Positions 1-64,000 of a DNA stretch of 64,000 bases are shown here, in pieces. The translations under genes and the position numbers were made by a program. Numbering within the stretch: the stretch's first letter is position 1; each line of letters starts with the position of its first letter. This DNA comes from Rhizobiales bacterium CCH3-A5. GTDB lineage: Bacteria > Pseudomonadota > Alphaproteobacteria > Rhizobiales > Beijerinckiaceae. Below the pieces are notes generated by a model. The model did no database searches and was not told the origin of the DNA. It saw only the letters and a program-made list of their open reading frames with translations. Location of the stretch: assembly GCA_001556025.1 (NCBI GenBank), contig LSIB01000098.1:59044-123043 (forward strand). The letters run 5' to 3'.

Positions 1-72
1 AAGATTTTCCGGGCTCTCGCGCTTGAACAGCGTCTTGATGCGCGGCCGGACGACTTCGGAGATCCAGTTCAT
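1..72 (-). CDS. accD: acetyl-CoA carboxylase carboxyltransferase beta subunit, N-terminal fragment
   Basis: Only the first 24 codons are inside the window, read on the minus strand from the ATG at 72. The peptide begins [20 protein letters not shown], the usual start of alphaproteobacterial AccD just before its zinc-binding region. AccD forms the carboxyltransferase with AccA and makes malonyl-CoA for fatty-acid synthesis. It lies 38 bp downstream of trpA, matching the known trpA-accD pairing in this group, and is probably cotranscribed. The zinc ribbon and catalytic part lie outside the window. Confidence 0.85.
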
Positions 73-110
73 CGCTTTAGATCCTGACGGGGTTGCCGCA
101 AGCGAGCGGC

Positions 111-959
111 TTACGCCGCGGCCTTCGCCACCTGGCGGACCCCAGCCGCGAGTTCCGCCACCAGCGAGGTGACGGCAGAAACGGTCTTTTCCGTGGCCCT
201 GCCGTCGCCGTCGAGCGAGAGCCGCACGCGCTCAACCAGCGCCGAGCCGACGACGACGCCGTCGGCGCCCTTGGCGATCGCGACCGCGTCCGCCGCCGTC
301 TTGACTCCGAAGCCGACCGCGACAGGCAGGTCGGTATGGCGCTTGATCCGCGCCACGGCCTCGCCGACCGCGTCGTAATTGCCGACCGCGCCGCCGGTCA
401 CGCCGGTCACCGAGACGTAATAGACGAAGCCCGAGGTGTTCTGCAGCACCTTCGGCAGCCTTTTGTCGTCGGTCGTCGGCGTCGCGAGGCGAATGAAATT
501 GAGCCCTGCCGCGAGCGCGGGCAGGCACAGCTCGGCATCCTCCTCGGGCGGAAGATCGACGACGATCAGCCCATCCACGCCGGCCGTCCTCGCATCCTGC
601 AGGAAGCGCTCGACCCCGTAGACATAGATCGGATTGTAGTAGCCCATCAGCACGATCGGCGTGTCTTTGTCCCCGGCGCGAAACGCCTCGACCATGGCCA
701 GCGTCTTCTTCAGCGTCTGGCCGGCCTTCAGCGCGCGCTGGCCGGCGAGCTGCACCGGGATGCCGTCGGCCATCGGATCGGTGAAGGGGACGCCGAGCTC
801 GATGACGTCGGCGCCGGCTGCCGGCAGCGCATGAAGAATGGCGCTGGAGGTGTCGAAATCGGGATCTCCGGCGGTGACGAAGGTCACGAGAGCGGCGCGC
901 CCTTGCGCGGAGCACACGGCGAAACGGGTCTGGATGCGGGTGGAGCCGGTCGTTGTCAT
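111..959 (-). CDS. trpA: tryptophan synthase alpha subunit
   Basis: A 282-residue TIM-barrel protein of normal TrpA length. It cleaves indole-3-glycerol phosphate to indole and glyceraldehyde 3-phosphate, and indole is channelled to TrpB. The signature [13 protein letters not shown] places the catalytic pair at Glu54 and Asp65 (Glu49/Asp60 of the enteric enzyme), and the phosphate-binding GFGVKT region is near the C-terminus. The gene lies upstream of accD on the same strand but is separated from trpB by about 1.3 kb holding a DUF488 gene and a toxin-antitoxin pair, whereas trpB and trpA are normally adjacent. The start is the ATG at 959. Confidence 0.96.
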
Positions 960-1010
960 GGGCTTGCGGTTAGCATGACGCAGGGCCGCTTGGCGAGAGG
1001 GGCAGGCGCT

Positions 1011-1397
1011 TCAGGCGATCGCCGCGCCCCGATCCGCCAGAAGCTGGCGCAGCACGGAGCGATGGCAGCGCGACTCGTCCTCGCAATAGCAGCCGACCGA
1101 GAGATTGGATCGATGCGACAGCGCCGCGAGCAGATCGAGCGAGCGGCTCGCCGGCGGCTGCGCCATCTCGGCCTTGAAGGCGCGCACGAAGCTGGCCCAT
1201 TCCTTGTCGGTCCGCGCAGCCTGCGCGGTAGCGACCAGTTCAGCGCTCGGAGCCAGCTCCGGATACCAGACGTCGAACCAGTCATCGGTGGAAAAGCGCT
1301 CCTTGCGCACGCCGCGCGGCGGGCGGCGGACTGTCCCGATGCGGGTGCCTTCATCGGGGTGGCGGGGCGTTCCGAGGCGGACGATGCGGAGGGGCAT
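1011..1397 (-). CDS. DUF488 family protein
   Basis: A 128-residue protein of the DUF488 family. It is recognised by the C-terminal Cys/His cluster GCYCEDESRCHRSVL and by the N-terminal MPLRIVRLGTPR followed by a WFDVWYPELAPS segment. The family has no settled function, and its Cys/His cluster has been proposed to bind metal or act in redox. The gene is co-oriented with trpA and stops 51 bp upstream of its start, so it may be cotranscribed. It is not part of the usual trp operon and looks acquired together with the neighbouring toxin-antitoxin pair, whose promoter diverges from it. Confidence 0.8.
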   Translation of the reverse strand: MPLRIVRLGTPRHPDEGTRIGTVRRPPRGVRKERFSTDDWFDVWYPELAPSAELVATAQAARTDKEWASFVRAFKAEMAQPPASRSLDLLAALSHRSNLSVGCYCEDESRCHRSVLRQLLADRGAAIA

Positions 1398-1479
1398 GAC
1401 TCTCTCGATATCACGATACGAGAGGCTGGCGAGATCGCCCCATACGCTGAACGATTGCCGCTCCCGAAGCGATGCGATA

Positions 1480-1491
1480 ATATAGTTATAT
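1480..1491. promoter_or_regulatory. AT-rich inverted repeat before the antitoxin gene
   Basis: ATATA-GT-TATAT, a 12-bp inverted repeat in an AT-rich stretch that stands out from its GC-rich surroundings. It lies 10 bp upstream of the antitoxin start and overlaps a plausible -10 element. Phd/YefM antitoxins usually repress their own promoter through short palindromes, so this is the likely operator. Function is inferred from position. Confidence 0.45.
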
Positions 1492-1501
1492 CACTACATG
1501 A

Positions 1502-1762
1502 ATGAGTTTCACCGTGAAGCGTGTCGTCTCTGCCGCCGAGGCCAATCGCGAGTTTTCCAAGCTGCTTCGTGCCGTGAAACAGGGAGCGCGCGTCACCGTG
1601 ACGTCGCATGGCGAGCCGGTGGCTGAACTCATTCCGATCGAACCGAAGAAATCCGAGGCCGAGCGGAAAGAGGATGAGATGTTCCGGGCCTTCCTGGACG
1701 ACCTGTCGCGACGCCCGGCCCAAAACCTGCCGCGGGCGACGCGCGACGACATGTACGACTGA
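1502..1762 (+). CDS. type II antitoxin, Phd/YefM family
   Basis: An 86-residue protein with the Phd/YefM fold signature: SAAEANREFSKLLRAVKQG followed by VTVTSHGEPVAELIPI. The N-terminal half would dimerise and bind DNA. The charged C-terminal tail (about residues 50-86, rich in Glu, Asp and Arg) would wrap the toxin. It ends 2 bp before the PIN-domain gene, the classical antitoxin-first arrangement. It probably autoregulates through the AT-rich inverted repeat just upstream. It is transcribed against the flanking trp genes. Confidence 0.88.
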   Translation: MSFTVKRVVSAAEANREFSKLLRAVKQGARVTVTSHGEPVAELIPIEPKKSEAERKEDEMFRAFLDDLSRRPAQNLPRATRDDMYD

Positions 1763-1764
1763 AA

Positions 1765-2220
1765 ATGGCGAGGTTCGCGCTCGATACCAATCTGCTGATC
1801 TATGCCGATGGCTTTAACGAGGCGGCCAAACGAGATTTCGTAATCGATCTGATCGCCCGCCTGGGCCGGGAAGCGGTCGTCCTTCCCACGCAAGTGCTCG
1901 GCGAGTTCTTCAATGTCATGACGCGAAAATATTCCAAGCCCAGATCAGGGGCTCAGGCGCGCATCGACGTTTGGGCGGCTCGCTTTGCGACTCAGCCCGC
2001 TGGCGTCGCGACATTCCGCAGCGCAATCGACATGGCCGCCGCATATGATTTTCAGATCTGGGACGCCCTGATCCTCTGCACCGCCGCCGAGGCCGGCTGC
2101 ATCGCCCTGCTCTCAGAGGACATGCAGCACGGCTTCGTCCATCGCGGCGTGACCGTCATCGATCCCTTTGCCGAGCCGATGCATCCGCTGCTGGCGGATG
2201 CGCTGCGGCATCCGCGCTGA
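1765..2220 (+). CDS. type II toxin, PIN-domain ribonuclease (VapC-like)
   Basis: A 151-residue PIN-domain protein. The four-acidic metal site is visible: Asp7 in LDTNLLIY, Glu47 in LGEFFNVM, Asp100 in FQIWDALIL and Asp119 in LLSEDM. Proteins of this type are Mg-dependent endoribonucleases, often cutting tRNA, and are blocked by the cognate antitoxin. The gene follows the antitoxin with a 2-bp gap (TGA-aa-ATG), so they are translated together. It converges with trpB, whose stop codon is 3 bp away, so the insertion left both trp reading frames intact. The RNA target cannot be read from the sequence. Confidence 0.9.
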   Translation: MARFALDTNLLIYADGFNEAAKRDFVIDLIARLGREAVVLPTQVLGEFFNVMTRKYSKPRSGAQARIDVWAARFATQPAGVATFRSAIDMAAAYDFQIWDALILCTAAEAGCIALLSEDMQHGFVHRGVTVIDPFAEPMHPLLADALRHPR

Positions 2221-2223
2221 CGC

Positions 2224-3441
2224 TCACATCCCGCCCAGGATCTCCGCCACCTGCGGGATGTCCTTGTCGCCCCGACCGCAAAGGTTCATCACCATCAGAT
2301 GGTCTTTCGGCAGCTTCGGTGCGAGCTGAATCACTTTGGCCAGCGCATGGGCCGGCTCCAGCGCGGGGATGATGCCCTCGAGCTTCGAGCAGAGCTGGAA
2401 CGCCTCCAGCGCCTCGTCATCTGTCGCCGAGATGTAGGAGACGCGGCCGGAATCATGCAGCCAGGCGTGTTCCGGGCCGATGCCGGGATAGTCGAGCCCG
2501 GCCGAGATCGAATGCGCGTCCTTGATCTGCCCGTCATCGTCCATCAGCAGATAGGTCCGGTTGCCGTGCAGCACGCCGGGCGTGCCGCCGGTCAGCGAAG
2601 CGGCGTGCAGCCCGGTCGAGAGGCCGTGGCCGGCCGCCTCGACGCCCCACATCTTCACGTCCGGATCGTCGAGGAAGGGGTGGAACAGGCCGATCGCGTT
2701 CGAGCCGCCGCCGATCGCCGCGATCAGGGAATCCGGCAGGCGGCCTTCCGCCTCCTGCATCTGCTCCCGGGTTTCCTTGCCGATCACGGACTGGAAGTCG
2801 CGCACCATCGCCGGATAGGGATGGGGGCCCGCCGCCGTGCCGATGCAGTAGAAGGTCGTGGCGACATTGGTGACCCAGTCGCGCAGCGCCTCGTTCATCG
2901 CGTCCTTCAGCGTCTTGGTGCCGCTCTGGACGGGCACGACCTCGGCACCCAGCATCTTCATCCGGAAAACGTTGGGCTTCTGCCGCTCGACATCGACCGC
3001 GCCCATATAGACGATGCATTCGAGCCCGAAGCGGGCGCAGAGCGTCGCGGTGGCGACGCCATGCTGGCCCGCGCCCGTCTCGGCGATGATGCGCTTCTTG
3101 CCCATGCGCCGCGCCAGCAGGATCTGGCCGAGCACGTTGTTCACCTTGTGCGCGCCGGTGTGGTTCAGTTCGTCGCGCTTGAAGTAGATTTTCGCGCCGC
3201 CAAGATTGTCCGTCATGCGTTCGGCGAAATAGAGCGGCGAGGGCCGGCCGACATAGTGCTTCAGATAGCTCACCATATCCTTCTGGAAGGTCGGATCGAC
3301 CTTGGCGGCCTCGTAGGCCTGCTCCAGCGAGAGCACGAGCGGCATCAGCGTCTCGGCGACGAAGCGGCCGCCGAACAGGCCGAAGCGGCCGTTCTCGTCT
3401 GGCCCGCTGCGGTAGGTGTTGGGATTCTGGGGCGCGTTCAT
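2224..3441 (-). CDS. trpB: tryptophan synthase beta subunit
   Basis: A 405-residue PLP enzyme of normal TrpB length. It condenses indole with serine to give tryptophan. The PLP lysine is Lys99 in [10 protein letters not shown], the phosphate-binding loop is GGGSNAIG, and the C-terminal cofactor region NLCGRGDKD is intact. It follows trpF with a 6-bp gap, so the two form an operon. Instead of trpA, the next downstream sequence is the convergent toxin gene. The start is the ATG at 3441. Confidence 0.97.
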
Positions 3442-3447
3442 GTCCGC

Positions 3448-4128
3448 CTAAGCCTTCTCGTTCTCTGTTCGGGCTGCCTTGCGCGCCGCCGCGATGAAGT
3501 CCCCGATCCTGCCGATATCCTTGACGCCGGGCGCGGATTCCACGCCTGACGAGACATCGACGCCGGCCGGCCGCGCGATGGCGATGGCCTCCCTGACGTT
3601 CCCCGGATCGAGCCCGCCCGATAGCATGAAGCGAAAGCTTGGGTCGAGGCTCGCCAGCAGCGACCAGTCGAAGGGCCTGCCATGGCCACCGGGATAGGCG
3701 GCGTCCTTCGGCGGCTTGGCGTCGAGCAGGATCAGGTCGGCGACGCCGCGATAGGGTTCGATCGCGGCGAGGTCGTCCGGGCCGGCTATACCGAGCGCCT
3801 TCATCACGGGAAGACCGGTCGCGGCCTTGATGGCGGCGACCTCGGTCGGCGTCTCGCGACCATGAAGCTGCAGCCAGTCGGGCTTTAACGTCTGCGCCAG
3901 TTCGACGGCCTGCCGCTCGCTCCAGTCCACGATCAGCGCGACGATCTGCGTCCGTCCCCGCGCTTGCGCCACCAGGGCGAGTGCCCGCTCACGCGAGACG
4001 AAGCGCGGGCTCCTTGGATGGAAATTCAGCCCAACCATGTCGGCGCCGGCCGCCAGCGCGGCCTCGAGCGTCTCGCCCGTGGACAAGCCGCAGATCTTCA
4101 CCGCGATACCGGATTTCAACGTCGTCAT
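3448..4128 (-). CDS. trpF: phosphoribosylanthranilate isomerase
   Basis: The protein has 226 residues from the ATG at 4128 (MTTLKSGIAVKICGLST). The reading frame extends upstream to 4221, but the extra residues are basic and unlike the family, so the internal ATG is preferred. TrpF isomerises N-(5-phosphoribosyl)anthranilate in tryptophan synthesis. The catalytic Cys is Cys13 in KICGLS. The AGADMVGLNFHPRSPR segment and the C-terminal phosphate-binding SGGLDPGNV are family hallmarks. It is the first gene of the leftward trpF-trpB unit and diverges from the TAXI protein gene. Confidence 0.94.
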   Translation of the reverse strand: MTTLKSGIAVKICGLSTGETLEAALAAGADMVGLNFHPRSPRFVSRERALALVAQARGRTQIVALIVDWSERQAVELAQTLKPDWLQLHGRETPTEVAAIKAATGLPVMKALGIAGPDDLAAIEPYRGVADLILLDAKPPKDAAYPGGHGRPFDWSLLASLDPSFRFMLSGGLDPGNVREAIAIARPAGVDVSSGVESAPGVKDIGRIGDFIAAARKAARTENEKA

Positions 4129-4239
4129 GGGCGGCCTATAGCATGATCGTGCGCGCCGCCGCACTTGCGACATGATGGCTGTTAAAGCCAAGCTTTGGCG
4201 AACACGGCGCGGCGCGCGCATGCGGGAATCGGTTGGGGC

Positions 4240-5526
4240 ATGGGGCGACGCGGTTTCACGATACTGGCGGGGCTGCTGGCGATCTTCGGGATCACGGCGG
4301 CGGTGTTCTACTTCGTCAGCCAGCCGAAGACGCTGCGTCTCGCCGTCGGGCCGCTCGGCTCCGAGGATGCGCGCATGGCGGCAGGCTTCGTACAGGGCCT
4401 GAACCGGGAGAAATCCTCGATCCGCCTGCGCCTCGTCCTGACCGAGGGCTCAGAGGAAAGCGCGAAGGGCCTCGACGAGGGCAAGGCCGACCTCGCCATC
4501 GTGCGGCCCGACATCGCGCTGCCGGCGCAGGGCGACACGGCCTTGATCACGCGGCGGTCTTTTCCCTTCATCATCACGACGAAGGAGAGCGCGATCGGGC
4601 GCATCGCCGATCTGCGCGGCCGCCGGATCGGTGTCGTCCGCACTCCGGCCGGCAACCTTACGTTGCTGCAGCGGGTGCTGGAGCAGTACGAGGTCGCGCT
4701 CGACGAAGTCTCGGTCGTCGCGCTTGCGCCCGACGAGATCGTGCCGGCCGCGAAGGAACGACGCATCGACGCCTTCTTTTCGATCAACGCCGTGAGCGCG
4801 CTGACCAACAACGAAGCGCTGAACCGTCTGCGCGCGGCCTGGGGCGAGGATCCCGTGCTGATCCCGATCCGCGAGGCCGAGGCGATCAAGGCGCGCTTCC
4901 GCGCCATCGAAACCGGTGAGATCGTGCGCGGCGCGCTCGGCGGCGACCCGCCAAGGCCCTCCGAGAACCTACCGACGATCTCGATCACCTCCCGGCTGAT
5001 GGCGGCTCAGAGCCTCGACGACAATGTCGTGGGCGAGGTGGTGAAGAGCCTGCTCGCGCTCAGGCTGACGCTCGCGGCCGAATTGCCGGCGATCCAGGGG
5101 CTGGAGGCGCCCTCGACCGACAAGGACGCGCCGCTCTCGGTCCATTCCGGCGCGGCCGCCTTCATCGACGGCGAGCAGCAGACCTTCTTCGAGCGCTATG
5201 GCGACTGGTTCTATCTCGGCGTGATGGGCCTTTCGCTGCTCGGCACCGGGGCCGCCGGGCTGCTCGGCCGCGAGAGCGGCGCGCGCCGGCGCAGGGCGAT
5301 GGCCGGTCTCGACGAGTTGCTCGCACTCTTGCCGGCGATCCGCGCAAGCGATCGCGCTGCCGATCTGGCGGCTTTCGCCAATCAGGCCGACATGATCCTG
5401 ACCCGGGTTCTCAGCGACTATGCGAGGGGCGATCTCGACGGTTCGGGACTCGCCGCCTACCGGCTGGTGATGGACCAGGTCGGGCGGGCGGTGGCCGAGC
5501 GTCAGCGACTGCTCGCGGAGGCATAG
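4240..5526 (+). CDS. TAXI-family TRAP-type solute-binding protein, membrane-anchored at both ends
   Basis: The start is the ATG at 4240 (MGRRGFTILAGLLAIFG), giving 428 residues; a TTG at 4195 would add 15. An N-terminal hydrophobic segment (about residues 5-25) is followed by a TAXI-type periplasmic binding fold: LRLAVGPLGSEDARMAAGFV, then KADLAIVRPDI and DLRGRRIGVVRTPAGN. A second hydrophobic segment at about residues 340-360 (WFYLGVMGLSLLGTGAAGLLG) precedes a basic, helical, probably cytoplasmic tail of about 70 residues. TRAP permease subunits are absent nearby. Two membrane anchors and a tail suggest a ligand sensor or a binding protein for a distant permease. The ligand is unknown. Confidence 0.8.
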   Translation: MGRRGFTILAGLLAIFGITAAVFYFVSQPKTLRLAVGPLGSEDARMAAGFVQGLNREKSSIRLRLVLTEGSEESAKGLDEGKADLAIVRPDIALPAQGDTALITRRSFPFIITTKESAIGRIADLRGRRIGVVRTPAGNLTLLQRVLEQYEVALDEVSVVALAPDEIVPAAKERRIDAFFSINAVSALTNNEALNRLRAAWGEDPVLIPIREAEAIKARFRAIETGEIVRGALGGDPPRPSENLPTISITSRLMAAQSLDDNVVGEVVKSLLALRLTLAAELPAIQGLEAPSTDKDAPLSVHSGAAAFIDGEQQTFFERYGDWFYLGVMGLSLLGTGAAGLLGRESGARRRRAMAGLDELLALLPAIRASDRAADLAAFANQADMILTRVLSDYARGDLDGSGLAAYRLVMDQVGRAVAERQRLLAEA

Positions 5527-5678
5527 ACCTTTTTGCCCCGTGCATGACCGCCAAGGTTGCCCAAACGGCCTCCAGCGTCTATGTGCAGCGCAGCGAAATT
5601 CAGATTCCTCACGAACGGGCTGCGCCGGCCGGGTTTTGACCCTGCCGGCTTGTGGCCATGCACAAGGCCTTATCCCGC

Positions 5679-7502
5679 ATGTCCATGCGCAACATCGCCA
5701 TCATCGCCCACGTCGACCATGGCAAGACCACGCTCGTCGACAAGCTGCTGCAGCAGTCGGGCACCTATCGCGACAACCAGCGCATCATCGAGCGCGTGAT
5801 GGATTCCAACGAGCTTGAAAAGGAGCGCGGCATCACCATCCTGGCCAAGGCGACCTCGGTCGTCTGGAAGGACACCCGCATCAACATCGTCGACACGCCG
5901 GGCCACGCCGATTTCGGCGGCGAGGTCGAGCGCATCCTGAACATGGTCGATTCGGCGATCGTGCTGGTCGACGCCGCCGAAGGCCCGATGCCGCAAACCA
6001 AGTTCGTCGTCTCCAAGGCGCTGAAGCTCGGCCTGCGCCCGATCGTGGCGATCAACAAGGTCGACAAGCCAGACGCCCGCGTCACCGAGGTCATCAACGA
6101 GGTCTTCGACCTGTTCGCCGCGCTCGACGCCAATGATGAGCAGCTCGACTTCCCGATCCTGTACGGCTCGGGCAAGCAGGGCTGGATGGCGCATGACCCG
6201 GCCGGCCCGCAGGACCAGGGCCTCGCCCCGATGTACGACCTCATCCTCTCCCATGTGCCCGAGCCGCGCATCGAGGAGGGCCCGTTCCGGATGCTGGGCA
6301 CGCTGCTGGAGGCAAACCCCTATCTCGGCCGCATCATCACCGGCCGCGTTGTCTCGGGCTCCGCCAAGCCGAACCAGAGCATCAAGGTGCTGTCTGGCGA
6401 CGGTTCGCTCGTCGAGACCGGCCGCATCACGAAAATCCTCGCCTTCCGCGGGCTGGAGCGCACGCCGATCGAGGAAGCCATCCCCGGCGACATCGTCTCG
6501 ATCGCGGGTCTGGTGAAGGGCTCGGTCGCCGACACCTTCTGCGACCCATCCGTCGAGACGCCGATCAAGGCGCAGCCGATCGACCCGCCGACCGTCTCGA
6601 TGACCTTCATGGTCAATGATTCGCCGCTTGCCGGAACCGAAGGCGACAAGGTCACCACCCGCGTCATCCGCGACCGCCTGTTCAAGGAGGCCGAGGGCAA
6701 TGTGGCGCTGAGGATCGAGGAATCCTCCGACAAGGATTCCTACATCGTCTCGGGCCGCGGCGAGCTCCAACTGGCAATCCTGATCGAGACGATGCGGCGC
6801 GAAGGCTTCGAGCTCGGCGTCTCGCGTCCCCGCGTCGTGCTGCGGCGTGACGAGAATGGCGGCCTGCTCGAACCGATCGAGGAGGTCATCATCGACGTCG
6901 ACGAGGAGCATTCCGGCGTCGTCGTGCAGAAGATGTCGGAGCGCAAGGCCGACATGCTGGAAATGCGCCCGTCGGGCGGCAATCGCCTGCGGCTCGTCTT
7001 CCACGCCCCGACGCGCGGCCTGATCGGCTATCAGGGCGAACTGCTCACCGACACGCGCGGCACCGCGATCATGAACCGGCTCTTCCACGATTACCTGCCC
7101 TACAAGGGCGAGATCGGCGGACGCCGCAACGGCGTGCTGATCGCGATGGAGACCGGCGAGGCCGTGGCCTACGCGCTGTGGAACCTCGAGGATCGCGGCC
7201 CGATGATGATCGAGCCCGGCTGGAAGGTCTATCAGGGCATGATCGTCGGCGAGCACACCCGCGAGAACGACCTCGAAGTGAACGTACTCAAGGGCAAGAA
7301 GCTCACCAACATCCGCACCACCTCGAAGGACGAGGCGGTGCGCCTGACCCCGCCGATCCGGATGACGCTGGAGCGCTCGCTGGCCTGGATCGACGATGAC
7401 GAGCTGGTCGAGGTGACGCCGAAGTCGATCCGTCTGCGCAAGGGCGTGCTCGACCCGAACGAGCGCAAGCGCTCGCAGAAGATGAAGCAGGAAGTCGCGT
7501 AA
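5679..7502 (+). CDS. typA: ribosome-associated GTPase TypA/BipA
   Basis: A 607-residue translational GTPase starting [20 protein letters not shown] at the ATG at 5679. In-frame GTG (5652) and ATG (5658) codons upstream are alternatives but would exceed the usual 605-608 residues. The G motifs are complete: AHVDHGKT (G1), [12 protein letters not shown] (G3) and NKVDKPDA (G4). Domains II, III and V and the BipA-specific C-terminal domain follow. It binds the 70S ribosome and supports 50S assembly and stress or cold growth. It stands alone, converging with amn across a long perfect hairpin. Confidence 0.95.
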
Positions 7503-7530
7503 ACGGCCTCGCTTCTGTCTGGACACACCG

Positions 7531-7616
7531 CTCATCGTCATTGCGAGCGTAGCGAAGCAATCCAGCGTATGCGCGAGACGGCTGGATTGCTTCGCTACGC
7601 TCGCAATGACGATGAG
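7531..7616. repeat. 36-bp perfect inverted repeat between convergent genes
   Basis: The arms at 7531-7566 and 7581-7616 are exact reverse complements over 36 bp, with a 14-nt loop. The repeat lies between the stop codons of typA (7502) and amn (7636). As RNA it would fold into a very stable stem in either direction, and there is no T-tract. The core, containing TTGCGAGCGTAGCGAAGCAA, resembles a widespread alphaproteobacterial intergenic palindrome. It may act as a bidirectional terminator or be a mobile palindromic repeat. No second copy was noticed in the window. Confidence 0.9.
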
Positions 7617-7635
7617 CCTGTGTGCGCCGGCCGTC

Positions 7636-9090
7636 CTACCTGAACGGTGGCTCGTCGAAGCTTCTGAGCTTGCGCGAGTGGATCGTGCTGCCCGCCTCCT
7701 TCAGCTTCTCCAGCGCGGCGAGCCCGATCCGCAGATGCTCGCTCACTGCGCGCTCGTAGAAGGCGTTCGCCGCGCCCGGCAGCTTGATCTCGCCATGCAG
7801 CGGCTTGTCCGAGACGCAGAGCAGCGTGCCGTAGGGCACGCGCAGCCGGTAGCCTTGCGCCGCGATCGTGCCTGATTCCATGTCGACCGCGATGGCGCGC
7901 GAGAGGTTGATGCGTTTGCGCTCCTTGGTCCAGCGCAGCTCCCAGTTGCGGTCGTCCTGCGTCACCACGGTGCCGGTGCGCAGGCGGTTCTTGAGCGCAT
8001 CGCCCTTCTCGCCGGTGACCTCGGCGGCCGCCTCCTGCAACGCGACCTGCACCTCGGCCAAAGCCGGCACCGGCACGTCGGGCGGCACGAGTTCGTCGAG
8101 GATGCCGTCCTGCCTGAGATAGGCATGGGCCAGCACATAGTCGCCGATGATCTGCGTCTGGCGCAGGCCGCCGCAATGGCCGACCATCAGCCAGCAATTG
8201 GGCCGCAGCACCGCCAGATGATCGGTGATGTTCTTGGCGTTGGAGGGGCCGACGCCGATATTGACCAGCGTCACGCCATCTCCGCTCTCGCGAACCAGGT
8301 GGTAGGCCGGCATCTGGAAGCGGTGCCACGGCGCCGACATCACGCGCTCGGCGGCGGAGACGTCGAGCCCCTGCCGGTCGATCCGCACGCCGCCCGGCGT
8401 CACCAGCGCCTGCGCCGTGCCGGCCTCGATCTCGGCCAGCGCCAACCGCACGAACTGATCGACATAGCGGTGGTAGTTGGTCAGCAGGACCCAGGGCTGC
8501 ACGGCGCGCCAGTCGGTGCCGGTGTAGTGGACCAGCCGGCGCAGCGAATAATCGACCCTGACCGCATCGAACAGGGCGAGCGGGCGCGGCTGCCCATCGA
8601 CGAGGTCGAAGGTGCCGTCGGCGATCTCGTCGCCGACCAGCGAGAGCAGCGGCGTCGGGAAATGGCGCGCGAGCTCCGCGGCCGTGACCTTGCCGCGACC
8701 GAGTTCGTCGCCGCCATCAAGCGCATAAGGGTAGGGAATTTCCTGATCGCTGACCCCGGTCTCGATCATCGCGCCGTATTCCTCCACCAGCGGCCGGAGC
8801 TGGTCGAGCAGGTAGGCGCGGAATTCGGCGGGCTGCGTCACCGTGGTCGAGTACACGCCGGGCGCGGCGAATTTCGCATAGCCGCGCCGGGTCGCCGCCG
8901 GCAGCGCGGAGGGAGAGTAGGTGACGCGCAGAAGCGGATATCGGTAGCGGGCGCGCTCCTGCGCGTCTGGCGGCTGGGTCGTTTCGAAGAAGCGCTGCAG
9001 ATCGGCGCGCAGGGCCGCCTTGGCCTGCCCATACAGGGCCTCCAGCCTGTCGATGGCGGCTTCGGGGCTGGCGGCGGTCTCGAATGTCAT
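7636..9090 (-). CDS. amn: AMP nucleosidase
   Basis: A 484-residue protein of full Amn length. It hydrolyses AMP to adenine and ribose 5-phosphate and so controls the intracellular AMP pool. An N-terminal AMP-nucleosidase-specific domain (about residues 1-190, with LFDAVRVDYSLRRLVHYTGT) precedes a nucleoside-phosphorylase-like catalytic domain. That domain has VNIGVGPSNAKNITDHLAVL, MVGHCGGLR and the substrate-binding AVDMESGTIAAQGYR region near residue 400. The start is the ATG at 9090. It is a single-gene unit diverging from the arsR gene, with 169 bp between them including a large palindrome. Confidence 0.94.
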   Translation of the reverse strand: MTFETAASPEAAIDRLEALYGQAKAALRADLQRFFETTQPPDAQERARYRYPLLRVTYSPSALPAATRRGYAKFAAPGVYSTTVTQPAEFRAYLLDQLRPLVEEYGAMIETGVSDQEIPYPYALDGGDELGRGKVTAAELARHFPTPLLSLVGDEIADGTFDLVDGQPRPLALFDAVRVDYSLRRLVHYTGTDWRAVQPWVLLTNYHRYVDQFVRLALAEIEAGTAQALVTPGGVRIDRQGLDVSAAERVMSAPWHRFQMPAYHLVRESGDGVTLVNIGVGPSNAKNITDHLAVLRPNCWLMVGHCGGLRQTQIIGDYVLAHAYLRQDGILDELVPPDVPVPALAEVQVALQEAAAEVTGEKGDALKNRLRTGTVVTQDDRNWELRWTKERKRINLSRAIAVDMESGTIAAQGYRLRVPYGTLLCVSDKPLHGEIKLPGAANAFYERAVSEHLRIGLAALEKLKEAGSTIHSRKLRSFDEPPFR

Positions 9091-9214
9091 GAAGCGAACG
9101 GTCCTTTCGTTCGGCCGAACTTCTAGCCGGGCTTCCCTCGGTCTGACAACAACGGGCCCGCGCCGTGGCGCGACTCCGCGGCGCGTGGATCACCGGTTGA
9201 CATGGCGGGCAAGG

Positions 9215-9262
9215 CACCGTATAAAACCATTCAGTTAAATAACTGAATGGTTTTATACGGTG
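9215..9262. promoter_or_regulatory. 22-bp perfect palindromic operator overlapping the arsR start codon
   Basis: The arms 9215-9236 and 9241-9262 are exact reverse complements over 22 bp, separated by AAAT. The right arm ends in the GTG start codon of the ArsR-family gene. ArsR regulators bind AT-rich palindromes in their own promoters, so this is the probable autoregulatory operator. Because it covers the start codon, it could also hide the translation start in a hairpin if transcription begins upstream. No strong Shine-Dalgarno sequence precedes the GTG. The site is seen directly; the function is inferred. Confidence 0.7.
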
Positions 9263-9607
9263 TCCAGCGATCCTCTCAGCCTGACGCTTTCCGCCCTCGC
9301 CGACCCGACCCGCCGGGCGATCCTGGCGCGGCTGTCGCTCGGCGAGAGTTCGGTCAAGGAACTGGCCCAGCCTTTCGCGATGAGCCTGCCGGCGGTGTCG
9401 AAACACCTCAAGGTGCTGGAGCGCGCGGGGCTGATCACGCGTGGAAGGGAAGCCCAGTGGCGGCCCTGCCGGCTCGATCCCGGCCCCCTGAAGGAGGTGT
9501 CCGACTGGCTGGAGCATTATGCCCGGTTTTGGGACCAGAGCCTCGGCCGGCTGGAGGATCTGCTGGCCGAGATGAAGCAGGCCGCGCCGCCCGACAGTCC
9601 CGCCTGA
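9260..9607 (+). CDS. ArsR-family winged-helix transcriptional regulator
   Basis: A 115-residue protein whose SALADPTRRAILARLSLGES is the start of the first helices of the ArsR/SmtB winged helix. The recognition region is MSLPAVSKHLKVLERAGLI. No cysteine is present, so this is not a classical metal sensor. It belongs with the ArsR regulators usually encoded next to SRPBCC/AHSA1 proteins, which is the arrangement here. The GTG start at 9260 lies inside a large palindrome, suggesting tight autoregulation. It is followed by SRPBCC, DUF1579 and VOC genes, probably its regulon. Confidence 0.9.
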   Translation: MSSDPLSLTLSALADPTRRAILARLSLGESSVKELAQPFAMSLPAVSKHLKVLERAGLITRGREAQWRPCRLDPGPLKEVSDWLEHYARFWDQSLGRLEDLLAEMKQAAPPDSPA

Positions 9608-9679
9608 CCCCACCACTTGCGCCCCTGCCACGTTCTGACAGCTGCCACGTGCAAGTCCCGGCCAAAGGAATACTCAGCC

Positions 9680-10234
9680 ATGGTCAAGACAATCCTTCTC
9701 ACCGTCGCCGCCCTCCTCGCCACCGGGATCGTCGCGGTTCTGACCCTTGCCTCGCTGAAGCCTGACACGTTCACCGTACGACGCTCCATCGCGATCAACG
9801 CGCCGCCGGAGCGGATCTTTCCGTTGGTCGCCGATTTCAGGGCCTGGAGCGCCTGGTCGCCCTGGGAGAAGAAGGACCCGGACCAGCAGCGCAGCTTTTC
9901 TGGTCCCGAGAGTGGCGTCGGCGCGCGCTACGCCTGGGATGGCGACAAGAACGTCGGCCAGGGCTCGATGATGATCACCGAAGCCACCGCTCCAACGCGC
10001 ATCGGGATCGACCTCGATTTCGTCAGGCCGTTCGAGGCTCACAACAAGGTCGTCTTCGCGCTGCAGCCTGAAGGCAACGGCACCAACGTGACTTCGACTC
10101 AGGTCACCTGGACCATGACCGGCCCCGTGCCGTTCTTCGCCAAGATCATCCATGTCGTGATGAACATGGACAGGATGATCGGCGGCGATTTCGAGGCCGG
10201 CCTCAGGGCCATGAAGGCCAAAGCCGAACGATAG
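9680..10234 (+). CDS. SRPBCC-family protein with N-terminal membrane anchor
   Basis: The ATG at 9680 (MVKTILLTVAALLATGIVAV) has AAAGGA 10-15 bp upstream and gives 184 residues. A single hydrophobic helix at residues 4-25 is followed by a START-like (polyketide cyclase/dehydrase) domain. In that domain VRRSIAINAPPERIFPLVADF and AWSAWSPWEKKDP are typical, and it ends with MDRMIGGDFEAGLRAMKA. Family members have a hydrophobic ligand cavity; the ligand is unknown. It lies 72 bp after the ArsR gene. The helix would tether the domain to the inner membrane. Confidence 0.82.
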   Translation: MVKTILLTVAALLATGIVAVLTLASLKPDTFTVRRSIAINAPPERIFPLVADFRAWSAWSPWEKKDPDQQRSFSGPESGVGARYAWDGDKNVGQGSMMITEATAPTRIGIDLDFVRPFEAHNKVVFALQPEGNGTNVTSTQVTWTMTGPVPFFAKIIHVVMNMDRMIGGDFEAGLRAMKAKAER

Positions 10235-10299
10235 GCCGCTCGCCCCCGTTATTCACCAGCGGCCGCAGAGCCGCATTCACCCAAGGAAGGATACAATTG

Positions 10300-10782
10300 A
10301 TGTTTGCCAAGCCGCAGAAGGAGCATGAGTGGCTCAACCAGCTCGTCGGAGACTGGGTCTCCGAGATGGACTGCTCGATGGGGCCGGACCAGCCGCGCCA
10401 GAAATCGAAGGGCAAGGAGAGCGTACGTTCGCTCGGCGGCCTCTGGTTCCTCGGCGAGGGCGAGGGCGAGATGCCCGATGGCGGCGTCGGCCAGACGCTG
10501 ATCACGCTCGGCTTCGACCCGGCCAGGGGACGCTTTGTCGGCAGCTTCGTCGGCTCGATGATGACGCATCAATGGCTCTATGACGGGTCGCTCGACGAGA
10601 GCGGCACGGTGCTGACGCTGGATAGCGAGGGGCCGAGCTTCGACGGGGGCGGCGCAATCAAGCCCTATCGCGATGTGGTCACGATCATCAGCCCGGACCA
10701 CCGGACGCTTTCGTCCTATCTGCCCGATGGCAATGGCGGCTGGAGCGAGTTCATGACCGCCCATTACCGCCGTGTGGCCTGA
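10300..10782 (+). CDS. DUF1579 domain protein
   Basis: The protein has 160 residues from the ATG at 10300, preceded by a good AAGGAAGG ribosome-binding site. The sequence HEWLNQLVGDWVSEMDCSMG at the start and GGLWFLGEGEGEMP are hallmarks of the DUF1579 (calycin-like beta-barrel) family. These proteins are often encoded beside VOC and SRPBCC proteins in what look like small-molecule stress cassettes. No catalytic role is established. It has no signal peptide, so it is probably cytoplasmic. It lies 65 bp after the SRPBCC gene. Confidence 0.82.
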   Translation: MFAKPQKEHEWLNQLVGDWVSEMDCSMGPDQPRQKSKGKESVRSLGGLWFLGEGEGEMPDGGVGQTLITLGFDPARGRFVGSFVGSMMTHQWLYDGSLDESGTVLTLDSEGPSFDGGGAIKPYRDVVTIISPDHRTLSSYLPDGNGGWSEFMTAHYRRVA

Positions 10783-10811
10783 GGCCGCGCGTCCAGCTTG
10801 TGGAGACGACC

Positions 10812-11243
10812 ATGCAGATCGCATCCTATCTGATGTTCGAGGGGCAGTGCCGCGAGGCCTTCACCGCCTATGAGACGATCCTCGGTGGCAGGATCGAGGC
10901 GATGATGACCTATGCCGAGATGCCGCCCGGCAATGGCCCCGCGCCGGAGCAGGCCGATCTCGTCATGCATGCCTGCCTCAAGCTCGGCGACCAGATGCTG
11001 ATGGCGTCCGACGCGCCGCCCGGCCAGAACGAGGGGCCGATGCGCAGCGTCTCGGTCTATGTCGGGGTGCAGGCGATTCCGGACGCCGAGCGCATCTTCG
11101 CGGCGCTTTCGGAGGGCGGCGAGGTGAAGATGCCGCTGGCCGAAACCTTCTGGGCGCCGCGCTTCGGCGTGGTGCGAGACCGCTTCGGCACGAGCTGGAT
11201 GATCTCGGCCGAGCCGGAGCAGGCCTGCCTGCCGGAGGCATAG
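10812..11243 (+). CDS. VOC-family (PhnB/glyoxalase-like) protein
   Basis: The protein has 143 residues from the ATG at 10812, with GGAGAC 6-12 bp upstream; a GTG at 10800 is an alternative start. MQIASYLMFEGQCREAFTAY, then LGGRIEAMMTYAEMP and FGVVRDRFGTSWMI, identify the PhnB-like branch of the vicinal oxygen chelate superfamily. No phn genes are nearby, so PhnB activity itself is unlikely. The more probable role is binding or detoxifying a small molecule. It is the last gene of the arsR-SRPBCC-DUF1579-VOC group. Confidence 0.85.
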   Translation: MQIASYLMFEGQCREAFTAYETILGGRIEAMMTYAEMPPGNGPAPEQADLVMHACLKLGDQMLMASDAPPGQNEGPMRSVSVYVGVQAIPDAERIFAALSEGGEVKMPLAETFWAPRFGVVRDRFGTSWMISAEPEQACLPEA

Positions 11244-11248
11244 AGCAT

Positions 11249-11272
11249 CCCGCATCCAGGTCCGGATGCGGG
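11249..11272. other. short hairpin after the VOC gene
   Basis: A 9-bp perfect stem, CCCGCATCC / GGATGCGGG, with a 6-nt loop starts 5 bp after the VOC stop codon. It has no T-tract on either strand, so it is at best a weak terminator between convergent genes. The rest of 11273-11422 shows no convincing gene. Confidence 0.4.
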
Positions 11273-11422
11273 CGGCATGACGCGAACCCCTTTCATGAGA
11301 CGAGGGGTTTCCGGCTTCTGCCCCGCTCGGCGCCAATCTCTGGACGAGGGCGACGGCGTGCGGTGGGAGCGGGCTGGCCTCGTCGTCGCGGCGGCGTCGC
11401 CGGCGGGCAGCGGCCTGCAGCC

Positions 11423-12079
11423 TTACGTCCCGGCGGGTCTCGCCATCAGCCCGGAGCCGATCAGCCTCTCATAGGCTGAATAGACATGGTCGGGCACGGC
11501 TTTGGCTCCGCCCTCGCCATAGGCGTAGCGGCGGCTGAGATAGCCGCGCGCGCCCATCAGCACATGGACGATCACCTCCAGCTCTTCGTCGCTGTAGTCG
11601 CCGACCTTGCCCGGCCCGCGCGCCCGCTTGAGCAGGCGGACATAGGCCGTCGAGATGTTGTCGAGATGGCGTTGGTAGCCGGCCGGCGCGAAGACCTCCG
11701 CCTCGTTGAGGATGCGCAGGAATTCCGGCGTCTCCTGCAGGAAATCGAAGAAGGCGCGGAAGCGCGCGACCTCCTTCTCGATCTCGCTGCCCGCCTCGTC
11801 GATCCGCGCGCGGATGAACACGACCATCTGCTGGCCGATGACCGGCAGCAACTGCTCCAGCAGCTCCTGCCGGTTCCCGAAATGGTTGTAGAACGTCCCC
11901 TGCGCCACGCCGGCGATCTCGGTGATGCGCGCGACAGAAGCGTCGGCATAGCCGTGGCGGCCGACGACCTTGGCCGCTGCTGCGAAAAGCCTGCGCTTGA
12001 CGTCGTCGTTCTTCTCGCTGCGCGTCAGCTTGACGGGGCGCTTGAGCGGAGTGGCGGTGGCCGGTCGCGATGGTGACAT
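11423..12079 (-). CDS. TetR-family transcriptional regulator
   Basis: The protein has 218 residues from the ATG at 12079 (MSPSRPATATPLKRP); an ATG at 12100 would add seven. A basic N-terminus leads into the TetR DNA-binding domain: KRRLFAAAAKVVGRHGYADA, then the helix-turn-helix VARITEIAGVAQGTFYNHFG. The C-terminal ligand-binding domain (about residues 70-218) is all-helical. It starts 39 bp after the acyl-CoA ligase stop codon on the same strand and is probably cotranscribed. The likely operator is the palindrome before the ligase gene, repeated before the E1 alpha gene. The effector may be the acyl-CoA product of the pathway. Confidence 0.9.
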   Translation of the reverse strand: MSPSRPATATPLKRPVKLTRSEKNDDVKRRLFAAAAKVVGRHGYADASVARITEIAGVAQGTFYNHFGNRQELLEQLLPVIGQQMVVFIRARIDEAGSEIEKEVARFRAFFDFLQETPEFLRILNEAEVFAPAGYQRHLDNISTAYVRLLKRARGPGKVGDYSDEELEVIVHVLMGARGYLSRRYAYGEGGAKAVPDHVYSAYERLIGSGLMARPAGT

Positions 12080-12118
12080 GATGGTTGGCAGCCTCGGCAT
12101 CTGGGGCGTCTGTCAGAA

Positions 12119-13609
12119 CTAGGACCGCATTTCGTCGCGGAGAACCCGTTTCAGGATCTTTCCCGAGGGATTTCGCGGCAGGCTTTCGCGCAGCACGAGT
12201 TCGCGTGGCGCCTTGAAGGCTGCGAGCTTCGAGCGGCAATGGATTGCGAGCGCGTCCAACGTCAACTCCGCGCCCGGCTCCAGCACGACGAAGGCGACCG
12301 GCTTTTCGCCCCAGCGCGGATCGGGCGCGCCGATGACCGCGACCTCGCGCACCTGCGGCAGTTCGAAGATCACGCGTTCGACCTCGGAGGAGGCGATGTT
12401 CTCGCCGCCGGAGATGATCATGTCCTTCATCCGGTCGGTCAGGAACAGGAAGCCGTCCTCATCAAGATAGCCCATGTCGCCGCTGCGGAACCAGTCGCCA
12501 TGGAAGGCGGCTTGCGTCTTGGCCGGATCGTTCCAGTAGCCGTTGGTGATCTTGGGGCCGCGCAGGCAGATCTCGCCGGTCTCGCCCGCCGGCAGCGGCC
12601 GGCCCGCCTCGTCGCGGATGTCGATCTCGACATGGGCGAGCGCGCGGCCGACCGAGCCGATCTTCTCGATCTCCCGGCCAGCCTCCATCAGCGTGTCGCC
12701 GCTGCAGGTCTCGGTCAGCCCGTAGGCGTCGATGTAGCGGGCCTTCGGGAAGCTCTCGCCGAAGCTGCGGATGCGCGCTTCCGGCGTGCGTTCGCCGCCG
12801 CCGATGACCCAGCGCAGGCTGTTCACGTCGAGCCCGCTCGCGGGCGCGGCCGCCAGCATAGCGCTGGTCATCACCGGGGCGAGCCAGGCGCAGTCGAGCT
12901 TTTCGCGCGCGATCGCTTCCAGGGCGGCCTCGGGCGAAAAATCGCGCAGGATGCAGAGCATGCCGCCGACCCAGAGAACCGCCATGCCGGGCAGATCGAA
13001 CGCGCCGACATGGTAGAGCGGGCCGGCCACGAGCAGGCGGTTTTCTGCCGTCAGCCCCAGCGCCACGACATGGTCGCTGCACTTCCAGTAGAAGTTCTCA
13101 TAAGAGTGCATGACCCCCTTGGGCCGGTCGGTGGTGCCCGAGGTGTACATTAGCCGGAACAGGTCCGATGGCTGGCGCGCGACGCGAGCGGCCGGTACCG
13201 CATCAAGGCCAAGCCGCGTCGAATCCGCCTGCACGGCGGCGTCGAGAAGCACGACATCGGTGGCCAGCGCAGCGGATGCCGCCAGCTCCGCATCGGCGAT
13301 CAGGAGCTTCGCGCCGGCGTCGCCCGTAATGTAGCCGACCTCGTCGGCCGAGAGCCGGAAGTTGATCGGCAGGAAGACGCCGCCGATATGCCCGACCGCG
13401 ATCGCGATCTCGACGAAAGCCGCGCTGTTCTTCATCAGCACGGCGACGACATCGCCTTGTCCAATGCCCCGCGACGCCAGCCAGCCGGCCGTCAGCGCGA
13501 CCCGCCGCGACAGCGCGCCATAGCTGATGCGCTCTGCGCCGAAGACGATGGCGATGCGCTCCGGGGTGCGGCTGGCATGGAAATCGACGAAGCTCGAGAG
13601 ATTGATCAT
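12119..13609 (-). CDS. acyl-CoA synthetase (AMP-forming ligase)
   Basis: A 496-residue ANL-superfamily ligase that would activate a carboxylic acid to its CoA thioester via an acyl-adenylate. The P-loop reads YTSGTTDRPKGV, with Asp where Gly is commonest; related ligases vary here. The motifs YGLTETCSGD, WFRSGDMGYLDEDGFLFLTD and the C-terminal lysine in PRNPSGKILKRVL are present, so both catalytic domains look intact. The substrate is not readable; the neighbouring uptake and beta-oxidation genes suggest a medium or branched acid. The gene runs opposite to the ABC transporter operon and into tetR. Confidence 0.9.
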   Translation of the reverse strand: MINLSSFVDFHASRTPERIAIVFGAERISYGALSRRVALTAGWLASRGIGQGDVVAVLMKNSAAFVEIAIAVGHIGGVFLPINFRLSADEVGYITGDAGAKLLIADAELAASAALATDVVLLDAAVQADSTRLGLDAVPAARVARQPSDLFRLMYTSGTTDRPKGVMHSYENFYWKCSDHVVALGLTAENRLLVAGPLYHVGAFDLPGMAVLWVGGMLCILRDFSPEAALEAIAREKLDCAWLAPVMTSAMLAAAPASGLDVNSLRWVIGGGERTPEARIRSFGESFPKARYIDAYGLTETCSGDTLMEAGREIEKIGSVGRALAHVEIDIRDEAGRPLPAGETGEICLRGPKITNGYWNDPAKTQAAFHGDWFRSGDMGYLDEDGFLFLTDRMKDMIISGGENIASSEVERVIFELPQVREVAVIGAPDPRWGEKPVAFVVLEPGAELTLDALAIHCRSKLAAFKAPRELVLRESLPRNPSGKILKRVLRDEMRS

Positions 13610-13660
13610 TCCGCCCTGCCGCAGCGCCGGGCCCGAAGGCCGTCGCCATATCTTTATGGA

Positions 13661-13677
13661 CTATGACTCATAATTCA
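13661..13677 (-). promoter_or_regulatory. operator-like palindrome, copy 1 (ligase/transporter divergent promoter)
   Basis: On the minus strand this reads TGAATTATGAGTCATAG and contains the perfect inverted repeat TATGA-G-TCATA. It lies 52 bp upstream of the acyl-CoA ligase start, in the 202-bp divergent gap with the substrate-binding protein gene. A copy with 16 of 17 identical bases occurs at 20728-20744. AT-rich sequence flanks it. It is a probable site for the TetR regulator; binding is inferred. Confidence 0.6.
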
Positions 13678-13811
13678 TTTTTTCCTTGACGCAACCTGAC
13701 GGCCCCATGACTATCCCCTCAACAATGCCGGCGGCCAAGACCTCTGGCGCATAAGGCATGCCCGCCGCGACAAGCCGGAGAGGGCAGCTCGGGGAGCCAG
13801 GGAGAAGAGCC

Positions 13812-15086
13812 ATGTCCAAGCCTTCGTCGTCCAAGCCGTCATCATTCGCCATCAACCGCCGTGGCTTCCTTGCCGCCGGCGCGGCCGCCGCCGGGACGGT
13901 TTCGATGCCATGGGTCGCCGGCGCGCAGGCCAGGACGATCAAGGTCGGGTTCCCGACCATCCTGTCGGGCCGCGTCGCGCAACTCGGCACCTCCTCGCGC
14001 AACGCCGCGCAGATGGAGGTCGAGAAGGTCAATGCGGCGGGAGGTCTCGCCGGCCGGCCGATCGAACTCGTGATCCGCGATTCCAAGGGCCAGCCGCAGG
14101 AGGCCGCCCGCGTCGCCCGCGAACTGGTCAACTCCGACGGCTGCGAGATCCTGATCGACGCCGAGGCCTCGACGGGCGCCTTCGCGGTCCACGAGGTTGC
14201 GCGCGATCTGGGCGTGCTCTGCATCCACACCAACTCTGAGACCTCGTCCCTGACGGCCGATCCCAAGCTCAGGCTGCCCAACGCCTTCCGCTGCGCCCGG
14301 CAGGGCATCCATGATTCGGTCGTCGGCGGCAGCTATGCGGCCGAGATCGCCAATGCGCGCAACCTGACGCGCTGGGCGACCTGCTCGCCGGACTACGCCT
14401 ACGGCCGCGACACGACCGCAGAATTCACGATGTATCTCAAGCGCTTCGCCCCCAAGGTCGAGATCATCAGCGAGGGCTGGCCGAAGATTTTCCAGCCCGA
14501 CTACACCGAGACCATCACCAAGCTGCTGCAGGCCAAGCCGCAGGCGCTCTATTCCTGCCTGTGGGGCGGCGACCTGACCTCCTTCATCGACCAGGCCTCG
14601 ATCTACGCGCTGTTCAGCCAGATGCAGTTCTACGCCGTGAACATGGCCGACTACACGGCGCTGACCGTGGTCAAGAACCTGCCGGCGGGCATTCATTCCG
14701 GCAACCGCTACGTCAAGACTTTCCCGGCGACGCCGCAGAACGCCGCCTGGGGCGACGCCTACCGCGCGAAATACGGCGAGTATCCGACCAACTGGGCCTG
14801 GCAAAACGGCGTCGTGATCAACTTCCTCGCCGCCGCCGCCAAGAAGGCCGATTCGGCGGACGGCAAAAAGCTCGCCGACGCGCTGCGCGGCCTGAAGATC
14901 GACTCGCCGCTGGGCGCCGACGGCACCATCACCATGCGCGCCGAGGACCAGACCATCGTCGGCTACGCCATCGGCTGGGGCACGACCATCGCCAAGGAGC
15001 CCTATGTGCCGGAGATGAAGAGCACGCCCTGGCAGCGCATCTTCGAGCTCGAGGCGGAGTGGAAGAAGGACAAGGGCTTCGCCTGA
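13812..15086 (+). CDS. ABC transporter substrate-binding protein, Leu/Ile/Val-type, Tat-exported
   Basis: The protein has 424 residues from the ATG at 13812. The N-terminus has a twin-arginine signal: NRRGFLAAGAAAAG, then cleavage probably after VAGAQA. The mature part is a type I periplasmic binding fold (KVGFPTILSGRVAQLGTSS; GGLAGRPIELVIRDSKGQPQ). It would deliver a ligand to the LivH/LivM permease encoded downstream. Members of this family bind amino acids, amides, aromatic acids or short-chain carboxylates. The adjoining CoA ligase and oxidation genes favour a carboxylate. It is the first gene of the rightward operon. Confidence 0.9.
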   Translation: MSKPSSSKPSSFAINRRGFLAAGAAAAGTVSMPWVAGAQARTIKVGFPTILSGRVAQLGTSSRNAAQMEVEKVNAAGGLAGRPIELVIRDSKGQPQEAARVARELVNSDGCEILIDAEASTGAFAVHEVARDLGVLCIHTNSETSSLTADPKLRLPNAFRCARQGIHDSVVGGSYAAEIANARNLTRWATCSPDYAYGRDTTAEFTMYLKRFAPKVEIISEGWPKIFQPDYTETITKLLQAKPQALYSCLWGGDLTSFIDQASIYALFSQMQFYAVNMADYTALTVVKNLPAGIHSGNRYVKTFPATPQNAAWGDAYRAKYGEYPTNWAWQNGVVINFLAAAAKKADSADGKKLADALRGLKIDSPLGADGTITMRAEDQTIVGYAIGWGTTIAKEPYVPEMKSTPWQRIFELEAEWKKDKGFA

Positions 15087-15187
15087 GCCTGTCTCTCCGG
15101 CGCGCCTGAGGGCGCTGCCGCTCCCCCATCCCGACAAGCCGGGCCGCGCTACGCGCGGCCCGCACGCACCCGGCCGATGAGAGCGCG

Positions 15188-16090
15188 ATGGATATCAACG
15201 CCCTGACGGAATGCCTGTCCTCCGCCTCCTGCATGGTCACGCAGGTGACCAGCGGCTTCATCATCGGGATGCTGCTGTTCCTCGTCGCGGTCGGGCTGAC
15301 GCTGATCTTCGGCGTGATGAAGATCGTCAATTTCACCCATGGCGCCTTCTACATGCTGGGCGCCTATTTCGCGATGACGGTGTTCCAGCTCACCAACAGC
15401 TACGCGCTGGCGCTGCTCGGCGCGGCCGTCGGGGCCTGCGTCATCGGCGTCATCGTCGAACGCTTCTTCATGCAGCGCGTCTATGGCGGCAACGTGTTGA
15501 TGCAGTTGCTGGTCTGCTATGCGCTGGTGCTGATCCTGGACGACCTCGTCCGCATCGTCTGGGGTCCGGAGTTCAAGGCGATGGGCATGCCCGACGCCTT
15601 CCGCGTGCCGCCGCTCTTCATCATGGGCGGCGTGGTGCCGCCCTTCTATCTCTTCCTGATCGCGGCCGCGCTCGCGATGGCGATCATCCTCGGCCTCGCC
15701 ATCGCCCGCACCCGCTTCGGCAAGACGATCCGCGCCGCCGCCCACAACCCGGCCATGGTCTCGGTGCTCGGCATCAACACCGGGCTGCTCTTCACCGGTG
15801 TCTTCGCGCTGGGCTGTCTGCTGGCGGGGCTGGCGGGGGGGCTCGCCGCACCGGTGCGTTCGTTGACGCCCGGCATGGGCTTCTCGATCCTGATCGAGAG
15901 CTTCATCGTCACGGTCATCGGCGGCATGGGCTCGATCCTGGGCGCGCTTGTCGGGGCCGTGCTGCTCGGGCTGATCCGCACCTTCGGCGCGCTGGGCTTC
16001 CCGCTCTTCACCGAGGCGCTGATGTATCTGGCCATGGCGGTCGTGCTGATCGTCAAGCCGAGCGGGCTGTTTGGACGCGAGGCCGCCTGA
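15188..16090 (+). CDS. branched-chain-type ABC transporter permease (LivH family)
   Basis: A 300-residue polytopic membrane protein with about eight hydrophobic segments. LivH hallmarks include ALTLIFGVMKIVNFTHGAFY-like sequence near residues 30-55 and GLAGGLAAPVRSLTPGMGFS around residue 215. It would form the channel with the LivM-type permease. It lies 101 bp after the binding-protein gene and 1 bp before livM, in one operon. Substrate specificity resides in the binding protein. Confidence 0.92.
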   Translation: MDINALTECLSSASCMVTQVTSGFIIGMLLFLVAVGLTLIFGVMKIVNFTHGAFYMLGAYFAMTVFQLTNSYALALLGAAVGACVIGVIVERFFMQRVYGGNVLMQLLVCYALVLILDDLVRIVWGPEFKAMGMPDAFRVPPLFIMGGVVPPFYLFLIAAALAMAIILGLAIARTRFGKTIRAAAHNPAMVSVLGINTGLLFTGVFALGCLLAGLAGGLAAPVRSLTPGMGFSILIESFIVTVIGGMGSILGALVGAVLLGLIRTFGALGFPLFTEALMYLAMAVVLIVKPSGLFGREAA

Positions 16091-16091
16091 G

Positions 16092-17102
16092 ATGATGCGC
16101 CCCGCCTTCCGCGACGCTTTGCTCGGCCTCACCGGCTTTCTGGTTCTCGCGGCGCTGCCGCTGGTTTTCGTCAGCAGCGCGCTGATCGACTTCGTCATCC
16201 GCTGCGCCGCGCTCGGGCTGTTCGCCACCTCGCTTAACCTGCTCGTCGGCTATGGCGGCATGGTCTCCTTCGGCCATGGCCTGTTCTTCGGCATGGGGGC
16301 TTACAGCTTCGGCATCGTCATGCAGCGCACCGGCATGCCGATCCCGCTGGCGATCCTGCTCTCGCTCGGCGTCGCCGCGCTGGTCGCGCTCGTCGTGGGC
16401 GCGATCTGCGTCAGGCTTAAGGAAATCTACTTCGCCTTCGTCACACTGGCCTTCCAGATGCTGGTGCATTCGATGATCATCGCCTGGGTGCCGGTGACCG
16501 GCGGCGACCAGGGCCTGCGGGGCGGCATCCCGCGCCCGCCATTCCTCGGCATCAACCTCGCCGACCAGAAGCAGCTCTATCTGTTTGCTGCCGCGCTGCT
16601 GGTCCTCGGTCTGATCGCCATGCGCCACATCGTCTCCTCGCCCTTCGGCTACACGCTGCGGATGATCCGGGACAACCCGACGCGCGCCGGCTTCCTCGGC
16701 ATCGACGTCTACCGCACGCGGCTGACGGCCTTCGTTCTGGCGGGCATGTTCGCGAGCCTCGGCGGCGTGATCATGAGCCTGTTCGTCTCGGGCGCGTATC
16801 CGGAATTCGCCTTCTGGACGATGTCGGGCGAGGCAGTCTTCATCGTCATGCTCGGCGGCACCGTCGCGTTTCTGGGGCCGATGGTCGGCACGGTGCTGCT
16901 GCTCCTGCTCAACGACTTCGTCACCCGCGTCGCCGAACACCACGGCCTCGTGCTGGGCATCGTCATCCTGATCTTCGCGCTCGGCCTGCGGAAGGGTCTG
17001 CTCGATTTCGTCATGGACTGGATCGAGGCCCGCAGGACGCGGCGCGAGGCAGCCGTACCCGCGCTTTCAGCACAGCCTGCCCCCGAAAGGATCGCGACAT
17101 GA
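16092..17102 (+). CDS. branched-chain-type ABC transporter permease (LivM family)
   Basis: A 336-residue polytopic permease starting at the ATG at 16092, one base after the livH stop codon. LivM features are LLVGYGGMVSFGHGLFFGMG near residue 55, the EAA-type cytoplasmic loop TLRMIRDNPTRAGFLGIDVY near residue 195, and LFVSGAYPEFAFWTMSGEAV. It pairs with the LivH-type subunit. Its end overlaps the following SDR gene by 4 bp (ATGA), showing translational coupling and one transcript. Confidence 0.92.
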   Translation: MMRPAFRDALLGLTGFLVLAALPLVFVSSALIDFVIRCAALGLFATSLNLLVGYGGMVSFGHGLFFGMGAYSFGIVMQRTGMPIPLAILLSLGVAALVALVVGAICVRLKEIYFAFVTLAFQMLVHSMIIAWVPVTGGDQGLRGGIPRPPFLGINLADQKQLYLFAAALLVLGLIAMRHIVSSPFGYTLRMIRDNPTRAGFLGIDVYRTRLTAFVLAGMFASLGGVIMSLFVSGAYPEFAFWTMSGEAVFIVMLGGTVAFLGPMVGTVLLLLLNDFVTRVAEHHGLVLGIVILIFALGLRKGLLDFVMDWIEARRTRREAAVPALSAQPAPERIAT

Positions 17103-17887
17103 GCGAGGCCATGATCGCCGTCGTCACCGGTGGCGCGAGCGGCATCGGCGCGGCCTGCTGCCGCGACCTAGCCAGGCGCGGCTACGAAGTCGTGGTGCTC
17201 GACCGCGACATGGCTCGCGCGCAGGCCGTGGCGGCCGAGATCGGCGGCCATGCGGCGCTGGGCGATGTCGGCGACGAGGCGGGCCTGAAGGACGCCGCCG
17301 CCCGCATCGAGGCCGGCATCGGTCCGGTCGGCATCCTCGTCAACAGCGCCGGCGTGCTGCAGCCGCCGCTGCGGCCGACCGAGCTGCCCATGGCGATCTG
17401 GGACCATGTCGTCCATGTCGACCAGCGCGGCACCTATCTCGCCTGCGTCGTCTTCGGGGCGGCGATGGTCGGCCGCCGCGCGGGCTCGATCGTCAATATC
17501 GCCTCGATCGCCGGCTCGCGCTCCATGGCGCTGCATGCCTATGCGCCGGCCAAAGCCGCGGTGATCTCGATCACGCGCTGTCTTGCCGCCGAATGGGGCC
17601 CGGCCGGAATCCGCGTCAATTCGGTCTCGCCCGGCTTCACCCGCACGCCGGCCTTGCAGGAGGCGATCGACAAGGGCGAGCGCGATGTGACCAACCTCGT
17701 CGGCAGCGTGCCGATGGGCCGGCTGGTCGAGCCCGACGAGATCGCCCGCGTTGTCGGCTTCGTTGCCTCGCCGGAGGCGTCCGCGATCACGGGCGCGGAC
17801 CTGCCCGTCGATTGCGGCTGGATGGCCGGCACCTCCTGGCACACCTATGGCGGCTTCCGCGATCCGGGGAACGGCCCCCATGCTTGA
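17099..17887 (+). CDS. short-chain dehydrogenase/reductase
   Basis: A 262-residue classical SDR. The Rossmann motif is VTGGASGIG near the N-terminus, NSAGV is the structural motif, and the catalytic Tyr and Lys are in HAYAPAKAAV with an upstream Ser. Asp after the second strand (VVLDRD) favours NAD(H). It lies between the permease and ATPase genes of the ABC transporter, overlapping livM by 4 bp and livG by 8 bp, so it is expressed with the transporter. It probably oxidises a hydroxyl group of the imported compound or a downstream hydroxyacyl intermediate. Confidence 0.9.
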   Translation: MSEAMIAVVTGGASGIGAACCRDLARRGYEVVVLDRDMARAQAVAAEIGGHAALGDVGDEAGLKDAAARIEAGIGPVGILVNSAGVLQPPLRPTELPMAIWDHVVHVDQRGTYLACVVFGAAMVGRRAGSIVNIASIAGSRSMALHAYAPAKAAVISITRCLAAEWGPAGIRVNSVSPGFTRTPALQEAIDKGERDVTNLVGSVPMGRLVEPDEIARVVGFVASPEASAITGADLPVDCGWMAGTSWHTYGGFRDPGNGPHA

Positions 17888-18628
17888 GATCGCCAATCTG
17901 GTGAAGGCGTTTGGCGGCGTCCGGGCCACGGACGATGTCACCATGAGCTTCGCGCCCGGCTCGCTGACCGCGATCATCGGCCCCAACGGCGCAGGGAAAA
18001 GCACCTTCTTCAACCTGCTGACCGGCGCGCTGAAGCCCGACAGCGGCGATATCCGGCTCGACGGCCAGTCGCTTGTCGGCTTGAGCATCGGGCAGATCGT
18101 CCGGTGCGGCATCGGACGGGCTTTTCAGGTCGCCAGCATCTTTCCCTCGCTCACCGTCGAAGAGACCATGCTGGCCGCCGTGTCGGCCCATCACGGCCAT
18201 TCCGGCAGGCTCGGCCAGCGCTTCCCGCTGCCGTCCACGCTGGCCCACACCGCCCATTGCATCGAGATGGTCGGATTGACCGCCAAGCGCGCGACGCTCT
18301 CGGCCAATCTCTCCCATGGCGACCAGAAGCTGCTCGACATCGCGCTCGCCCTCGTCCTCGAACCCAAGGTGCTGCTGCTCGACGAGCCGACTGCGGGCAT
18401 GGGGCCGGAAGAGCGCTGGCGTGTGATCGAGAAGGTGCGCGAGCTCTGGGAAACCACGAGGATCACCGTCGTCTTCATCGAGCACGACATGGACATCGTC
18501 TTCCGGATCGCCCCCTCGATCCGCGTGCTGAGCTATGGCCGCGTGCTGGCCGAAGGCACGCCGCAGCAGATCCGCACCAACCCGGCCGTGATCGAGGCCT
18601 ATCTCGGGACCGAGCACGAGGCGGCGGC

Positions 18629-18632
<4 letters not shown>
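17880..18632 (+). CDS. branched-chain-type ABC transporter ATP-binding protein (LivG family)
   Basis: A 250-residue ATPase starting at the ATG at 17880, inside the end of the SDR gene. Walker A is GPNGAGKST, the Q-loop and NLSHGDQKLLDIALAL signature region follow, Walker B is VLLLDEPTAGMG, and the H-loop is FIEHDMDIVF. The LivG-specific extension after the signature is present. The LSHGD signature in place of LSGGQ is usual for this family. It powers import through the LivH/LivM pair together with the LivF-type ATPase encoded next, which it overlaps by 4 bp. Confidence 0.93.
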
Positions 18633-19345
<713 letters not shown>

Positions 19346-19361
19346 TGCACAGGAGAGCGGT

Positions 19362-20720
19362 ATGCCGACCCTGACCCAGGACATCGCCCGCTTCGTCACC
19401 GGGCTCAAGCTCGAGACCATGCCGCGCGAGGTCACCGACAAGGCGCGCGCCTGCCTCGTCAACGCGCTCGGCATGGCGGTGAACGGCTTCGATACGCCCT
19501 ATGCGCCGGTCGCCCGCCGGGCGGCGCTAGCGCTCGACGGCGAGGTTCCCGGCGGCGCGACCCTGTTCGGCGATGGGCGGCGCAGCACCATCGGGGCGGC
19601 CTGTCTCGCCAACAGCGCGCTGTTTCACGGCCGGGCGCAGGAGGACACCTGCGGCGCGGCGCATTTCGGCACGATCCTGATCCCCATGCTGCTCGCCATG
19701 ACGGAAGCGCGCGGCTACCCGCTCGCCCGGCTGATCCCGGCGCTGGTCGCCGGCTACGAGGCCGGCGGCCTGCTGGAAAACGCGTTTGCCGGCGCGACCA
19801 CGCCCAACGGCTTCCGCTCCTCGGCGGTCTATGGCGGCGTCGCTGCGGCCGCCGCCGCCGGCAAAATAATGGGTCTCAGCGAGGCGCAACTGGCGTCTGC
19901 GCTCGCCAACGCGGTCTCTTTCACCGGCGGCGTGCTGCAGCCCTTCGCCGACGGCACCGATGAATGGCGCTATCAGGTCGGAATTGTTGCCCGCAACGGG
20001 CTGGCGGCGGCAGAGCTCGCGGCGGCGGGCTCGGTCTCCGCCCCGCACGCCTTCGAGGGCAAGGCCGGCTTCATTGCCTGCTTCGCCGGGGTCGCGCCGC
20101 CCGCCGACCTGGCGTCCCGGCTCGGCCGCGACTGGTCGATCCTGCGCGTCACCTTCAAGCCCTACCCGGTCTGCGCTTTCAACCAGACGCCGGTGACGGG
20201 CGCGCTCGTGCTGCGCCAGCAGCTTGGAGGTCAGGAGCTTGCCAGCGTGCGCGTGCGCATGAACCCTTATGAGACCGGCTATGCCGGGATGGATGCGGCG
20301 GGTCCGTTCAATTCCATCTCCGGTACGCTGATGAGCATCCCGTTCTGCATCGCGACCACGCTGGTCCACGGCGCGCCCAGCATGCGCCACATGACGACCT
20401 ATGACGACGCGGCGGTGAACGCGCTGGTGGCGAAGACCGAACTCGTGACCGACCCGGAGGTGGCGGTGCTCAGCGCCGTGATCGAGGCGCAAACCACGGC
20501 CGGGATCAAGCATGTTCACTCCCAGAAGATGACGCCGGCCGACTACGCTTTCGACCGCGCGACGCTACGCGAACTCCTGACCCGCACCGGAGCCGAGCAA
20601 GGGCTCGCGCCCGAACTGTTCGACAGGATCGAGCGCGTGGTGGACGCGCTGCCGAACGGCCGCATCCAGGAGATCGTCGATCTCTTCGCCGCGATCGAGC
20701 GGCGCCGGCAGGCGGCGTGA
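19362..20720 (+). CDS. MmgE/PrpD family protein
   Basis: The protein has 452 residues from the ATG at 19362, which has AGGAGA 6-11 bp upstream. The helical N-terminal domain (LTQDIARFVTGLKLETMPRE; CLVNALGMAVNGFDTPYAPV) and the segment FHGRAQEDTCGAAHFG are MmgE/PrpD features. PrpD dehydrates 2-methylcitrate, while other members act on itaconate, iminodisuccinate or unknown acids. The absence of prpB and prpC nearby argues against the methylcitrate cycle. As the last gene of the transporter operon it may hydrate or dehydrate the imported acid. Confidence 0.85.
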   Translation: MPTLTQDIARFVTGLKLETMPREVTDKARACLVNALGMAVNGFDTPYAPVARRAALALDGEVPGGATLFGDGRRSTIGAACLANSALFHGRAQEDTCGAAHFGTILIPMLLAMTEARGYPLARLIPALVAGYEAGGLLENAFAGATTPNGFRSSAVYGGVAAAAAAGKIMGLSEAQLASALANAVSFTGGVLQPFADGTDEWRYQVGIVARNGLAAAELAAAGSVSAPHAFEGKAGFIACFAGVAPPADLASRLGRDWSILRVTFKPYPVCAFNQTPVTGALVLRQQLGGQELASVRVRMNPYETGYAGMDAAGPFNSISGTLMSIPFCIATTLVHGAPSMRHMTTYDDAAVNALVAKTELVTDPEVAVLSAVIEAQTTAGIKHVHSQKMTPADYAFDRATLRELLTRTGAEQGLAPELFDRIERVVDALPNGRIQEIVDLFAAIERRRQAA

Positions 20721-20727
20721 CAAGAAG

Positions 20728-20744
20728 TGAATTATGATTCATAG
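20728..20744 (+). promoter_or_regulatory. operator-like palindrome, copy 2 (upstream of E1 alpha)
   Basis: The sequence TGAATTATGATTCATAG contains TATGA-T-TCATA and differs from the copy at 13661-13677 at one of 17 bases, the centre of the palindrome. It lies in the 65-bp gap between the MmgE/PrpD stop codon and the E1 alpha start, so the dehydrogenase genes probably have their own promoter here. It is likely bound by the same regulator as copy 1. Confidence 0.6.
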
Positions 20745-20785
20745 ATCATATCGTGGCCGTTGCCCGACCGCCGACCGGAAGCTGA

Positions 20786-21790
20786 ATGAGCGACGAGAAT
20801 TCCCCAATCGACGCAGGCCTTGGCCATAACGCAGAGCCCGACCTGCTGGAGCTCTATCGCGGCCTGGTGCTGATCCGGCGCTGCGAGGAGCGGCTGAGCC
20901 AGATGTTCGCCGATGGCGAGGTGCCGGGCTTCATCCATCTCAGCATCGGGCAGGAGGCGGTCTCGGTTGGCGTGATGGCGGCGCTGACCCCCGAGGACAC
21001 CATCGCTTCGACCCATCGGGGCCATGGCCACGCCATCGCCAAGGGGCTCTCGCTCGACGGATTTTTCGCCGAATTGCTGGCGCGCGAGACCGGGTTGTGC
21101 AAGGGGCGCGGCGGCTCGATGCATGTCGCCGACATGTCGGTCGGCATGCTGGGAGCCAACGGCATCGTCGGCGCGGGGCTCTCGATCGCGCTCGGCAGCG
21201 CGCTGGCGCATCGCACGCGGAAGACCGGCGCGATCGCTGTCGCCTTCTTCGGTGACGGGGCGCTGGCCGAGGGGCTGCTGCACGAATGCCTCAACATGGT
21301 GGCTTTGTGGAAGCTGCCGCTGCTCTTCGTCTGCGAGAACAATGGCTGGGGCGAGTTCCTGCCGACTTCGAAGCAACTCTCCTTCGCGCTGAAGGATCTG
21401 GCGGCGGCCTATCGCATCCCGCATCTGTGCATCGACGGAAACGACGTCGCGCTGGTCGCCGACCATGCCGTCCGCATTGTCTCGGAGGTGCGCGGCGAGG
21501 GCCCGCGCATTCTCGAATGCATGACCACGCGGGTGCGCGGCCATTTCGAGGGCGACGCCCAGAAATACCGCGACGCCGACGAACTGGCGGCGCTGAGCGC
21601 GCGCGATCCGCTGCGCATCGCGGCGGGCCACCTCACCGAACTGGGCTTCGACGCGGCAGCGCTGGCGGCAATCGCCGCCGAGGTCGAGGCGCGGATCGAG
21701 GCCTCGGTCGAGGCTGCGCGCGCGGCAGGCGTCCCCGCCTTCGCGGATGCCATGGCCGATGTCTACACGCCGGCCCGGGGAGCCGCCTGA
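20786..21790 (+). CDS. 2-oxo-acid (acetoin/pyruvate-type) dehydrogenase E1 component, alpha subunit
   Basis: A 334-residue thiamine-diphosphate E1 alpha subunit of the short, acetoin/pyruvate type. The TPP motif runs from GDGALAEGLLHECLNM to FVCENN. HLSIGQEAVSVGV and STHRGHGHAIAKG supply the substrate-channel histidines, and CKGRGGSMHVAD is typical of the AcoA/PdhA group. With the beta subunit it decarboxylates a 2-oxo acid or cleaves an acetoin-like ketone and passes the acyl group to E2 lipoate. It overlaps the beta gene by 1 bp and starts a transcript preceded by operator copy 2. Confidence 0.9.
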   Translation: MSDENSPIDAGLGHNAEPDLLELYRGLVLIRRCEERLSQMFADGEVPGFIHLSIGQEAVSVGVMAALTPEDTIASTHRGHGHAIAKGLSLDGFFAELLARETGLCKGRGGSMHVADMSVGMLGANGIVGAGLSIALGSALAHRTRKTGAIAVAFFGDGALAEGLLHECLNMVALWKLPLLFVCENNGWGEFLPTSKQLSFALKDLAAAYRIPHLCIDGNDVALVADHAVRIVSEVRGEGPRILECMTTRVRGHFEGDAQKYRDADELAALSARDPLRIAAGHLTELGFDAAALAAIAAEVEARIEASVEAARAAGVPAFADAMADVYTPARGAA

Positions 21791-22764
21791 TGGCCGAGAT
21801 GCGCTATCTCAAGGCGATCAGCCAGGCGCTGGGCGACGCCATGGCGGCCGATCCGTCGGTCATCCTGATCGGCGAGGATGTCTCCGAGGCCGGCGGCGCG
21901 TTCGGCGCGAGCCGGGGCCTGCGCGAGCGATTCGGGGCGGAGCGCGTGCTCGATACGCCGATCTCCGAAGCCGCGCTGGCGGGCGCGGCGGTCGGAGCGG
22001 CGCTGAGCGGCCTACGGCCCGTCGCCGAGATCATGTTCATGGACTTCACCACGCTCGTCATGGACGCGCTGGTCAACCAGGCCGCCAAGGCGCGCTTCAT
22101 GTTCGGCGGCCAGCGCTCCGTGCCGATGGTGCTGCGCACGCCCCATGGCGGGGGGCTCGGCGCAGGTCCGCAGCATTCGCAATGTCTCGAGGCGTGGTTC
22201 GCCCATGTGCCGGGGCTGAAGGTGGTCTGCCCGTCGGACCCGGCCAGCGCCTATGGCCTGCTGCGCGCGGCGATCGACGATCCCGACCCCGTCGTCTTCG
22301 TCGAGCACAAGGGCCTCTACGCCATGAAAGGCGAGGTGCCCGATACCCTGCCGATTCTTCCGCTCGGCAAGGCGGCGATCCTGCGCGAGGGCCGCGACGT
22401 CACCATCGTCGCCTATGGCGCGGCAGTCCACACGGCCATGACGGCTGCCATCGCGCTCGCAGGCGAGGGCATCGAGGCTGAAATTCTCGACCTGCGCAGC
22501 ATCCAGCCATGGGACGAGCAGGCGGTGCTCGCCTCGCTGGCGAAAACCCATCGCCTCGTCGTGGTGCATGAGGCGGTCGAGGCCTTCGGCGTCGGGGCCG
22601 AGATCGCCGCCCGCATGGCCGATATCGGCTTCGACGAGCTCGACGGGCCGATCCTGCGCGTGGGCGCACCCTTCATGCCGGTGCCGTTCTCCAAGGGGCT
22701 GGAGAGCGCCTATCTGCCCTCGCCCGAACGCGTCGCCGCCGCCGTGCGCCGCACGCTCGCCTGA
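21790..22764 (+). CDS. 2-oxo-acid (acetoin/pyruvate-type) dehydrogenase E1 component, beta subunit
   Basis: A 324-residue E1 beta subunit starting at the ATG at 21790 (TGATG overlap with the alpha gene). ILIGEDVSEAGGAFGASRGL, PISEAALAGAAVGAALSGLR and TPHGGGLGAGPQHSQ are conserved TPP-binding and interface regions. EILDLRSIQPWDEQAVLASL with VHEAVEAFGVGAEIAA forms the C-terminal transketolase-like domain. It pairs with E1 alpha in a heterotetramer. The next gene is an enoyl-CoA hydratase and not E2, which is unusual for this operon type. Confidence 0.92.
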   Translation: MAEMRYLKAISQALGDAMAADPSVILIGEDVSEAGGAFGASRGLRERFGAERVLDTPISEAALAGAAVGAALSGLRPVAEIMFMDFTTLVMDALVNQAAKARFMFGGQRSVPMVLRTPHGGGLGAGPQHSQCLEAWFAHVPGLKVVCPSDPASAYGLLRAAIDDPDPVVFVEHKGLYAMKGEVPDTLPILPLGKAAILREGRDVTIVAYGAAVHTAMTAAIALAGEGIEAEILDLRSIQPWDEQAVLASLAKTHRLVVVHEAVEAFGVGAEIAARMADIGFDELDGPILRVGAPFMPVPFSKGLESAYLPSPERVAAAVRRTLA

Positions 22765-22777
22765 CAGGATGAAACAG

Positions 22778-23590
22778 ATGACAGCGCCATCAGTCACCGC
22801 AACACCATCCTCGGACCCGATCCTCTACGACCGCCGCAACGCGGTCGCCTTGATCACCATCAACCGGTCGACGACGCTGAACGCGCTCGACATGGCGACG
22901 CTGGCCGCGCTCGACGAGGCGGTGGCGCGTGCGGCCGCCGACCCGGACGTCCGCGTTCTCGTCTTCACCGGCGCGGGCGAGCGGGCGTTTGTGGCCGGCG
23001 GCGACATCGCCGATCTCGACAGCCGGCAGGGCCTGCCGCATTACCTCGAACTGGGCGAGCGGCTGCACAGTGTTTTCCGGCGCATCGAGACGCTCGATAA
23101 GCCGACCATCGCCGCCGTCAACGGCTGGGCGCTGGGCGGCGGCACCGAACTCCTGCTCTGCATCGACATCCGCATCGCCGCGCAATCGGCCAGGTTCGGC
23201 CTGCCCGAGATCAATCTCGGCCTGTTTCCCGGCGCAGGCGGCTCGCAGCGGCTGATCCGGCAAATCCCGCTCTGCCGCGCCAAGGAGCTGATGTTTACGG
23301 GCTCGCGCATCGACGCGGAAGAGGCGCAGCGACTCGGACTGATCAACCGCGTCGTGCCCGATACCGAGGTGCTGACGCAGGCGCTGGCGCTGGCCGATAC
23401 GATCGCGACGAAATCCCCGCTGGTGCTCAAGCTGCTCAAGCGCACGCTCAACGACGGCGCCGACATGCCGCTGCCGGCGTCGCTGCGCCACGAGCAGGCG
23501 ATGATTGGCCTCGTGCTCGACACAAAGGACGCCCATGAGGGTTGCCGCGCCTTCCTCGACAAGCGTCAGCCGCAATTCACGGGCGCCTGA
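22778..23590 (+). CDS. enoyl-CoA hydratase/isomerase family protein
   Basis: The protein has 270 residues from the ATG at 22778, with AGGAT at an 8-bp distance; an ATG at 22769 is an alternative start. Crotonase-fold features are AFVAGGDIADLDS (first oxyanion loop), NGWALGGGTELLLCIDIRIA and FGLPEINLGLFPGAGGSQRL, in which Glu of PEINLG is the usual catalytic acid. It would hydrate the enoyl-CoA made by the acyl-CoA dehydrogenase encoded two genes downstream. It sits between E1 beta and E2 with 13- and 4-bp gaps, so it is part of the same transcript. Confidence 0.92.
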   Translation: MTAPSVTATPSSDPILYDRRNAVALITINRSTTLNALDMATLAALDEAVARAAADPDVRVLVFTGAGERAFVAGGDIADLDSRQGLPHYLELGERLHSVFRRIETLDKPTIAAVNGWALGGGTELLLCIDIRIAAQSARFGLPEINLGLFPGAGGSQRLIRQIPLCRAKELMFTGSRIDAEEAQRLGLINRVVPDTEVLTQALALADTIATKSPLVLKLLKRTLNDGADMPLPASLRHEQAMIGLVLDTKDAHEGCRAFLDKRQPQFTGA

Positions 23591-23594
23591 GCCG

Positions 23595-24806
23595 ATGGCC
23601 GCACCCGCCGCGATCGTGATGCCAAAACTCGGTCTGACCATGACCGAGGGGCTGCTCGCCTCCTGGCGGGTCGGGCCAGGCGATCAGGTCGCTGCCGGTG
23701 ACGTGCTCTTCGTGATCGAAACCGAAAAGATCGCGACCGAAATCGAGGCGCAGCATCCCGGCCGCATCGGCGCGATTCTGGTGCCGGAAGGCGAGACAGT
23801 GCCGGTGGGCGCGGCTTTGGCGACATGGGCGGATGGCGGGTCGGCGGGACATGCCCCAGCCTCCGAGGCGGCGCAGACTGCCACTCCTGCGCCTGTTGTC
23901 GAGGAATCACCGCCCCTCGCGTCGCCGGCAACCGGAGGACGCGTCATCGCCACGCCGCTCGCCCGCCGCATCGCGCGGCAGCATGGGCTGGACCTCGCCC
24001 ATGTCGCCGGTTCCGGCCCGCATGGGCGCATCAAGTTCGCCGATGTGCAGGCCGCCATGGCAAGCGCGTCGGCTCCGAAGGGACCGTCAGCCGAAGCCAG
24101 CCGTCGCCGCCCGGCGACGCCGGTCGAACAGGTGGTCGCGCGCCGGCTGACGCAGGCCAAGCAGACCATCCCGCATTTCTACGTCGTGGCCGAGGCGGAT
24201 GTGACACAGCTTCTGGCGATGCGGGCCGAGTTGAACGCCGCTGCGGGTCCGCTGCGGCTCAGCATCACTCATATCGTCATGGCCGCCGTCGGCCGGGCGC
24301 TCACTGCCCAGCCCGAATTCAACGCGGTCTGGGACGAGGGCGAGATCGTCACCCTGCCCGGCAGCGATGTCGGGCTCGCGGTCGACAGCCCGCGCGGCCT
24401 TGTCGTGCCTGTGCTGCGCGATGCCGGCGCGGGCCATCTCGACGCGGTCGCCGCGGCCTGCGCGGCCCTGATCGACCGGGCGCGGGCGGGCCGGCTGGTC
24501 GCCGGGGATTTCGAGGGCGGCGCGATCAGCGTCTCCAATGTCGGGATGTTCGGCGCGTCGCATCTGGTGCCGATCATCAATCCCGGCCAGTCCGCGATTC
24601 TGGGCGTCGCGGCCGTCAAGCCGGTGTTCAGGCCCGATGCGCAAGGGCGGCCTGACCTGCGGCAGGAACTCGGCCTCGTGCTCTCCTGCGACCATCGCGT
24701 GCTGGACGGCGTGCGGGCGGCCACGTTCCTCGACGCCGTCGTCAGGACGCTCGAACACCCGCTGCTGCTGTTGCGCCAGCCGGCGGCAAGAAGGACAGGA
24801 CCATGA
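23595..24806 (+). CDS. 2-oxo-acid dehydrogenase E2 component (dihydrolipoamide acyltransferase)
   Basis: The protein has 403 residues from the ATG at 23595. An N-terminal lipoyl domain (MPKLGLTMTEG) carries the lipoyl lysine in FVIETEKIATEIEA. An Ala/Pro-rich linker and a peripheral-subunit-binding domain at about residues 115-150 (ATPLARRIARQHGLDLAHVA) follow. The catalytic domain ends in SCDHRVLDGVRAATFLD, with the active-site His and Asp. It transfers the acyl group to CoA. No E3 gene is in the window, so a shared dihydrolipoyl dehydrogenase is probably used. It overlaps the acyl-CoA dehydrogenase start by 4 bp. Confidence 0.92.
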   Translation: MAAPAAIVMPKLGLTMTEGLLASWRVGPGDQVAAGDVLFVIETEKIATEIEAQHPGRIGAILVPEGETVPVGAALATWADGGSAGHAPASEAAQTATPAPVVEESPPLASPATGGRVIATPLARRIARQHGLDLAHVAGSGPHGRIKFADVQAAMASASAPKGPSAEASRRRPATPVEQVVARRLTQAKQTIPHFYVVAEADVTQLLAMRAELNAAAGPLRLSITHIVMAAVGRALTAQPEFNAVWDEGEIVTLPGSDVGLAVDSPRGLVVPVLRDAGAGHLDAVAAACAALIDRARAGRLVAGDFEGGAISVSNVGMFGASHLVPIINPGQSAILGVAAVKPVFRPDAQGRPDLRQELGLVLSCDHRVLDGVRAATFLDAVVRTLEHPLLLLRQPAARRTGP

Positions 24807-25975
24807 ATTTCGACCGCAGCGACGAACAGGTGATGCTGGCCGACACCGCCAGGCGCGTCGGCGAAAAATTCGGCCTCGACTACTGGCGCGATCTCGACGC
24901 CCGCAAGGAATATCCGGCCGCGATCTGGCAGGCGATCTGCGATGCGGGGCTCGCCGGCATCGCGATACCCGAGGAGTATGGCGGGGCAGGCCTCGGTATG
25001 GCCGAGGTCGCGATCGCGATCGAGGCCTTGTGCGCGGCCGGCGGCGGCTCGACGCTCAGCCAGATGTTCATGTGCAACCCCATTTTCGGGGGCGTCACCC
25101 TCTGCCATTTCGGCACTGAGGCCATGAAGCGGGAGCTGTTGCCCGCATTGGTCGCGGGCAAGGCCACCTTCGCCATGGCGCTGACCGAGCCGGACGCCGG
25201 CACCAACACGCTGGCGCTGAAGACCTTTGCGCGGGTCGACGGCAATGGCTGGCGGCTCAACGGCCAGAAGATCTGGATCACCGCCGTGCCGCAGGCGACC
25301 AAGATCCTGATCGTCGCGCGCACCCGCAAGCTCGACGAGGTTCAGCGCAAGACCGACGGCATCAGCCTGTTCCTGATCGATGTCGACCGCGCCGGGCTCT
25401 CCCATCAGGCGATCGAGAAGGTCGGCACCAATACGCTGCCCTCAAGCTCGGTCTTTCTGGAGGATGTCCGGGTCGAGGGGCACGAACTCGTCGGCACGCT
25501 CGATGGCGGCTTCCGCGAACTGCTCGATGTGCTCAACACCGAACGCATCGTCACGACATCCGGCCTCGTCGCCACGGCCGAACTCGCGATCAGGCTGGCC
25601 GTCGACTACGCCCGCGAGCGAAAAATCTTCAACAATGCGCCGATCGGCTCCTATCAGGGCATCCAGTTTCCGCTGGCCGAAGCGCAGATCCAGCTCGAAT
25701 GCGCCAGGCTGATGAACCAGAAGGCCGCCGCCCTCTACGATCAGGGCAAGCCCTATGGCTCGGAGGCCAATATGGCCAAATATCTCGCCGGCCATGCGGC
25801 GGGGCTCGCCACGGACCGCGCCATCCAGACGCTCGGCGGCATGGGCTATTCGAAGGAATACCATGTCGAGCGGCTCTGGCGCGATGCGCGGCTGTTTCGG
25901 GTCGCGCCCGTCTCGGAGGAGATGATCCTGAACTATGTCGCCCAGCACGATCTCGGCCTGCCGCGCTCCTACTGA
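24803..25975 (+). CDS. acyl-CoA dehydrogenase
   Basis: A 390-residue FAD-dependent acyl-CoA dehydrogenase. The first flavin-binding stretch is FAMALTEPDAGTNTLALKTF and the second is WITAVPQATKILIVAR. The C-terminal QTLGGMGYSKEYHVERLWRD is the family signature, and APVSEEMI replaces the common EGTNEI. It would introduce the alpha-beta double bond into the CoA ester made by the ligase, feeding the enoyl-CoA hydratase. The start at 24803 overlaps the E2 stop (ATGA). It is the last gene of the dehydrogenase operon and converges with the chemoreceptor. Confidence 0.93.
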   Translation: MNFDRSDEQVMLADTARRVGEKFGLDYWRDLDARKEYPAAIWQAICDAGLAGIAIPEEYGGAGLGMAEVAIAIEALCAAGGGSTLSQMFMCNPIFGGVTLCHFGTEAMKRELLPALVAGKATFAMALTEPDAGTNTLALKTFARVDGNGWRLNGQKIWITAVPQATKILIVARTRKLDEVQRKTDGISLFLIDVDRAGLSHQAIEKVGTNTLPSSSVFLEDVRVEGHELVGTLDGGFRELLDVLNTERIVTTSGLVATAELAIRLAVDYARERKIFNNAPIGSYQGIQFPLAEAQIQLECARLMNQKAAALYDQGKPYGSEANMAKYLAGHAAGLATDRAIQTLGGMGYSKEYHVERLWRDARLFRVAPVSEEMILNYVAQHDLGLPRSY

Positions 25976-25998
25976 TCGCCGCCGGCTTCTCGGCGGCC

Positions 25999-27324
25999 TC
26001 AGCCGGTGCGGATCAGCGTCGCCCGCTGGCGCTCGGCGCGGGCCTGCGCCACCTCGCCGAGGAAATCGCCGATCGAGCGTTCGAGTTCGGCCGAGAGGCT
26101 GGTCGTCGCTCTGACGCGCTCGTCCATCTGTCGGGCGAGCGCGGCGGCCTCGCCGGCCAGCCCCTCGACGAGGGCGGCATGGTGGGCGATGGCGTCGACG
26201 CCCGACGAAGACGCCTCCGCCTGCCCGGCGATGGCCTCGATCCGCGCCGCCTGATCGGCGACGGACTCCGCGACGACGCGGGTGCTCGCCTGCATGCTCT
26301 GCATTGTCAGGTTCAGCTCCCGGACCGCCTGCTCGATGGCCGTACCCGCATCGACCACCTCCTCGACGCCCTGGCGGATCGCCTCGGTCGCGCTGTTGGT
26401 GGCGTTGGCGAGCGATTTGACCTCCCCTGCGACGACGGCGAAACCCCGGCCTGCCTCGCCGGCGCGGGCGGCCTCGATCGTGGCGTTGAGAGCCAGCAGA
26501 TTGGTCTGCGAGGCGAGGTTGCGGATCAGCTCGACGACGCTACCGATACGCTCATTGGCCTGCCGCAAAGCGACGACGTTTTCGGCGATGCCGTGGCATT
26601 CGGTGCTGGCCTCGTCGGTCGCCTGACGAGACGTCGCGGTCTCCTGCATGATCCGGGCGCTGGATGCGCCGAAATCGCGGGTCGCCCGGACGATCTCGGC
26701 GACAGAGGCCGACACCTGCTCTGGCCGCGCCTTGGTGCCGGCGACCGCCTGCAGCGTCGCGCCGGCCTTGCCGGCGAGCCGGCCGGAAAAACCCGCGACC
26801 TCGCTCATGCCGCTCTCGATCGCCGATATGCGCTCGGCGATGCCGTTCCGGAACGAGCCTTCCAACGCGTTCAGCCGCTCGCCGATTCCGGTCTCGATCG
26901 CCCGGTCATAGGAGGACAGCGAGACCGAGATGTCGGTCAGCATCAGGACCGAGAAGATGCGCAACGCGTCGTCGAGCGGTCCCCAGCGCCGTTTCCAGCC
27001 TCTGACAACGAGCGCCGAGAACTGCCCGAAATCATCCATGAAGAACTGCGGATATTCGGCGAGGCTGATCCTCCGGCCGTTGGCGCGCGCCGCAATCCGC
27101 GTCTTGATCGCGAGATAGTCGTCGTCGAGCTCGAGCCGGAAGAGCTTGGCGTATTTCAGCGCCTCGTCGGCATAGGTCTCAGGGCGCCGCTGATGCCAGT
27201 TCTGGCCATGGCGAGCCTGATAGCGGGCGCGCGGCGCGGGCTCGAAATGCGGCTCCAGCAGCGCCAGCAGACGGCCGGCGATGGCGCGCTCGGCGGAAGA
27301 CAGGGGAGGCAGGACCGGTTCCAT
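25999..27324 (-). CDS. cytoplasmic methyl-accepting chemotaxis protein with globin-like N-terminal domain
   Basis: A 441-residue soluble receptor with no membrane segments. The C-terminal half carries the receptor tip [20 protein letters not shown] and [19 protein letters not shown], which contacts CheA/CheW. The N-terminal ~150 residues resemble the globin-coupled sensor (protoglobin) domain, with [20 protein letters not shown] followed by [12 protein letters not shown]. In heme-binding relatives the helix after DDxY holds the proximal His; aligned by eye, Ala81 is there. It may therefore bind no heme or use another residue. It stands alone and no che genes are nearby. Confidence 0.82.
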
Positions 27325-27390
27325 GCGCGGCAGTTTCGTCCAGAATGGTTAACCATCCTCTGCGTCTGCCTGCGTTTTCGGCAGAGCGGC

Positions 27391-28518
27391 TCAGTGCTGG
27401 GCGCCGACCGCGCCTGATGTGACGTGGAAGCGCTGCGCGCCGGCGGGCAGGTCGGCGAACAGCGCGGGGTCGGCCCCGGTCAGCCAGACCTGACAGCCCA
27501 GCCGCGTCAGCCCGTCATAGAGCGCCGCGCGCCGGCGCGGGTCGAGATGGGCGGCGATCTCATCGAGCAGCACCAGCGGCGCGATGCCCGTCATCGCCGC
27601 GACGAGGCGGGCATGGGCGAGCACGAGCCCGATCAGCAGCGCCTTCTGCTCGCCGGTCGAGCCGAGTTCAGCCGCGATGTCCTTCTGGGCGTGGCGCACG
27701 ACGAGGTCCGAGGCCTGCGGGCCTGCGAGCGTGCGCCCTGCCGCGCGGTCGCGGTTGCGGCCCTGGCGCAGCAGCGCGCGATAGGCGTCCTCGGCGTCGA
27801 TCGACGGGCGGCTTTGCACCAGCGCGTCGATCTCGCCCGCCAGCATCAGCGAGGCGTCGGGAAAAGGCGAAGCGGCATCGGCATTGTCCGCGATGATCGC
27901 CGACAGGCGCGCCACCGTCTCAGCGCGGGCGGCGGCGACCGAAACGCCGAGCTCGGCGATCTCGCGCTCGACCCCGTCGAGCCAGTGCGCCTCGTGCGGC
28001 GTCTCGTCGAGGATGCGGTTGCGTGAGCGCAGCGCGCGTTCGAGCGCGTTGGAGCGGCCCGCATGGGCCGGATCGACAGCGAGCACCAGCCGGTCGAGGA
28101 AGCGGCGGCGGTCGCCTGCCGCGCCCCGGAACAGCCCGTCGAGATCGGGCGTCAGCCAGACCAGCCGCAGATGCTCGCTGAAGGCCAGCGCCGAGCCGAC
28201 CGACGCGCCGTCGATGCGGGCCAGCCGCGAGCGCCTGCCGTCCGCATCGGCCGGGCCCAGCCCCGCCCCGAGCCGGGGACCGTCCTCGGCGAGCGCGATC
28301 GAGACCGCAAACGAGCCCGGCCCACTTTGGCGCGCCATCGACGGCAGATCCGCCCGGCGCAGGCCCCGGCCCGGCGCAAACAGCGACAGCGCCTCCAGCA
28401 GATTTGTCTTGCCCGCCCCGTTTTCCCCGACAAGCGCAACGATTTGGCCCCCGATCGTCAGATCGAGGGCCTCGTAGGAGCGGAAATCCTGCAGGATCAG
28501 GCGCGCGACGGCGGCCAT
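27391..28518 (-). CDS. recF: DNA replication/repair ATPase RecF
   Basis: A 375-residue SMC-like ATPase. Walker A is VGENGAGKTNLLEALSLFAP near residue 32, the ABC-type signature is near GEQKALLIGLVLAHARLV, and Walker B is PLVLLDEIAAHLD. With RecO and RecR it loads RecA at single-strand gaps. The N-terminal LILQDFRSYEALDLTI is the usual RecF start. It lies 14 bp after dnaN in the same direction, preserving the dnaA-dnaN-recF order. The start is the ATG at 28518. Confidence 0.95.
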   Translation of the reverse strand: MAAVARLILQDFRSYEALDLTIGGQIVALVGENGAGKTNLLEALSLFAPGRGLRRADLPSMARQSGPGSFAVSIALAEDGPRLGAGLGPADADGRRSRLARIDGASVGSALAFSEHLRLVWLTPDLDGLFRGAAGDRRRFLDRLVLAVDPAHAGRSNALERALRSRNRILDETPHEAHWLDGVEREIAELGVSVAAARAETVARLSAIIADNADAASPFPDASLMLAGEIDALVQSRPSIDAEDAYRALLRQGRNRDRAAGRTLAGPQASDLVVRHAQKDIAAELGSTGEQKALLIGLVLAHARLVAAMTGIAPLVLLDEIAAHLDPRRRAALYDGLTRLGCQVWLTGADPALFADLPAGAQRFHVTSGAVGAQH

Positions 28519-28532
28519 GGCAGCGATGGCTG

Positions 28533-29648
28533 CTAGACGCGCATCGGCATCAGCACATAGAGCGCCGACGCCCCCTCGCGATCCTGGATCACCGTCGGCG
28601 AACCCGGATCGGCGAGCTTGAGCAGGGCCGTGTCGCCGTCGAGCTGCTGGGCGATGTCCATCAGATAGCGGGCGTTGAAGCCGATATCGAGCGGGGTTGC
28701 ATCGTAATCGACCTCGACCTCCTCGGTGGCGGAGCCGGAGTCGGGATTGGTCACCGAGAGCGTCATCCGGCCATCGGCCATGGAGAGCTTCACGGCGCGG
28801 CCGCGCTCCGACGAGATTGTCGAGACGCGGTCGACCGAAGCCTGAAAATCACTCTTGTCGACGGTCAGCAGCTTGTCGTTGCCGCTGGGGATGACGCGCT
28901 GATAATCGGGGAAGGTGCCGTCGATCAGCTTGGAGGTCAGCACAACCGCGTGGGCCGCGACGCGGATCTTGGTCGCCGACAGCTCGACCAGGACTTCGCT
29001 GTCGCCATCTTCCAGCAGCTTCTGGATTTCCGCCACGGCCTTGCGCGGCACGATCACGCCGGGCATGCCGACCGCGCCCGCGGGCGCCGCCGTATCGACG
29101 CGGGCGAGGCGGTGGCCATCGGTCGCGACGGCGCGCAGCAGGCTGCGGCTATCGACCTCGATCGCATGCAGATAGATGCCGTTGAGATAGTAGCGCGTCT
29201 CCTCGGTCGAGATCGCAAACTGGGTCTTGTCGATCAGGCGCTTCAATTCGCCGGCCGCCAGCCTGAAGCTGTGCGCCATCTCGCCAGCGGTGATGTCGGG
29301 GAAATCGCTCTCGGGCAGGGTCTGGAGCTGGAAGCGCGAACGCCCTGAGCGCAGCACGAGGCCGGTGTCGCCAGTGGTCTCCAGCGAGACCTGCGCGCCG
29401 TCGGGCAGCTTGCGCACGATGTCGTAGAGCGTGTGGGCCGGAACCGTTGTCGCGCCGGTCTCGGCCACGTCGGCCGGCACGGTCTCGACCACCTCGATGT
29501 CGAGATCGGTCGCCTTCAGCCGCAGGCCGCCATCGGTCGCGCTGAGAAGGAGATTGGAGAGGATCGGGATCGTATTGCGGCGCTCCACCACGCGATGCAC
29601 ATGGCCCAGCGACTTCAGCAGCGTGGAACGTTCGACCGTGACCTTCAT
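28533..29648 (-). CDS. dnaN: DNA polymerase III sliding clamp (beta subunit)
   Basis: The protein has 371 residues from the ATG at 29648 (MKVTVERSTLLKSLGHVHRV); an upstream in-frame ATG at 29714 would add a basic 22-residue stretch unlike other clamps. The three clamp domains are visible, with RRNTIPILSNLLLSATDGGL in domain I and the C-terminal QDREGASALYVLMPMRV. DnaN forms the ring that tethers polymerase III. It lies 153 bp after dnaA and is followed by recF. Confidence 0.96.
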   Translation of the reverse strand: MKVTVERSTLLKSLGHVHRVVERRNTIPILSNLLLSATDGGLRLKATDLDIEVVETVPADVAETGATTVPAHTLYDIVRKLPDGAQVSLETTGDTGLVLRSGRSRFQLQTLPESDFPDITAGEMAHSFRLAAGELKRLIDKTQFAISTEETRYYLNGIYLHAIEVDSRSLLRAVATDGHRLARVDTAAPAGAVGMPGVIVPRKAVAEIQKLLEDGDSEVLVELSATKIRVAAHAVVLTSKLIDGTFPDYQRVIPSGNDKLLTVDKSDFQASVDRVSTISSERGRAVKLSMADGRMTLSVTNPDSGSATEEVEVDYDATPLDIGFNARYLMDIAQQLDGDTALLKLADPGSPTVIQDREGASALYVLMPMRV

Positions 29649-29801
29649 AGCAACTGTCTTCTGGCGTGGCTTGCGCCCGCGCGGTCGCGCGAGCTGCGGA
29701 ATGGCCGCAGACATTGCCGGAGGGCGTCTGGCGGCGCAAGGGCGCGATCGGCCGCAATCACAGCCAAAAGCGCCGCTGCGCCGCGCGCCTTTGCGAAAGC
29801 C

Positions 29802-31355
29802 TCACTCCTGCAGCATGCGCTTCAGCAGATCGACCTCGTCATGCAGCGAGCGATCCTCGCTGATCGCCTTCTCGATCTTGCGCACGGCATGCAGCACCGT
29901 GGTGTGATCGCGCCCTCCGAATCGGCGGCCGATCTCCGGCAGCGAGCGCGGCGTCAGCGCCTTGGCGAGATACATCGCGATCTGGCGCGGCTTGACTACG
30001 GCCGCCGTGCGGCGCTCGGAAAGAATATCGGCCCGGCTGACATTGTAGCGCGAGGCGACGAGCTTCTGGATCTCCTCGATCTTGACCCGACGCGGCTCGC
30101 GCGTGCGGACGAGATCGCGGATCGCGGCCTCGGCCGTCTCCAGCGTAACGGGCTGGCCAGACAGCGTGGCATGGGCGAGCAGGCGGTTGGCCGCACCGTC
30201 GAGATCGCGGCCATTGGTGGCGACGACGCGGGCGACATAGGCGACTACGTCCGCATTGACGTGGAAATTCGCATGGGTCGCCTGCAGCGCGGCCAGCCGC
30301 GCGCCGATGATCTTGGCCCTGAGCTCCTCGTCGAGATCGCCGACCTCGACCACGAGCCCGCCGCCGAGGCGCGAGCGGATGCGCTCGTCGAGCGCTTCCA
30401 GATCATTGGCGAGCCGGTCGCCGGCGACGACGATCTGCTTGCCCGCGTCGATCAGCGCATTGATGGTGTGGCCGAATTCCTGCTGGATCGAGCGGCCCTG
30501 GATGAACTGGACGTCGTCGACGACGAGCAGGTCGATGCCGCGCAGCTTCTCCTTGAAGGCGAGCGCCGTCTGCGCCTTCAGAGCGGCGACGAAGCCGTAC
30601 ATGAAGCGGTCGGCAGTGAAATAGGCGACGCGCTTGCCGTGGCGGCGGGCCTCCTGCGCGACGGCTTGCAGCAGATGCGTCTTGCCCAGGCCGACGCCGG
30701 CATGGATGTAGAGGGGGTTGTAGGGCGTCTGGCCGGCGGGAGCCGCCGCGATACGCTCGGCGGCGGCGAAAGCGAGCTGGTTCGACTTGCCGACGATGAA
30801 ACTCTCGAAGCTCATGCGCCGGTCGAGCAGCGTGCCGCAGGCATCGACGAGATCGGCCTCGAGGGTCGAGCCGACCTGTGTCTCGACCGGCTTCTGGGCG
30901 ACGGGGGAGGCGGCAGGCGCAGCGGAAGCCGAGCGCAGGCGCAGGGGCGCGGCCGTCTCGCGAACGACAGCGGGAGCCGTCTCGCGCGCCACCTGTCGCA
31001 CCGAGAGCACGATGCCGTTCAGGCCCGGCAGCTCGGCCATGCAGTTGACCCGCAGCCGTTCGGCGTAATGCGCCTCGAGCCAGCTTTTCAGGAACCGGGT
31101 CGGCACGGTGAGATAGGCCACGCCATCGACGATCGCGCCGATCTCGACGCGGGCGAACCAGCTCGAGAACACGTCTTCCCCAAGCTCGGCGCGTAGCCGC
31201 CGGCGGACGCGCTCCCAGGCTTCCGCGATCGAAACGGGCTTGGCTTCCCCGTCATCGTCGCCGCCGCCATTGCCCAGCAGCGGCAGATCAGCGACCAGCG
31301 CCATCGGAGCCGCCACCGCCGCAATCGCCTCAGTCGTATCCGGTCGTTCGAACAT
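29802..31355 (-). CDS. dnaA: chromosomal replication initiator DnaA
   Basis: A 517-residue AAA+ initiator. N-terminal domain I (about residues 40-115, with [20 protein letters not shown]) is preceded by a roughly 40-residue extension and followed by an Ala/Pro-rich linker. The AAA+ domain has Walker [14 protein letters not shown] and Walker [11 protein letters not shown]. Domain IV ends with the DnaA-box-binding signature [15 protein letters not shown]. It opens the origin and controls replication start. It heads the leftward dnaA-dnaN-recF group and is preceded by a 0.8-kb non-coding region reaching rpsT. Confidence 0.96.
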
Positions 31356-32083
31356 CAGTTTGCCCCATCTCTAAAAATTCTGGCGCACCTGGCGAAGACC
31401 GCCGCAATGCGGCAGCCCGCCGGCGCTGTTGGCCGGTTGAAATGACAGGTCCTCCGCGCGACGGCCTCCAGCCGCGCAGGGTTCCCGCCTCCGATTTCGT
31501 CGATTACGCTAGGCGGCTCGCCGCAGGCGAAGCTCCACCCCGTCTCAACTCAACAAGACAAGGCATAGCATTCTCCAACCCCCCCACAGGTCGCGAGCCA
31601 AAAACGCCGATCATCTTTCGGAAATCCCCGGCGGGCATTGCTGTCCGTCCGGCGATGAAAAGACCTTACAGGGCGCTCTCGAACGGGCGCAATATCCCTC
31701 TCAGCCGGCTTCCGAGAGTCACCCCTGGCGCGGGCCGAAATGACCTATCGGCAGGCATGTTGCAATTGGTTGGGGAACTTAAGATTTTCTTCACCAACGG
31801 CCCGCCGGAGCAGCCGCGAATCTTTTTTTTTCGAATCGCGCCGGACGCCTCCAAGACTCCCGGCGATTCCCGTCCGGCAAATCGTTTGCCCGCTAAATTC
31901 ATGAAATATATGAGCTTTTGATGATCGGTCAATTTGACCGAAAGCCTGGTTTTCCGGCCCTGAGACGAGCCCGAGAGTCAAGCGCGCAAAGCCGTGGAAA
32001 GACTGCGGAATCGGCTTGCCAAGGGGTCCGAATCGGACATTTCGTTTCCGTTGCAAAAACGCAACAGCAGGGTCGTCAGCCAA
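31356..32083. other. non-coding spacer upstream of dnaA
   Basis: About 0.73 kb without a convincing gene. Short frames on both strands have no family resemblance or ribosome-binding sites. The right half (about 31770-31960) is more AT-rich than the surroundings, with a T9 run at 31825-31834 and the palindrome at 31926-31940. It must hold the dnaA promoter. By eye no close match to the DnaA box TTATCCACA was found, so the sequence does not support an origin call here; in relatives the origin is often near hemE. Confidence 0.6.
31926..31940. promoter_or_regulatory. operator-like palindrome CGGTCAA-T-TTGACCG
   Basis: A perfect 7-bp inverted repeat with a single central base, in the AT-rich part of the spacer between rpsT and dnaA. 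Such compact symmetric sites usually bind dimeric regulators. The cognate protein is unknown. It lies about 570 bp upstream of dnaA and downstream of the rpsT terminator, so it is most likely to affect dnaA or local chromosome structure. Confidence 0.45.
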
Positions 32084-32110
32084 CGAAAAACCCGGCCTCG
32101 CGGCCGGGTT
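32084..32110 (-). terminator. Rho-independent terminator of rpsT
   Basis: Read on the minus strand, a perfect 9-bp stem AACCCGGCC / GGCCGGGTT with a 4-nt loop (arms 32102-32110 and 32089-32097) is followed by TTTTTCG. It begins 37 bp after the rpsT stop codon. The T-tract is on the rpsT strand only, so it separates rpsT transcripts from dnaA downstream. Confidence 0.88.
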
Positions 32111-32146
32111 GAAAAACGTCGATTGAGAGCCGAAACCGGCAATGGT

Positions 32147-32413
32147 TCAGGCGCCGAGAGCACCGACCCGAGCTGACAGGCGCGAGACCTTGCGCGACGC
32201 GGTGTTCTTGTGAACCACGCCCTTCTGGGCGGCGCGCATGATCTCCGGCTGGGCGGCCTTGAGAGCGGCGGCGGCAGCGCTCTTGTCGCCCGAGGCGATC
32301 GCCTCCTCGACCTTGCGCAGGAAGGTGCGCATCCGCGAACGGCGCGCCTTGTTGACCTCGGTGCGGCGCTCGATCTTGCGCGTCGCCTTTTTCGCCGACG
32401 TCGTATTGGCCAT
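32147..32413 (-). CDS. rpsT: 30S ribosomal protein S20
   Basis: The protein has 88 residues from the ATG at 32413 ([20 protein letters not shown]). An ATG at 32434 in frame would add seven residues not found in S20. The highly basic helices ([38 protein letters not shown]) are those of S20, which binds the 5' domain of 16S rRNA early in assembly. It is monocistronic, with a strong terminator 37 bp downstream. The rpsT-dnaA neighbourhood is common in Hyphomicrobiales. Confidence 0.97.
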
Positions 32414-32607
32414 CGGAAACGTCCCTGTCTTCATCGTGGCCGTGCGCCCTGGCGTTCATGCCCGGCGGGAACCGACCGCTACCATCATGGAAATGCGGGT
32501 GCGCTGACGGAAGGCTTTCGCCCGTCATCGCGAGAGGCTGGGCTATAGTGCCTGATCGGTCCGGCGTCAACGGCCGATTGCGCTCTTGATGACGTTGGGA
32601 CGACAGC

Positions 32608-33600
32608 TCAGGCGATGAAGCGGGCGAAGCTCGCCAGATCGACATTGCCGCCGCTGATGATGACCCCGACGCGCTTGCCCGCAACCGGAACGGCCCCGGA
32701 GAAGGCGGCCGCCGCCGCAAGGCACCCGGTCGGCTCCACAACCATCTTCATGCGCTCGGCGAAGAAGGCCATGGCCTCGACAAGCTGGGCGTCGCTGACC
32801 GTGACGATGTCCTCGACCAGCGCCTGGATGATCGGGAAGGTGTAGTCGCCCAGAAACGGCGTCTGCGCCCCGTCCGCGATCGTCTTGGGAACGGCGATTT
32901 TCACGATCTTGCCCGAGCGGAACGATTGCTGCCCGTCATTGCCGGCCTCCGGCTCGACGCCATAGACCTTGCAGTCGGGGTTGAGCGCCCTGGCCGCGAG
33001 CGCCGCACCCGCCAGCAGACCGCCGCCGCCGAGGCAGACCAGCAGGATGTCGAAGGGGCCGGCATCCTCGATCAGCTCCCTGGTCGCCGTGCCCTGCCCG
33101 GCAATGACGTCAGGGTGGTCATAGGGCGGGATCAGCGTCAGCCCGCGCTCGGCGGCCATCCTGTTGCCGATTTCGAGCCGGTCCTGCGTGTAGCGGTCAT
33201 ACAGCACGACCTCCCCGCTATAGCCGCGCGTGGCGGCGACTTTGGCGGCGGGCGCGTCCTCCGGCATGATGATCGTGGTCGGCACGCCGAGCAGTTGCCC
33301 AGACAGCGCGATCGCCTGAGCATGGTTGCCCGATGAGAAGGTCAGAACGCCAGCTTTCTTGCGCTCGGGCGACAGCGCCGAGATGGCGTTGTAGCCGCCG
33401 CGGAACTTGAACGCGCCCATGCGCTGCAGGTTTTCCGGCTTGAAGACGAGCGAGGCCCCCATGCGCTCGTCGGCGGTGCGCGAGGTCAGGGCCGGCGTGT
33501 GATGGGCGACGCCCCTGATCCGTCCGGCTGCGGTCTCGACATCGGCATAGGTCGGCAGGACGAGGGGGCTTGCGCCCTCGATGCGTGCGGCGGCGGTCAT
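32608..33600 (-). CDS. threonine/serine dehydratase, PLP fold type II
   Basis: A 330-residue PLP enzyme without the C-terminal ACT-like domain of biosynthetic IlvA, thus of the catabolic threonine dehydratase/serine racemase type. The PLP lysine is in GAFKFRGGYNA near residue 66, SSGNHAQAIA binds the substrate carboxylate, and CLGGGGLLAGAALA holds the cofactor phosphate. It would deaminate threonine or serine to the 2-oxo acid, or racemise serine. It is 130 bp from crtC, in the same direction, with no functional link evident. Confidence 0.88.
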   Translation of the reverse strand: MTAAARIEGASPLVLPTYADVETAAGRIRGVAHHTPALTSRTADERMGASLVFKPENLQRMGAFKFRGGYNAISALSPERKKAGVLTFSSGNHAQAIALSGQLLGVPTTIIMPEDAPAAKVAATRGYSGEVVLYDRYTQDRLEIGNRMAAERGLTLIPPYDHPDVIAGQGTATRELIEDAGPFDILLVCLGGGGLLAGAALAARALNPDCKVYGVEPEAGNDGQQSFRSGKIVKIAVPKTIADGAQTPFLGDYTFPIIQALVEDIVTVSDAQLVEAMAFFAERMKMVVEPTGCLAAAAAFSGAVPVAGKRVGVIISGGNVDLASFARFIA

Positions 33601-33730
33601 GCTGGCTTCGTCCTGCGCTTGGTTGGGCTTTCCGCCATGGTGTCAGCACAGGCAGGCGCGCTTCAAGTCAAAGAAAGTCGCTTCCGCCATGCATGGCGCT
33701 GATCGGTCTCCGTGAGCGAGAGATTCCGGC

Positions 33731-34648
33731 TCAGCCCCGGCGCGGCATGCGGAAAGGCAGCATCGCCTGCACGACCGGGCTCCTGAAGCGGTCGAGCGAG
33801 AGGCTCTCATGCATCGCGGTGACCGGCTCGCCGCCGAGATCCGTCCGTACCAGCGAGCGCGCATAGAAGGGCGTGTCCTCCAGCGTCTCGACCAGTTCCG
33901 CTGGACGGCCTGTATCGCCGCGCGTTTCGCGCGCGATCCGCCAGCCGCTTTTTCGGAGATGCGCGATCGGCGGCGGCGTGAAGGCGGTCGCGGTCCCGGC
34001 TTCATCGAAGCCCCAGCCATAATCGAAGGCGGAGCCGTCGCGCCTTGTGCCGCCATAGAGCACGGCCGCTCCCCGCCGCGTGTACGCGCGCGACCAGTGC
34101 CAGTCGCGAAATCCGTCCGCGATCGGGACGTCACCCTGGTTCATGTCGAGATAGCCCGGCCCCTGCCAGCGCAGACCGGGCTCCGAAAGATCGACCTCGA
34201 CCGTCGAGATCGGCGCGATCGGCCACCAGCGATGGTTGCCCAAGGGATTGAGCGTCACGACATGGTCGGTGACGGCCTTGGGACGGACCCGCACCATGCC
34301 GCGCACCCGGCGCGGGATAGGCAGCGGCATGCCGATCTCCTCGATCGCGATGGTCAGCGTCTCGCCATCCCAGTGCAGGGCGCTCGGGCCGATCACGAAG
34401 CGATGCGGCTCGACCGCGACATGCCGGCGGCCGCGCTCGGTCATGGCCCAGCGCCCGACGCCGGGCCCGTAGAGCGCGACATTGAGCGCGCAGTGATTCA
34501 AAGGTTCAGCCAGTCCGCGCCTTCGCGCGAATGCATAGTAAGGCGAGAAGACGCTGCCGATGAAGGCGATGATGCTCAGGCCATGGCGGCCATCCTCGCT
34601 CAGCGCATCGACATACCACCAGACATAGCCGCCGGGCGGCACGCTCAC
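33731..34648 (-). CDS. crtC: carotenoid 1,2-hydratase (hydroxyneurosporene synthase)
   Basis: The protein is about 305 residues if it starts at the GTG at 34648, which overlaps the crtD stop codon (GTGA). The frame stays open upstream to 34948, but that part is only the shadow of crtD. CrtC adds water to the C1,2 double bond of acyclic carotenoids in the spheroidene/spirilloxanthin route. Family segments are IAFIGSVFSPYYAFARRRG and GPGYLDMNQGDVPIADGFRD followed by WHWSRAY. It forms a leftward operon with crtD and is probably controlled by the PpsR-type site before crtD. Confidence 0.9.
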   Translation of the reverse strand: MSVPPGGYVWWYVDALSEDGRHGLSIIAFIGSVFSPYYAFARRRGLAEPLNHCALNVALYGPGVGRWAMTERGRRHVAVEPHRFVIGPSALHWDGETLTIAIEEIGMPLPIPRRVRGMVRVRPKAVTDHVVTLNPLGNHRWWPIAPISTVEVDLSEPGLRWQGPGYLDMNQGDVPIADGFRDWHWSRAYTRRGAAVLYGGTRRDGSAFDYGWGFDEAGTATAFTPPPIAHLRKSGWRIARETRGDTGRPAELVETLEDTPFYARSLVRTDLGGEPVTAMHESLSLDRFRSPVVQAMLPFRMPRRG

Positions 34649-36138
34649 ATCGAAGCGCGGTCCGCCAGCAGCGCCTGCGCCGCGATCAGCCCCGAGAGGG
34701 CCGCCATCGGCACGCCCGGCCCCGGATGGACCGAGCCCCCCGCCCAATACAGCCCCGGCAGGCGCGAGCGCGAGCCCGGCCGGCTGAAACTTGCCATCGC
34801 GCCATGCGTCGCCCGGCCATAGAGCGCGCCCCCCGTCGCCGGATAGCGCTTCTCCCAGTCGCAGGGCTGCGTCGTCAGGACATGGTCCTCCTTCAGCCCG
34901 ACCGTCAGCCCGCAGGCGGCCAGCCGCGACAGGGTCGTGTCCAGACATTGCGCGATCTCCGTGGAAGGCAGGGGGCCGTGGTCGCCGGTCGGCGGGGCGT
35001 TGACGAGAATCAGCAGGCGTTCAGTGCCGGTCGGTGGCGGTCCGGTCTCGTCGCGGTCCTGCGCGCAGACATAGATCGTCGGCTCCCACGGCAGTTTTCC
35101 GCGCTTGAAGATGGCGTCGAACTCGGCCCGATAGTCGCGCGAGAAAAAGACATTGTGCCGGTGCAGCGGAAAGCCGTCCGTCTGCGCCACAACCGACCAT
35201 GTCAGCGCCGAGAGCGAGCGGTCGGCCGGCCGGATCTCCGGCGCGAAGGGCGCGGCGTCCGCGCCAAACCGGCCCGACGCGATGGCGTTGACGTCGGCGT
35301 TGCTGACGACGGCGTCGGCGAACAGCGTCTCGCCGTCGCTTAGGCGCACGCCGGCTGCGCGCCCGCCGGCGACGACGATCTCGGAGACGGTCCTGCCATA
35401 GACCAGCCGCGCACCCTTCGCCGCGGCGAGCCCGGCCAGCGCCTGCGCAAGCCTGTGCATCCCGCCATCGACCGTCCAGACGCCCTCCTGCTCGACATGG
35501 GCGACGAGCATCAGCGTCGCGGGCGCGGCGAAGGGCGAGGAGCCGCAATAGGTGGCGTAGCGGCCGAAGAGCTGGCGCAGACGCTGGTCCTGAAAGGCCT
35601 TGCCGAGCGCGTCCCAGAGCGTTCCGAACGGACTCGTCGCCCAGAGCCTCCCCAGCCCGCCGAACCCGGCCTGCTGCACGAGACCAAGCGGGCTTGGCCG
35701 CTCGCGCGCCATGAAACTGTCCTTCAGCGCGTCGTGGATCCCGCGCGCCTGCGCGCAGAAGGCCAGGTAGTTGCGCCCCTCCGCGGGGCCGGCGAAGGCG
35801 GCGATGGCGTCCGCCGAGGCGGCGCGATCGGCGAAGAGATCGAGCCGCTCGGTCTCGCTCCAGGCGTGGCGGGCGAGGATCGCAGCCGGCGTCAGCGCGA
35901 CATGCGCGTCGAGGTTCTCGCCGATCTCGGCAAGGATCCGGTCGAAGACCCAGCGCATGGTGAGCACGGTCGGCCCGGCGTCGAGCCGGCGATGATCGAC
36001 CAGCACCTCGCGCATCTTGCCGCCGGGCTGGTCGGCCTTCTCGACCACGGTCACGGCGAGGCCTTTGCCCGCGAGCAGCAACGCCGCGACGAGCCCGCCC
36101 ATGCCGGCCCCGATCACCACGATGCGCTGCTTCGCCAC
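34645..36138 (-). CDS. crtD: carotenoid 3,4-desaturase (methoxyneurosporene dehydrogenase)
   Basis: A 497-residue FAD enzyme. The start is placed at the GTG at 36138 (VAKQRIVVIGAGMGGLVAAL), directly before the dinucleotide-binding fold; an ATG at 36252 would add 38 unrelated residues and overlap the regulatory site. The C-terminal flavin signature is GLYWAGGSVHPGPGVPMAAL. CrtD introduces the C3,4 double bond after CrtC-dependent hydration and CrtF methylation. It overlaps crtC by 4 bp and diverges from crtE with a PpsR/CrtJ-type palindrome between them. Confidence 0.9.
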   Translation of the reverse strand: MAKQRIVVIGAGMGGLVAALLLAGKGLAVTVVEKADQPGGKMREVLVDHRRLDAGPTVLTMRWVFDRILAEIGENLDAHVALTPAAILARHAWSETERLDLFADRAASADAIAAFAGPAEGRNYLAFCAQARGIHDALKDSFMARERPSPLGLVQQAGFGGLGRLWATSPFGTLWDALGKAFQDQRLRQLFGRYATYCGSSPFAAPATLMLVAHVEQEGVWTVDGGMHRLAQALAGLAAAKGARLVYGRTVSEIVVAGGRAAGVRLSDGETLFADAVVSNADVNAIASGRFGADAAPFAPEIRPADRSLSALTWSVVAQTDGFPLHRHNVFFSRDYRAEFDAIFKRGKLPWEPTIYVCAQDRDETGPPPTGTERLLILVNAPPTGDHGPLPSTEIAQCLDTTLSRLAACGLTVGLKEDHVLTTQPCDWEKRYPATGGALYGRATHGAMASFSRPGSRSRLPGLYWAGGSVHPGPGVPMAALSGLIAAQALLADRASM

Positions 36139-36204
36139 CGTCGTCCGCTCCTGAGCCTTCGCTGGGCCCGTGTCAGGCTGAATGATTGACAAGCCAATCC
36201 CGAC

Positions 36205-36222
36205 TGTCCAATCTACTTTACA
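36205..36222. promoter_or_regulatory. PpsR/CrtJ-type site in the crtD-crtE gap
   Basis: TGTCCAATCTACTTTACA fits the consensus TGT-N12-ACA of the photosynthesis repressor PpsR/CrtJ. It lies 67 bp from the crtD start and 46 bp from crtE, so one site could repress both directions. No second copy at the classical 8-bp spacing was found on either side. The regulator gene is not in the window. Confidence 0.7.
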
Positions 36223-36267
36223 TATTGAGTGACAGTTTGAAAGAACGCTCATTCACGGGAGACGGCG

Positions 36268-37137
36268 ATGGACGCGGGCGCACGCATCGAACAGACCCTG
36301 GATCAGGCGTTGCGCTCGGCCGAGCGGCAGGACTGCCCGCCGCTTCTCGCCCATGCGATGCGCTATTCGGTCTTTCCTGGCGGGGCGCGGATCAGGCCGC
36401 GGCTGACTCTGGCCGTGGCGAAAGCCTGCGGCGACACCCAGCCGGCGATGGCCAATGCCGGCGCGGCCGCGATCGAGTTCCTGCACTGCGCCTCGCTCGT
36501 CCATGACGATCTGCCCTGTTTCGATGATGCCGACATCCGTCGCGGCAAACCTTCCGTCCACAAAGCCTATGGCGAGCCGATCGCGGTGCTCGCCGGCGAC
36601 GCGCTGATCGTGCTCGCCTTCGAGACGCTGGCCGAGGCCGCCGCGCGCCAGCCGCAGCGGCTTGGCGCGCTGATCGGCGTCGTCGGAGCTGCCGTCGGCA
36701 GCCGGGGCGGCATCGTCGCCGGGCAGGCCTGGGAATCGGAACCCGCGATCGACTGCCAGCTCTATCACCAGGCCAAGACCGGCGCGCTCTTCGCCGGAGC
36801 GACAATGGCGGGCGCAGCCGCTGCCGGCGTGCCCCATCAAGGCTGGCGCCGGCTTGGCGAGAAGCTTGGCGAGGCCTTCCAGATCGCCGACGACATCCGC
36901 GACGTCGCTTCGACCGCCGAGGAACTCGGCAAGCCCTGCGGGCAGGACGCGGCGCATTTCCGTCCGAACTATGCGCTGGCACACGGGCTGGGGCCGGCGA
37001 TCGCGCATCTCGACGAGCTGGTTCTTGAGGCGATCGCCTCGATCCCCGCCTGTCCGGGACGCAGCGAACTCGGCACGCTGATCGGCCTGACGGCAAAAAG
37101 CTTCCTGCCCGAGGGTCTGCAGCGCCGGGCGGCGTGA
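36268..37137 (+). CDS. crtE: geranylgeranyl diphosphate synthase
   Basis: A 289-residue trans-prenyltransferase. The first Asp-rich motif is SLVHDDLPCFDDADIRRGKP (about residues 76-95) and the second is FQIADDIRD (about residue 210). FPGGARIRPRLTL is the conserved diphosphate-binding start. It extends farnesyl diphosphate to GGPP, the precursor of carotenoids and of the bacteriochlorophyll tail. The start is the ATG at 36268. It heads crtE-crtF, with a palindromic element inserted before crtF. Confidence 0.9.
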   Translation: MDAGARIEQTLDQALRSAERQDCPPLLAHAMRYSVFPGGARIRPRLTLAVAKACGDTQPAMANAGAAAIEFLHCASLVHDDLPCFDDADIRRGKPSVHKAYGEPIAVLAGDALIVLAFETLAEAAARQPQRLGALIGVVGAAVGSRGGIVAGQAWESEPAIDCQLYHQAKTGALFAGATMAGAAAAGVPHQGWRRLGEKLGEAFQIADDIRDVASTAEELGKPCGQDAAHFRPNYALAHGLGPAIAHLDELVLEAIASIPACPGRSELGTLIGLTAKSFLPEGLQRRAA

Positions 37138-37160
37138 GGTCGCGAGGAACCACGACCTCA

Positions 37161-37310
37161 GCCCCTCCCCCTCGTAGGGAGGCGTTGGGGTGGGGACGAA
37201 CGACCGGGTGAGCCGCCGCTCGTCATGGTGACACGGAGTCGATCCATTCTTCACGCACTCACCAGGCGGGACGCCCCCCACCCCAACTCTTCCCCACAAG
37301 TGGAAGGGGC
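37161..37310. repeat. imperfect palindromic element between crtE and crtF
   Basis: Two roughly 35-bp GC-rich arms (37161-37195 and 37275-37310) are imperfect inverted copies of each other, with blocks such as GGCGTTGGGGTGGGG matching CCCCCCACCCCAACTCT in reverse complement. They enclose about 80 bp in which shorter inverted matches (GGGTGAG / CTCACC) continue. This is the form of the small non-coding palindromic repeats common between genes in alphaproteobacteria. The right arm overlaps the plausible crtF start codons. Confidence 0.75.
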
Positions 37311-38448
37311 TTTGCGGACATCGCCGTCCAGCGCCCCGTACCTCCGCGACCGCCTCGCTTCTCTCCGCAACCGCCTCGTCGCCAGCCCCCGCTTCCAGCG
37401 CTTCGCCGCATCCTTCCCGCTGACGCGCCTCATCGCCGAGCGGCAGTCGCAGGCGCTGTTCGATCTCTGCGCCGGCTTCGTCTATGCGCAGGTGCTGAGC
37501 GCCTGCGTGAAGCTCGACCTTTTCGTCATCCTCGAGCCCGGCCCGCGGACGCCGGCCGAACTCGCGCCGCGGCTGGCCATGACGCCCGACGCCACCGAGC
37601 GCCTCCTGAAAGCGGCGGCAGCCTTGAAACTCGTCGAACCGCGCCAAGGGGGTCGCTACGGCCTCGCCATGCTCGGCGCGGCGCTGATCGGCAACCCCGG
37701 CGTCGGCGCGATGATCGCCCATCATCACCTGCTCTACGCCGATCTTGCCGACCCGATGGCGCTGCTGCGCGGGCAGGCGCAGCCGACTCAATTGTCGCGC
37801 TTCTGGGGTTATGCGCAAGCGAGCGATCCGGCTGGCGCGCCCGCTCAGGAGGTTGCCGCCTATAGCGAGCTGATGGCCGGCTCGCAGCACCTCGTCGCCG
37901 ACGACATCGTCGCGGCCTATGATTTCCGCAGGCACCGCCATGTCGTTGACATCGGCGGCGGAGAGGGCGCTTTCCTCAGCGTCGTCGGGCGCCATGCGCC
38001 GGGTCTGGCCCTGACGGTCTTCGACCTGCCGGCCGTGGCCGGGCGGGCGCGCCTGCGCTTCGCCGCCGAAGGGCTGGCGGAGCGGAGCCAGGCGGTCGGC
38101 GGCGACATGCATCGCGATTCCATCCCCGGTGACGCTGATCTCTACACGCTGGTCAGGGTGCTGCACGATCATGACGACGACGCGGTGCGCGCGCTGCTCG
38201 ACCGTCTGCGCCGCGCCATGCATCCCGGAGCGACGCTTTTGATCGCCGAGCCCATGGCCGGATCGCCTGCGACGGCCCGGATGGCCGACGCCTATTTCGG
38301 CTTCTATCTGCTGGCGATGGGCTCGGGCCGCGCCCGCACGCCCGCCGAACTGACGCATTTCCTGATCGAAGCGGGCTTTTCCGACATTCGCAGTGTCAGG
38401 ACGCGCAGGCCGCTGTTGACGGGCGCGATCAGCGCCCGGGCAACATGA
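37225..38448 (+). CDS. crtF: acyclic carotenoid O-methyltransferase (hydroxyneurosporene methyltransferase)
   Basis: The longest frame gives 407 residues. The conserved protein begins around LRDRLASLRNRLVASPRFQR (residue 40 onward), so the true start may be GTG 37300 or TTG 37312 inside the adjoining palindromic repeat. A dimerisation domain (FDLCAGFVYAQVLSACVKLD) precedes a class I SAM domain: HVVDIGGGEGAFLSVVGRHA, then VFDLPAV and LVRVLHDHDDD. It methylates the C1 hydroxyl made by CrtC. It ends 108 bp before bchC, overlapping the palindromes of the bchC promoter. Confidence 0.88.
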   Translation: MVTRSRSILHALTRRDAPHPNSSPQVEGALRTSPSSAPYLRDRLASLRNRLVASPRFQRFAASFPLTRLIAERQSQALFDLCAGFVYAQVLSACVKLDLFVILEPGPRTPAELAPRLAMTPDATERLLKAAAALKLVEPRQGGRYGLAMLGAALIGNPGVGAMIAHHHLLYADLADPMALLRGQAQPTQLSRFWGYAQASDPAGAPAQEVAAYSELMAGSQHLVADDIVAAYDFRRHRHVVDIGGGEGAFLSVVGRHAPGLALTVFDLPAVAGRARLRFAAEGLAERSQAVGGDMHRDSIPGDADLYTLVRVLHDHDDDAVRALLDRLRRAMHPGATLLIAEPMAGSPATARMADAYFGFYLLAMGSGRARTPAELTHFLIEAGFSDIRSVRTRRPLLTGAISARAT

Positions 38449-38457
38449 CACAAAAAG

Positions 38458-38475
38458 TGTCAATTCAAATTGACA
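38458..38475. promoter_or_regulatory. PpsR/CrtJ-type site 1 upstream of bchC
   Basis: TGTCAATTCAAATTGACA fits TGT-N12-ACA and is a perfect palindrome around CA. It is the distal member of a tandem pair separated by 8 bp, the spacing known for cooperative CrtJ/PpsR binding at bchC promoters. A third inverted repeat, TGACAC-AAAAA-GTGTCA (38446-38462), overlaps its left edge and the crtF stop codon. Confidence 0.8.
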
Positions 38476-38483
38476 TCCAAGAT

Positions 38484-38501
38484 TGTTGATCTAACCTGAC
38501 A
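38484..38501. promoter_or_regulatory. PpsR/CrtJ-type site 2 upstream of bchC
   Basis: TGTTGATCTAACCTGACA fits TGT-N12-ACA. It is the proximal member of the tandem pair, 55 bp upstream of the bchC start. In Rhodobacter such pairs cover the -35 and -10 elements and repress under oxygen. The pair probably controls the entire bchCXYZ-pufQBALM unit. Confidence 0.78.
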
Positions 38502-38556
38502 GTCAGGTGACTGGGACTGTCCTCCGTGACAGCGACCCGGCCTCAAGAGTGCTCCG

Positions 38557-39489
38557 ATGCAAGCGCTGGCCGTCCTCGTCGAGAAACCCGAACATCTGGC
38601 GCTTCGCCGGCTGGAACTGGTTTCGCCCGGTCTGGAGGATGTCGTGGTCGCCACCGAATGGAGCGGCATCTCGACCGGCACCGAACGCCTGCTCTGGTCG
38701 GGCCGGATGCCGCCTTTCCCCGGCATGGGCTACCCGCTGGTTCCCGGCTACGAGTCGGTCGGCCGCGTGGTCGAGGCGGGCGTCGACTCAGGCCACGTTG
38801 TCGGCGCGCGGGTGTTCGTGCCCGGTTCGCGCGGCTTCAGGGATGCGCGCGGCCTGTTCGGCGGTGCCTCCTCTCATCTCGTCGTGCCCGGCGCAAAGGC
38901 CGTGGCGATCCCCGAGCATCTCGGACAGGCCGGCGTCCTTCTGGCTCTGGCCGCGACCGCGCAACATGCGCTGGCGAACGCCGCCCTGCCTGATCTCATT
39001 ATCGGCCATGGCGTGCTCGGCCGGTTGCTCGCGCGCATCGCGGTGGCCCAGGGCGGCGCGCCTGTCGTCTGGGAGACAAATCCGCTGCGCGCCTCGGGAG
39101 CCGAGGGATACGCGGTCGTCGCGCCCGAGGCCGACAGCCGCAAGGATTATCGCGCCATCTACGACGTCAGCGGCGACGCCGCGCTGGTCGACACGCTGAT
39201 CGGACGGCTCGGCCCGCAGGGCGAGCTTGTCCTTGCCGGCTTCTACGACCAGCCGATCTCGTTTGCCTTCCCGCCTGCCTTCATGCGCGAGACGCGGCTG
39301 CGCATCGCCGCCGAATGGAAACCGGCCGATCTTGACGCCGTCCAAGTGATGCTGGCCGAGGGCCGGCTCTCGCTCGACGGGCTGATCACGCACAGCGCGC
39401 CCGCCAACGACGCAACGAACGCCTATCGCACCGCCTTCGGCGACCCACACTGCCTGAAGATGATCTTGGACTGGAGAGCCTGCTCGTGA
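38557..39489 (+). CDS. bchC: bacteriochlorophyllide a C3-hydroxyethyl dehydrogenase
   Basis: A 310-residue zinc-type alcohol dehydrogenase relative. It oxidises the 3-hydroxyethyl group to the 3-acetyl group in bacteriochlorophyll a synthesis. Family segments are WSGISTGTERLLWSGRMPPF, PLVPGYESVGRVVEAG and LPDLIIGHGVLGRLLARIAV. It starts at the ATG at 38557, downstream of two PpsR-type palindromes, and overlaps bchX by 4 bp. It is the first gene of the long bch-puf unit. Confidence 0.93.
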   Translation: MQALAVLVEKPEHLALRRLELVSPGLEDVVVATEWSGISTGTERLLWSGRMPPFPGMGYPLVPGYESVGRVVEAGVDSGHVVGARVFVPGSRGFRDARGLFGGASSHLVVPGAKAVAIPEHLGQAGVLLALAATAQHALANAALPDLIIGHGVLGRLLARIAVAQGGAPVVWETNPLRASGAEGYAVVAPEADSRKDYRAIYDVSGDAALVDTLIGRLGPQGELVLAGFYDQPISFAFPPAFMRETRLRIAAEWKPADLDAVQVMLAEGRLSLDGLITHSAPANDATNAYRTAFGDPHCLKMILDWRACS

Positions 39490-40502
39490 ACATCCAGATC
39501 AGAAATCCGATCCCCTCTCCCGCCGCCGCCATGGCAGCCCGCCTGCGCGAGGAGGCAGCCCTGCCGCAGGATGAGATCGTCACCGCCGCGCCGACCAAGG
39601 AGACGCAGATCATCGCGATCTACGGCAAGGGCGGCATCGGCAAGTCGTTCACGCTGGCCAATCTCAGCTACATGATGGCGCAGCAGGGCAAGAAGGTGCT
39701 GCTGATCGGCTGCGATCCAAAATCCGACACCACCTCGCTGCTCTTCGGCGGCAAGGCCTGCCCGACCATCATCGAGACCTCGTCGCGCAAGAAGGCGGCC
39801 GGCGAGGACGTCAAGATCGGCGACGTCTGCTTCAAGCGCGACGGCGTCTACGCCATGGAACTCGGCGGGCCCGAGGTCGGGCGCGGCTGCGGCGGACGCG
39901 GCATCATTCACGGCTTCGAACTGCTGGAAAAGCTCGGCTTCCACGACTGGGGCTTCGACTTCGTCCTGCTCGACTTCCTCGGCGACGTGGTCTGCGGCGG
40001 CTTCGGCCTGCCGATCGCCCGCGACATGTGCCAGAAGGTCATCGTCGTCGGCTCCAACGACCTGCAATCGCTCTACGTCGCCAACAATGTCTGCTCGGCG
40101 GTCGAGTATTTCCGCAAGCTCGGCGGCAATGTCGGCGTCGCCGGCATGGTCATCAACAAGGATGACGGCACCGGCGAAGCGCAGGCCTTCTGCGACAAGG
40201 TCGGCATCCCGGTTCTGGCGGCGATCCCCGCCAACGACGACATCCGCAAGAAGAGCGCCAACTACGAGATCATCGGCCGCCCCGGCGATATGTGGGGGCC
40301 GCTGTTCGAGGAACTCGGCCTCAACGTCGCGCAATCCCCGCCAGTGCGCCCGACCCCGCTGACGCAGGACGGCCTGCTCGGCCTGTTCTCCAGCGAGACC
40401 ACCGGCCGCGACGTCGTGCTGGTCCCAGCCACGCTGGAAGACATGTGCGGCCCCTCCGCCATCAAGAAGGCGACCCTCGAAGTCGTCTACGACGCGGTCT
40501 GA
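39486..40502 (+). CDS. bchX: chlorophyllide a reductase iron protein, subunit X
   Basis: A 338-residue NifH-like ATPase starting at a GTG that overlaps the bchC end. The P-loop is IYGKGGIGKSFTLANLSYMM with GCDPKSDTTSL after it. The two cysteines expected to hold the shared 4Fe-4S cluster are in EVGRGCGGRGII and DVVCGGFGLPIA. It supplies electrons to BchYZ for reduction of the C7-C8 bond of chlorophyllide. It lies 7 bp before bchY. Confidence 0.96.
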   Translation: MNIQIRNPIPSPAAAMAARLREEAALPQDEIVTAAPTKETQIIAIYGKGGIGKSFTLANLSYMMAQQGKKVLLIGCDPKSDTTSLLFGGKACPTIIETSSRKKAAGEDVKIGDVCFKRDGVYAMELGGPEVGRGCGGRGIIHGFELLEKLGFHDWGFDFVLLDFLGDVVCGGFGLPIARDMCQKVIVVGSNDLQSLYVANNVCSAVEYFRKLGGNVGVAGMVINKDDGTGEAQAFCDKVGIPVLAAIPANDDIRKKSANYEIIGRPGDMWGPLFEELGLNVAQSPPVRPTPLTQDGLLGLFSSETTGRDVVLVPATLEDMCGPSAIKKATLEVVYDAV

Positions 40503-40509
40503 GGGCGAC

Positions 40510-42048
40510 ATGACAGTCCACCAACCCCTTCCCGATGCGTCTTCCTCGCCCGCGATCAACGCGGCGGCGACGCAGGGTGACGGGCTTGGCTGCCACTCCG
40601 GCAAGGACGCCCTGCGCGCTGTCGCCACCGCCGCCGGCCAGAGCGAGATGCTGGAGCGCTTCGCCAAGGACTATCCGGTCGGCCCCCACGACAAGCCCCA
40701 GAGCATGTGCCCGGCCTTCGGCTCGCTTCGCGTCGGCCTGCGCATGCGTCGCACCGCCACCGTGCTCTCAGGGTCCGCCTGCTGCGTCTATGGCCTGACC
40801 TTCACCTCGCATTTCTACGGCGCGCGCCGCTCGGTCGGCTACGTCCCGTTCAATTCAGAGACGCTGGTCACCGGCAAGCTGTTCGAGGACATCCGCGAGG
40901 CGGTGTTCAAGCTCGCGGACCCGGACCTCTACGACACCATCGTCATCACCAATCTCTGCGTTCCCTCCGCCTCGGGCGTGCCGCTGCGGCTTTTGCCCAA
41001 GGAGATCAACGGCGTCCGCATCATCGGCATCGACGTGCCGGGCTTCGGCGTGCCGACCCATGCCGAGGCCAAGGACGTGCTCGCCGGCGCGATGCTGTCC
41101 TATGCCCGCAAGGAAGCGGAACAGGGCCCGGTCCAGGCCCCGCGCGCCGGCAAGGCGCAAAAGCCCACCGTCACCCTGCTCGGCGAGATGTTCCCGGCCG
41201 ATCCGGTCGGCATCGGCATGATGCTGGAGCCGCTGGGACTGGCCGCCGGCCCGGTCGTGCCGACGCGCGAATGGCGCGAGCTTTATGCCGCGCTCGATTG
41301 CGCGGTCGTCGCGGCGATCCATCCGTTCTACACCGCCTCGATCCGCGAATTCGAAGGCGCGGGCCGCACGATCGTCGGTTCCGGCCCGGTCGGCGTCGAC
41401 GGCACCGCGGCCTGGCTCAAGGCGATCGGCGACGCTTGCGGCGTGCCGGCCCCGCTGGTCGAATCCGCCCAGAACAGGCTGCTGCCGGCGATCCGGGGCG
41501 CGCTTTCGGCCATGCCGATCAATGGGCGGATCACGCTCTCGGGCTATGAGGGCTCCGAACTTCTCGTCGCACGCCTGCTGGTCGAGAGCGGCGCGGATCT
41601 GCGCTATGTCGGCACCGCCTGCCCGCGCACGCCATGGTCGGAGGCCGACCGCGACTGGCTCGCCTCGAAGGGCGTGATGGTCAACCACCGCGCCACGCTG
41701 GAGCAGGATCTCGCCGCGATGGCCGAGTTCCAGCCCGACCTCGCCATCGGCACGACGCCGGTCGTGCAGAAGGCCAAGCAGCTCGGCATTCCCGGCCTCT
41801 ATTTCACCAATCTGATCTCGGCGCGGCCGCTGTTTGGGCCGGCGGGCGCTGGCTCGCTCGCGCAGGTCGTCAACGCCGCCATCGGCAACAAGAGCCGCAT
41901 GGATACGATGAAGGCGTTCTTCGCCGGCGTCGGCGAGGGCGACACGGCCGGCACCTGGCAGGACACGCCGAAGCTGCATCCGGACTTCCGCGAAAAATTC
42001 GCCAGGCGCGCCGCCAAGGCGAAGGCGATCGCCGAGGAGATTCCGTGA
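40510..42048 (+). CDS. bchY: chlorophyllide a reductase subunit Y
   Basis: A 512-residue NifD-like catalytic subunit. Cysteine-bearing segments [34 protein letters not shown] and [14 protein letters not shown] near the N-terminus fit the cluster-binding sites. With BchZ it forms the heterotetramer that reduces chlorophyllide a, the step committing to bacteriochlorin pigments. The stop codon overlaps the bchZ ATG by one base (TGATG). Confidence 0.95.
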
Positions 42049-43499
42049 TGCTGATCCAGGATCATGATCGCGCCGGCGGCTATTGGGGGGCGGTCTACGT
42101 CTTCTGCGCCATCAAGGGCCTTCAGGTCGTCATCGACGGCCCGGTCGGCTGCGAGAACCTGCCGGTGACCTCGGTGCTGCATTACACCGACGGCCTGCCG
42201 CCGCACGAGTTGCCGATCGTGGTGACCGGCCTCGCCGAGGAGGAACTCGGCCAGCACGGCACCGAGGGCGCGATGAAGCGCGCCAACGCCGTGCTCGATC
42301 CGCATCTGCCGAGCGTCGTGGTGACAGGCTCGATCGCCGAGATGATCGGCGGCGGCGTCACGCCCGAAGGCACCAATATCCAGCGCTTCCTGCCGCGCAC
42401 CATCGACGAGGACCAGTGGCAATGCGCCGACCGGGCGCTGTTCTGGCTCTGGAGCGAATACGGCGCCAAGCGCGGCATCGTGCCCAAGGCCAAGCCCCGC
42501 AAGGAGGGCGCACGGCCGAAGGTCAACATCATCGGCCCGGCCTACGGCATGTTCAACATGCCCTCCGACCTCGCCGAGGTGAAGCGCCTGATCGAGGGCA
42601 TCGGCGCGGAAGTCCACATGACCTTCCCGCTCGGCTCGCATCTGGCCGAGGTGCAGCGGCTGGCCGACGCCGAGGTCAATGTCTGCCTCTACCGCGAATA
42701 TGGCCGCCTGCTCTGCGAGGCGCTCGACCGGCCCTATCTGCAGGCTCCGATCGGCCTGCATTCGACGACGGCCTTCCTGCGCTCGCTCGGCGAACTTCTG
42801 GGCCTCGATCCCGAGCCCTTCATCGAGCGCGAGAAGCACACCACCATCAAGCCGCTCTGGGATCTGTGGCGCTCGGTGACGCAGGATTTCTTCGGCACGG
42901 CGAGCTTCGCCATCGTGGCCAACGAGACCTATGCGCGCGGCATCCGCCATTTCCTCGAAGACGAGATGGGGTTGCCCTGCACGCTCGCGGTCTCGCGCTG
43001 CGCCGGGACCAAGTCTGACAACGACGCCGTCCGCGCCTCGCTGAAGGACAAGCCGCCGCTGGTGCTGTTCGGCTCGTTCAACGAGCGCATGTACATGGCC
43101 GAGGCCGGCGGGCGCGGGGTCTACATCCCGGCCTCCTTCCCCGGCGCGGTGATCCGCCGGCACATTGGCACGCCCTTCATGGGTTACTCGGGCGCGACCT
43201 ATCTCGTGCAGGAAGTCTGCAACGCGCTCTTCGACGCGCTCTTCCACATCCTGCCGCTGGGCTCGGCAATGGACGCCGTCGAGGCGACGCCGTCGCGGCT
43301 GCATCGCGAACTGCCCTGGTCGGACGAGGCCAAGGCGCTGCTCGACGCGGTGCTCGAGAAGCAGCCGGTTCTGGTGCGCATTTCGGCGGCCAAGCGCATG
43401 CGCGACGCGGCCGAGGCGCGCGCCCGCCATGATGGCGAAGAGCGCGTCTCGGCGCAGCATCTCGACGCCGCCAGACATCGCGAGGGGGCCTTTTCATGA
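42048..43499 (+). CDS. bchZ: chlorophyllide a reductase subunit Z
   Basis: A 483-residue NifK-like subunit starting at the ATG at 42048; a GTG just before it (42045) is less likely. It begins [20 protein letters not shown], then [20 protein letters not shown] supplies a cluster cysteine. The C-terminal region resembles BchB-type proteins ([20 protein letters not shown]). It completes chlorophyllide reductase with BchX and BchY. Its stop codon overlaps the ATG of a 29-codon frame that bridges to pufQ. Confidence 0.95.
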
Positions 43500-43585
43500 G
43501 CGCCTTCGCCTTTCCTTTCGGCCGGAGCGCGCCGCAGCGCGCCCGGATTTCGGAACGCCTTCCATACGGGGAGCAACACCCATGA
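43496..43585 (+). CDS. possible 29-residue leader/coupling peptide between bchZ and pufQ
   Basis: The ATG at 43496 overlaps the bchZ stop (ATGA), and its TGA at 43583-43585 overlaps the pufQ ATG at 43582, again as ATGA. The peptide starts [20 protein letters not shown] and ends RLPYGEQHP; it is basic, has no membrane segment and resembles nothing recognised. Precise overlap at both ends suggests translational coupling from bchZ into pufQ. It could also be chance in a short spacer. Confidence 0.4.
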
Positions 43586-43803
43586 CGATGCAGTTCAACC
43601 ACAGCCCTTCGCGCCATGCGAAATCCTCGGCGGCCGACCGGCGCATGTGCCGGCGTCTGGTGACGCTGACTCTGCCGGTCTTCCTCGTCGCCACCGCGGT
43701 CCGCCGCATGGTTTCGCCCGCGCCGGCCGGACGCCGGCTCTCGCTTTACGCGGAGGCGCGCGCGAGCGCCTACGCCACGATTCCCTTCATGTTCATGGGC
43801 TGA
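43582..43803 (+). CDS. pufQ: PufQ-like bacteriochlorophyll/photocomplex assembly protein
   Basis: A 73-residue protein at the usual pufQ position, directly before pufBA. A basic N-terminus (RRMCRRL), one membrane segment at about residues 28-43 (VTLTLPVFLVATAV) and a C-terminal EARASAYATIPFMF tail match the PufQ pattern of one helix followed by an AxARAxxxxPxMF-like end. PufQ promotes bacteriochlorophyll supply for light-harvesting assembly. The GGGGAG ribosome-binding site is 6-12 bp upstream. Sequence conservation is low, so the name rests partly on position. Confidence 0.75.
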   Translation: MTMQFNHSPSRHAKSSAADRRMCRRLVTLTLPVFLVATAVRRMVSPAPAGRRLSLYAEARASAYATIPFMFMG

Positions 43804-43884
43804 GACGTCCGGAGCTGGAGGCCACGCGCTTCCGTCCGGTTCGCCGGGCGGGGGAACAGCCGGAGGTCAAAGACCGGCGCCCAG

Positions 43885-43919
43885 CCGCACGGGATCCGTG
43901 CGGTAACGGCCGCAAGGCC
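43885..43919 (+). other. two hairpins in the pufB leader
   Basis: An 8-bp perfect stem CCGCACGG-GAT-CCGTGCGG (43885-43903) is followed by GGCC-GCAA-GGCC with a GNRA-type loop (43908-43919), ending 19 bp before the pufB start. Such 5' structures in other puf operons slow decay of the pufBA message. Stability function is inferred. Confidence 0.5.
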
Positions 43920-43937
43920 ACATAGAGAGGACTGATC

Positions 43938-44156
43938 ATGGCAGAGAGAGATTCGCTGTCAGGGTTGACCGAAGCGGAAGCCCAGGAATTCCACGGCTTC
44001 TTCATCACGAGCTTCATCGCCTTCACGGTCATCGCCGTGATTGCGCATTTCCTGGTCTGGTCGTGGCGCCCCTGGCTGCCGGGACCGAACGGGTATGCGT
44101 CCCTCGATGAAGGCGTTCGGACGGCCCTGACCACCGCCGTGTCGCTGATTTCGTGA
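43938..44156 (+). CDS. pufB: light-harvesting 1 (B870) beta polypeptide
   Basis: A 72-residue antenna protein. [20 protein letters not shown] is the typical LH1 beta amphipathic start. A single membrane helix contains the bacteriochlorophyll-ligating His in VIAHFLVW, followed by the conserved SWRPWLPG. About 20 further residues ([20 protein letters not shown]) extend beyond the point where many short LH1 beta chains end. The ribosome-binding site is AGAGAGGA. It lies 16 bp before pufA. Confidence 0.93.
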
Positions 44157-44172
44157 AGAGGAGCGGACAAAC

Positions 44173-44373
44173 ATGTACAAAATCTGGCTGTTGTTCGATC
44201 CGCGTCGCACGCTGATCGCGCTCTTCACCTTCCTGTTCGGGCTCGCCATCCTGATCCATTTCATCCTGCTCTCGACGAACAGGTTCAACTGGATCGAAGG
44301 CCCGAGGAAGGCTGCCGCCGCGCTGCAGATCGAGGCTCCGGTCTCGGATGTGGTGACCCGGCATATCGGTTGA
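44173..44373 (+). CDS. pufA: light-harvesting 1 (B870) alpha polypeptide
   Basis: A 66-residue antenna protein starting [20 protein letters not shown], the standard LH1 alpha N-terminus. The membrane helix carries the bacteriochlorophyll-binding His in [10 protein letters not shown] and is followed by NRFNWIEG. It pairs with PufB in the ring around the reaction centre. The 141-bp gap to pufL holds a stem-loop that may set the higher level of antenna over reaction-centre message. Confidence 0.94.
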
Positions 44374-44392
44374 CGAAACCGCCGACGACACT

Positions 44393-44433
44393 GGCGGACG
44401 AGGCTGAGCGCCCTGCGCGAGACCCCGTCCGCC
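44393..44433 (+). other. intercistronic stem-loop between pufA and pufL
   Basis: GGCGGACG (44393-44400) pairs perfectly with CGTCCGCC (44426-44433), and two more G-C pairs follow after one mismatch, giving a stable hairpin 20 bp after the pufA stop codon. In Rhodobacter a hairpin at this position protects the pufBA segment from 3' decay. No T-tract follows, so readthrough into pufLM is expected. Confidence 0.55.
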
Positions 44434-44514
44434 GATCCGACCCGACACCGCGAAAGATCAACCGTTTGAAACGAGGCGCGGCCCTGACGGCATGCGCTCG
44501 CGGAGGATGCGACC

Positions 44515-45342
44515 ATGGCCTTGCTCAATTTCGAACGTAAATATCGCGTCAGGGGCGGGACCCTGATCGGAGGCGACCTCTTCGATTTCTGGGTCGGTCC
44601 GTTCTATGTCGGCTTCTTCGGCGTCGCGACGGCGTTCTTCGCCGCGCTCGGCACGGCCCTGATCTTCTACGGCGCGGCCATCGGGCCGACCTGGAATCCC
44701 TGGCTGATCTCGATCGCGCCGCCCGATATCAGCTACGGCCTGCGGCTCGCGCCGCTCAAGGAAGGCGGCCTCTGGCAGATCATCACGATCTGCGCGACGG
44801 GCTCCTTCATCTCCTGGGCGCTGCGCGAGGTCGAGATCTGCCGCAAGCTCGGCATGGGCTACCATGTGCCTTTCGCCTTCGGCTTCGCCATCCTGGCCTA
44901 CATGACGCTGGTCATCTTCCGGCCCTTCCTGATGGGCGCCTGGGGCTACGGCTTCCCCTATGGCATCTTCAGCCATTTGGAATGGGTCTCCAACGTCGGC
45001 TACCAGTACCTGCAGTTCCACTACAACCCGGCGCATATGATCGCGGTGAGCTTCTTCTTCACCACGGCGCTGGCGCTTTCGCTGCATGGCGGCCTGATCC
45101 TCTCGGCGGTCAACCCCAAGCGCGGCGAGCCGGTGAAGATGCCCGAGCACGAGAACACCTTCTTCCGCGACACGATCGGCTATTCGATCGGCACGCTCGG
45201 CATCCACCGGCTCGGCCTGTTCCTGGCGCTGCAATCGGTGTTCTGGAGCGCGGTCTGCATCATCATCAGCGGCCCCTACTGGAGCGAGGGCTGGGCCGAG
45301 TGGTGGGACCTCTCGAAGCACTTCACGATCTGGCGGCGCTGA
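44515..45342 (+). CDS. pufL: photosynthetic reaction centre L subunit
   Basis: A 275-residue protein with five membrane helices. The ligands are conserved: His154 (FSHLEW), His174 (NPAHMI, special pair), His191 (LHGG) and His231 (GIHRLG); counted without Met these are the canonical 153, 173, 190 and 230. It binds bacteriochlorophyll, bacteriopheophytin, QA/QB and the non-heme iron jointly with PufM. The ribosome-binding site GGAGGATGCG is strong. Confidence 0.97.
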
Positions 45343-45414
45343 GGCTGTGAAAGAGCTCCGGCCACCCCATTCGGCATCCGTCTGTCCAAGGATCAAGGCG
45401 CAAGGATTACGGTG

Positions 45415-46383
45415 ATGGCAACCTATCAGAACATCTTCACCCGGGTTCAGATCCATGGCGCGCCCGATCTCGGCGTGCCGATCCCCGGCCGCGGCACCAG
45501 GCGCGGCAGCGCGACCCGGACGAGCAACCTGTTCGGCCTGATCGGCGACGCGCAGATCGGCCCGATCTATCTCGGCTGGACCGGCGTGACCTCGCTGGTC
45601 TGCGGCCTGATCGCCTTCGAGATCATCGGCCTGAACATGCTGGCCTCGGTGAACTGGGATCCGGTCCGCTTCGTGCGCGAGCTCTTCTGGCTCCAGCTCG
45701 CGGCACCGCTGCCCGAGCACGGCCTCAAGATTCTGCCGCCGCTCAAGGAGGGTGGCTGGTGGCTGATCGCAGGCTTCTTCCTCACCACCTCGATCCTGCT
45801 CTGGTGGGTGCGCACCTATAACCGGGCCCGCGCGCTGGGCATGGGCACGCATGTGGCCTGGGCCTTCGCCTCGGCGATCTTCCTCTATCTCGTGCTCGGC
45901 TTCATCCGGCCGCTGATGATGGGGTCATGGAGCGAGGCGGTGCCCTTCGGCATCTTCCCGCACTTGGACTGGACGCAGAACTTCTCGCTGCGCTACGGCA
46001 ATCTCTTCTACAATCCGTTCCACGCGCTCTCGATCGCCTTCCTCTATGGCTCGGCGCTGCTCTTCGCCATGCATGGCGCGACGATCCTCGCCGTCTCCCG
46101 CTATGGCGGCGACCGCGAGATCGAGCAGATCACCGATCGCGGCACGGCCTCGGAGCGCGCCGCCTTGTTCTGGCGCTGGACCATGGGCTTCAACGCATCG
46201 ATGGAATCGATCCATCGCTGGGCGTGGTGGTTCGCGGTGCTCTGCACGCTGACCGGCGGCATCGGCATCCTGCTGACGGGCACGGCGGTCGACAACTGGT
46301 ACGAATGGGCGATCAAGCACAAATTCGCGCCCGCCGACCCGACCATGTGGCAGCAGATCGCCGTGCCTCCGCCCAAGGTCTGA
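45415..46383 (+). CDS. pufM: photosynthetic reaction centre M subunit
   Basis: A 322-residue partner of PufL starting at the ATG at 45415. Pigment and iron ligands are in [22 protein letters not shown] and [10 protein letters not shown]. The C-terminus, ending [12 protein letters not shown], is longer than in Rhodobacter and resembles species in which a cytochrome subunit can dock. No pufC follows; the operon ends at a terminator 34 bp after the stop codon. Confidence 0.97.
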
Positions 46384-46416
46384 TCCCGAGCCAGTCCAGG
46401 AGATGCGGCCACTCGA

Positions 46417-46445
46417 GGGGAGACCGGAAACGGTCTCCCCTTTTT
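46417..46445 (+). terminator. Rho-independent terminator of the puf operon
   Basis: A perfect 10-bp stem GGGGAGACCG / CGGTCTCCCC with a GAAA tetraloop is followed by TTTTT. It lies 34 bp after pufM and just before the convergent O-antigen-ligase-like gene, and marks the end of the bchC-to-pufM unit. Confidence 0.92.
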
Positions 46446-46458
46446 CGCGTCCTGATCT

Positions 46459-47766
46459 TTATGGCGATACGCGATACTTCGCCGTCAGCCTGAGCCCGAT
46501 CACCGAGACCAGCAGCGCAAACCAGACCGGGTCGGCGCGACGGAAGAAGAAGCTCTCGAGGCAGGCCGAGTAGATCGCAAACAGCCAGATCCGGAAGAAC
46601 AGTTCGGCCAGCGCCTTGTTCTCGAATGTCGGGATCACGCGGTGGTGGTCGCGCAGCGGCAGCAGGATCAGCACGACCATCGCCAGCACGAGGCCGGGAA
46701 TGCCGAGCCCGATGACGAGGTCGACATAGCCGTTATGGCCGTGGACCATGCCGTTCGAGATGCCGCTCTCATATTCCTTCGGCTCCGAGAACAGCACGAA
46801 ATCGCTGCCCCAGAAGCCCTCGAAGCCATAGCCGAAGAGCGGGCGCTCCCAAAGCCGGTCGAGCGCGAAACGCCAGATCTCGGTGCGGCCGGTGAAGGTC
46901 TGGCCGGGACTGACCGACTGCACGATCGCGTTGATCGACGGGTAGAGCACCGAGCCGATCGTCGCGGTCAGCAGCAAGGCGAGCGGCCCCAGCGCGATCA
47001 GCGCCCGCAGCCACAGGCTCCTGATCCGCGCGCAGGCGAAGCCGACCAGCACGACGAACGGTCCAAGTCCCATCGAGGTCTTGGAGCCGGTCATGAACAG
47101 AAACAGGGCGGCGAGACCGAGGATGACCAGCCCGAACCGCAGCGAATAGGAGGCGGCGACGAAGATGCCGATCAGCATCACGATGACCATCATCGCGCCG
47201 GCGATGTTCTTGTGGTCGAACAGGCCGCGCCAGGCGCCGGCATGCTCGGGCTCCAGCACGTCGCCGCCGGAATGGATCGCGACATCGCGGAAGACGACGA
47301 GGCCGACATAGCAGATCAGGAGCACGATCAGCGCGGCCATACCCAGCAGCAGCGCGAAATGGCGCTGGCCGCGCGGCAGCAGCGGCAAAGTGCCCGCGAT
47401 CACCAGCACCACCAGCGTGAAGCGCAGCGCGCGCATCGAGATCTCGGGATTGGCCGAATAGACCACGCCGACGACCATCCAGGCGAGCAGCAGCAGCCAG
47501 GCTGGCCTGAGATAGGCCAGCGCCGCCCGCCCGCCGGCATTTGCCGCGCAGAACAGGCCCAGCACCGCCATCAGCGAAAAGCTGATCTGGTTGACGACAT
47601 TGCTGGTGTCCTCCGCTTCGACGTAATAGGTGCCCTTGAAGGGTGCCGTCGAGACCCAGACCAGCAGCAGCGCCGCTACGAAGACGATGCTGCGCAGATA
47701 GTAGCCGGCATCGGCGGAAAGGTCCGCCGAGCCTGCGTGCGTCGCCGTCGTCCCGGTCGCGCTCAT
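46459..47766 (-). CDS. O-antigen ligase/polymerase-like membrane protein
   Basis: A 435-residue protein with about eleven hydrophobic segments. The large loop near residues 295-350 contains FTGRTEIWRFALDRLWERPL, then FGYGFEGFW and the conserved VHGHNGYVDLVIGLGIPGL, as in Wzy polymerases and WaaL ligases. In an exopolysaccharide locus it most likely polymerises repeat units in the periplasm. It follows the Wzz/BY-kinase-like gene by 16 bp in the same direction. Confidence 0.88.
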   Translation of the reverse strand: MSATGTTATHAGSADLSADAGYYLRSIVFVAALLLVWVSTAPFKGTYYVEAEDTSNVVNQISFSLMAVLGLFCAANAGGRAALAYLRPAWLLLLAWMVVGVVYSANPEISMRALRFTLVVLVIAGTLPLLPRGQRHFALLLGMAALIVLLICYVGLVVFRDVAIHSGGDVLEPEHAGAWRGLFDHKNIAGAMMVIVMLIGIFVAASYSLRFGLVILGLAALFLFMTGSKTSMGLGPFVVLVGFACARIRSLWLRALIALGPLALLLTATIGSVLYPSINAIVQSVSPGQTFTGRTEIWRFALDRLWERPLFGYGFEGFWGSDFVLFSEPKEYESGISNGMVHGHNGYVDLVIGLGIPGLVLAMVVLILLPLRDHHRVIPTFENKALAELFFRIWLFAIYSACLESFFFRRADPVWFALLVSVIGLRLTAKYRVSP

Positions 47767-47782
47767 CGGCGTTGCGCGCCTG

Positions 47783-50173
47783 TCAGGCCTGGTTGACGAC
47801 GAAGCCGCGAATGCGCGCGGCGTTCGGCCCCAGCGCCGCGTTGGCGCGTTCCAGATCGGCGACGCCGACCTCGCCCTCGCGGATCACCAGCACGATGTCG
47901 TCGACGGCTTGTGCGAAGCTGTCCGTCAGGGCGTCGCTGCCGACCGGCGCGCCGTCGATGATGATCGGGCCGAAGCGCCGCGCCGCACCGAAAATCTCGT
48001 GCGCGATCTGGTCGGGCGTGACCGCGTCGCTGCGGCCGGCGCGCGGCAGGAAGAACAGGCCGGAGCCCTCGTCCTGACGCGCGACGCGCACCAGCCCTGC
48101 AAGGCCTGTGGCGATCTCGTGCAGCCCGAGTTCGGCATCCGGCGCATAGATCCGCGTCAGGCTGACCTCGCCGAGCCCTGAATCGATCAGCAGGGCCGGC
48201 CGGCCCGATGTCGCGGCCTCCAGCGCGAGATTAAGCGCGACCGTCGATGCGCCAGCCTGCCCGCGCAGGCCGAGCACCAGGATGCGGCGCGGCCTCCCGT
48301 CCTCCGCAAGCGTCGCTCCGAGGCCGCGGATCGCCCTCGCGAAGCTCGAATCGGGCTTGTCGAGCACATCGACGAGATGGGCCTTGAGCTGGAAGACGGA
48401 ACGCGCTTCGCCCTCGTTTCGCCGCCAGCGCCTGTGCCGCACGGCGGGCACCGTGGCGAGCAGGGGCGCGGCTGCCGCCTGCAGCACATCGGGAATCCTG
48501 TCGGCCTGGCCGCCCTTGATCGTGGTGAAGCGCCGCATCAGGGCGTTCCCCGGCGTCGCTGCGGCCGTGCCCTGACCCGCCACCGGCAGTGGCGGGTCGA
48601 TGGCGGCAGGCGTGTCGGAGGCCATCGCCTCTTTCGGCGCGGGCTGACGACGGCTCCAGAAGCGGAAGCCGCGCGCCTCCTTCCGGGCCGGTTCGGGAAC
48701 GGATGGCGATTGTCCTGTCGTTCCCGGCGCCTTCAGGGCCAGCCCCAGGGCCAGCAGCGCGCCGATACCGCCGCCGCCGACCCCGCCCAGCATCGCGATC
48801 GTCCGTCGGCTCATGCCGGATTTCTCCAGCGGCGGCATCGCATAGCTGATGATGCGGGCATTGGTGGTGTCGATGCCGGCGAGTTCGCCGGTCTCGCGCG
48901 CCCGGCGCAGGAAGGCGTCGTAGACGACTCGGGAGGATTCGACCTCGCGCTCCAGTTCGCGCAGTTCCACCGAGGCGCGGCCGGCTGCGTATTGCGAGGT
49001 GGTGAGCTGGGCGACGCGCTGGGCGATCTGCTTCTCGGCTTCGACCGCCCTATCGTATTCGACCTTGGCGGCGCGGGCGATGCGCGACAATTCGTCGGAG
49101 ATCTGCCGGCGCGCATCGCGGACCTGCGCCTGCGCCGCGCCGAGCGCGGGATGACGCGAGCCCAGCGAGGCGAGCAGGTCGGCCTCCTTGCTCAGCGCCG
49201 CGCCGAGCTGCGAGCGCAGCGCCGTCATGGTGTTGGAGGCGACGGCCTCGGGAATCGCGCCGGCCTCGATCGAGCTGGCGCGGGCGGCCAGCGTCTGGTC
49301 GTATTTCGCCTTGGCCTCGGTCACCTTGGTGCGCAGCGCGACGAGCTGGGCGTTGTTGAGCGCAAGCTGTTCCTCGCCGATCGACTTGCCGCCGACGCCG
49401 ACGATGTTGTTGGCTTCCTTGTACCTCTCGGCTTTCTCTTCCGCGATGCGCAGGCGGTTGCGCAACTCCTCGAGCCGGCCCGTCAGCGCGCCTGTGGCGC
49501 GCTGGGCGGCGTCGGCGCGCACCGAGGCCTGATCGTCGAGATAGGCGTTGGCCAGCGCATTGGCTATGCGCGCGGCCTTGGTCGCCTCGCGCGAGGTCAC
49601 CGAGATGTCGATGACGAAGGTCCGCTCGCCGCGCCGGACGGCGACCTGCTTGTCGAGCGCGGCCAGCGCATAGAGCAGCCCATCGCGGGGCGGTTCGCCG
49701 CCGCGCGGCAGCAGATCGGCCAGCAGGCGCGACAGGCCGGTCTTGGTCGCTACGCCGCCGAACTCGGGATCCTTGTCGAGCCCCTCGGCCTGGACGACGC
49801 GAGACTTGATGCTGTCGGATGCGATGACGCGCGCCTGGCTCTCTAGATAGCCCGTGGTCGAGGTCGGGTCGCCGCCGGTGGCGTTGGGCGAAACTTCGTT
49901 CTGCAGCACGCGCAGATCGCGCGGGTCGATGAAGAGCTGGGCGGTCGAGACGTATTTGGGCGGGATGAACAGGCTTGCGAGCCCCGCCAGAACCACGCCG
50001 ATGAATGCGGCCAGCAGCACGAGGCCCTTGCGCTGCCACAGCGTCGCCACCAGCCAGGCCGGGTCGGTCAGCCGCGCAAGCAGCGGCGGCTGGTCCTGCG
50101 GCTGCGGCGCGGGTCGGCTGCGGCGGTCTCGCCGCTGCTGCGTCTCGTCCGTGGCCGTATCGGTGTTGAACAT
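47783..50173 (-). CDS. exopolysaccharide chain-length/BY-kinase-like protein with degenerate P-loop
   Basis: The protein has 796 residues from the ATG at 50173; a GTG at 50188 would add five. A first membrane helix at about residues 40-60, a Wzz domain (ISTAQLFIDPRDL-like) and long coiled coils (about residues 190-410) precede a GNVR-type region and a second membrane helix near residue 450. The C-terminal domain (about residues 590-796) resembles CpsD/ExoP kinases. Its P-loop, however, reads GLRGQAGASTVALNLA without the Walker lysine, and no terminal tyrosine cluster exists. It probably controls chain length or export without kinase activity. Confidence 0.87.
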   Translation of the reverse strand: MFNTDTATDETQQRRDRRSRPAPQPQDQPPLLARLTDPAWLVATLWQRKGLVLLAAFIGVVLAGLASLFIPPKYVSTAQLFIDPRDLRVLQNEVSPNATGGDPTSTTGYLESQARVIASDSIKSRVVQAEGLDKDPEFGGVATKTGLSRLLADLLPRGGEPPRDGLLYALAALDKQVAVRRGERTFVIDISVTSREATKAARIANALANAYLDDQASVRADAAQRATGALTGRLEELRNRLRIAEEKAERYKEANNIVGVGGKSIGEEQLALNNAQLVALRTKVTEAKAKYDQTLAARASSIEAGAIPEAVASNTMTALRSQLGAALSKEADLLASLGSRHPALGAAQAQVRDARRQISDELSRIARAAKVEYDRAVEAEKQIAQRVAQLTTSQYAAGRASVELRELEREVESSRVVYDAFLRRARETGELAGIDTTNARIISYAMPPLEKSGMSRRTIAMLGGVGGGGIGALLALGLALKAPGTTGQSPSVPEPARKEARGFRFWSRRQPAPKEAMASDTPAAIDPPLPVAGQGTAAATPGNALMRRFTTIKGGQADRIPDVLQAAAAPLLATVPAVRHRRWRRNEGEARSVFQLKAHLVDVLDKPDSSFARAIRGLGATLAEDGRPRRILVLGLRGQAGASTVALNLALEAATSGRPALLIDSGLGEVSLTRIYAPDAELGLHEIATGLAGLVRVARQDEGSGLFFLPRAGRSDAVTPDQIAHEIFGAARRFGPIIIDGAPVGSDALTDSFAQAVDDIVLVIREGEVGVADLERANAALGPNAARIRGFVVNQA

Positions 50174-50261
50174 GACGCTACGCTTCACTCTGCAAGCTCT
50201 GCCCTGATGCGACAGGCCAACCCTGCCGCCTTGAGCTCTCTCCGCATCGATGACCTGATCA

Positions 50262-51320
50262 TCAGCTCGCGCCGCGCCGGTAGCGGTCGAGCACCTTCAT
50301 CATCAGCTTTGGGCGGAAATCGGCGTCCAGCGGCAGCGGCCGCGCGCTGGCGCCGTCCTTGCGCGGAAAGGTCTCGTGGATCCAGGAATAGCGGTCGCTC
50401 AGCCCCCAGGTCACGATCGCTTTGGGCTGGCGCACGGAAACGATGGTGTTGAGATAGGTCGAGACCAGGCTTGCGGCGGCGCGGTCGCGCGTCTGCGGGT
50501 CGGCCGGCAGCTTCCAGTCGATCACGTCGAGTTCCGTGATCTCGACGTCGAGTTCGAGCTTCCCGAGCTCGTACATGAACTGCTGCAGCCCATGGGTGTC
50601 GATCGGGTTCTCGGCATAGAGATGTGCCTGCATGCCGATGCCGTGGACCGGAATGCCCTTGTCTTTCAGCCTGCGGCAGATATCGAGCGCGATCTTGCGG
50701 CGCAGCGCCACGCCCGGCAGCGGCTCCTCGAAATTGAAGTCGTTCAGCACCAGCCGCGCCGAGGGGTCGGTGCGGGCGGCGGTGCGGAAGGCGATCTCGA
50801 TGTGCTCGGGGCCGAGCAGGCGCTGCCAGATCGTGTCGCGATAGGGCTCGCCCGGAGTCGCGTCGAAACGGATGACCTCGTTGACCACGTCCCAGGTCGC
50901 GATCCTGCCCTTGTAGCGATCGACGACGGTCTCGATGTGCGCGACCAGCTCGCGCTCGGCCTCGGCCTTCGTGGTCATCGTCTTGGCCCAGGCGGGCAGT
51001 GCCTCGCCCCAGAGCAGGGCATGGCCGCGCAGGGCCTGGCGGTTGCTCTGCGCGAAGGCGACCAGCTCGTCCGCGCCGGAGAAATCGAAGCGCGCGCGGT
51101 CGTGGCGCAGCGCCTCCCATTTCAGGTCGTTCATCGGAACGATCACGTCGCAATGACGCCGGAGCGCTTCACGATAGCGTGAATCGGCGCGAAAGGTTTC
51201 GATCTGCGCGGCCGAGCCGATCGGCACCGGGCCGCGGCTGGCGACAGCGGGGCGCGCGCCGGCCCCGGCCAGTGTGGCCGCGCCAGCGATCAAGGCCTTT
51301 CTACGCGTCATCGCATTCAT
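50262..51320 (-). CDS. GH10 family endo-glycanase (xylanase-like), exported
   Basis: The protein has 352 residues from the ATG at 51320 (MNAMTRRKALIAGAATLAGA), with a probable signal peptide (RR present, possibly Tat) ending near PAVA. Glycoside hydrolase 10 features are HALLWGEALPAW, the acid/base Glu in TWDVVNEVIRF and the nucleophile Glu in VEITELDVID. GH10 enzymes cleave beta-1,4 xylan-type backbones by retention. Its place between polysaccharide polymerisation and flippase genes suggests a role in trimming or releasing the cell's own exopolysaccharide. Confidence 0.88.
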   Translation of the reverse strand: MNAMTRRKALIAGAATLAGAGARPAVASRGPVPIGSAAQIETFRADSRYREALRRHCDVIVPMNDLKWEALRHDRARFDFSGADELVAFAQSNRQALRGHALLWGEALPAWAKTMTTKAEAERELVAHIETVVDRYKGRIATWDVVNEVIRFDATPGEPYRDTIWQRLLGPEHIEIAFRTAARTDPSARLVLNDFNFEEPLPGVALRRKIALDICRRLKDKGIPVHGIGMQAHLYAENPIDTHGLQQFMYELGKLELDVEITELDVIDWKLPADPQTRDRAAASLVSTYLNTIVSVRQPKAIVTWGLSDRYSWIHETFPRKDGASARPLPLDADFRPKLMMKVLDRYRRGAS

Positions 51321-51464
51321 GTGTCGTTCCGGGCCAATACGTTTCGCAAAATGTCGCAGCCTGTTTCGTTTAGGGTCGATCAACGCCTTCCGAGCTAAAC
51401 AGAAAGCCTTCGACGGCCCCGCTCAGGCAGGGTCCGGGCCAGAAGCGTCGCCCGAACGGACCTC

Positions 51465-52694
51465 ATGTCGCCTGACCGCGCCGCCATTTCCGCCTACCTC
51501 ACGATCCTGAGCGGCTCGGCCGGCCGGCTCGTCATCTCCCTTGTCTACTTCCTCATCGTTGCGAATACGTTGACCCTCGGCCAATTTGGTCTGTTCGCCA
51601 CGGCCTCGGCCACGGGGCTGATCCTGTCGCGGCTGCTCGCCTTCGGTTTCGTCTCGCCGGTTTACCGGGTCGCGACCGTCAAGCCGCGCCTGCTCGGAAC
51701 CTATGCCGCCGGCTTCGCCGGACTCGCCGTCCTGTCGATCCCGCTGATCGTGATCGCGGCGGCGGTCGTCTACGCTGCCCTGTTCCAGGGCCGGCTCGCG
51801 GCGCTGTCCTTCGCCCTGATCGTGACGGCGGAGGTGTTGGGCTGGCGGCTCGTCGAGGTCGTCGCCATCGTCAACAACGGGCTCAGGCGCTTCCGGCAGG
51901 CGGCGCTGCTGGTGATCCTCGGCTCGTCGCTGCGCACGGTCGCGGCCATCGCCTTCTACCTGTTCGGACAGGCGAGCCTGACGATCTGGGTCTTCGCCTA
52001 TCTCGGGGCGACGCTCGTCACCGCGCTGATCGCCTTCCTGTTCTTCATGCCGGCGCTGCGCTGGCGGCTCGACCGACGCATCTATGCCCGGCGCATGCCG
52101 GACGCCGTCTTCGCTGCCGGCGCCGACATCGTCTTCTACATCCAGGCCGAACTCGACAAGCTGCTGGTGCTGGCGCTCGCAGGCGAGCGGACGGCTGGCC
52201 TCTACGCCATCGCCATGCGCGTCATCGATCTAACCGCCATGCCGGTGCGCAGCTTCAACCAGATGCTGGTGCAGAAGATCATGAAGGAGCGCGGCCTCGT
52301 CGAGGGTTTCAACCGCCGCGCCATCGTCGAGGCCGGCATCGCGCTGATCTCGATCGGTGGACTCGGCGCCGTAATCATGATGCTGAAGCCCTTCCCCGGC
52401 ATGCTCGGCCGCAACGTCTCGGAAGCGGCCTTCCTCTTCCTGCCGATGCTGGCGGTGCCGGCCTTCCGCAACCTCGTCGAATACCACGCCGAACTGCTCT
52501 ATGCCCGCGAGCGCACCGGCTCGCGTATCGCGCTGCTCTGCGCGGTCACGGGGCTCAAGGCCGCGCTGATCTCTTGGGTGATGCTGCGGTTTTCCGCCGG
52601 CGACGACTGGGCGCTCTGGCTCAACGGCGTCTTCGGGCTGGTCTATCTGCTCTCGGCGGCGGTGACCTACCGCCTGCTCGCACAGGCGCGCTGA
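51465..52694 (+). CDS. polysaccharide flippase (Wzx/MATE-type oligosaccharide exporter)
   Basis: A 409-residue membrane protein with about twelve hydrophobic segments. It starts SPDRAAISAYLTILSGSAGR and contains SLVYFLIVANTLTLGQFGLF, characteristic of polysaccharide-biosynthesis flippases. It would move undecaprenyl-linked repeat units across the inner membrane for the polymerase encoded on the other side of the GH10 gene. It is the only plus-strand gene in this part of the cluster and ends 8 bp before the stop of the convergent DUF6492 gene. Confidence 0.85.
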   Translation: MSPDRAAISAYLTILSGSAGRLVISLVYFLIVANTLTLGQFGLFATASATGLILSRLLAFGFVSPVYRVATVKPRLLGTYAAGFAGLAVLSIPLIVIAAAVVYAALFQGRLAALSFALIVTAEVLGWRLVEVVAIVNNGLRRFRQAALLVILGSSLRTVAAIAFYLFGQASLTIWVFAYLGATLVTALIAFLFFMPALRWRLDRRIYARRMPDAVFAAGADIVFYIQAELDKLLVLALAGERTAGLYAIAMRVIDLTAMPVRSFNQMLVQKIMKERGLVEGFNRRAIVEAGIALISIGGLGAVIMMLKPFPGMLGRNVSEAAFLFLPMLAVPAFRNLVEYHAELLYARERTGSRIALLCAVTGLKAALISWVMLRFSAGDDWALWLNGVFGLVYLLSAAVTYRLLAQAR

Positions 52695-52701
52695 CGCGAG
52701 G

Positions 52702-53592
52702 CTACTGTGCCTCGAACAGCGCCTTGAGTTGCGAGACCGGCTGGCCGATGAAGGACTGCACCCCAACCGCGACCTGACCGCGCTCGAGCACCTCCTCGAA
52801 CGAATGCAGCGAGGCGATGCCGGTGGCGTCGCCGCCCCAGTAGCTCTTGCAGAGCTCGTGGCTGTCGGCGACATGGCCCGCCGCAGCGAGCCCCAGCACC
52901 CGTTCGACGAAATAGCCATAGATCATGTATTCCGAGAACTGGCGCTGGCGCGCGATCGCCTCGACCCAGCCGCGCCCGCTGACGGCCTCGATATGGCGAT
53001 GAAGAGCCAGCACATTGTCGCGCCGCCAGGTCACGAGATTGTTGATGTAGTCCGGGCTCGGAATGGTCGGTGCGGGCAGGGCGAGCAGGGCGGCCGCCAT
53101 GCCGCACCACGACACATGCTCGGCCATGTCGGCGGTGATGCCTTCGGGCTTCGCATAGAGCCTGACGGCCCCGTCCGTGGTCAGGCTGTCCAGCGCGAAC
53201 GGCCGCAGAAACAGCATGTCGGAATCGGCGAAGAGCAGCACATCCTCGCGGCTCGCGAGCGGCAGGGCGAATTTCCGCAGTTGCTGCGCATGCCAGCCGC
53301 GCAGCGGCGGGACGCCGCGCGCAAGCGCGCCCAGGCTGGTCCAGACCCGGCGCTTGCCGAGGCTGAACGGGTCGGGCCGCGCCTTGAGCCAGGACGGAAG
53401 CAGCGCCGATTCCGGCAGAACCGTCCGGCGCGGGCCTTCGAGCGGTCTGAACAGGGCGACGTCGCCATCCTCGACCAGAATGTAATGCATCGCATGGCCG
53501 CTGACGAAGCGGTCGATGCTGGCGCAGAGCAGCCGGCAGCGTTCGATGTCGCCGGCATAGCTTGGCGTCGCGATGGCGTAAGTCAGGCTCAT
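52702..53592 (-). CDS. DUF6492-type putative glycosyltransferase
   Basis: The protein has 296 residues from the ATG at 53592 (MSLTYAIATPSYAGDIERCR), overlapping the end of the WecG-like gene by 4 bp. Frame extension upstream is only the shadow of that gene. A GT-A-like DxD motif is in LLFADSDMLFLRPF, with HYILVEDGDVALF and HVSWCGMAAALLAL typical of DUF6492. It probably adds a sugar during repeat-unit assembly; the donor and acceptor are unknown. Confidence 0.78.
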   Translation of the reverse strand: MSLTYAIATPSYAGDIERCRLLCASIDRFVSGHAMHYILVEDGDVALFRPLEGPRRTVLPESALLPSWLKARPDPFSLGKRRVWTSLGALARGVPPLRGWHAQQLRKFALPLASREDVLLFADSDMLFLRPFALDSLTTDGAVRLYAKPEGITADMAEHVSWCGMAAALLALPAPTIPSPDYINNLVTWRRDNVLALHRHIEAVSGRGWVEAIARQRQFSEYMIYGYFVERVLGLAAAGHVADSHELCKSYWGGDATGIASLHSFEEVLERGQVAVGVQSFIGQPVSQLKALFEAQ

Positions 53593-54395
53593 GGCGCGGG
53601 CCGTCGCCCGGACAGCTTCAGCCGGAGCATGCGCAGCAGGAAGACCGGGTTGCCGAGCACATAGCGCCGCCACAGCCGGCCGGGTTCGAGCCAGAGCCGA
53701 TACGCCCATTCCAGCCGCAGCGACCGAACGAGTTGCGGCGCGCGCGCGACCTCGCCGGCGAGGAAATCGAACAGCGCCCCGATGCCGGCCGCGACATGGG
53801 CATGGCGGGCCTCGATCCGCTCCGCGATGAAATGCTCCTGAAGCGGATTGCCCAGCGCGACCAGCAGCAGATCCGGCGGATCGGCTGCGAGCGCGTCCAG
53901 CATCGCGGCCTTGCCGCTCGCGTCGATGAAGCCATGGCCGGCGACATGAAACCGGTGCCGCGGAAACTCCCGCGCCAACCTCGCGGCTGCCTTGTCGGGC
54001 ACGCCCGGCCGGCCGCCGAACAGCGCCACGCGCAGCGGCCGCGACTGGGCCGCCAGCAGCGCCGGCGTGAAATCGGTTCCGTTCAGATTGGCCGGGAAGG
54101 GCGCGCCATGCAGCAGCCTTGAGCCGATATCGACGCCGATGCCGTCCGCCAGCACCAGAAAACCGGCAAGCCTGCGCCGCAGCGCGTCGTCATGCGCCGC
54201 GAGATTGACCAGATGCGCATTGCAGAAGGCGAGCTTGAGATGACGCTTCGCGGCGAAGGCGTCGCCGACCAGACGCAGCGCCGCCTCGCGATCGAGCGCG
54301 GCGATCGCGACGCCGCCGACATCGCGCGTCGCAACGATCGTCATGGCCGGCGCGGGGGCGGCGGCCGCAGGGTCAAGTGTCAGGCTGGCGGGCAC
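53589..54395 (-). CDS. WecG/TagA/CpsF family glycosyltransferase
   Basis: A 268-residue GT26-family enzyme. Family segments are LAFCNAHLVNLAAHD, LVLADGIGVDIGSRLLHGAP and NLNGTDFTPALL, and DLLLVALGNPLQEHFIAERI with AGIGALFDFLAGEVARAPQL. Relatives transfer N-acetylmannosamine(uronate) or glucose to undecaprenyl-PP-sugar, usually as the second step in repeat-unit synthesis. It is translationally coupled to the DUF6492 gene. It diverges from the initiating sugar transferase. Confidence 0.9.
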   Translation of the reverse strand: MPASLTLDPAAAAPAPAMTIVATRDVGGVAIAALDREAALRLVGDAFAAKRHLKLAFCNAHLVNLAAHDDALRRRLAGFLVLADGIGVDIGSRLLHGAPFPANLNGTDFTPALLAAQSRPLRVALFGGRPGVPDKAAARLAREFPRHRFHVAGHGFIDASGKAAMLDALAADPPDLLLVALGNPLQEHFIAERIEARHAHVAAGIGALFDFLAGEVARAPQLVRSLRLEWAYRLWLEPGRLWRRYVLGNPVFLLRMLRLKLSGRRPAP

Positions 54396-54753
54396 GATGG
54401 AATCCGTCCGGACGTCGCGACTAGCATGTCATGGCGCAACCGTGCGGCCGGTCAAGCGCAACCCTGCCGCAGGGTGAACGCCGTCTTCTCCCGGCCGCGA
54501 CCGCGCGGCTCCGGCCTTGGCCTGCTTCGTCGCGGGCTGGGTGTTTCAGTTTGGCACGACGCCGATCGGGGCGCGCCCGACGCGTCTGCCGAAAGACATG
54601 CCATTCCATTGAAAACGCGTCGGAATCCAGAGATCCAGCCTCGTTTTGGCGCAAGCCCCGGCGGCATGTCGCTTGCGGCCTGTCGGGCACGAAGCGGTCG
54701 TGAGCGGAGATTTGTCCCGTTCCGAGCCGCCGCTTCGTTGGAGCGCCGGCATC
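54396..54753. other. divergent promoter region in the exopolysaccharide cluster
   Basis: A 358-bp gap between the WecG-like gene and the undecaprenyl-phosphate sugar transferase. No convincing coding frame is seen. It must contain both promoters. TTTGGCACG near 54552-54560 recalls half of a sigma-54 element, but the required GC/TTGC -12 box at proper spacing is missing. No clear operator palindrome stands out. Confidence 0.5.
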
Positions 54754-56211
54754 ATGATGAGCGTCAACGACCTGAACTACGCAGCCGCGACCGCCGCCGA
54801 GGAGCGCGCCAACTCCTGGCGTCACTGGATCGGCTTCGTGACCGCGCTGATCGACGCCGGCGCCGTCTTCGGCATCGTCACGCTCGCCTCGGTCGCCTAT
54901 CATCTTCAGGCCTACGGCCATGTCGGCAACCATATGGTCACCTTCGAACTCGCGAGCATGATTGCGGCGATCTTCGTCTTCACCAATCTGCTGCGCGCCC
55001 GCTACCAGATCGCCAACTATCTCTCCACCAAGGGTCAGATCGCCTCGGCCTTCACGGTGTGGAACATCACCATGGTCGCCTTCATCGCGATCGTTTTCAT
55101 GGCCAAGATCGTCGATCACTATTCGCGCGCCGTGGTGATCGCGACCTATCTCGCCGGCATCCCGCTGATATCGCTGGCGCGCTCAGGGGTCGTGCGGACC
55201 ATTTCGATGGCGAGCAAGACCGGGCTGATCACCTCGGAGCGGGTCTTCCTGATCGGCCGCGAGCAGGACGTGATGTCCTTCGTCTCGCGCCACCAGCCCT
55301 GGAACATAGGTTTCGTCATCATCGACGTCGCCTTCCTGCGCGACGCCCAGAGCCGCCGCATCAACGACCCTGCCGCCGCGCTCGCCGCCGACCTCGCCAC
55401 CGCCGTCGCCCGCTGCCGGCAGATGCAGCCCGACGCCGTCTTCATCGCCATGCCCTGGGCCGACCAGGACACGATCGACGCCTGCGTCGACGCCTTCATG
55501 AACTTGCCCGTCGCGATCCACCTGACGCCCGAGAAGATCATGGACCGCTTCGACAATCCCCATATCGTCCGGATCGGCTCGCTCGCCAGCCTGCGCCTGA
55601 CGCGCCCGGCCCTGTCCTCCTTCGAGATCGCCGCCAAGCGCGTCTTCGACGTGGTCGCCGCAAGCGCCATTCTCGTCTTGACCCTGCCGCTGCTGCTTGC
55701 GATCGCGGCGCTGATCCGCCTGGATTCGCCGGGCCCGGTGCTGTTCCTGCAGCGCCGCTACGGCTTCAACCAGAAGGCGTTCCGCATCTTCAAGTTCCGC
55801 ACCATGACGACGACCGACGATGGCGACGTGATCCGCCAGGCGACGCGCAACGATCCGCGCATCACGCGGATCGGCCGGTTCCTGCGGCGCTATAATCTCG
55901 ACGAGTTGCCGCAACTCCTCAACGTCATCGCCGGGCAGATGTCGCTGGTCGGCCCGCGCCCGCATGCGCTCGCCCATGATCACGAGTTCCAGCGCAAGAT
56001 CGCCCGCTATGCGCGGCGTCACAACGTCAAGCCCGGCATCACCGGCTGGGCGCAGGTCAACGGCCTGCGCGGTGAGACCGACACTGAGGACAAGATGGCC
56101 CGGCGCATCGCCTTCGATCACTGGTACATCGACAACTTGTCGTTCTGGCTCGATCTGGCGATCCTGGCCCGCACCGTCTTGAGTGCGCGCTCCTACCGCA
56201 ACGCCGTCTGA
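54754..56211 (+). CDS. undecaprenyl-phosphate sugar phosphotransferase (WcaJ/ExoY-type)
   Basis: The protein has 485 residues from the ATG at 54754 (a second ATG follows at 54757). Four membrane segments at the N-terminus and a CoA-binding-like middle region (about residues 150-250) precede a further membrane segment and the bacterial sugar-transferase domain. That domain has KRVFDVVAASAILVLTLPLL, FRIFKFRTM and NLDELPQLLNVIAGQMSLVG. It loads the first sugar phosphate, usually glucose or galactose, onto undecaprenyl phosphate. It stands alone on the plus strand. Confidence 0.93.
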   Translation: MMSVNDLNYAAATAAEERANSWRHWIGFVTALIDAGAVFGIVTLASVAYHLQAYGHVGNHMVTFELASMIAAIFVFTNLLRARYQIANYLSTKGQIASAFTVWNITMVAFIAIVFMAKIVDHYSRAVVIATYLAGIPLISLARSGVVRTISMASKTGLITSERVFLIGREQDVMSFVSRHQPWNIGFVIIDVAFLRDAQSRRINDPAAALAADLATAVARCRQMQPDAVFIAMPWADQDTIDACVDAFMNLPVAIHLTPEKIMDRFDNPHIVRIGSLASLRLTRPALSSFEIAAKRVFDVVAASAILVLTLPLLLAIAALIRLDSPGPVLFLQRRYGFNQKAFRIFKFRTMTTTDDGDVIRQATRNDPRITRIGRFLRRYNLDELPQLLNVIAGQMSLVGPRPHALAHDHEFQRKIARYARRHNVKPGITGWAQVNGLRGETDTEDKMARRIAFDHWYIDNLSFWLDLAILARTVLSARSYRNAV

Positions 56212-56338
56212 CGCATCCCGCTCCGGCGGGACAATGGGTCTGCGCCGGCAACGACTGCCCGGTCCGCGTTGCCGGGCGCTTTGCAGGCCGCCGCGCCTGA
56301 TCTAGGGTCAGGCCGCACTTTCAAAAGCGGGCCTGACC

Positions 56339-57085
56339 ATGAACCAAATCGATTTAAACGGACGCGTCGCCGTCGTGACCGGCGGCGCGCAGGGCATTGG
56401 CCGGGCTGTCGCGGCGCGCTTTGCCGCCAGCGGCGCCAAGGTCGAGCTCTGGGACATGGACGGCAAGCTGGCAGCCGAGGCCGCGGCCGAAATCGGTCCC
56501 AATGCCGCCGGCGTCGCTATCGACGTGACCGACGCAGCGGCCGTGAAGGCTGCGACTGAGGCGCTCGAAGCCCGGCTCGGCAGCGTCGATATTCTGGTCA
56601 CCAGCGCCGGCATCGCCGGCCCCAACCACAAGACCTGGGACTATCCGCTCGACGACTGGGCGAAAATCATGCGGATCAATGTCGATGGCACATTGCATTG
56701 CTGCCAGGCCGTGATTCCCGGAATGCTGAAGCGCAATTACGGCCGGCTCGTGCTGGTGGCCTCGATCGCAGGCAAGGAGGGCAATCCCAACGCCTCGGCC
56801 TATTCGGCCTCGAAAGCGGCCGTGATCGCGCTGACCAAGTCGCTCGGCAAGGAGCTCGCGGCGCAGGACATCGCGGTCAACTGCGTCACGCCCGCCGCCG
56901 CCCGCACCCGCATCTTCGACCAGATGAGCGAGGAGCAGATCGGCTACATGCTCTCCAAGATCCCGCGCAGCCGCTTCGTCCAGCCCGACGAGATTGCCGC
57001 GATGATCGCCTTTCTGGCGTCGGCCGAAAACAGCTTCACCACCGCCGGCGTTTTCGACCTTTCGGGCGGCCGCGCGACTTATTAG
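56339..57085 (+). CDS. short-chain dehydrogenase/reductase
   Basis: A 248-residue classical SDR. The cofactor motif is VTGGAQGIG, with Asp in LWDMD favouring NAD(H). NVDGTLHCCQAVIPGML, the catalytic YSASK and SFTTAGVFDLSGGRATY are typical of FabG-like or sugar-acid dehydrogenases. The substrate is unknown. It ends 10 bp before the M20 amidohydrolase gene, so both form an operon, probably for degrading a nitrogenous or sugar-derived compound. Confidence 0.9.
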   Translation: MNQIDLNGRVAVVTGGAQGIGRAVAARFAASGAKVELWDMDGKLAAEAAAEIGPNAAGVAIDVTDAAAVKAATEALEARLGSVDILVTSAGIAGPNHKTWDYPLDDWAKIMRINVDGTLHCCQAVIPGMLKRNYGRLVLVASIAGKEGNPNASAYSASKAAVIALTKSLGKELAAQDIAVNCVTPAAARTRIFDQMSEEQIGYMLSKIPRSRFVQPDEIAAMIAFLASAENSFTTAGVFDLSGGRATY

Positions 57086-57095
57086 TCTCCACGGC

Positions 57096-58355
57096 ATGAA
57101 CCAGACGCTTCCCTCCGCCGCCGTGCTCGGTGCGCGCGCTTTTGCGGCCCTCGAAGGCCTCAACCGCTTCACCGACGAACCCGGCAAGCTGACCAGGCTC
57201 TATCTTTCGTCCGCCCATCGGCAGGCGGCGGAATGGACGCTGGGTGCGATGGAGGTGGCGGGGCTCGCCGCCCATATCGATGCGGCGGGCTCCGTGCAGG
57301 GCCGGCGCGAGGGGCCGGTTCCGGGCGGGCCTTGCGTGATGATCGGCTCGCATATCGACACAGTGAAGGATGGTGGCCGCTTCGACGGCAATCTCGGCGT
57401 GGTCGCGGGCATTCTCGTGGCGCAGGCGCTGCGCGACGCCGGTATCGTCTTGCCCTTCGCGCTGGAGGTGATCGCCTTCGGCGACGAGGAGACGGTGCGG
57501 TTCCCGACCTCGTTCTCGACCTCGGCTGCGCTGGTCGGCCGCTATGACGAGGGCTGGTTCTCGGCCCGCGATTCCGAGGGCGTGATCCTGCGCGATGCAC
57601 TGGTCGGCTTCGGCGGCGATCCTGACGGGATCCCCGCGCTTGCCCGCAAGCCCGGCTCGATCAAGGCCTATCTCGAAATCCATATAGAGCAGGGGCCGGT
57701 GCTGGAGGCGCAGAACGAGCCGGTCGGCATCGTCACTGCGATCAACGCGCAGAAGCGGGCCCGCGTGCGGATCACCGGCGAGGCGGGCCATGCCGGCACC
57801 GTGCCGATGGCGCTGCGCAAGGACGCGCTCACTGCGGGCGCGGAGATGGCGCTGGCGCTGGAGGCGATCGCCTCTGCCCATGAGAATGCGGTCGGCACCG
57901 TCGGCGTCTTCCGGCCAGATCCCGGCGCGACCAACGTCGTGCCCGGCGCGCTCGATTTCACCATCGATTTCCGCGCCCCGAAGAACGAGACGCTGGCAAG
58001 CATGGACTTAGCGATCGGCGAGCGTTTCGCCGCCATCGCCGCGCGGCGCGGCGTCGGGCTGACGATCACGCCCTATTCGCATGACAACGCGACGCCGATG
58101 GCGGACGCGCTGCAGGATGCGCTGGCCGCCGGCATCGCCCGGACCGGCTCCAATCTGAGCGCGCGCCGCCTGCCCTCGGGCGCAGGTCACGACGCGATGA
58201 TCATGGCGCGGCTCTGCCCAGCCGCCATGCTGTTCGTGCGCAACGAGAAGGGCGTCAGCCATTCGCCCCTGGAGAACATGACCGAGGCCGATGCCGGGGT
58301 CGCGATCCGCGTGCTGCTGGAAACCGTGCTGGAGCTCGCCCGCCAGGAAATCTGA
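57096..58355 (+). CDS. M20-family N-carbamoyl-L-amino acid/allantoate amidohydrolase
   Basis: A 419-residue two-metal hydrolase of the hydantoinase/carbamoylase group. Metal-binding segments are MIGSHIDTVKDGGRFDGNLG, AFGDEETVRFPTSF and LEIHIEQGPVLEAQ. The dimerisation domain contains GEAGHAGTVPM, and SGAGHDAMIMARLCPAAMLF is near the C-terminus. It would hydrolyse a carbamoyl or ureido group, as in allantoate, N-carbamoyl amino acids or beta-ureidopropionate. No other purine or pyrimidine catabolic genes are nearby, so the substrate stays open. Confidence 0.9.
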   Translation: MNQTLPSAAVLGARAFAALEGLNRFTDEPGKLTRLYLSSAHRQAAEWTLGAMEVAGLAAHIDAAGSVQGRREGPVPGGPCVMIGSHIDTVKDGGRFDGNLGVVAGILVAQALRDAGIVLPFALEVIAFGDEETVRFPTSFSTSAALVGRYDEGWFSARDSEGVILRDALVGFGGDPDGIPALARKPGSIKAYLEIHIEQGPVLEAQNEPVGIVTAINAQKRARVRITGEAGHAGTVPMALRKDALTAGAEMALALEAIASAHENAVGTVGVFRPDPGATNVVPGALDFTIDFRAPKNETLASMDLAIGERFAAIAARRGVGLTITPYSHDNATPMADALQDALAAGIARTGSNLSARRLPSGAGHDAMIMARLCPAAMLFVRNEKGVSHSPLENMTEADAGVAIRVLLETVLELARQEI

Positions 58356-58376
58356 CGGGCCGGCTCGAACGAAACG

Positions 58377-58751
58377 TCAGGCCGCCTTGGCGCCAAGGCA
58401 GGCGTTGATCTTGCCGAGCAGGCGCGGCAGGTCGATCGGCTTGGTGTCGAAATCGGCGCAGCCGACCTCGACACTCTTGGCCCGGTCGCTCGACAGGGCA
58501 TGCGCCGTCAGCGCGATGATCGGGATCGGGGCCGTGCGGGCCGAGGCCTTGATCAGGGTCGTCGCCTCCCAGCCGTCCATGTCGCCGAGAGCCACATCCA
58601 TCAGGATGAGGTCGGGGCTTTCCTGCGCGGCCATGGCCACGCCCGTCGGGCCGTCGGGCGCGCAGGCGACGGTGAAGCCCTGCCGCTGCAGGCGCCTCGT
58701 GAGCATGTCGCGGTTCATCTCATTGTCTTCGACGAGCAGGATCTTAGGCAT
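58377..58751 (-). CDS. single-domain response regulator (DivK/CheY-like)
   Basis: A 124-residue receiver domain without an output domain. The acidic pocket is in LLVEDNEMN, the phospho-Asp is in LILMDVALGDMDGWEA, and the conserved Thr and Lys are in IALTAHAL and DTKPIDLP. It resembles DivK, which signals by protein-protein contact. It overlaps the end of the preceding histidine kinase gene by 8 bp, so that kinase is the likely partner. Confidence 0.93.
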   Translation of the reverse strand: MPKILLVEDNEMNRDMLTRRLQRQGFTVACAPDGPTGVAMAAQESPDLILMDVALGDMDGWEATTLIKASARTAPIPIIALTAHALSSDRAKSVEVGCADFDTKPIDLPRLLGKINACLGAKAA

Positions 58752-60267
58752 GTGTGCCGACCGTGTTTACCGTTTTGAGGGTGTTGCGTTGGATGACGGC
58801 CGCCATGCGCGCACCGAAGCGGTCCATGGGGGCCGCCGGCGTCTCAGGCTCGTCGAGGGTCGGGGGCGGCCGGTCGTTGCCCGGCGGGGCCACAGGCACG
58901 ATCACGGTGAAGGCGCTGCCGACGCCCTCCCTGCTTTCGACCAGGATGTCGCCATGCATCAGCCGGCAGAGCTTGCGGCTGAGCGCCAGGCCAAGCCCCG
59001 TGCCGCCATACTTGCTCGCGCTCGAATCGTCGCCGACGGTGAACTGCTCGAACAGATGAGCGATCTGGTCGTCCGCAATGCCGATGCCGGTGTCTTCCAC
59101 GCGCAGGTTCAGCCTTTGCTCATGGCCAAAGCCGGTCCGGGACGCGATCAGCCGGATCGCGCCGCCATGGGTGAACTTCACCGCGTTGTCGAGCACCTGC
59201 GAGAGCGCCTGGCGCAGTTTGGCGCCGTCGCAGACGATGCTGCCGAGCCCCGGATCGAAGCTCATGCTGAGGCTGTTGCCGCCGCGCTCCGCTGCGACAC
59301 GGTATTGCTCGACCACCTCCTCGAGCAGGGGCACGATGTCGAGCGTCTCCGAATCGAGTTCCATCTTGCCGGCCTCGATCTTCGACAGATCGAGGATCTC
59401 GTTGACCAGCCTGAGCAGATGATGCCCGGCGCTGTGGATGCGCTCCAGATCGGCCGCGGTCTCGGCGTCGTCCTCGTCGGCTGCGTCCTCCAGCAGGAGC
59501 TGGCTGTAGCCGATCACGGCGTTGAGCGGCGTGCGCAATTCATGGCTCATCTTGGCGAGGAAGTCGGCCTTGGCCGCGCCGGCGCGCTCGGCCTCCTCGG
59601 TGGCGCGGCGCAGTTCGGCGGCGGTCGCGAGATGACCGCGCATCTCGCCTTCCAGTTCGCCCTGGGAGGCCAGGACCTTGGCGTAGAACAGCGCCATCAT
59701 CGTCACGTAAAGCGAAGCCGCGACCGTCGAAACCAGCCCGAGCCCTTGCAAGGCCGCGAAATCCATCGCCGGGGCCTTGGCGAAGCCGCCGAGCGAGAAC
59801 GCCCAGAAGACCGCGAAATTCGCGGCGAACATCGCCAGCACGATCAGCCGCAGCCGCGGCTCGGAGCCGATGTAGAAGAAGGCCAGCAAGGGGATCGTCA
59901 GAACCCAGGGCAGGGTCGGTGAGGTGACGCCGCCATAGAAGAAGCAGCTCCACAGGATGCAGAACATCAGGTTCTGGATCGAGATCAGCGCCAGCAGATG
60001 GTAGTGGCCGATCGCGCGCAGCACGAAGGGAAAGATCCAGAAGCCCGTGATGCAGGCGGCCAGAACCCAGATCGCATAGCCCGGATTCGGATCGAGGATA
60101 TACAGCGCGAGCGGCACCGTATTGCCGATGAACGGCCCGAACAGATGGCTGATCAGGAACATCCGCGCCTGCTTGCGCATCTCGCGGTCTGCGGCGATGT
60201 CGGCCGGAATGAACCAGTCGACGAGGTCGTTCAGGGCCGCCTGGGAGGTGGGGAGCGAGATCGCCAT
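58744..60267 (-). CDS. membrane sensor histidine kinase
   Basis: The protein has 507 residues from the ATG at 60267 (MAISLPTSQAALNDLVDWFI); the longer open frame upstream lies over the divergent promoter. About six membrane segments (residues 40-210) form an uncharacterised sensor. The dimerisation domain has the phospho-His in MSHELRTPLNAVIGYSQLL. The ATPase domain has VLDNAVKFTHGG, DTGIGI and GGTGLGLAL. It is paralogous to the kinase encoded divergently at 60596. It is translationally coupled to the DivK-like regulator. Confidence 0.92.
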   Translation of the reverse strand: MAISLPTSQAALNDLVDWFIPADIAADREMRKQARMFLISHLFGPFIGNTVPLALYILDPNPGYAIWVLAACITGFWIFPFVLRAIGHYHLLALISIQNLMFCILWSCFFYGGVTSPTLPWVLTIPLLAFFYIGSEPRLRLIVLAMFAANFAVFWAFSLGGFAKAPAMDFAALQGLGLVSTVAASLYVTMMALFYAKVLASQGELEGEMRGHLATAAELRRATEEAERAGAAKADFLAKMSHELRTPLNAVIGYSQLLLEDAADEDDAETAADLERIHSAGHHLLRLVNEILDLSKIEAGKMELDSETLDIVPLLEEVVEQYRVAAERGGNSLSMSFDPGLGSIVCDGAKLRQALSQVLDNAVKFTHGGAIRLIASRTGFGHEQRLNLRVEDTGIGIADDQIAHLFEQFTVGDDSSASKYGGTGLGLALSRKLCRLMHGDILVESREGVGSAFTVIVPVAPPGNDRPPPTLDEPETPAAPMDRFGARMAAVIQRNTLKTVNTVGTHA

Positions 60268-60595
60268 TCTGTCCTGTCGCAATCGATCGCAGCCGGTCTC
60301 GAGACTCCATCGGCACCGCGCAGGTCCGGTCACGAACGCGATGCGAGGATGATGACGGCGCTGCGTTAAGGCTGCGTAAACTCGCGGAGAACGGCAGCAC
60401 AACGACAGGACGAGCGTCGGATGACCGCTTATGCAACGAATATCGCGATGGAAGGTGACGGCAAGCTGCTGCAACCTGCGCTCGTATGACTGCCCGCCGC
60501 CGCCCGCATATCTGCAGAGACCGTTTTTTAACTTGGAGGCTGTAAGTCTTCGTGCCGGCGGCGTTGCGGAACGGACGCCCATACGAGACATGTGA
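60268..60595. other. divergent promoter region between two paralogous histidine kinases
   Basis: A 328-bp gap with no credible gene. It must contain promoters for both kinase operons. The right part (about 60520-60550) is AT-rich, around TTTTTTAACTTGG. No clear palindromic operator was found by eye. Confidence 0.5.
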
Positions 60596-62011
60596 ATGAA
60601 CTGGCTGATCCATCTCATCGACTGGTTCGTTCCCGAAGCCTCGAAATTCGAGCGTTCGGACCTGAGTCTCGGCCGAAATTTCGTCTTTACCCATCTGTTC
60701 GGGCCGCTGCTGTCGCAGTCGATCTCGCTGTTCCTCTATTTGACCGACCCGGCGCCGGGCTTCGCCTGCTGGACGATCATCGTCTGCACCTGGCTGTTCT
60801 GGCTGTTGCCGTTCCTTCTGAAATACACGCGCAACCTGCAGCTCTGCGCCCTGATCTCGGTCGAACTGCTTGCCTTCACCGCGCTGTTCGGCGCGTTCCA
60901 CTATGGCGGCGTCTCGTCACCCTTCCTGCCCTGGCTGATCGTCAGCCTGCTGCTCGGCTTCTTCTATCTGTCCGACAAGCCGCTGCTGGTGATCGTGCTG
61001 TTTGCGCTCAACATCGTCAGCTTCTACCTCGCCTATGTCGCCTACGGCTTCCCGCAGCTCGTGCCGCTGTCGCAGCTCGAGCCGGTCGGCTGGATTTCGA
61101 TCCTCTCGGCGACGATCTACATGTCGTGGATGGCGATCTACTACGCCAACATCACCTCGATGCGCTCCGACATCGAACGCGAGACGGAGCGGCACCGCGC
61201 GACCGCGATCCGGTTGCGGCAGGCCAAGGAACTCGCCGATGCGGCCAACCGCTCCAAGTCGATCTTCCTCGCCAAGATGAGCCATGAGCTGCGCACGCCG
61301 CTCAACGCCGTGATCGGCTATAGCGAGATCCTGCTGGAGACCTTCGAGCCCGACGAGCGCAACGCGCACAAGCGTGTCGATCTCGGCCGCATCAACGCCG
61401 CCGGCAAGCATCTGCTCGCGCTCGTCGCCGATGTGCTCGACCTCTCCAAGATCGAATCCAACAGCATCGAGCTGAAGATCGAGAGCTTCGATCTGGCCGA
61501 GTTCGCCCGCGACGTCGTCACCACGACGCAGCGCCTGGCGGCGGAGAAGGGCAATGCGCTGACGCTGAACTGCATCGGACAGCTCGGGACGGTTTCGACC
61601 GACGTCACCAAGCTGCGGCAGGTCGTGCTCAACCTGATCAGCAACGCCGCCAAATTCACCGAGGGCGGCACGATCGGCCTGACCGTGCGGCGCGACCGCA
61701 AGGGCGCCGCCGACTGGATCGAGATCCAGGTTCGCGACACCGGCATCGGCATCACGCCCGAGCAGCTGCAGCGCCTTTTCCAGAACTTCGGCCAGGCCAC
61801 CGCCGGCACCGCCGGCAAATATGGCGGCACAGGGCTTGGTCTCTCGATCAGCCAGAAATTCTGCGCCCTGATGGGCGGCGGCATCAGCGTCACCAGCGAT
61901 GCCGGCCGCGGCTCCTGCTTCAGCATCCGCGTCCTCGCCGAACTGGCGCCGGCCGATGGCGGCCGCGAGGCCCCGGCAGCCGCGCCCCTGTCCCTCGCTC
62001 CGGCCATTTGA
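60596..62011 (+). CDS. membrane sensor histidine kinase
   Basis: A 471-residue paralogue of the divergent kinase; both begin with a DWF(I/V)P-containing amphipathic stretch, and (F)HLFGP and YGGV(S/T)SP are shared in the membrane sensor. About six hydrophobic segments at residues 30-195 are followed by a coiled linker. The phospho-His lies in MSHELRTPLNAVIGYSEIL. The ATPase motifs are NLISNAAKFTEGG, DTGIGITPEQ and GGTGLGLSI. It ends 8 bp before the response-regulator gene at 62020. Confidence 0.92.
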   Translation: MNWLIHLIDWFVPEASKFERSDLSLGRNFVFTHLFGPLLSQSISLFLYLTDPAPGFACWTIIVCTWLFWLLPFLLKYTRNLQLCALISVELLAFTALFGAFHYGGVSSPFLPWLIVSLLLGFFYLSDKPLLVIVLFALNIVSFYLAYVAYGFPQLVPLSQLEPVGWISILSATIYMSWMAIYYANITSMRSDIERETERHRATAIRLRQAKELADAANRSKSIFLAKMSHELRTPLNAVIGYSEILLETFEPDERNAHKRVDLGRINAAGKHLLALVADVLDLSKIESNSIELKIESFDLAEFARDVVTTTQRLAAEKGNALTLNCIGQLGTVSTDVTKLRQVVLNLISNAAKFTEGGTIGLTVRRDRKGAADWIEIQVRDTGIGITPEQLQRLFQNFGQATAGTAGKYGGTGLGLSISQKFCALMGGGISVTSDAGRGSCFSIRVLAELAPADGGREAPAAAPLSLAPAI

Positions 62012-62019
62012 GGCGCGTT

Positions 62020-62598
62020 ATGGTTTCTCCCACAGGCAGCGCCAGCGAGTCCGCCACCACCGCGCCGATATATCAGGCCCCTCCGGCCATGCTGCCGAGC
62101 CTGCTGATCGTCGACGACATCGCCGACAACCGCACGATCCTGGCGCGGCGTTTCCAGCGGCGCGGCTTCGAGATCGTGGAGGCGTCGAGCGGGCGCGAGG
62201 CGTTGGCTTGCCTCACGACGAGACCGTTCGACACGGTCCTGCTCGACGTGATGATGCCGGAGATGGACGGCATCGAGGTGTTGCGTCGGATCCGGGAGCA
62301 GCATTCGGCCAGCGAGATGCCGGTCATCATGGTCACCGCCAAGAGCCAGAGCGAGGACATCGTCGCGGCGCTGGCGTTGGGCGCGAACGACTACGTCACC
62401 AAGCCGGTCGAATTCGACGTCGCGCTGGCGCGCGTCACCACCCAGATCGAGCGCAAGCGCGCGGAGGCCGAAATGCGCCGCAGCGCAGAGCGGCTGCGCC
62501 TGCTCAACGAAGAGCTGGAAGCGCGCGTCAACGAACGCACCGCCAGGCTCGCGGCGGCCAATCGCCGTCTGGAGGACGAAATCGTCCAGCGTCACTAG
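62020..62598 (+). CDS. response regulator receiver with C-terminal coiled coil (truncated by an in-frame TAG)
   Basis: A 192-residue product from the ATG at 62020. The receiver domain (about residues 25-145) has LLIVDDIADN, the phospho-Asp in VLLDVMMPEMDGIEV and the Lys in DYVTKPVEFD. A coiled coil (about 150-190, with ERLRLLNEELEARVNERTAR) then reaches a TAG at 62596-62598. The same frame continues directly into a GGDEF-EAL region, so the ancestral protein was probably a REC-GGDEF-EAL cyclic-di-GMP enzyme. Cognate kinase: the gene ending 8 bp upstream. Confidence 0.85.
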   Translation: MVSPTGSASESATTAPIYQAPPAMLPSLLIVDDIADNRTILARRFQRRGFEIVEASSGREALACLTTRPFDTVLLDVMMPEMDGIEVLRRIREQHSASEMPVIMVTAKSQSEDIVAALALGANDYVTKPVEFDVALARVTTQIERKRAEAEMRRSAERLRLLNEELEARVNERTARLAAANRRLEDEIVQRH

Positions 62599-62661
62599 AC
62601 CGAGGCGCAGAACGCCTATCTGGCTCGCCACGACATTCTGACCGGTCTCGGCAACCGCCTG

Positions 62662-63897
62662 ATGCTGCGCGAGCGTCTCGCCGCTGGCTTCGCGGAACAT
62701 GGCGATTTGGCGCCCGCCTGCCTTCTGTGCATCGATCTGGACGGGTTCAAGAGCGTCAATGACGGGCTCGGCCATGCCGTCGGCGATGCGTTGCTCCAGG
62801 TTGTCGCCGAGCGGCTGCGATCCGCGGCCGGGCCACAGGACGACGTCGTGCGGCTTGGCGGCGACGAATTCGCCGTCCTGACGCGGCCGGTCGGCGGCAT
62901 CGACGAAGCCACCGCCCTGGCCGGTCGGCTGATCGCCACCCTGAGCGAGCCGTTTACGCTCGACGGCAATGCTGTCCATATCGGCGCCAGCATCGGCGTC
63001 GCCGTGTCGGGCGCCGAGGGCGAGACCTGTGAAGAGCTGATGAAGGCTGCCGACATGGCGCTCTACCGCGCCAAATCGGCAGGGCGCGGCGTCTGGCGCG
63101 TGTTCGATCCGGCCATGGACGCCTGCGTCCAGGCGCGCCGCCTGCTCGAGGTCGACCTGCGCAACGCGCTGAGCGAAGGCGAGCTCGCGCTGTTCTACCA
63201 GCCTCTTGTCGATATGAAGACGGAGCGCATCACCGGCTTCGAAGCGCTGATGCGCTGGCGCCATCCTGTCCGCGGCTATGTCTCGCCGGCTGATTTCATT
63301 CCGATCGCGGAGGATCTCGGGCTGATCGTCCCGCTTGGCGAATGGGCCTTGCGCGAGGCCTGCATGGAGGCGGTCAAATGGCCGCCCAACGTCAAGATCG
63401 CTGTCAATCTGTCGCCGATCCAGTTCCAGCGGGGCAGTCTCGTGCCGGCCGTCGTCAGCGCGCTGGCGGCATCGGGCCTTGCGCCGCACCGCCTCGAACT
63501 CGAGATCACCGAATCGGTCCTGCTCGACAAATCGGCGACCAATCTCGACACGCTCAAGGCCCTGCGCCAACTCGGCGTCCGGATCGCGATGGATGATTTC
63601 GGCACGGGCTATTCGAGCCTGAGCTATCTGCGCAGCTTCCCGTTCGACAAGATCAAGATCGACCAGTCCTTCATTCGCGATCTCGGCAACGGCGTCGAAA
63701 GCCAGGCGATCGTCGACGCGATCACCGGGCTCGGCGTCAGCTTCGGCATCACGACGACGGCCGAGGGCGTCGAGACCCAGGCCCAGTTCGATCTCCTCAG
63801 CGGCAATGGCTGCAACGAGGTGCAGGGTCGGCTCTTTAGCATGCCGGTTCCGGCCGAAGAGGTCGCCAGCCTGCTGACGGCGTTTCCGGGGCGCTGA
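62662..63897 (+). CDS. GGDEF-EAL protein fragment downstream of the in-frame stop
   Basis: A 411-residue frame from the first available ATG (62662), in phase with the response regulator before it. Starting here removes the first strand of the GGDEF domain (ARHDILTGLGNR lies upstream). The GGDEF motif RLGGDEFAVL is intact, while the RxxD inhibitory site is not seen. The EAL domain is complete: GFEALMRWRHP, NLSPIQFQ, ELEITESVLL, MDDFGTGYSSL, KIDQSF and AEGVETQAQ. If expressed, it could still act as a phosphodiesterase. No ribosome-binding site is evident before 62662. Confidence 0.8.
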   Translation: MLRERLAAGFAEHGDLAPACLLCIDLDGFKSVNDGLGHAVGDALLQVVAERLRSAAGPQDDVVRLGGDEFAVLTRPVGGIDEATALAGRLIATLSEPFTLDGNAVHIGASIGVAVSGAEGETCEELMKAADMALYRAKSAGRGVWRVFDPAMDACVQARRLLEVDLRNALSEGELALFYQPLVDMKTERITGFEALMRWRHPVRGYVSPADFIPIAEDLGLIVPLGEWALREACMEAVKWPPNVKIAVNLSPIQFQRGSLVPAVVSALAASGLAPHRLELEITESVLLDKSATNLDTLKALRQLGVRIAMDDFGTGYSSLSYLRSFPFDKIKIDQSFIRDLGNGVESQAIVDAITGLGVSFGITTTAEGVETQAQFDLLSGNGCNEVQGRLFSMPVPAEEVASLLTAFPGR

Positions 63898-64000
63898 GCC
63901 GACATCGCGGACATCATCGCCAACTGGTTCTCATTAATCAGTTTTTAAGAGTCCGTCCCGGAACTCATGACGCTCGCGCGATGCGGCGGATAAGAACCAT
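63898..64000. other. non-coding right end of the window
   Basis: After the EAL stop codon there are 103 bp with no convincing gene start. An ATG at 63967 opens a frame of only eight codons. TTCTCATTAATCAGTTTTTAAGA (AT-rich, about 63930-63951) may be a promoter for a gene beyond the window. Confidence 0.4.

Follow-up and report, generated by a model that had tools for sequence, protein, structure and literature searches.

The window analysed here is a 64,000-nucleotide stretch of the genome of Rhizobiales bacterium CCH3-A5, and positions 11423–25975 of it hold fourteen genes forming an importer/ligase side and a dehydrogenase side, with Bosea as the closest named relatives. The genes named in the original prediction, in the order and on the strands it gave, were all recovered as open reading frames with Pfam assignments:

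11423..12100, minus strand: TetR-family regulator, putative operator binder (PF00440, 47.8 bits)
12119..13609, minus strand: AMP-forming acyl-CoA ligase (PF00501 and PF13193)
13657..13677, no strand: operator-like 21-bp palindrome in the ligase/SBP divergent promoter (pattern search)
13812..15086, plus strand: Liv-type (Peripla_BP_6) binding protein (SBP) with an RRGFL twin-arginine-like signal (Pfam; a start at 13758 is likewise open)
15188..16090, plus strand: Liv-type permease 1 (PF02653)
16092..17102, plus strand: Liv-type permease 2 (PF02653)
17099..17887, plus strand: SDR oxidoreductase, encoded within the importer operon (PF13561)
17880..18632, plus strand: importer ATPase 1, LivG type (PF00005 and PF12399)
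18629..19345, plus strand: importer ATPase 2, LivF type (PF00005)
19362..20720, plus strand: MmgE/PrpD-family enzyme, 452 aa
20728..20748, no strand: operator-like 21-bp palindrome upstream of the E1 operon, at 37 bp from the E1alpha start codon (pattern search)
20786..21790, plus strand: E1alpha, acetoin-dehydrogenase type by motif (PF00676; motifs and tree)
21790..22764, plus strand: E1beta (PF02779 and PF02780)
22769..23590, plus strand: enoyl-CoA hydratase (ECH), between E1beta and E2 (PF00378)
23595..24806, plus strand: E2 acyltransferase with lipoyl, E3-binding and catalytic domains (PF00364, PF02817, PF00198)
24803..25975, plus strand: acyl-CoA dehydrogenase (ACAD; PF00441, PF02770, PF02771)

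The starts of the SBP, permease 2, both ATPase, MmgE/PrpD, E1beta, ECH and E2 genes were refined, and each frame starts with ATG and stays open up to its stop codon. For MmgE/PrpD, the start at 19362 yields a protein of 452 aa, as do most of its closest relatives, and a start at 19311 only adds residues. Neither an E3, a thiolase, a carboxylase nor a mutase turned up in Pfam scans of the fourteen proteins, nor did a second enzyme of the acetoin or the methylcitrate pathway.

The shared operator-like site and the gene set in relatives

An imperfect 21-bp palindrome, TGAATTATGANTCATAATTCA, is located upstream of both halves of the regulon. With up to three mismatches, TGAATTATGANTCATA has four matches in the window (the two palindromic sites, each on both strands) against 0.24 expected, and none of 100 dinucleotide-preserving shuffles of the window reached four. 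A scan for relatives of the MmgE protein gave 111 confirmed members, the best 80 of which were examined as loci; 38 of these 80 loci carry 61 separate operator sites, none of them located deeper than 60 bp within a predicted ORF, although coding regions make up about 89% of the sequence. Across 81 sequences, 70 matches were counted against 0.6 in shuffles that permuted dinucleotide blocks and were not exactly dinucleotide-preserving. The operator-like sequence originally proposed to be common to both halves is therefore real, exceeding shuffles in the window and recurring in relatives. No site was found in the remaining 42 of the best 80 loci; module loci lacking a site of 15/20 or better include Mesorhizobium L061 and Achromobacter L073, among others, and seven of the nine beta-proteobacterial E1 regions examined likewise have none at this score. 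Whole-genome scans revealed an operator match in 31 of 36 module-bearing genomes, all selected for holding MmgE loci, and no match in any of the 36 with a reversed-pattern control; at two mismatches, five genomes (G010, G016, G023, G031, G035) had no match.

The operator follows the regulon genes where they lie apart in relatives. It occurs upstream of E1 operons distant from MmgE (L137, L145, L146, L190), of a different Liv importer (L053, L058, L063, L147) and of a Baeyer–Villiger-type monooxygenase gene (L056), and ahead of OYE–EthD–E1 operons (L151, and in a weaker form L189). Of 15 operator-match regions inspected, eight have module or sister-regulon genes adjoining the site (L137, L138, L141, L145, L146, L147, L150, L151), L144 has an EthD gene at the site, L149 a beta-oxidation set, and three (L139, L140, L148) contain no site reaching a score of 15/20. 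The original proposal of a co-regulated catabolic unit thus gains stronger support than could be given at first, a conserved operator tracking the genes when they are apart. The TetR regulator, a relative of which is encoded in 41 of the best 80 MmgE loci, is the presumed binder of this operator.

Some of the sites in L145 and L146 precede a TRAP binding-protein gene and some an ACAD pair. Two further sites, which may be chance matches, have no module gene, that in L142 being accompanied by aminotransferase and FAA-hydrolase-type genes and that in L143 by EF-G-type and hydroxyacid-dehydrogenase-type genes.

The gene set recurs across Proteobacteria. With locus ORFs called by a custom codon-score script and ortholog thresholds set by us, dehydrogenase-half genes were found alongside MmgE in 53 of the best 80 loci and a ligase ortholog in 45. 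When 26 other genomes were searched, an E1beta ortholog was present elsewhere in the genome in 16, against a baseline of 3 among 249 genomes from the order; the other 10 of the 26, several of which are MAGs, had no E1beta copy above 53% identity. Both halves are present in 27 of the best 80 loci, the dehydrogenase half only in 24, the importer only in 12 and neither in 17, the dehydrogenase half being scored by E1alpha, E1beta or ECH, so that two importer-only loci (L042, L074) do hold ACAD. On whether the two halves are independent in relatives, the outcome is split: MmgE together with E1, ECH, E2, ACAD and the ligase is a stable set, and the Liv importer can be exchanged for another.

Signature residues and relationships of the enzymes

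By its fold, the window protein belongs to the MmgE/PrpD superfamily, and it scores only 24.6 and 20.4 bits against curated PrpD models with cut-offs of 575 and 950. In a profile alignment to cis-aconitate decarboxylase, the His of the catalytic region and the Lys of KxxP are kept, one aligned His is replaced by Arg, the His of KxxPxH by Cys, and the alignment has a gap at the Lys-bearing loop, which reads TDEWRYQ in the window protein. All 76 relatives counted keep the Arg, the loop's E-W-R and Q, the Lys and the Cys; here and below, residues were counted in members of at least 80% of the window protein's length. If the residues of cis-aconitate decarboxylase have the roles presumed here, in part by analogy with the protein of the itaconate-cluster paper, the carboxylate-binding positions appear to be replaced in the MmgE/PrpD protein. 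Known members of the family use 1,4-dicarboxylates as substrates; among them is a methylsuccinate isomerase encoded in a cluster with a CoA transferase, an ACAD, a hydratase and a lyase (PMC12290011, PMC9875883).

On the E1alpha tree, the 48 module sequences form one clade with 100/100 support. The motif STHRGHGH is exact in 29 of the 48, with one change in 18 and two in one, and all 48 have GHFEGD or GHYEGD. Both motifs are found in all three references taken as AcoA-type; none of three annotated PdhA proteins has GH[FY]EGD, two carrying YRDHGH or YREHGH and L092 TTHRGHAV, and E1alpha of another group (L086, L090, L091) has STHRGHGH and lacks GH[FY]EGD. Under the meaning that we take these motifs to have, acetoin-type versus PDH-type, the module E1alpha would be acetoin-type rather than a typical PDH. 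Among PDB chains, E1alpha reached 167.6 bits with human PDH E1alpha, 84–91 with 2-oxoisovalerate E1alpha and 72–74 with other PDH E1alpha chains. The acetoin reading is partly weakened by E1beta, which among PDB chains scores highest with the beta subunit of a 2-oxo acid dehydrogenase (1um9, 291.4 bits; PDH beta, 282.9 bits; 2-oxoisovalerate beta, 212.7–234.6 bits). In E2, the lipoyl-type Lys is present in 34 of 34 near-full-length cluster members and the His of the catalytic motif in 33. Outside the module clade, ACAD is joined to E1alpha–E1beta in more distant clusters of Rhodococcus RHA1 (L094) and Sphingobium (L095), which we count in favour of the 4-oxo reading given below.

The ligase scores 845.5 bits against NF004797, slightly below the cut-off of 850, and its best PDB chains are named feruloyl-CoA synthetase and fatty-acyl-CoA synthase. 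The importer is complete and of the Liv (branched-chain amino acid) type, with an SBP, two permeases and two ATPases; the PDB search with the SBP gave distant chains only, the best being 3i45. All 52 cluster members of the SDR retain the Ser and the Tyr-x-x-x-Lys, and the SDR itself scores 157.3 bits with the BudC model (cut-off 270). Both signature Glu residues of ECH are conserved in 44 of 44 members. In ACAD, all 40 members have the Glu of LNxER, and all 40 have Ala-Pro at the position where the MCAD-type Glu-Gly is expected; with the catalytic-base positions presumed here, the base is apparently of the isovaleryl-CoA-dehydrogenase type. Since the signature residues are intact and conserved in relatives, the genes are not decaying.

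Candidate pathway and alternative readings

The fourteen genes under one operator probably serve to import and degrade an organic acid. From the computed gene content, signature residues, co-occurrence and operator-like site, we infer a substrate class, the order of steps, the products, the MmgE reaction and TetR binding. The reading to which we tentatively lean is a single TetR-type regulon through which a 4-oxo (gamma-keto) acid, or close precursors of it, would be taken up and degraded. The Liv-type importer would take up the acid, MmgE/PrpD would modify it in free form through enolate chemistry, most likely by epimerisation at a substituted carbon, and the ligase would convert it to 4-oxoacyl-CoA, from which ACAD would form 4-oxo-2-enoyl-CoA. 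Hydration by ECH would then give 3-hydroxy-4-oxoacyl-CoA, an acyloin, which the SDR may oxidise to a 3,4-diketone; a role for the SDR is not forced. The acetoin-type E1/E2, with E3 from elsewhere, would cleave the C3–C4 bond to give R-CO-CoA and malonic-semialdehyde-CoA (or malonyl-CoA).

A 4-oxo acid is favoured because the bases of ACAD and ECH are retained and no thiolase is present, the expected product being an acyloin, the kind of substrate used by acetoin-type E1. Transfer of this acyloin to the acetoin-type complex would also explain the lack of a thiolase and the position of the ECH gene between E1beta and E2. There may be a resorcinol/hydroxybenzoquinone precedent for an acetoin-type complex, on which the search of the open-access literature found no paper. 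Of the 2-oxo-acid/acetoin-type dehydrogenase originally predicted, the acetoin type is retained on the motifs of E1alpha, and the oxidation of a 2-oxo-acid breakdown product gives way to the proposed C–C cleaving step. Somewhat more doubtfully, the set may represent a new and widely distributed 4-oxo-acid route using a dedicated, lipoate-dependent acetoin-type complex instead of a thiolase, with a new class of MmgE/PrpD enzymes epimerising the free acid and a sister version in which importer, ligase and operator are kept and a CitE-type lyase replaces the TPP complex. No paper describing this gene set was found in the open-access literature, as judged from titles and the beginnings of abstracts, and the literature search found no Azospirillum fitness data.

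By analogy, the 4-oxo pathway is supported by the itaconate/methylsuccinate cluster (P. aeruginosa PA0878–PA0883; C. necator), the logic of which it seems to match with a TPP complex replacing the lyase. Both have MmgE/PrpD, CoA activation, an ACAD, a hydratase and a C–C cleaving enzyme (PMC12290011, PMC9875883), whereas the locus differs in a ligase rather than a CoA transferase, in a crotonase-type ECH, in TPP-dependent E1/E2 rather than a CitE-type lyase, in a Liv-type importer and in apparently changed MmgE residues. The itaconate cluster was rejected as a full description, the CoA transferase, MaoC-type hydratase and CitE-type lyase being absent from the fourteen genes; relatives of these missing enzymes occur in the sister regulon. 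With the aco operon, the locus shares the E1alpha motifs and the E1alpha–E1beta–E2 genes (plasmid references L084, L085, L089), but the module has its own E1alpha clade and, in addition, a ligase, ACAD, ECH and MmgE, and its unit contains no 2,3-butanediol dehydrogenase or acoX. An acetoin operon was likewise discarded as a full description, since acoX, acoR and butanediol dehydrogenase are absent from the fourteen proteins in Pfam scans. The 2-methylcitrate cycle (prp) has an MmgE/PrpD-fold protein in common with the locus and failed as a full description on the absence of a further prp-type gene in 11423–25975 and on a PrpD score far below cut-off (24.6 against 575 bits). In the levulinate (lva) pathway, a CoA ligase also acts on a 4-oxo acid, the keto group of which is then reduced and phosphorylated, in contrast to the ACAD, ECH and TPP complex here.

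A sister regulon in Bradyrhizobium (L141) has genes for a CoA-transferase III, an ECH, an Ich-like protein (142 bits, cut-off 340) and a Ccl-like protein (173.6 bits, cut-off 375), the latter two below cut-off, behind the same type of importer, ligase and operator. It adds to the shared logic, but might just as well indicate a branched dicarboxylate as substrate. It is unlikely, in our estimate, that the substrate is a substituted succinate, with MmgE/PrpD epimerising an alkyl- or aryl-succinate, the ligase, ACAD and ECH leading to a citramalyl-CoA-like compound, and E1/E2 oxidising the 2-oxo acid released later. The Ccl-like and Ich-like proteins of L141 would fit, as would CoA-transferase III relatives and MaoC-type proteins close to MmgE in some of the best 80 of 111 loci, and the known MmgE/PrpD members, including the methylsuccinate isomerase, agree (PMC12290011, PMC9875883). 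However, BLAST at 1e-10 against the proteins predicted in the window and these 80 loci gave no match for the sister hydratase and lyase, so the step releasing the 2-oxo acid was not seen there, and both the apparent replacement of carboxylate-binding positions in MmgE and the E1alpha motifs argue against it.

In branched-chain amino acid catabolism, E1/E2 is followed by ACAD and then ECH. A small probability is given to a similar order here, in which E1/E2 would act first on a 2-oxo acid to yield an acyl-CoA for ACAD and ECH, with MmgE dehydrating a precursor to the 2-oxo acid and the ligase serving a side product. The isovaleryl-like base of ACAD and the best PDB chain of E1beta are consistent with this order, but the E1alpha motifs and the low E1alpha scores with 2-oxoisovalerate chains relative to human PDH (other PDH E1alpha chains scoring lower still) are not, and the ligase ortholog present in 45 of the best 80 loci would be superfluous for such a route.

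In several lineages, Baeyer–Villiger-type monooxygenases, OYE, SDRs, Fe-ADH and EthD proteins are encoded next to the module, in some cases together with the operator. They suggest a terpenoid or alicyclic ketone pathway with the module as a lower part and E1/E2 cleaving a ring acyloin or a cyclic 1,2-diketone, a reading that we regard as improbable: of these proteins the unit contains only the SDR, none is constant across loci, and they could equally feed a 4-oxo acid. Finally, chance adjacency of independent importer/ligase and E1 units, as the split loci (24 and 12 of the best 80) might imply, is very improbable and was rejected on the shared operator, which replacement importers also carry, and on genome-level co-occurrence.

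Should the 4-oxo-acid reading be true, it would mean a further route of carbon degradation with a new use for acetoin-type dehydrogenase complexes, assign a function to a so far unassigned group of MmgE/PrpD proteins, and make the operator-like site usable for finding further regulon members genome by genome. Other chemistry is possible, since most of the nine beta-proteobacterial E1 regions have additional ACAD, ECH or SCP-x-type thiolase genes close by. Even with another acid as substrate, generic labels would become one testable unit, the source annotations of the relatives being of the kind '2-methylcitrate dehydratase PrpD' and 'pyruvate/acetoin dehydrogenase alpha subunit'.

Gene content of the unit and its putative operator

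All fourteen genes, with the families ascribed to them in the original prediction, were found at 11423–25975 of the window, and so was the operator-like sequence that it had placed before both halves of the set, an imperfect palindrome of 21 bp that is present twice.

TetR and AMP-forming ligase genes: minus strand, facing the importer operon
Liv-type importer operon: plus strand; binding protein, two permeases, SDR, two ATPases
MmgE/PrpD gene: plus strand, directly after the importer operon
E1alpha, E1beta, enoyl-CoA hydratase (ECH), E2 and acyl-CoA dehydrogenase (ACAD) genes: after MmgE/PrpD, in this order
Operator copy TGGACTATGACTCATAATTCA: upstream of the ligase/importer promoter
Operator copy TGAATTATGATTCATAGATCA: upstream of E1alpha
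25999–27324: opposite strand; chemoreceptor (methyl-accepting chemotaxis) gene, start of the next unit, 23 bp from the ACAD gene

Signature residues are kept throughout the protein clusters, the window's members included: the Glu of LNxER in ACAD (40/40), both signature Glu residues in ECH (44/44), Ser and YxxxK in SDR (52/52), and the lipoyl-type Lys in the near-full-length E2 proteins (34/34). No E3 gene lies within the fourteen-gene unit; an E3-like gene (cluster c15) occurs at 10 loci in relatives, and the one member scanned belongs to the pyridine nucleotide-disulphide oxidoreductase family. The chemoreceptor could have the same acid as its ligand; in the relative L001, its position is taken by an ORF that matches it in length and strand. 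The unit may be near the replication origin, since a dnaN-type gene (28533–29648) and a dnaA-type gene (29802–31355) are located a few kb downstream.

The core pattern of the palindrome, which TetR presumably binds, has four matches in the window versus 0.24 expected, a number reached in 0 of 100 shuffles. In the best 80 of 111 loci from relatives, 61 separate sites scoring at least 15/20 were detected in 38 loci. Coding regions make up about 89% of the sequence of these loci, yet no site lies further than 60 bp into a predicted ORF. Within the same best 80 of 111, sites are found no more than 400 bp upstream of E1alpha in 21 loci, of the binding protein gene in 20 and of the ligase gene in 12. 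A whole-genome scan allowing two mismatches revealed a site in 31 of 36 module-bearing genomes, while the reversed pattern, used as a control, gave none in any of the 36. Where the module genes are scattered, the operator travels with them. In Bradyrhizobium (L137), a site precedes an E1 operon that is separated from MmgE by about 14 kb, and separate E1 operons with a site occur in Roseovarius and Thalassovita (L145, L146, L190). In a Burkholderiales bin (L151), the site lies ahead of an OYE-EthD-E1-ECH-E2-ACAD-ligase operon, about 630 bp upstream of the predicted OYE start, and the true start is probably earlier. In Azospirillum and Polaromonas, sites precede another Liv-type importer (L053, L058, L063, L147). 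A further site in Thalassobaculum (L056) lies 39 bp upstream of a Baeyer–Villiger-type monooxygenase gene. Counting against this picture, 42 of the best 80 of 111 loci have no site of at least 15/20, and seven of nine beta-proteobacterial E1 regions lack one. Most of these nine have further ACAD, ECH or thiolase-like genes in their vicinity, and a small number of operator-like sites, in L142 and L143, stand before unrelated genes.

In Roseovarius amoyensis (L149, 1246–7039), a 17/20 site lies upstream of two ACAD genes, a FadB-type gene and a thiolase gene, a beta-oxidation set that is a possible additional member of the regulon.

Conservation of the module and exchange of the importer

The module is a real, conserved, operator-linked catabolic regulon. 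A genome scan confirmed 111 MmgE relatives, of which the best 80 loci were analysed; orthologs were counted at our own identity thresholds, and some loci are clipped by contig ends. Among these best 80 of 111, orthologs were counted for E1alpha in 49, E1beta in 46, ECH in 46, E2 in 40, ACAD in 40, ligase in 45, TetR in 41, the binding protein in 30 and SDR in 43, and 34 loci have E1alpha, E1beta, ECH, E2, ACAD and ligase together. E1alpha, E1beta or ECH, which define the dehydrogenase half, are present in 51, and ACAD in two further loci (L042, L074). The genomes of 26 of the remaining 27 loci were searched; the 27th, L027, shares a bin with L017, which has E1alpha. An E1beta copy with 67–80% identity is encoded elsewhere in 16 of the 26 genomes, other copies anywhere in them reaching at most 58%; counting against the association, the ortholog was not found in 10. 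In 249 genomes from the order to which Bosea sp. CRIB-10, the centre genome, belongs, E1beta and MmgE orthologs were each found in 3, and both in 2, counting that centre genome. Therefore, MmgE and the dehydrogenase half are associated far beyond chance. The importer is an exchangeable part: in the best 80 of 111 loci, both halves occur in 27, the dehydrogenase half only in 24, the importer only in 12 (including L042 and L074) and neither in 17. The predicted co-occurrence thus holds for MmgE and the dehydrogenase half and only in part for the importer.

The module is also plasmid-borne in Rhizobium ACO-34A, in Azospirillum, without this Liv-type importer, and in Shinella HZN7, whose pShin-09, typed as conjugative, carries adjoining ETF genes and a ligase visible only as two tblastn pieces.

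Type of the E1/E2 complex and proposed chemistry

The module E1alpha proteins, 48 with that of the window, form a separate clade (support 100/100). Each of them carries STHRGHGH, or a form of it with one or two changes, and a second motif, GHFEGD (30) or GHYEGD (18). Both motifs are shared with three AcoA-type references, whose type we assigned and two of which (L085, L089) adjoin 2,3-butanediol genes. In contrast, three annotated PdhA proteins have YRDHGH/YREHGH in two cases and TTHRGHAV in L092, and GH[FY]EGD in none, while a third E1alpha group (L086, L090, L091) shares only the first motif. With the functional meaning of these motifs being our assumption, they are suggestive of the acetoin type and are not proof. 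Among the PDB matches listed, E1alpha was nearest to human PDH E1alpha (167.6 bits) and E1beta to a 2-oxo acid dehydrogenase beta chain (291.4 bits), with no acetoin E1 among the matches listed for either; the E2 domain order is that of PDH-type E2.

The plasmid-borne L086, L090 and L091 are separate E1alpha-E1beta-E2 clusters, each after a gene annotated as NAD(P)H-dependent oxidoreductase or homoserine dehydrogenase; lpdA and lipA are added in the Sinorhizobium meliloti cluster.

The unit has a ligase, ACAD and hydratase without a thiolase, and for this reason a 4-oxo acid is proposed as the simplest acid that would give, by activation, dehydrogenation and hydration, the acyloin R-CO-CH(OH)-CH2-CO-SCoA. 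An acetoin-type complex would then cut the latter into R-CO-CoA and malonic-semialdehyde-CoA. Such a scheme would employ the core genes of the unit and account for the hydratase gene between E1beta and E2; we propose it with low to moderate confidence, and a branched dicarboxylate is a live alternative substrate. Rhodococcus jostii RHA1 pRHL3 (L094, ACAD-E1alpha-E1beta-E2) and Sphingobium TomTYG42 (L095, ACAD-E1alpha-E1beta-ECH) fall outside the module E1alpha clade, suggesting that the ACAD and E1 grouping recurs, both being on long branches of unsure placement. No description of this gene set was found among the open-access papers searched.

Sister regulon and other neighbourhoods

Two Bradyrhizobium genomes, G005 (L138) and G034 (L141), contain a sister regulon with the same operator, a ligase, TetR, an importer, an SDR and a 640-aa monooxygenase gene, and with other downstream genes where MmgE and E1 would stand. 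Its ligase matches that of the relative L008 at 77–78%, and its binding protein those of L009/L011 at 91%. The monooxygenase carries FxGxxxHxxxW, which we take to be a Baeyer–Villiger-type fingerprint, and may, by its length, resemble HAPMO. A family scan assigned the downstream genes of L141 to a class III CoA transferase and an ECH, together with two proteins that scored below the itaconate cut-offs, an Ich-like hydratase and a Ccl-like lyase; the L138 ORFs match them in order and length, the only features compared. This gene content indicates that similar entry steps can be followed by a TPP complex in one case and by a CitE-type lyase in the other, and favours E1/E2 as the cleaving step of the module.

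In L079 (14022–16127), one protein is a fusion of a BPD_transp_2 permease and a strictosidine-synthase/SMP-30-like domain; its cluster, c48, is represented in L019, L072 and L080 as well. The protein belongs to an ABC importer adjoining MmgE, and in L079 a 15/20 operator-like site lies 157 bp upstream of that importer's permease gene c29. A second conserved MmgE neighbourhood (c21, c25, c22, c20, c23, c14) occurs in L035, L040, L043, L044, L050 and others; a scan of one member per cluster identified two ACADs and one thiolase-like protein, and the other three gave no Pfam match at 1e-8.
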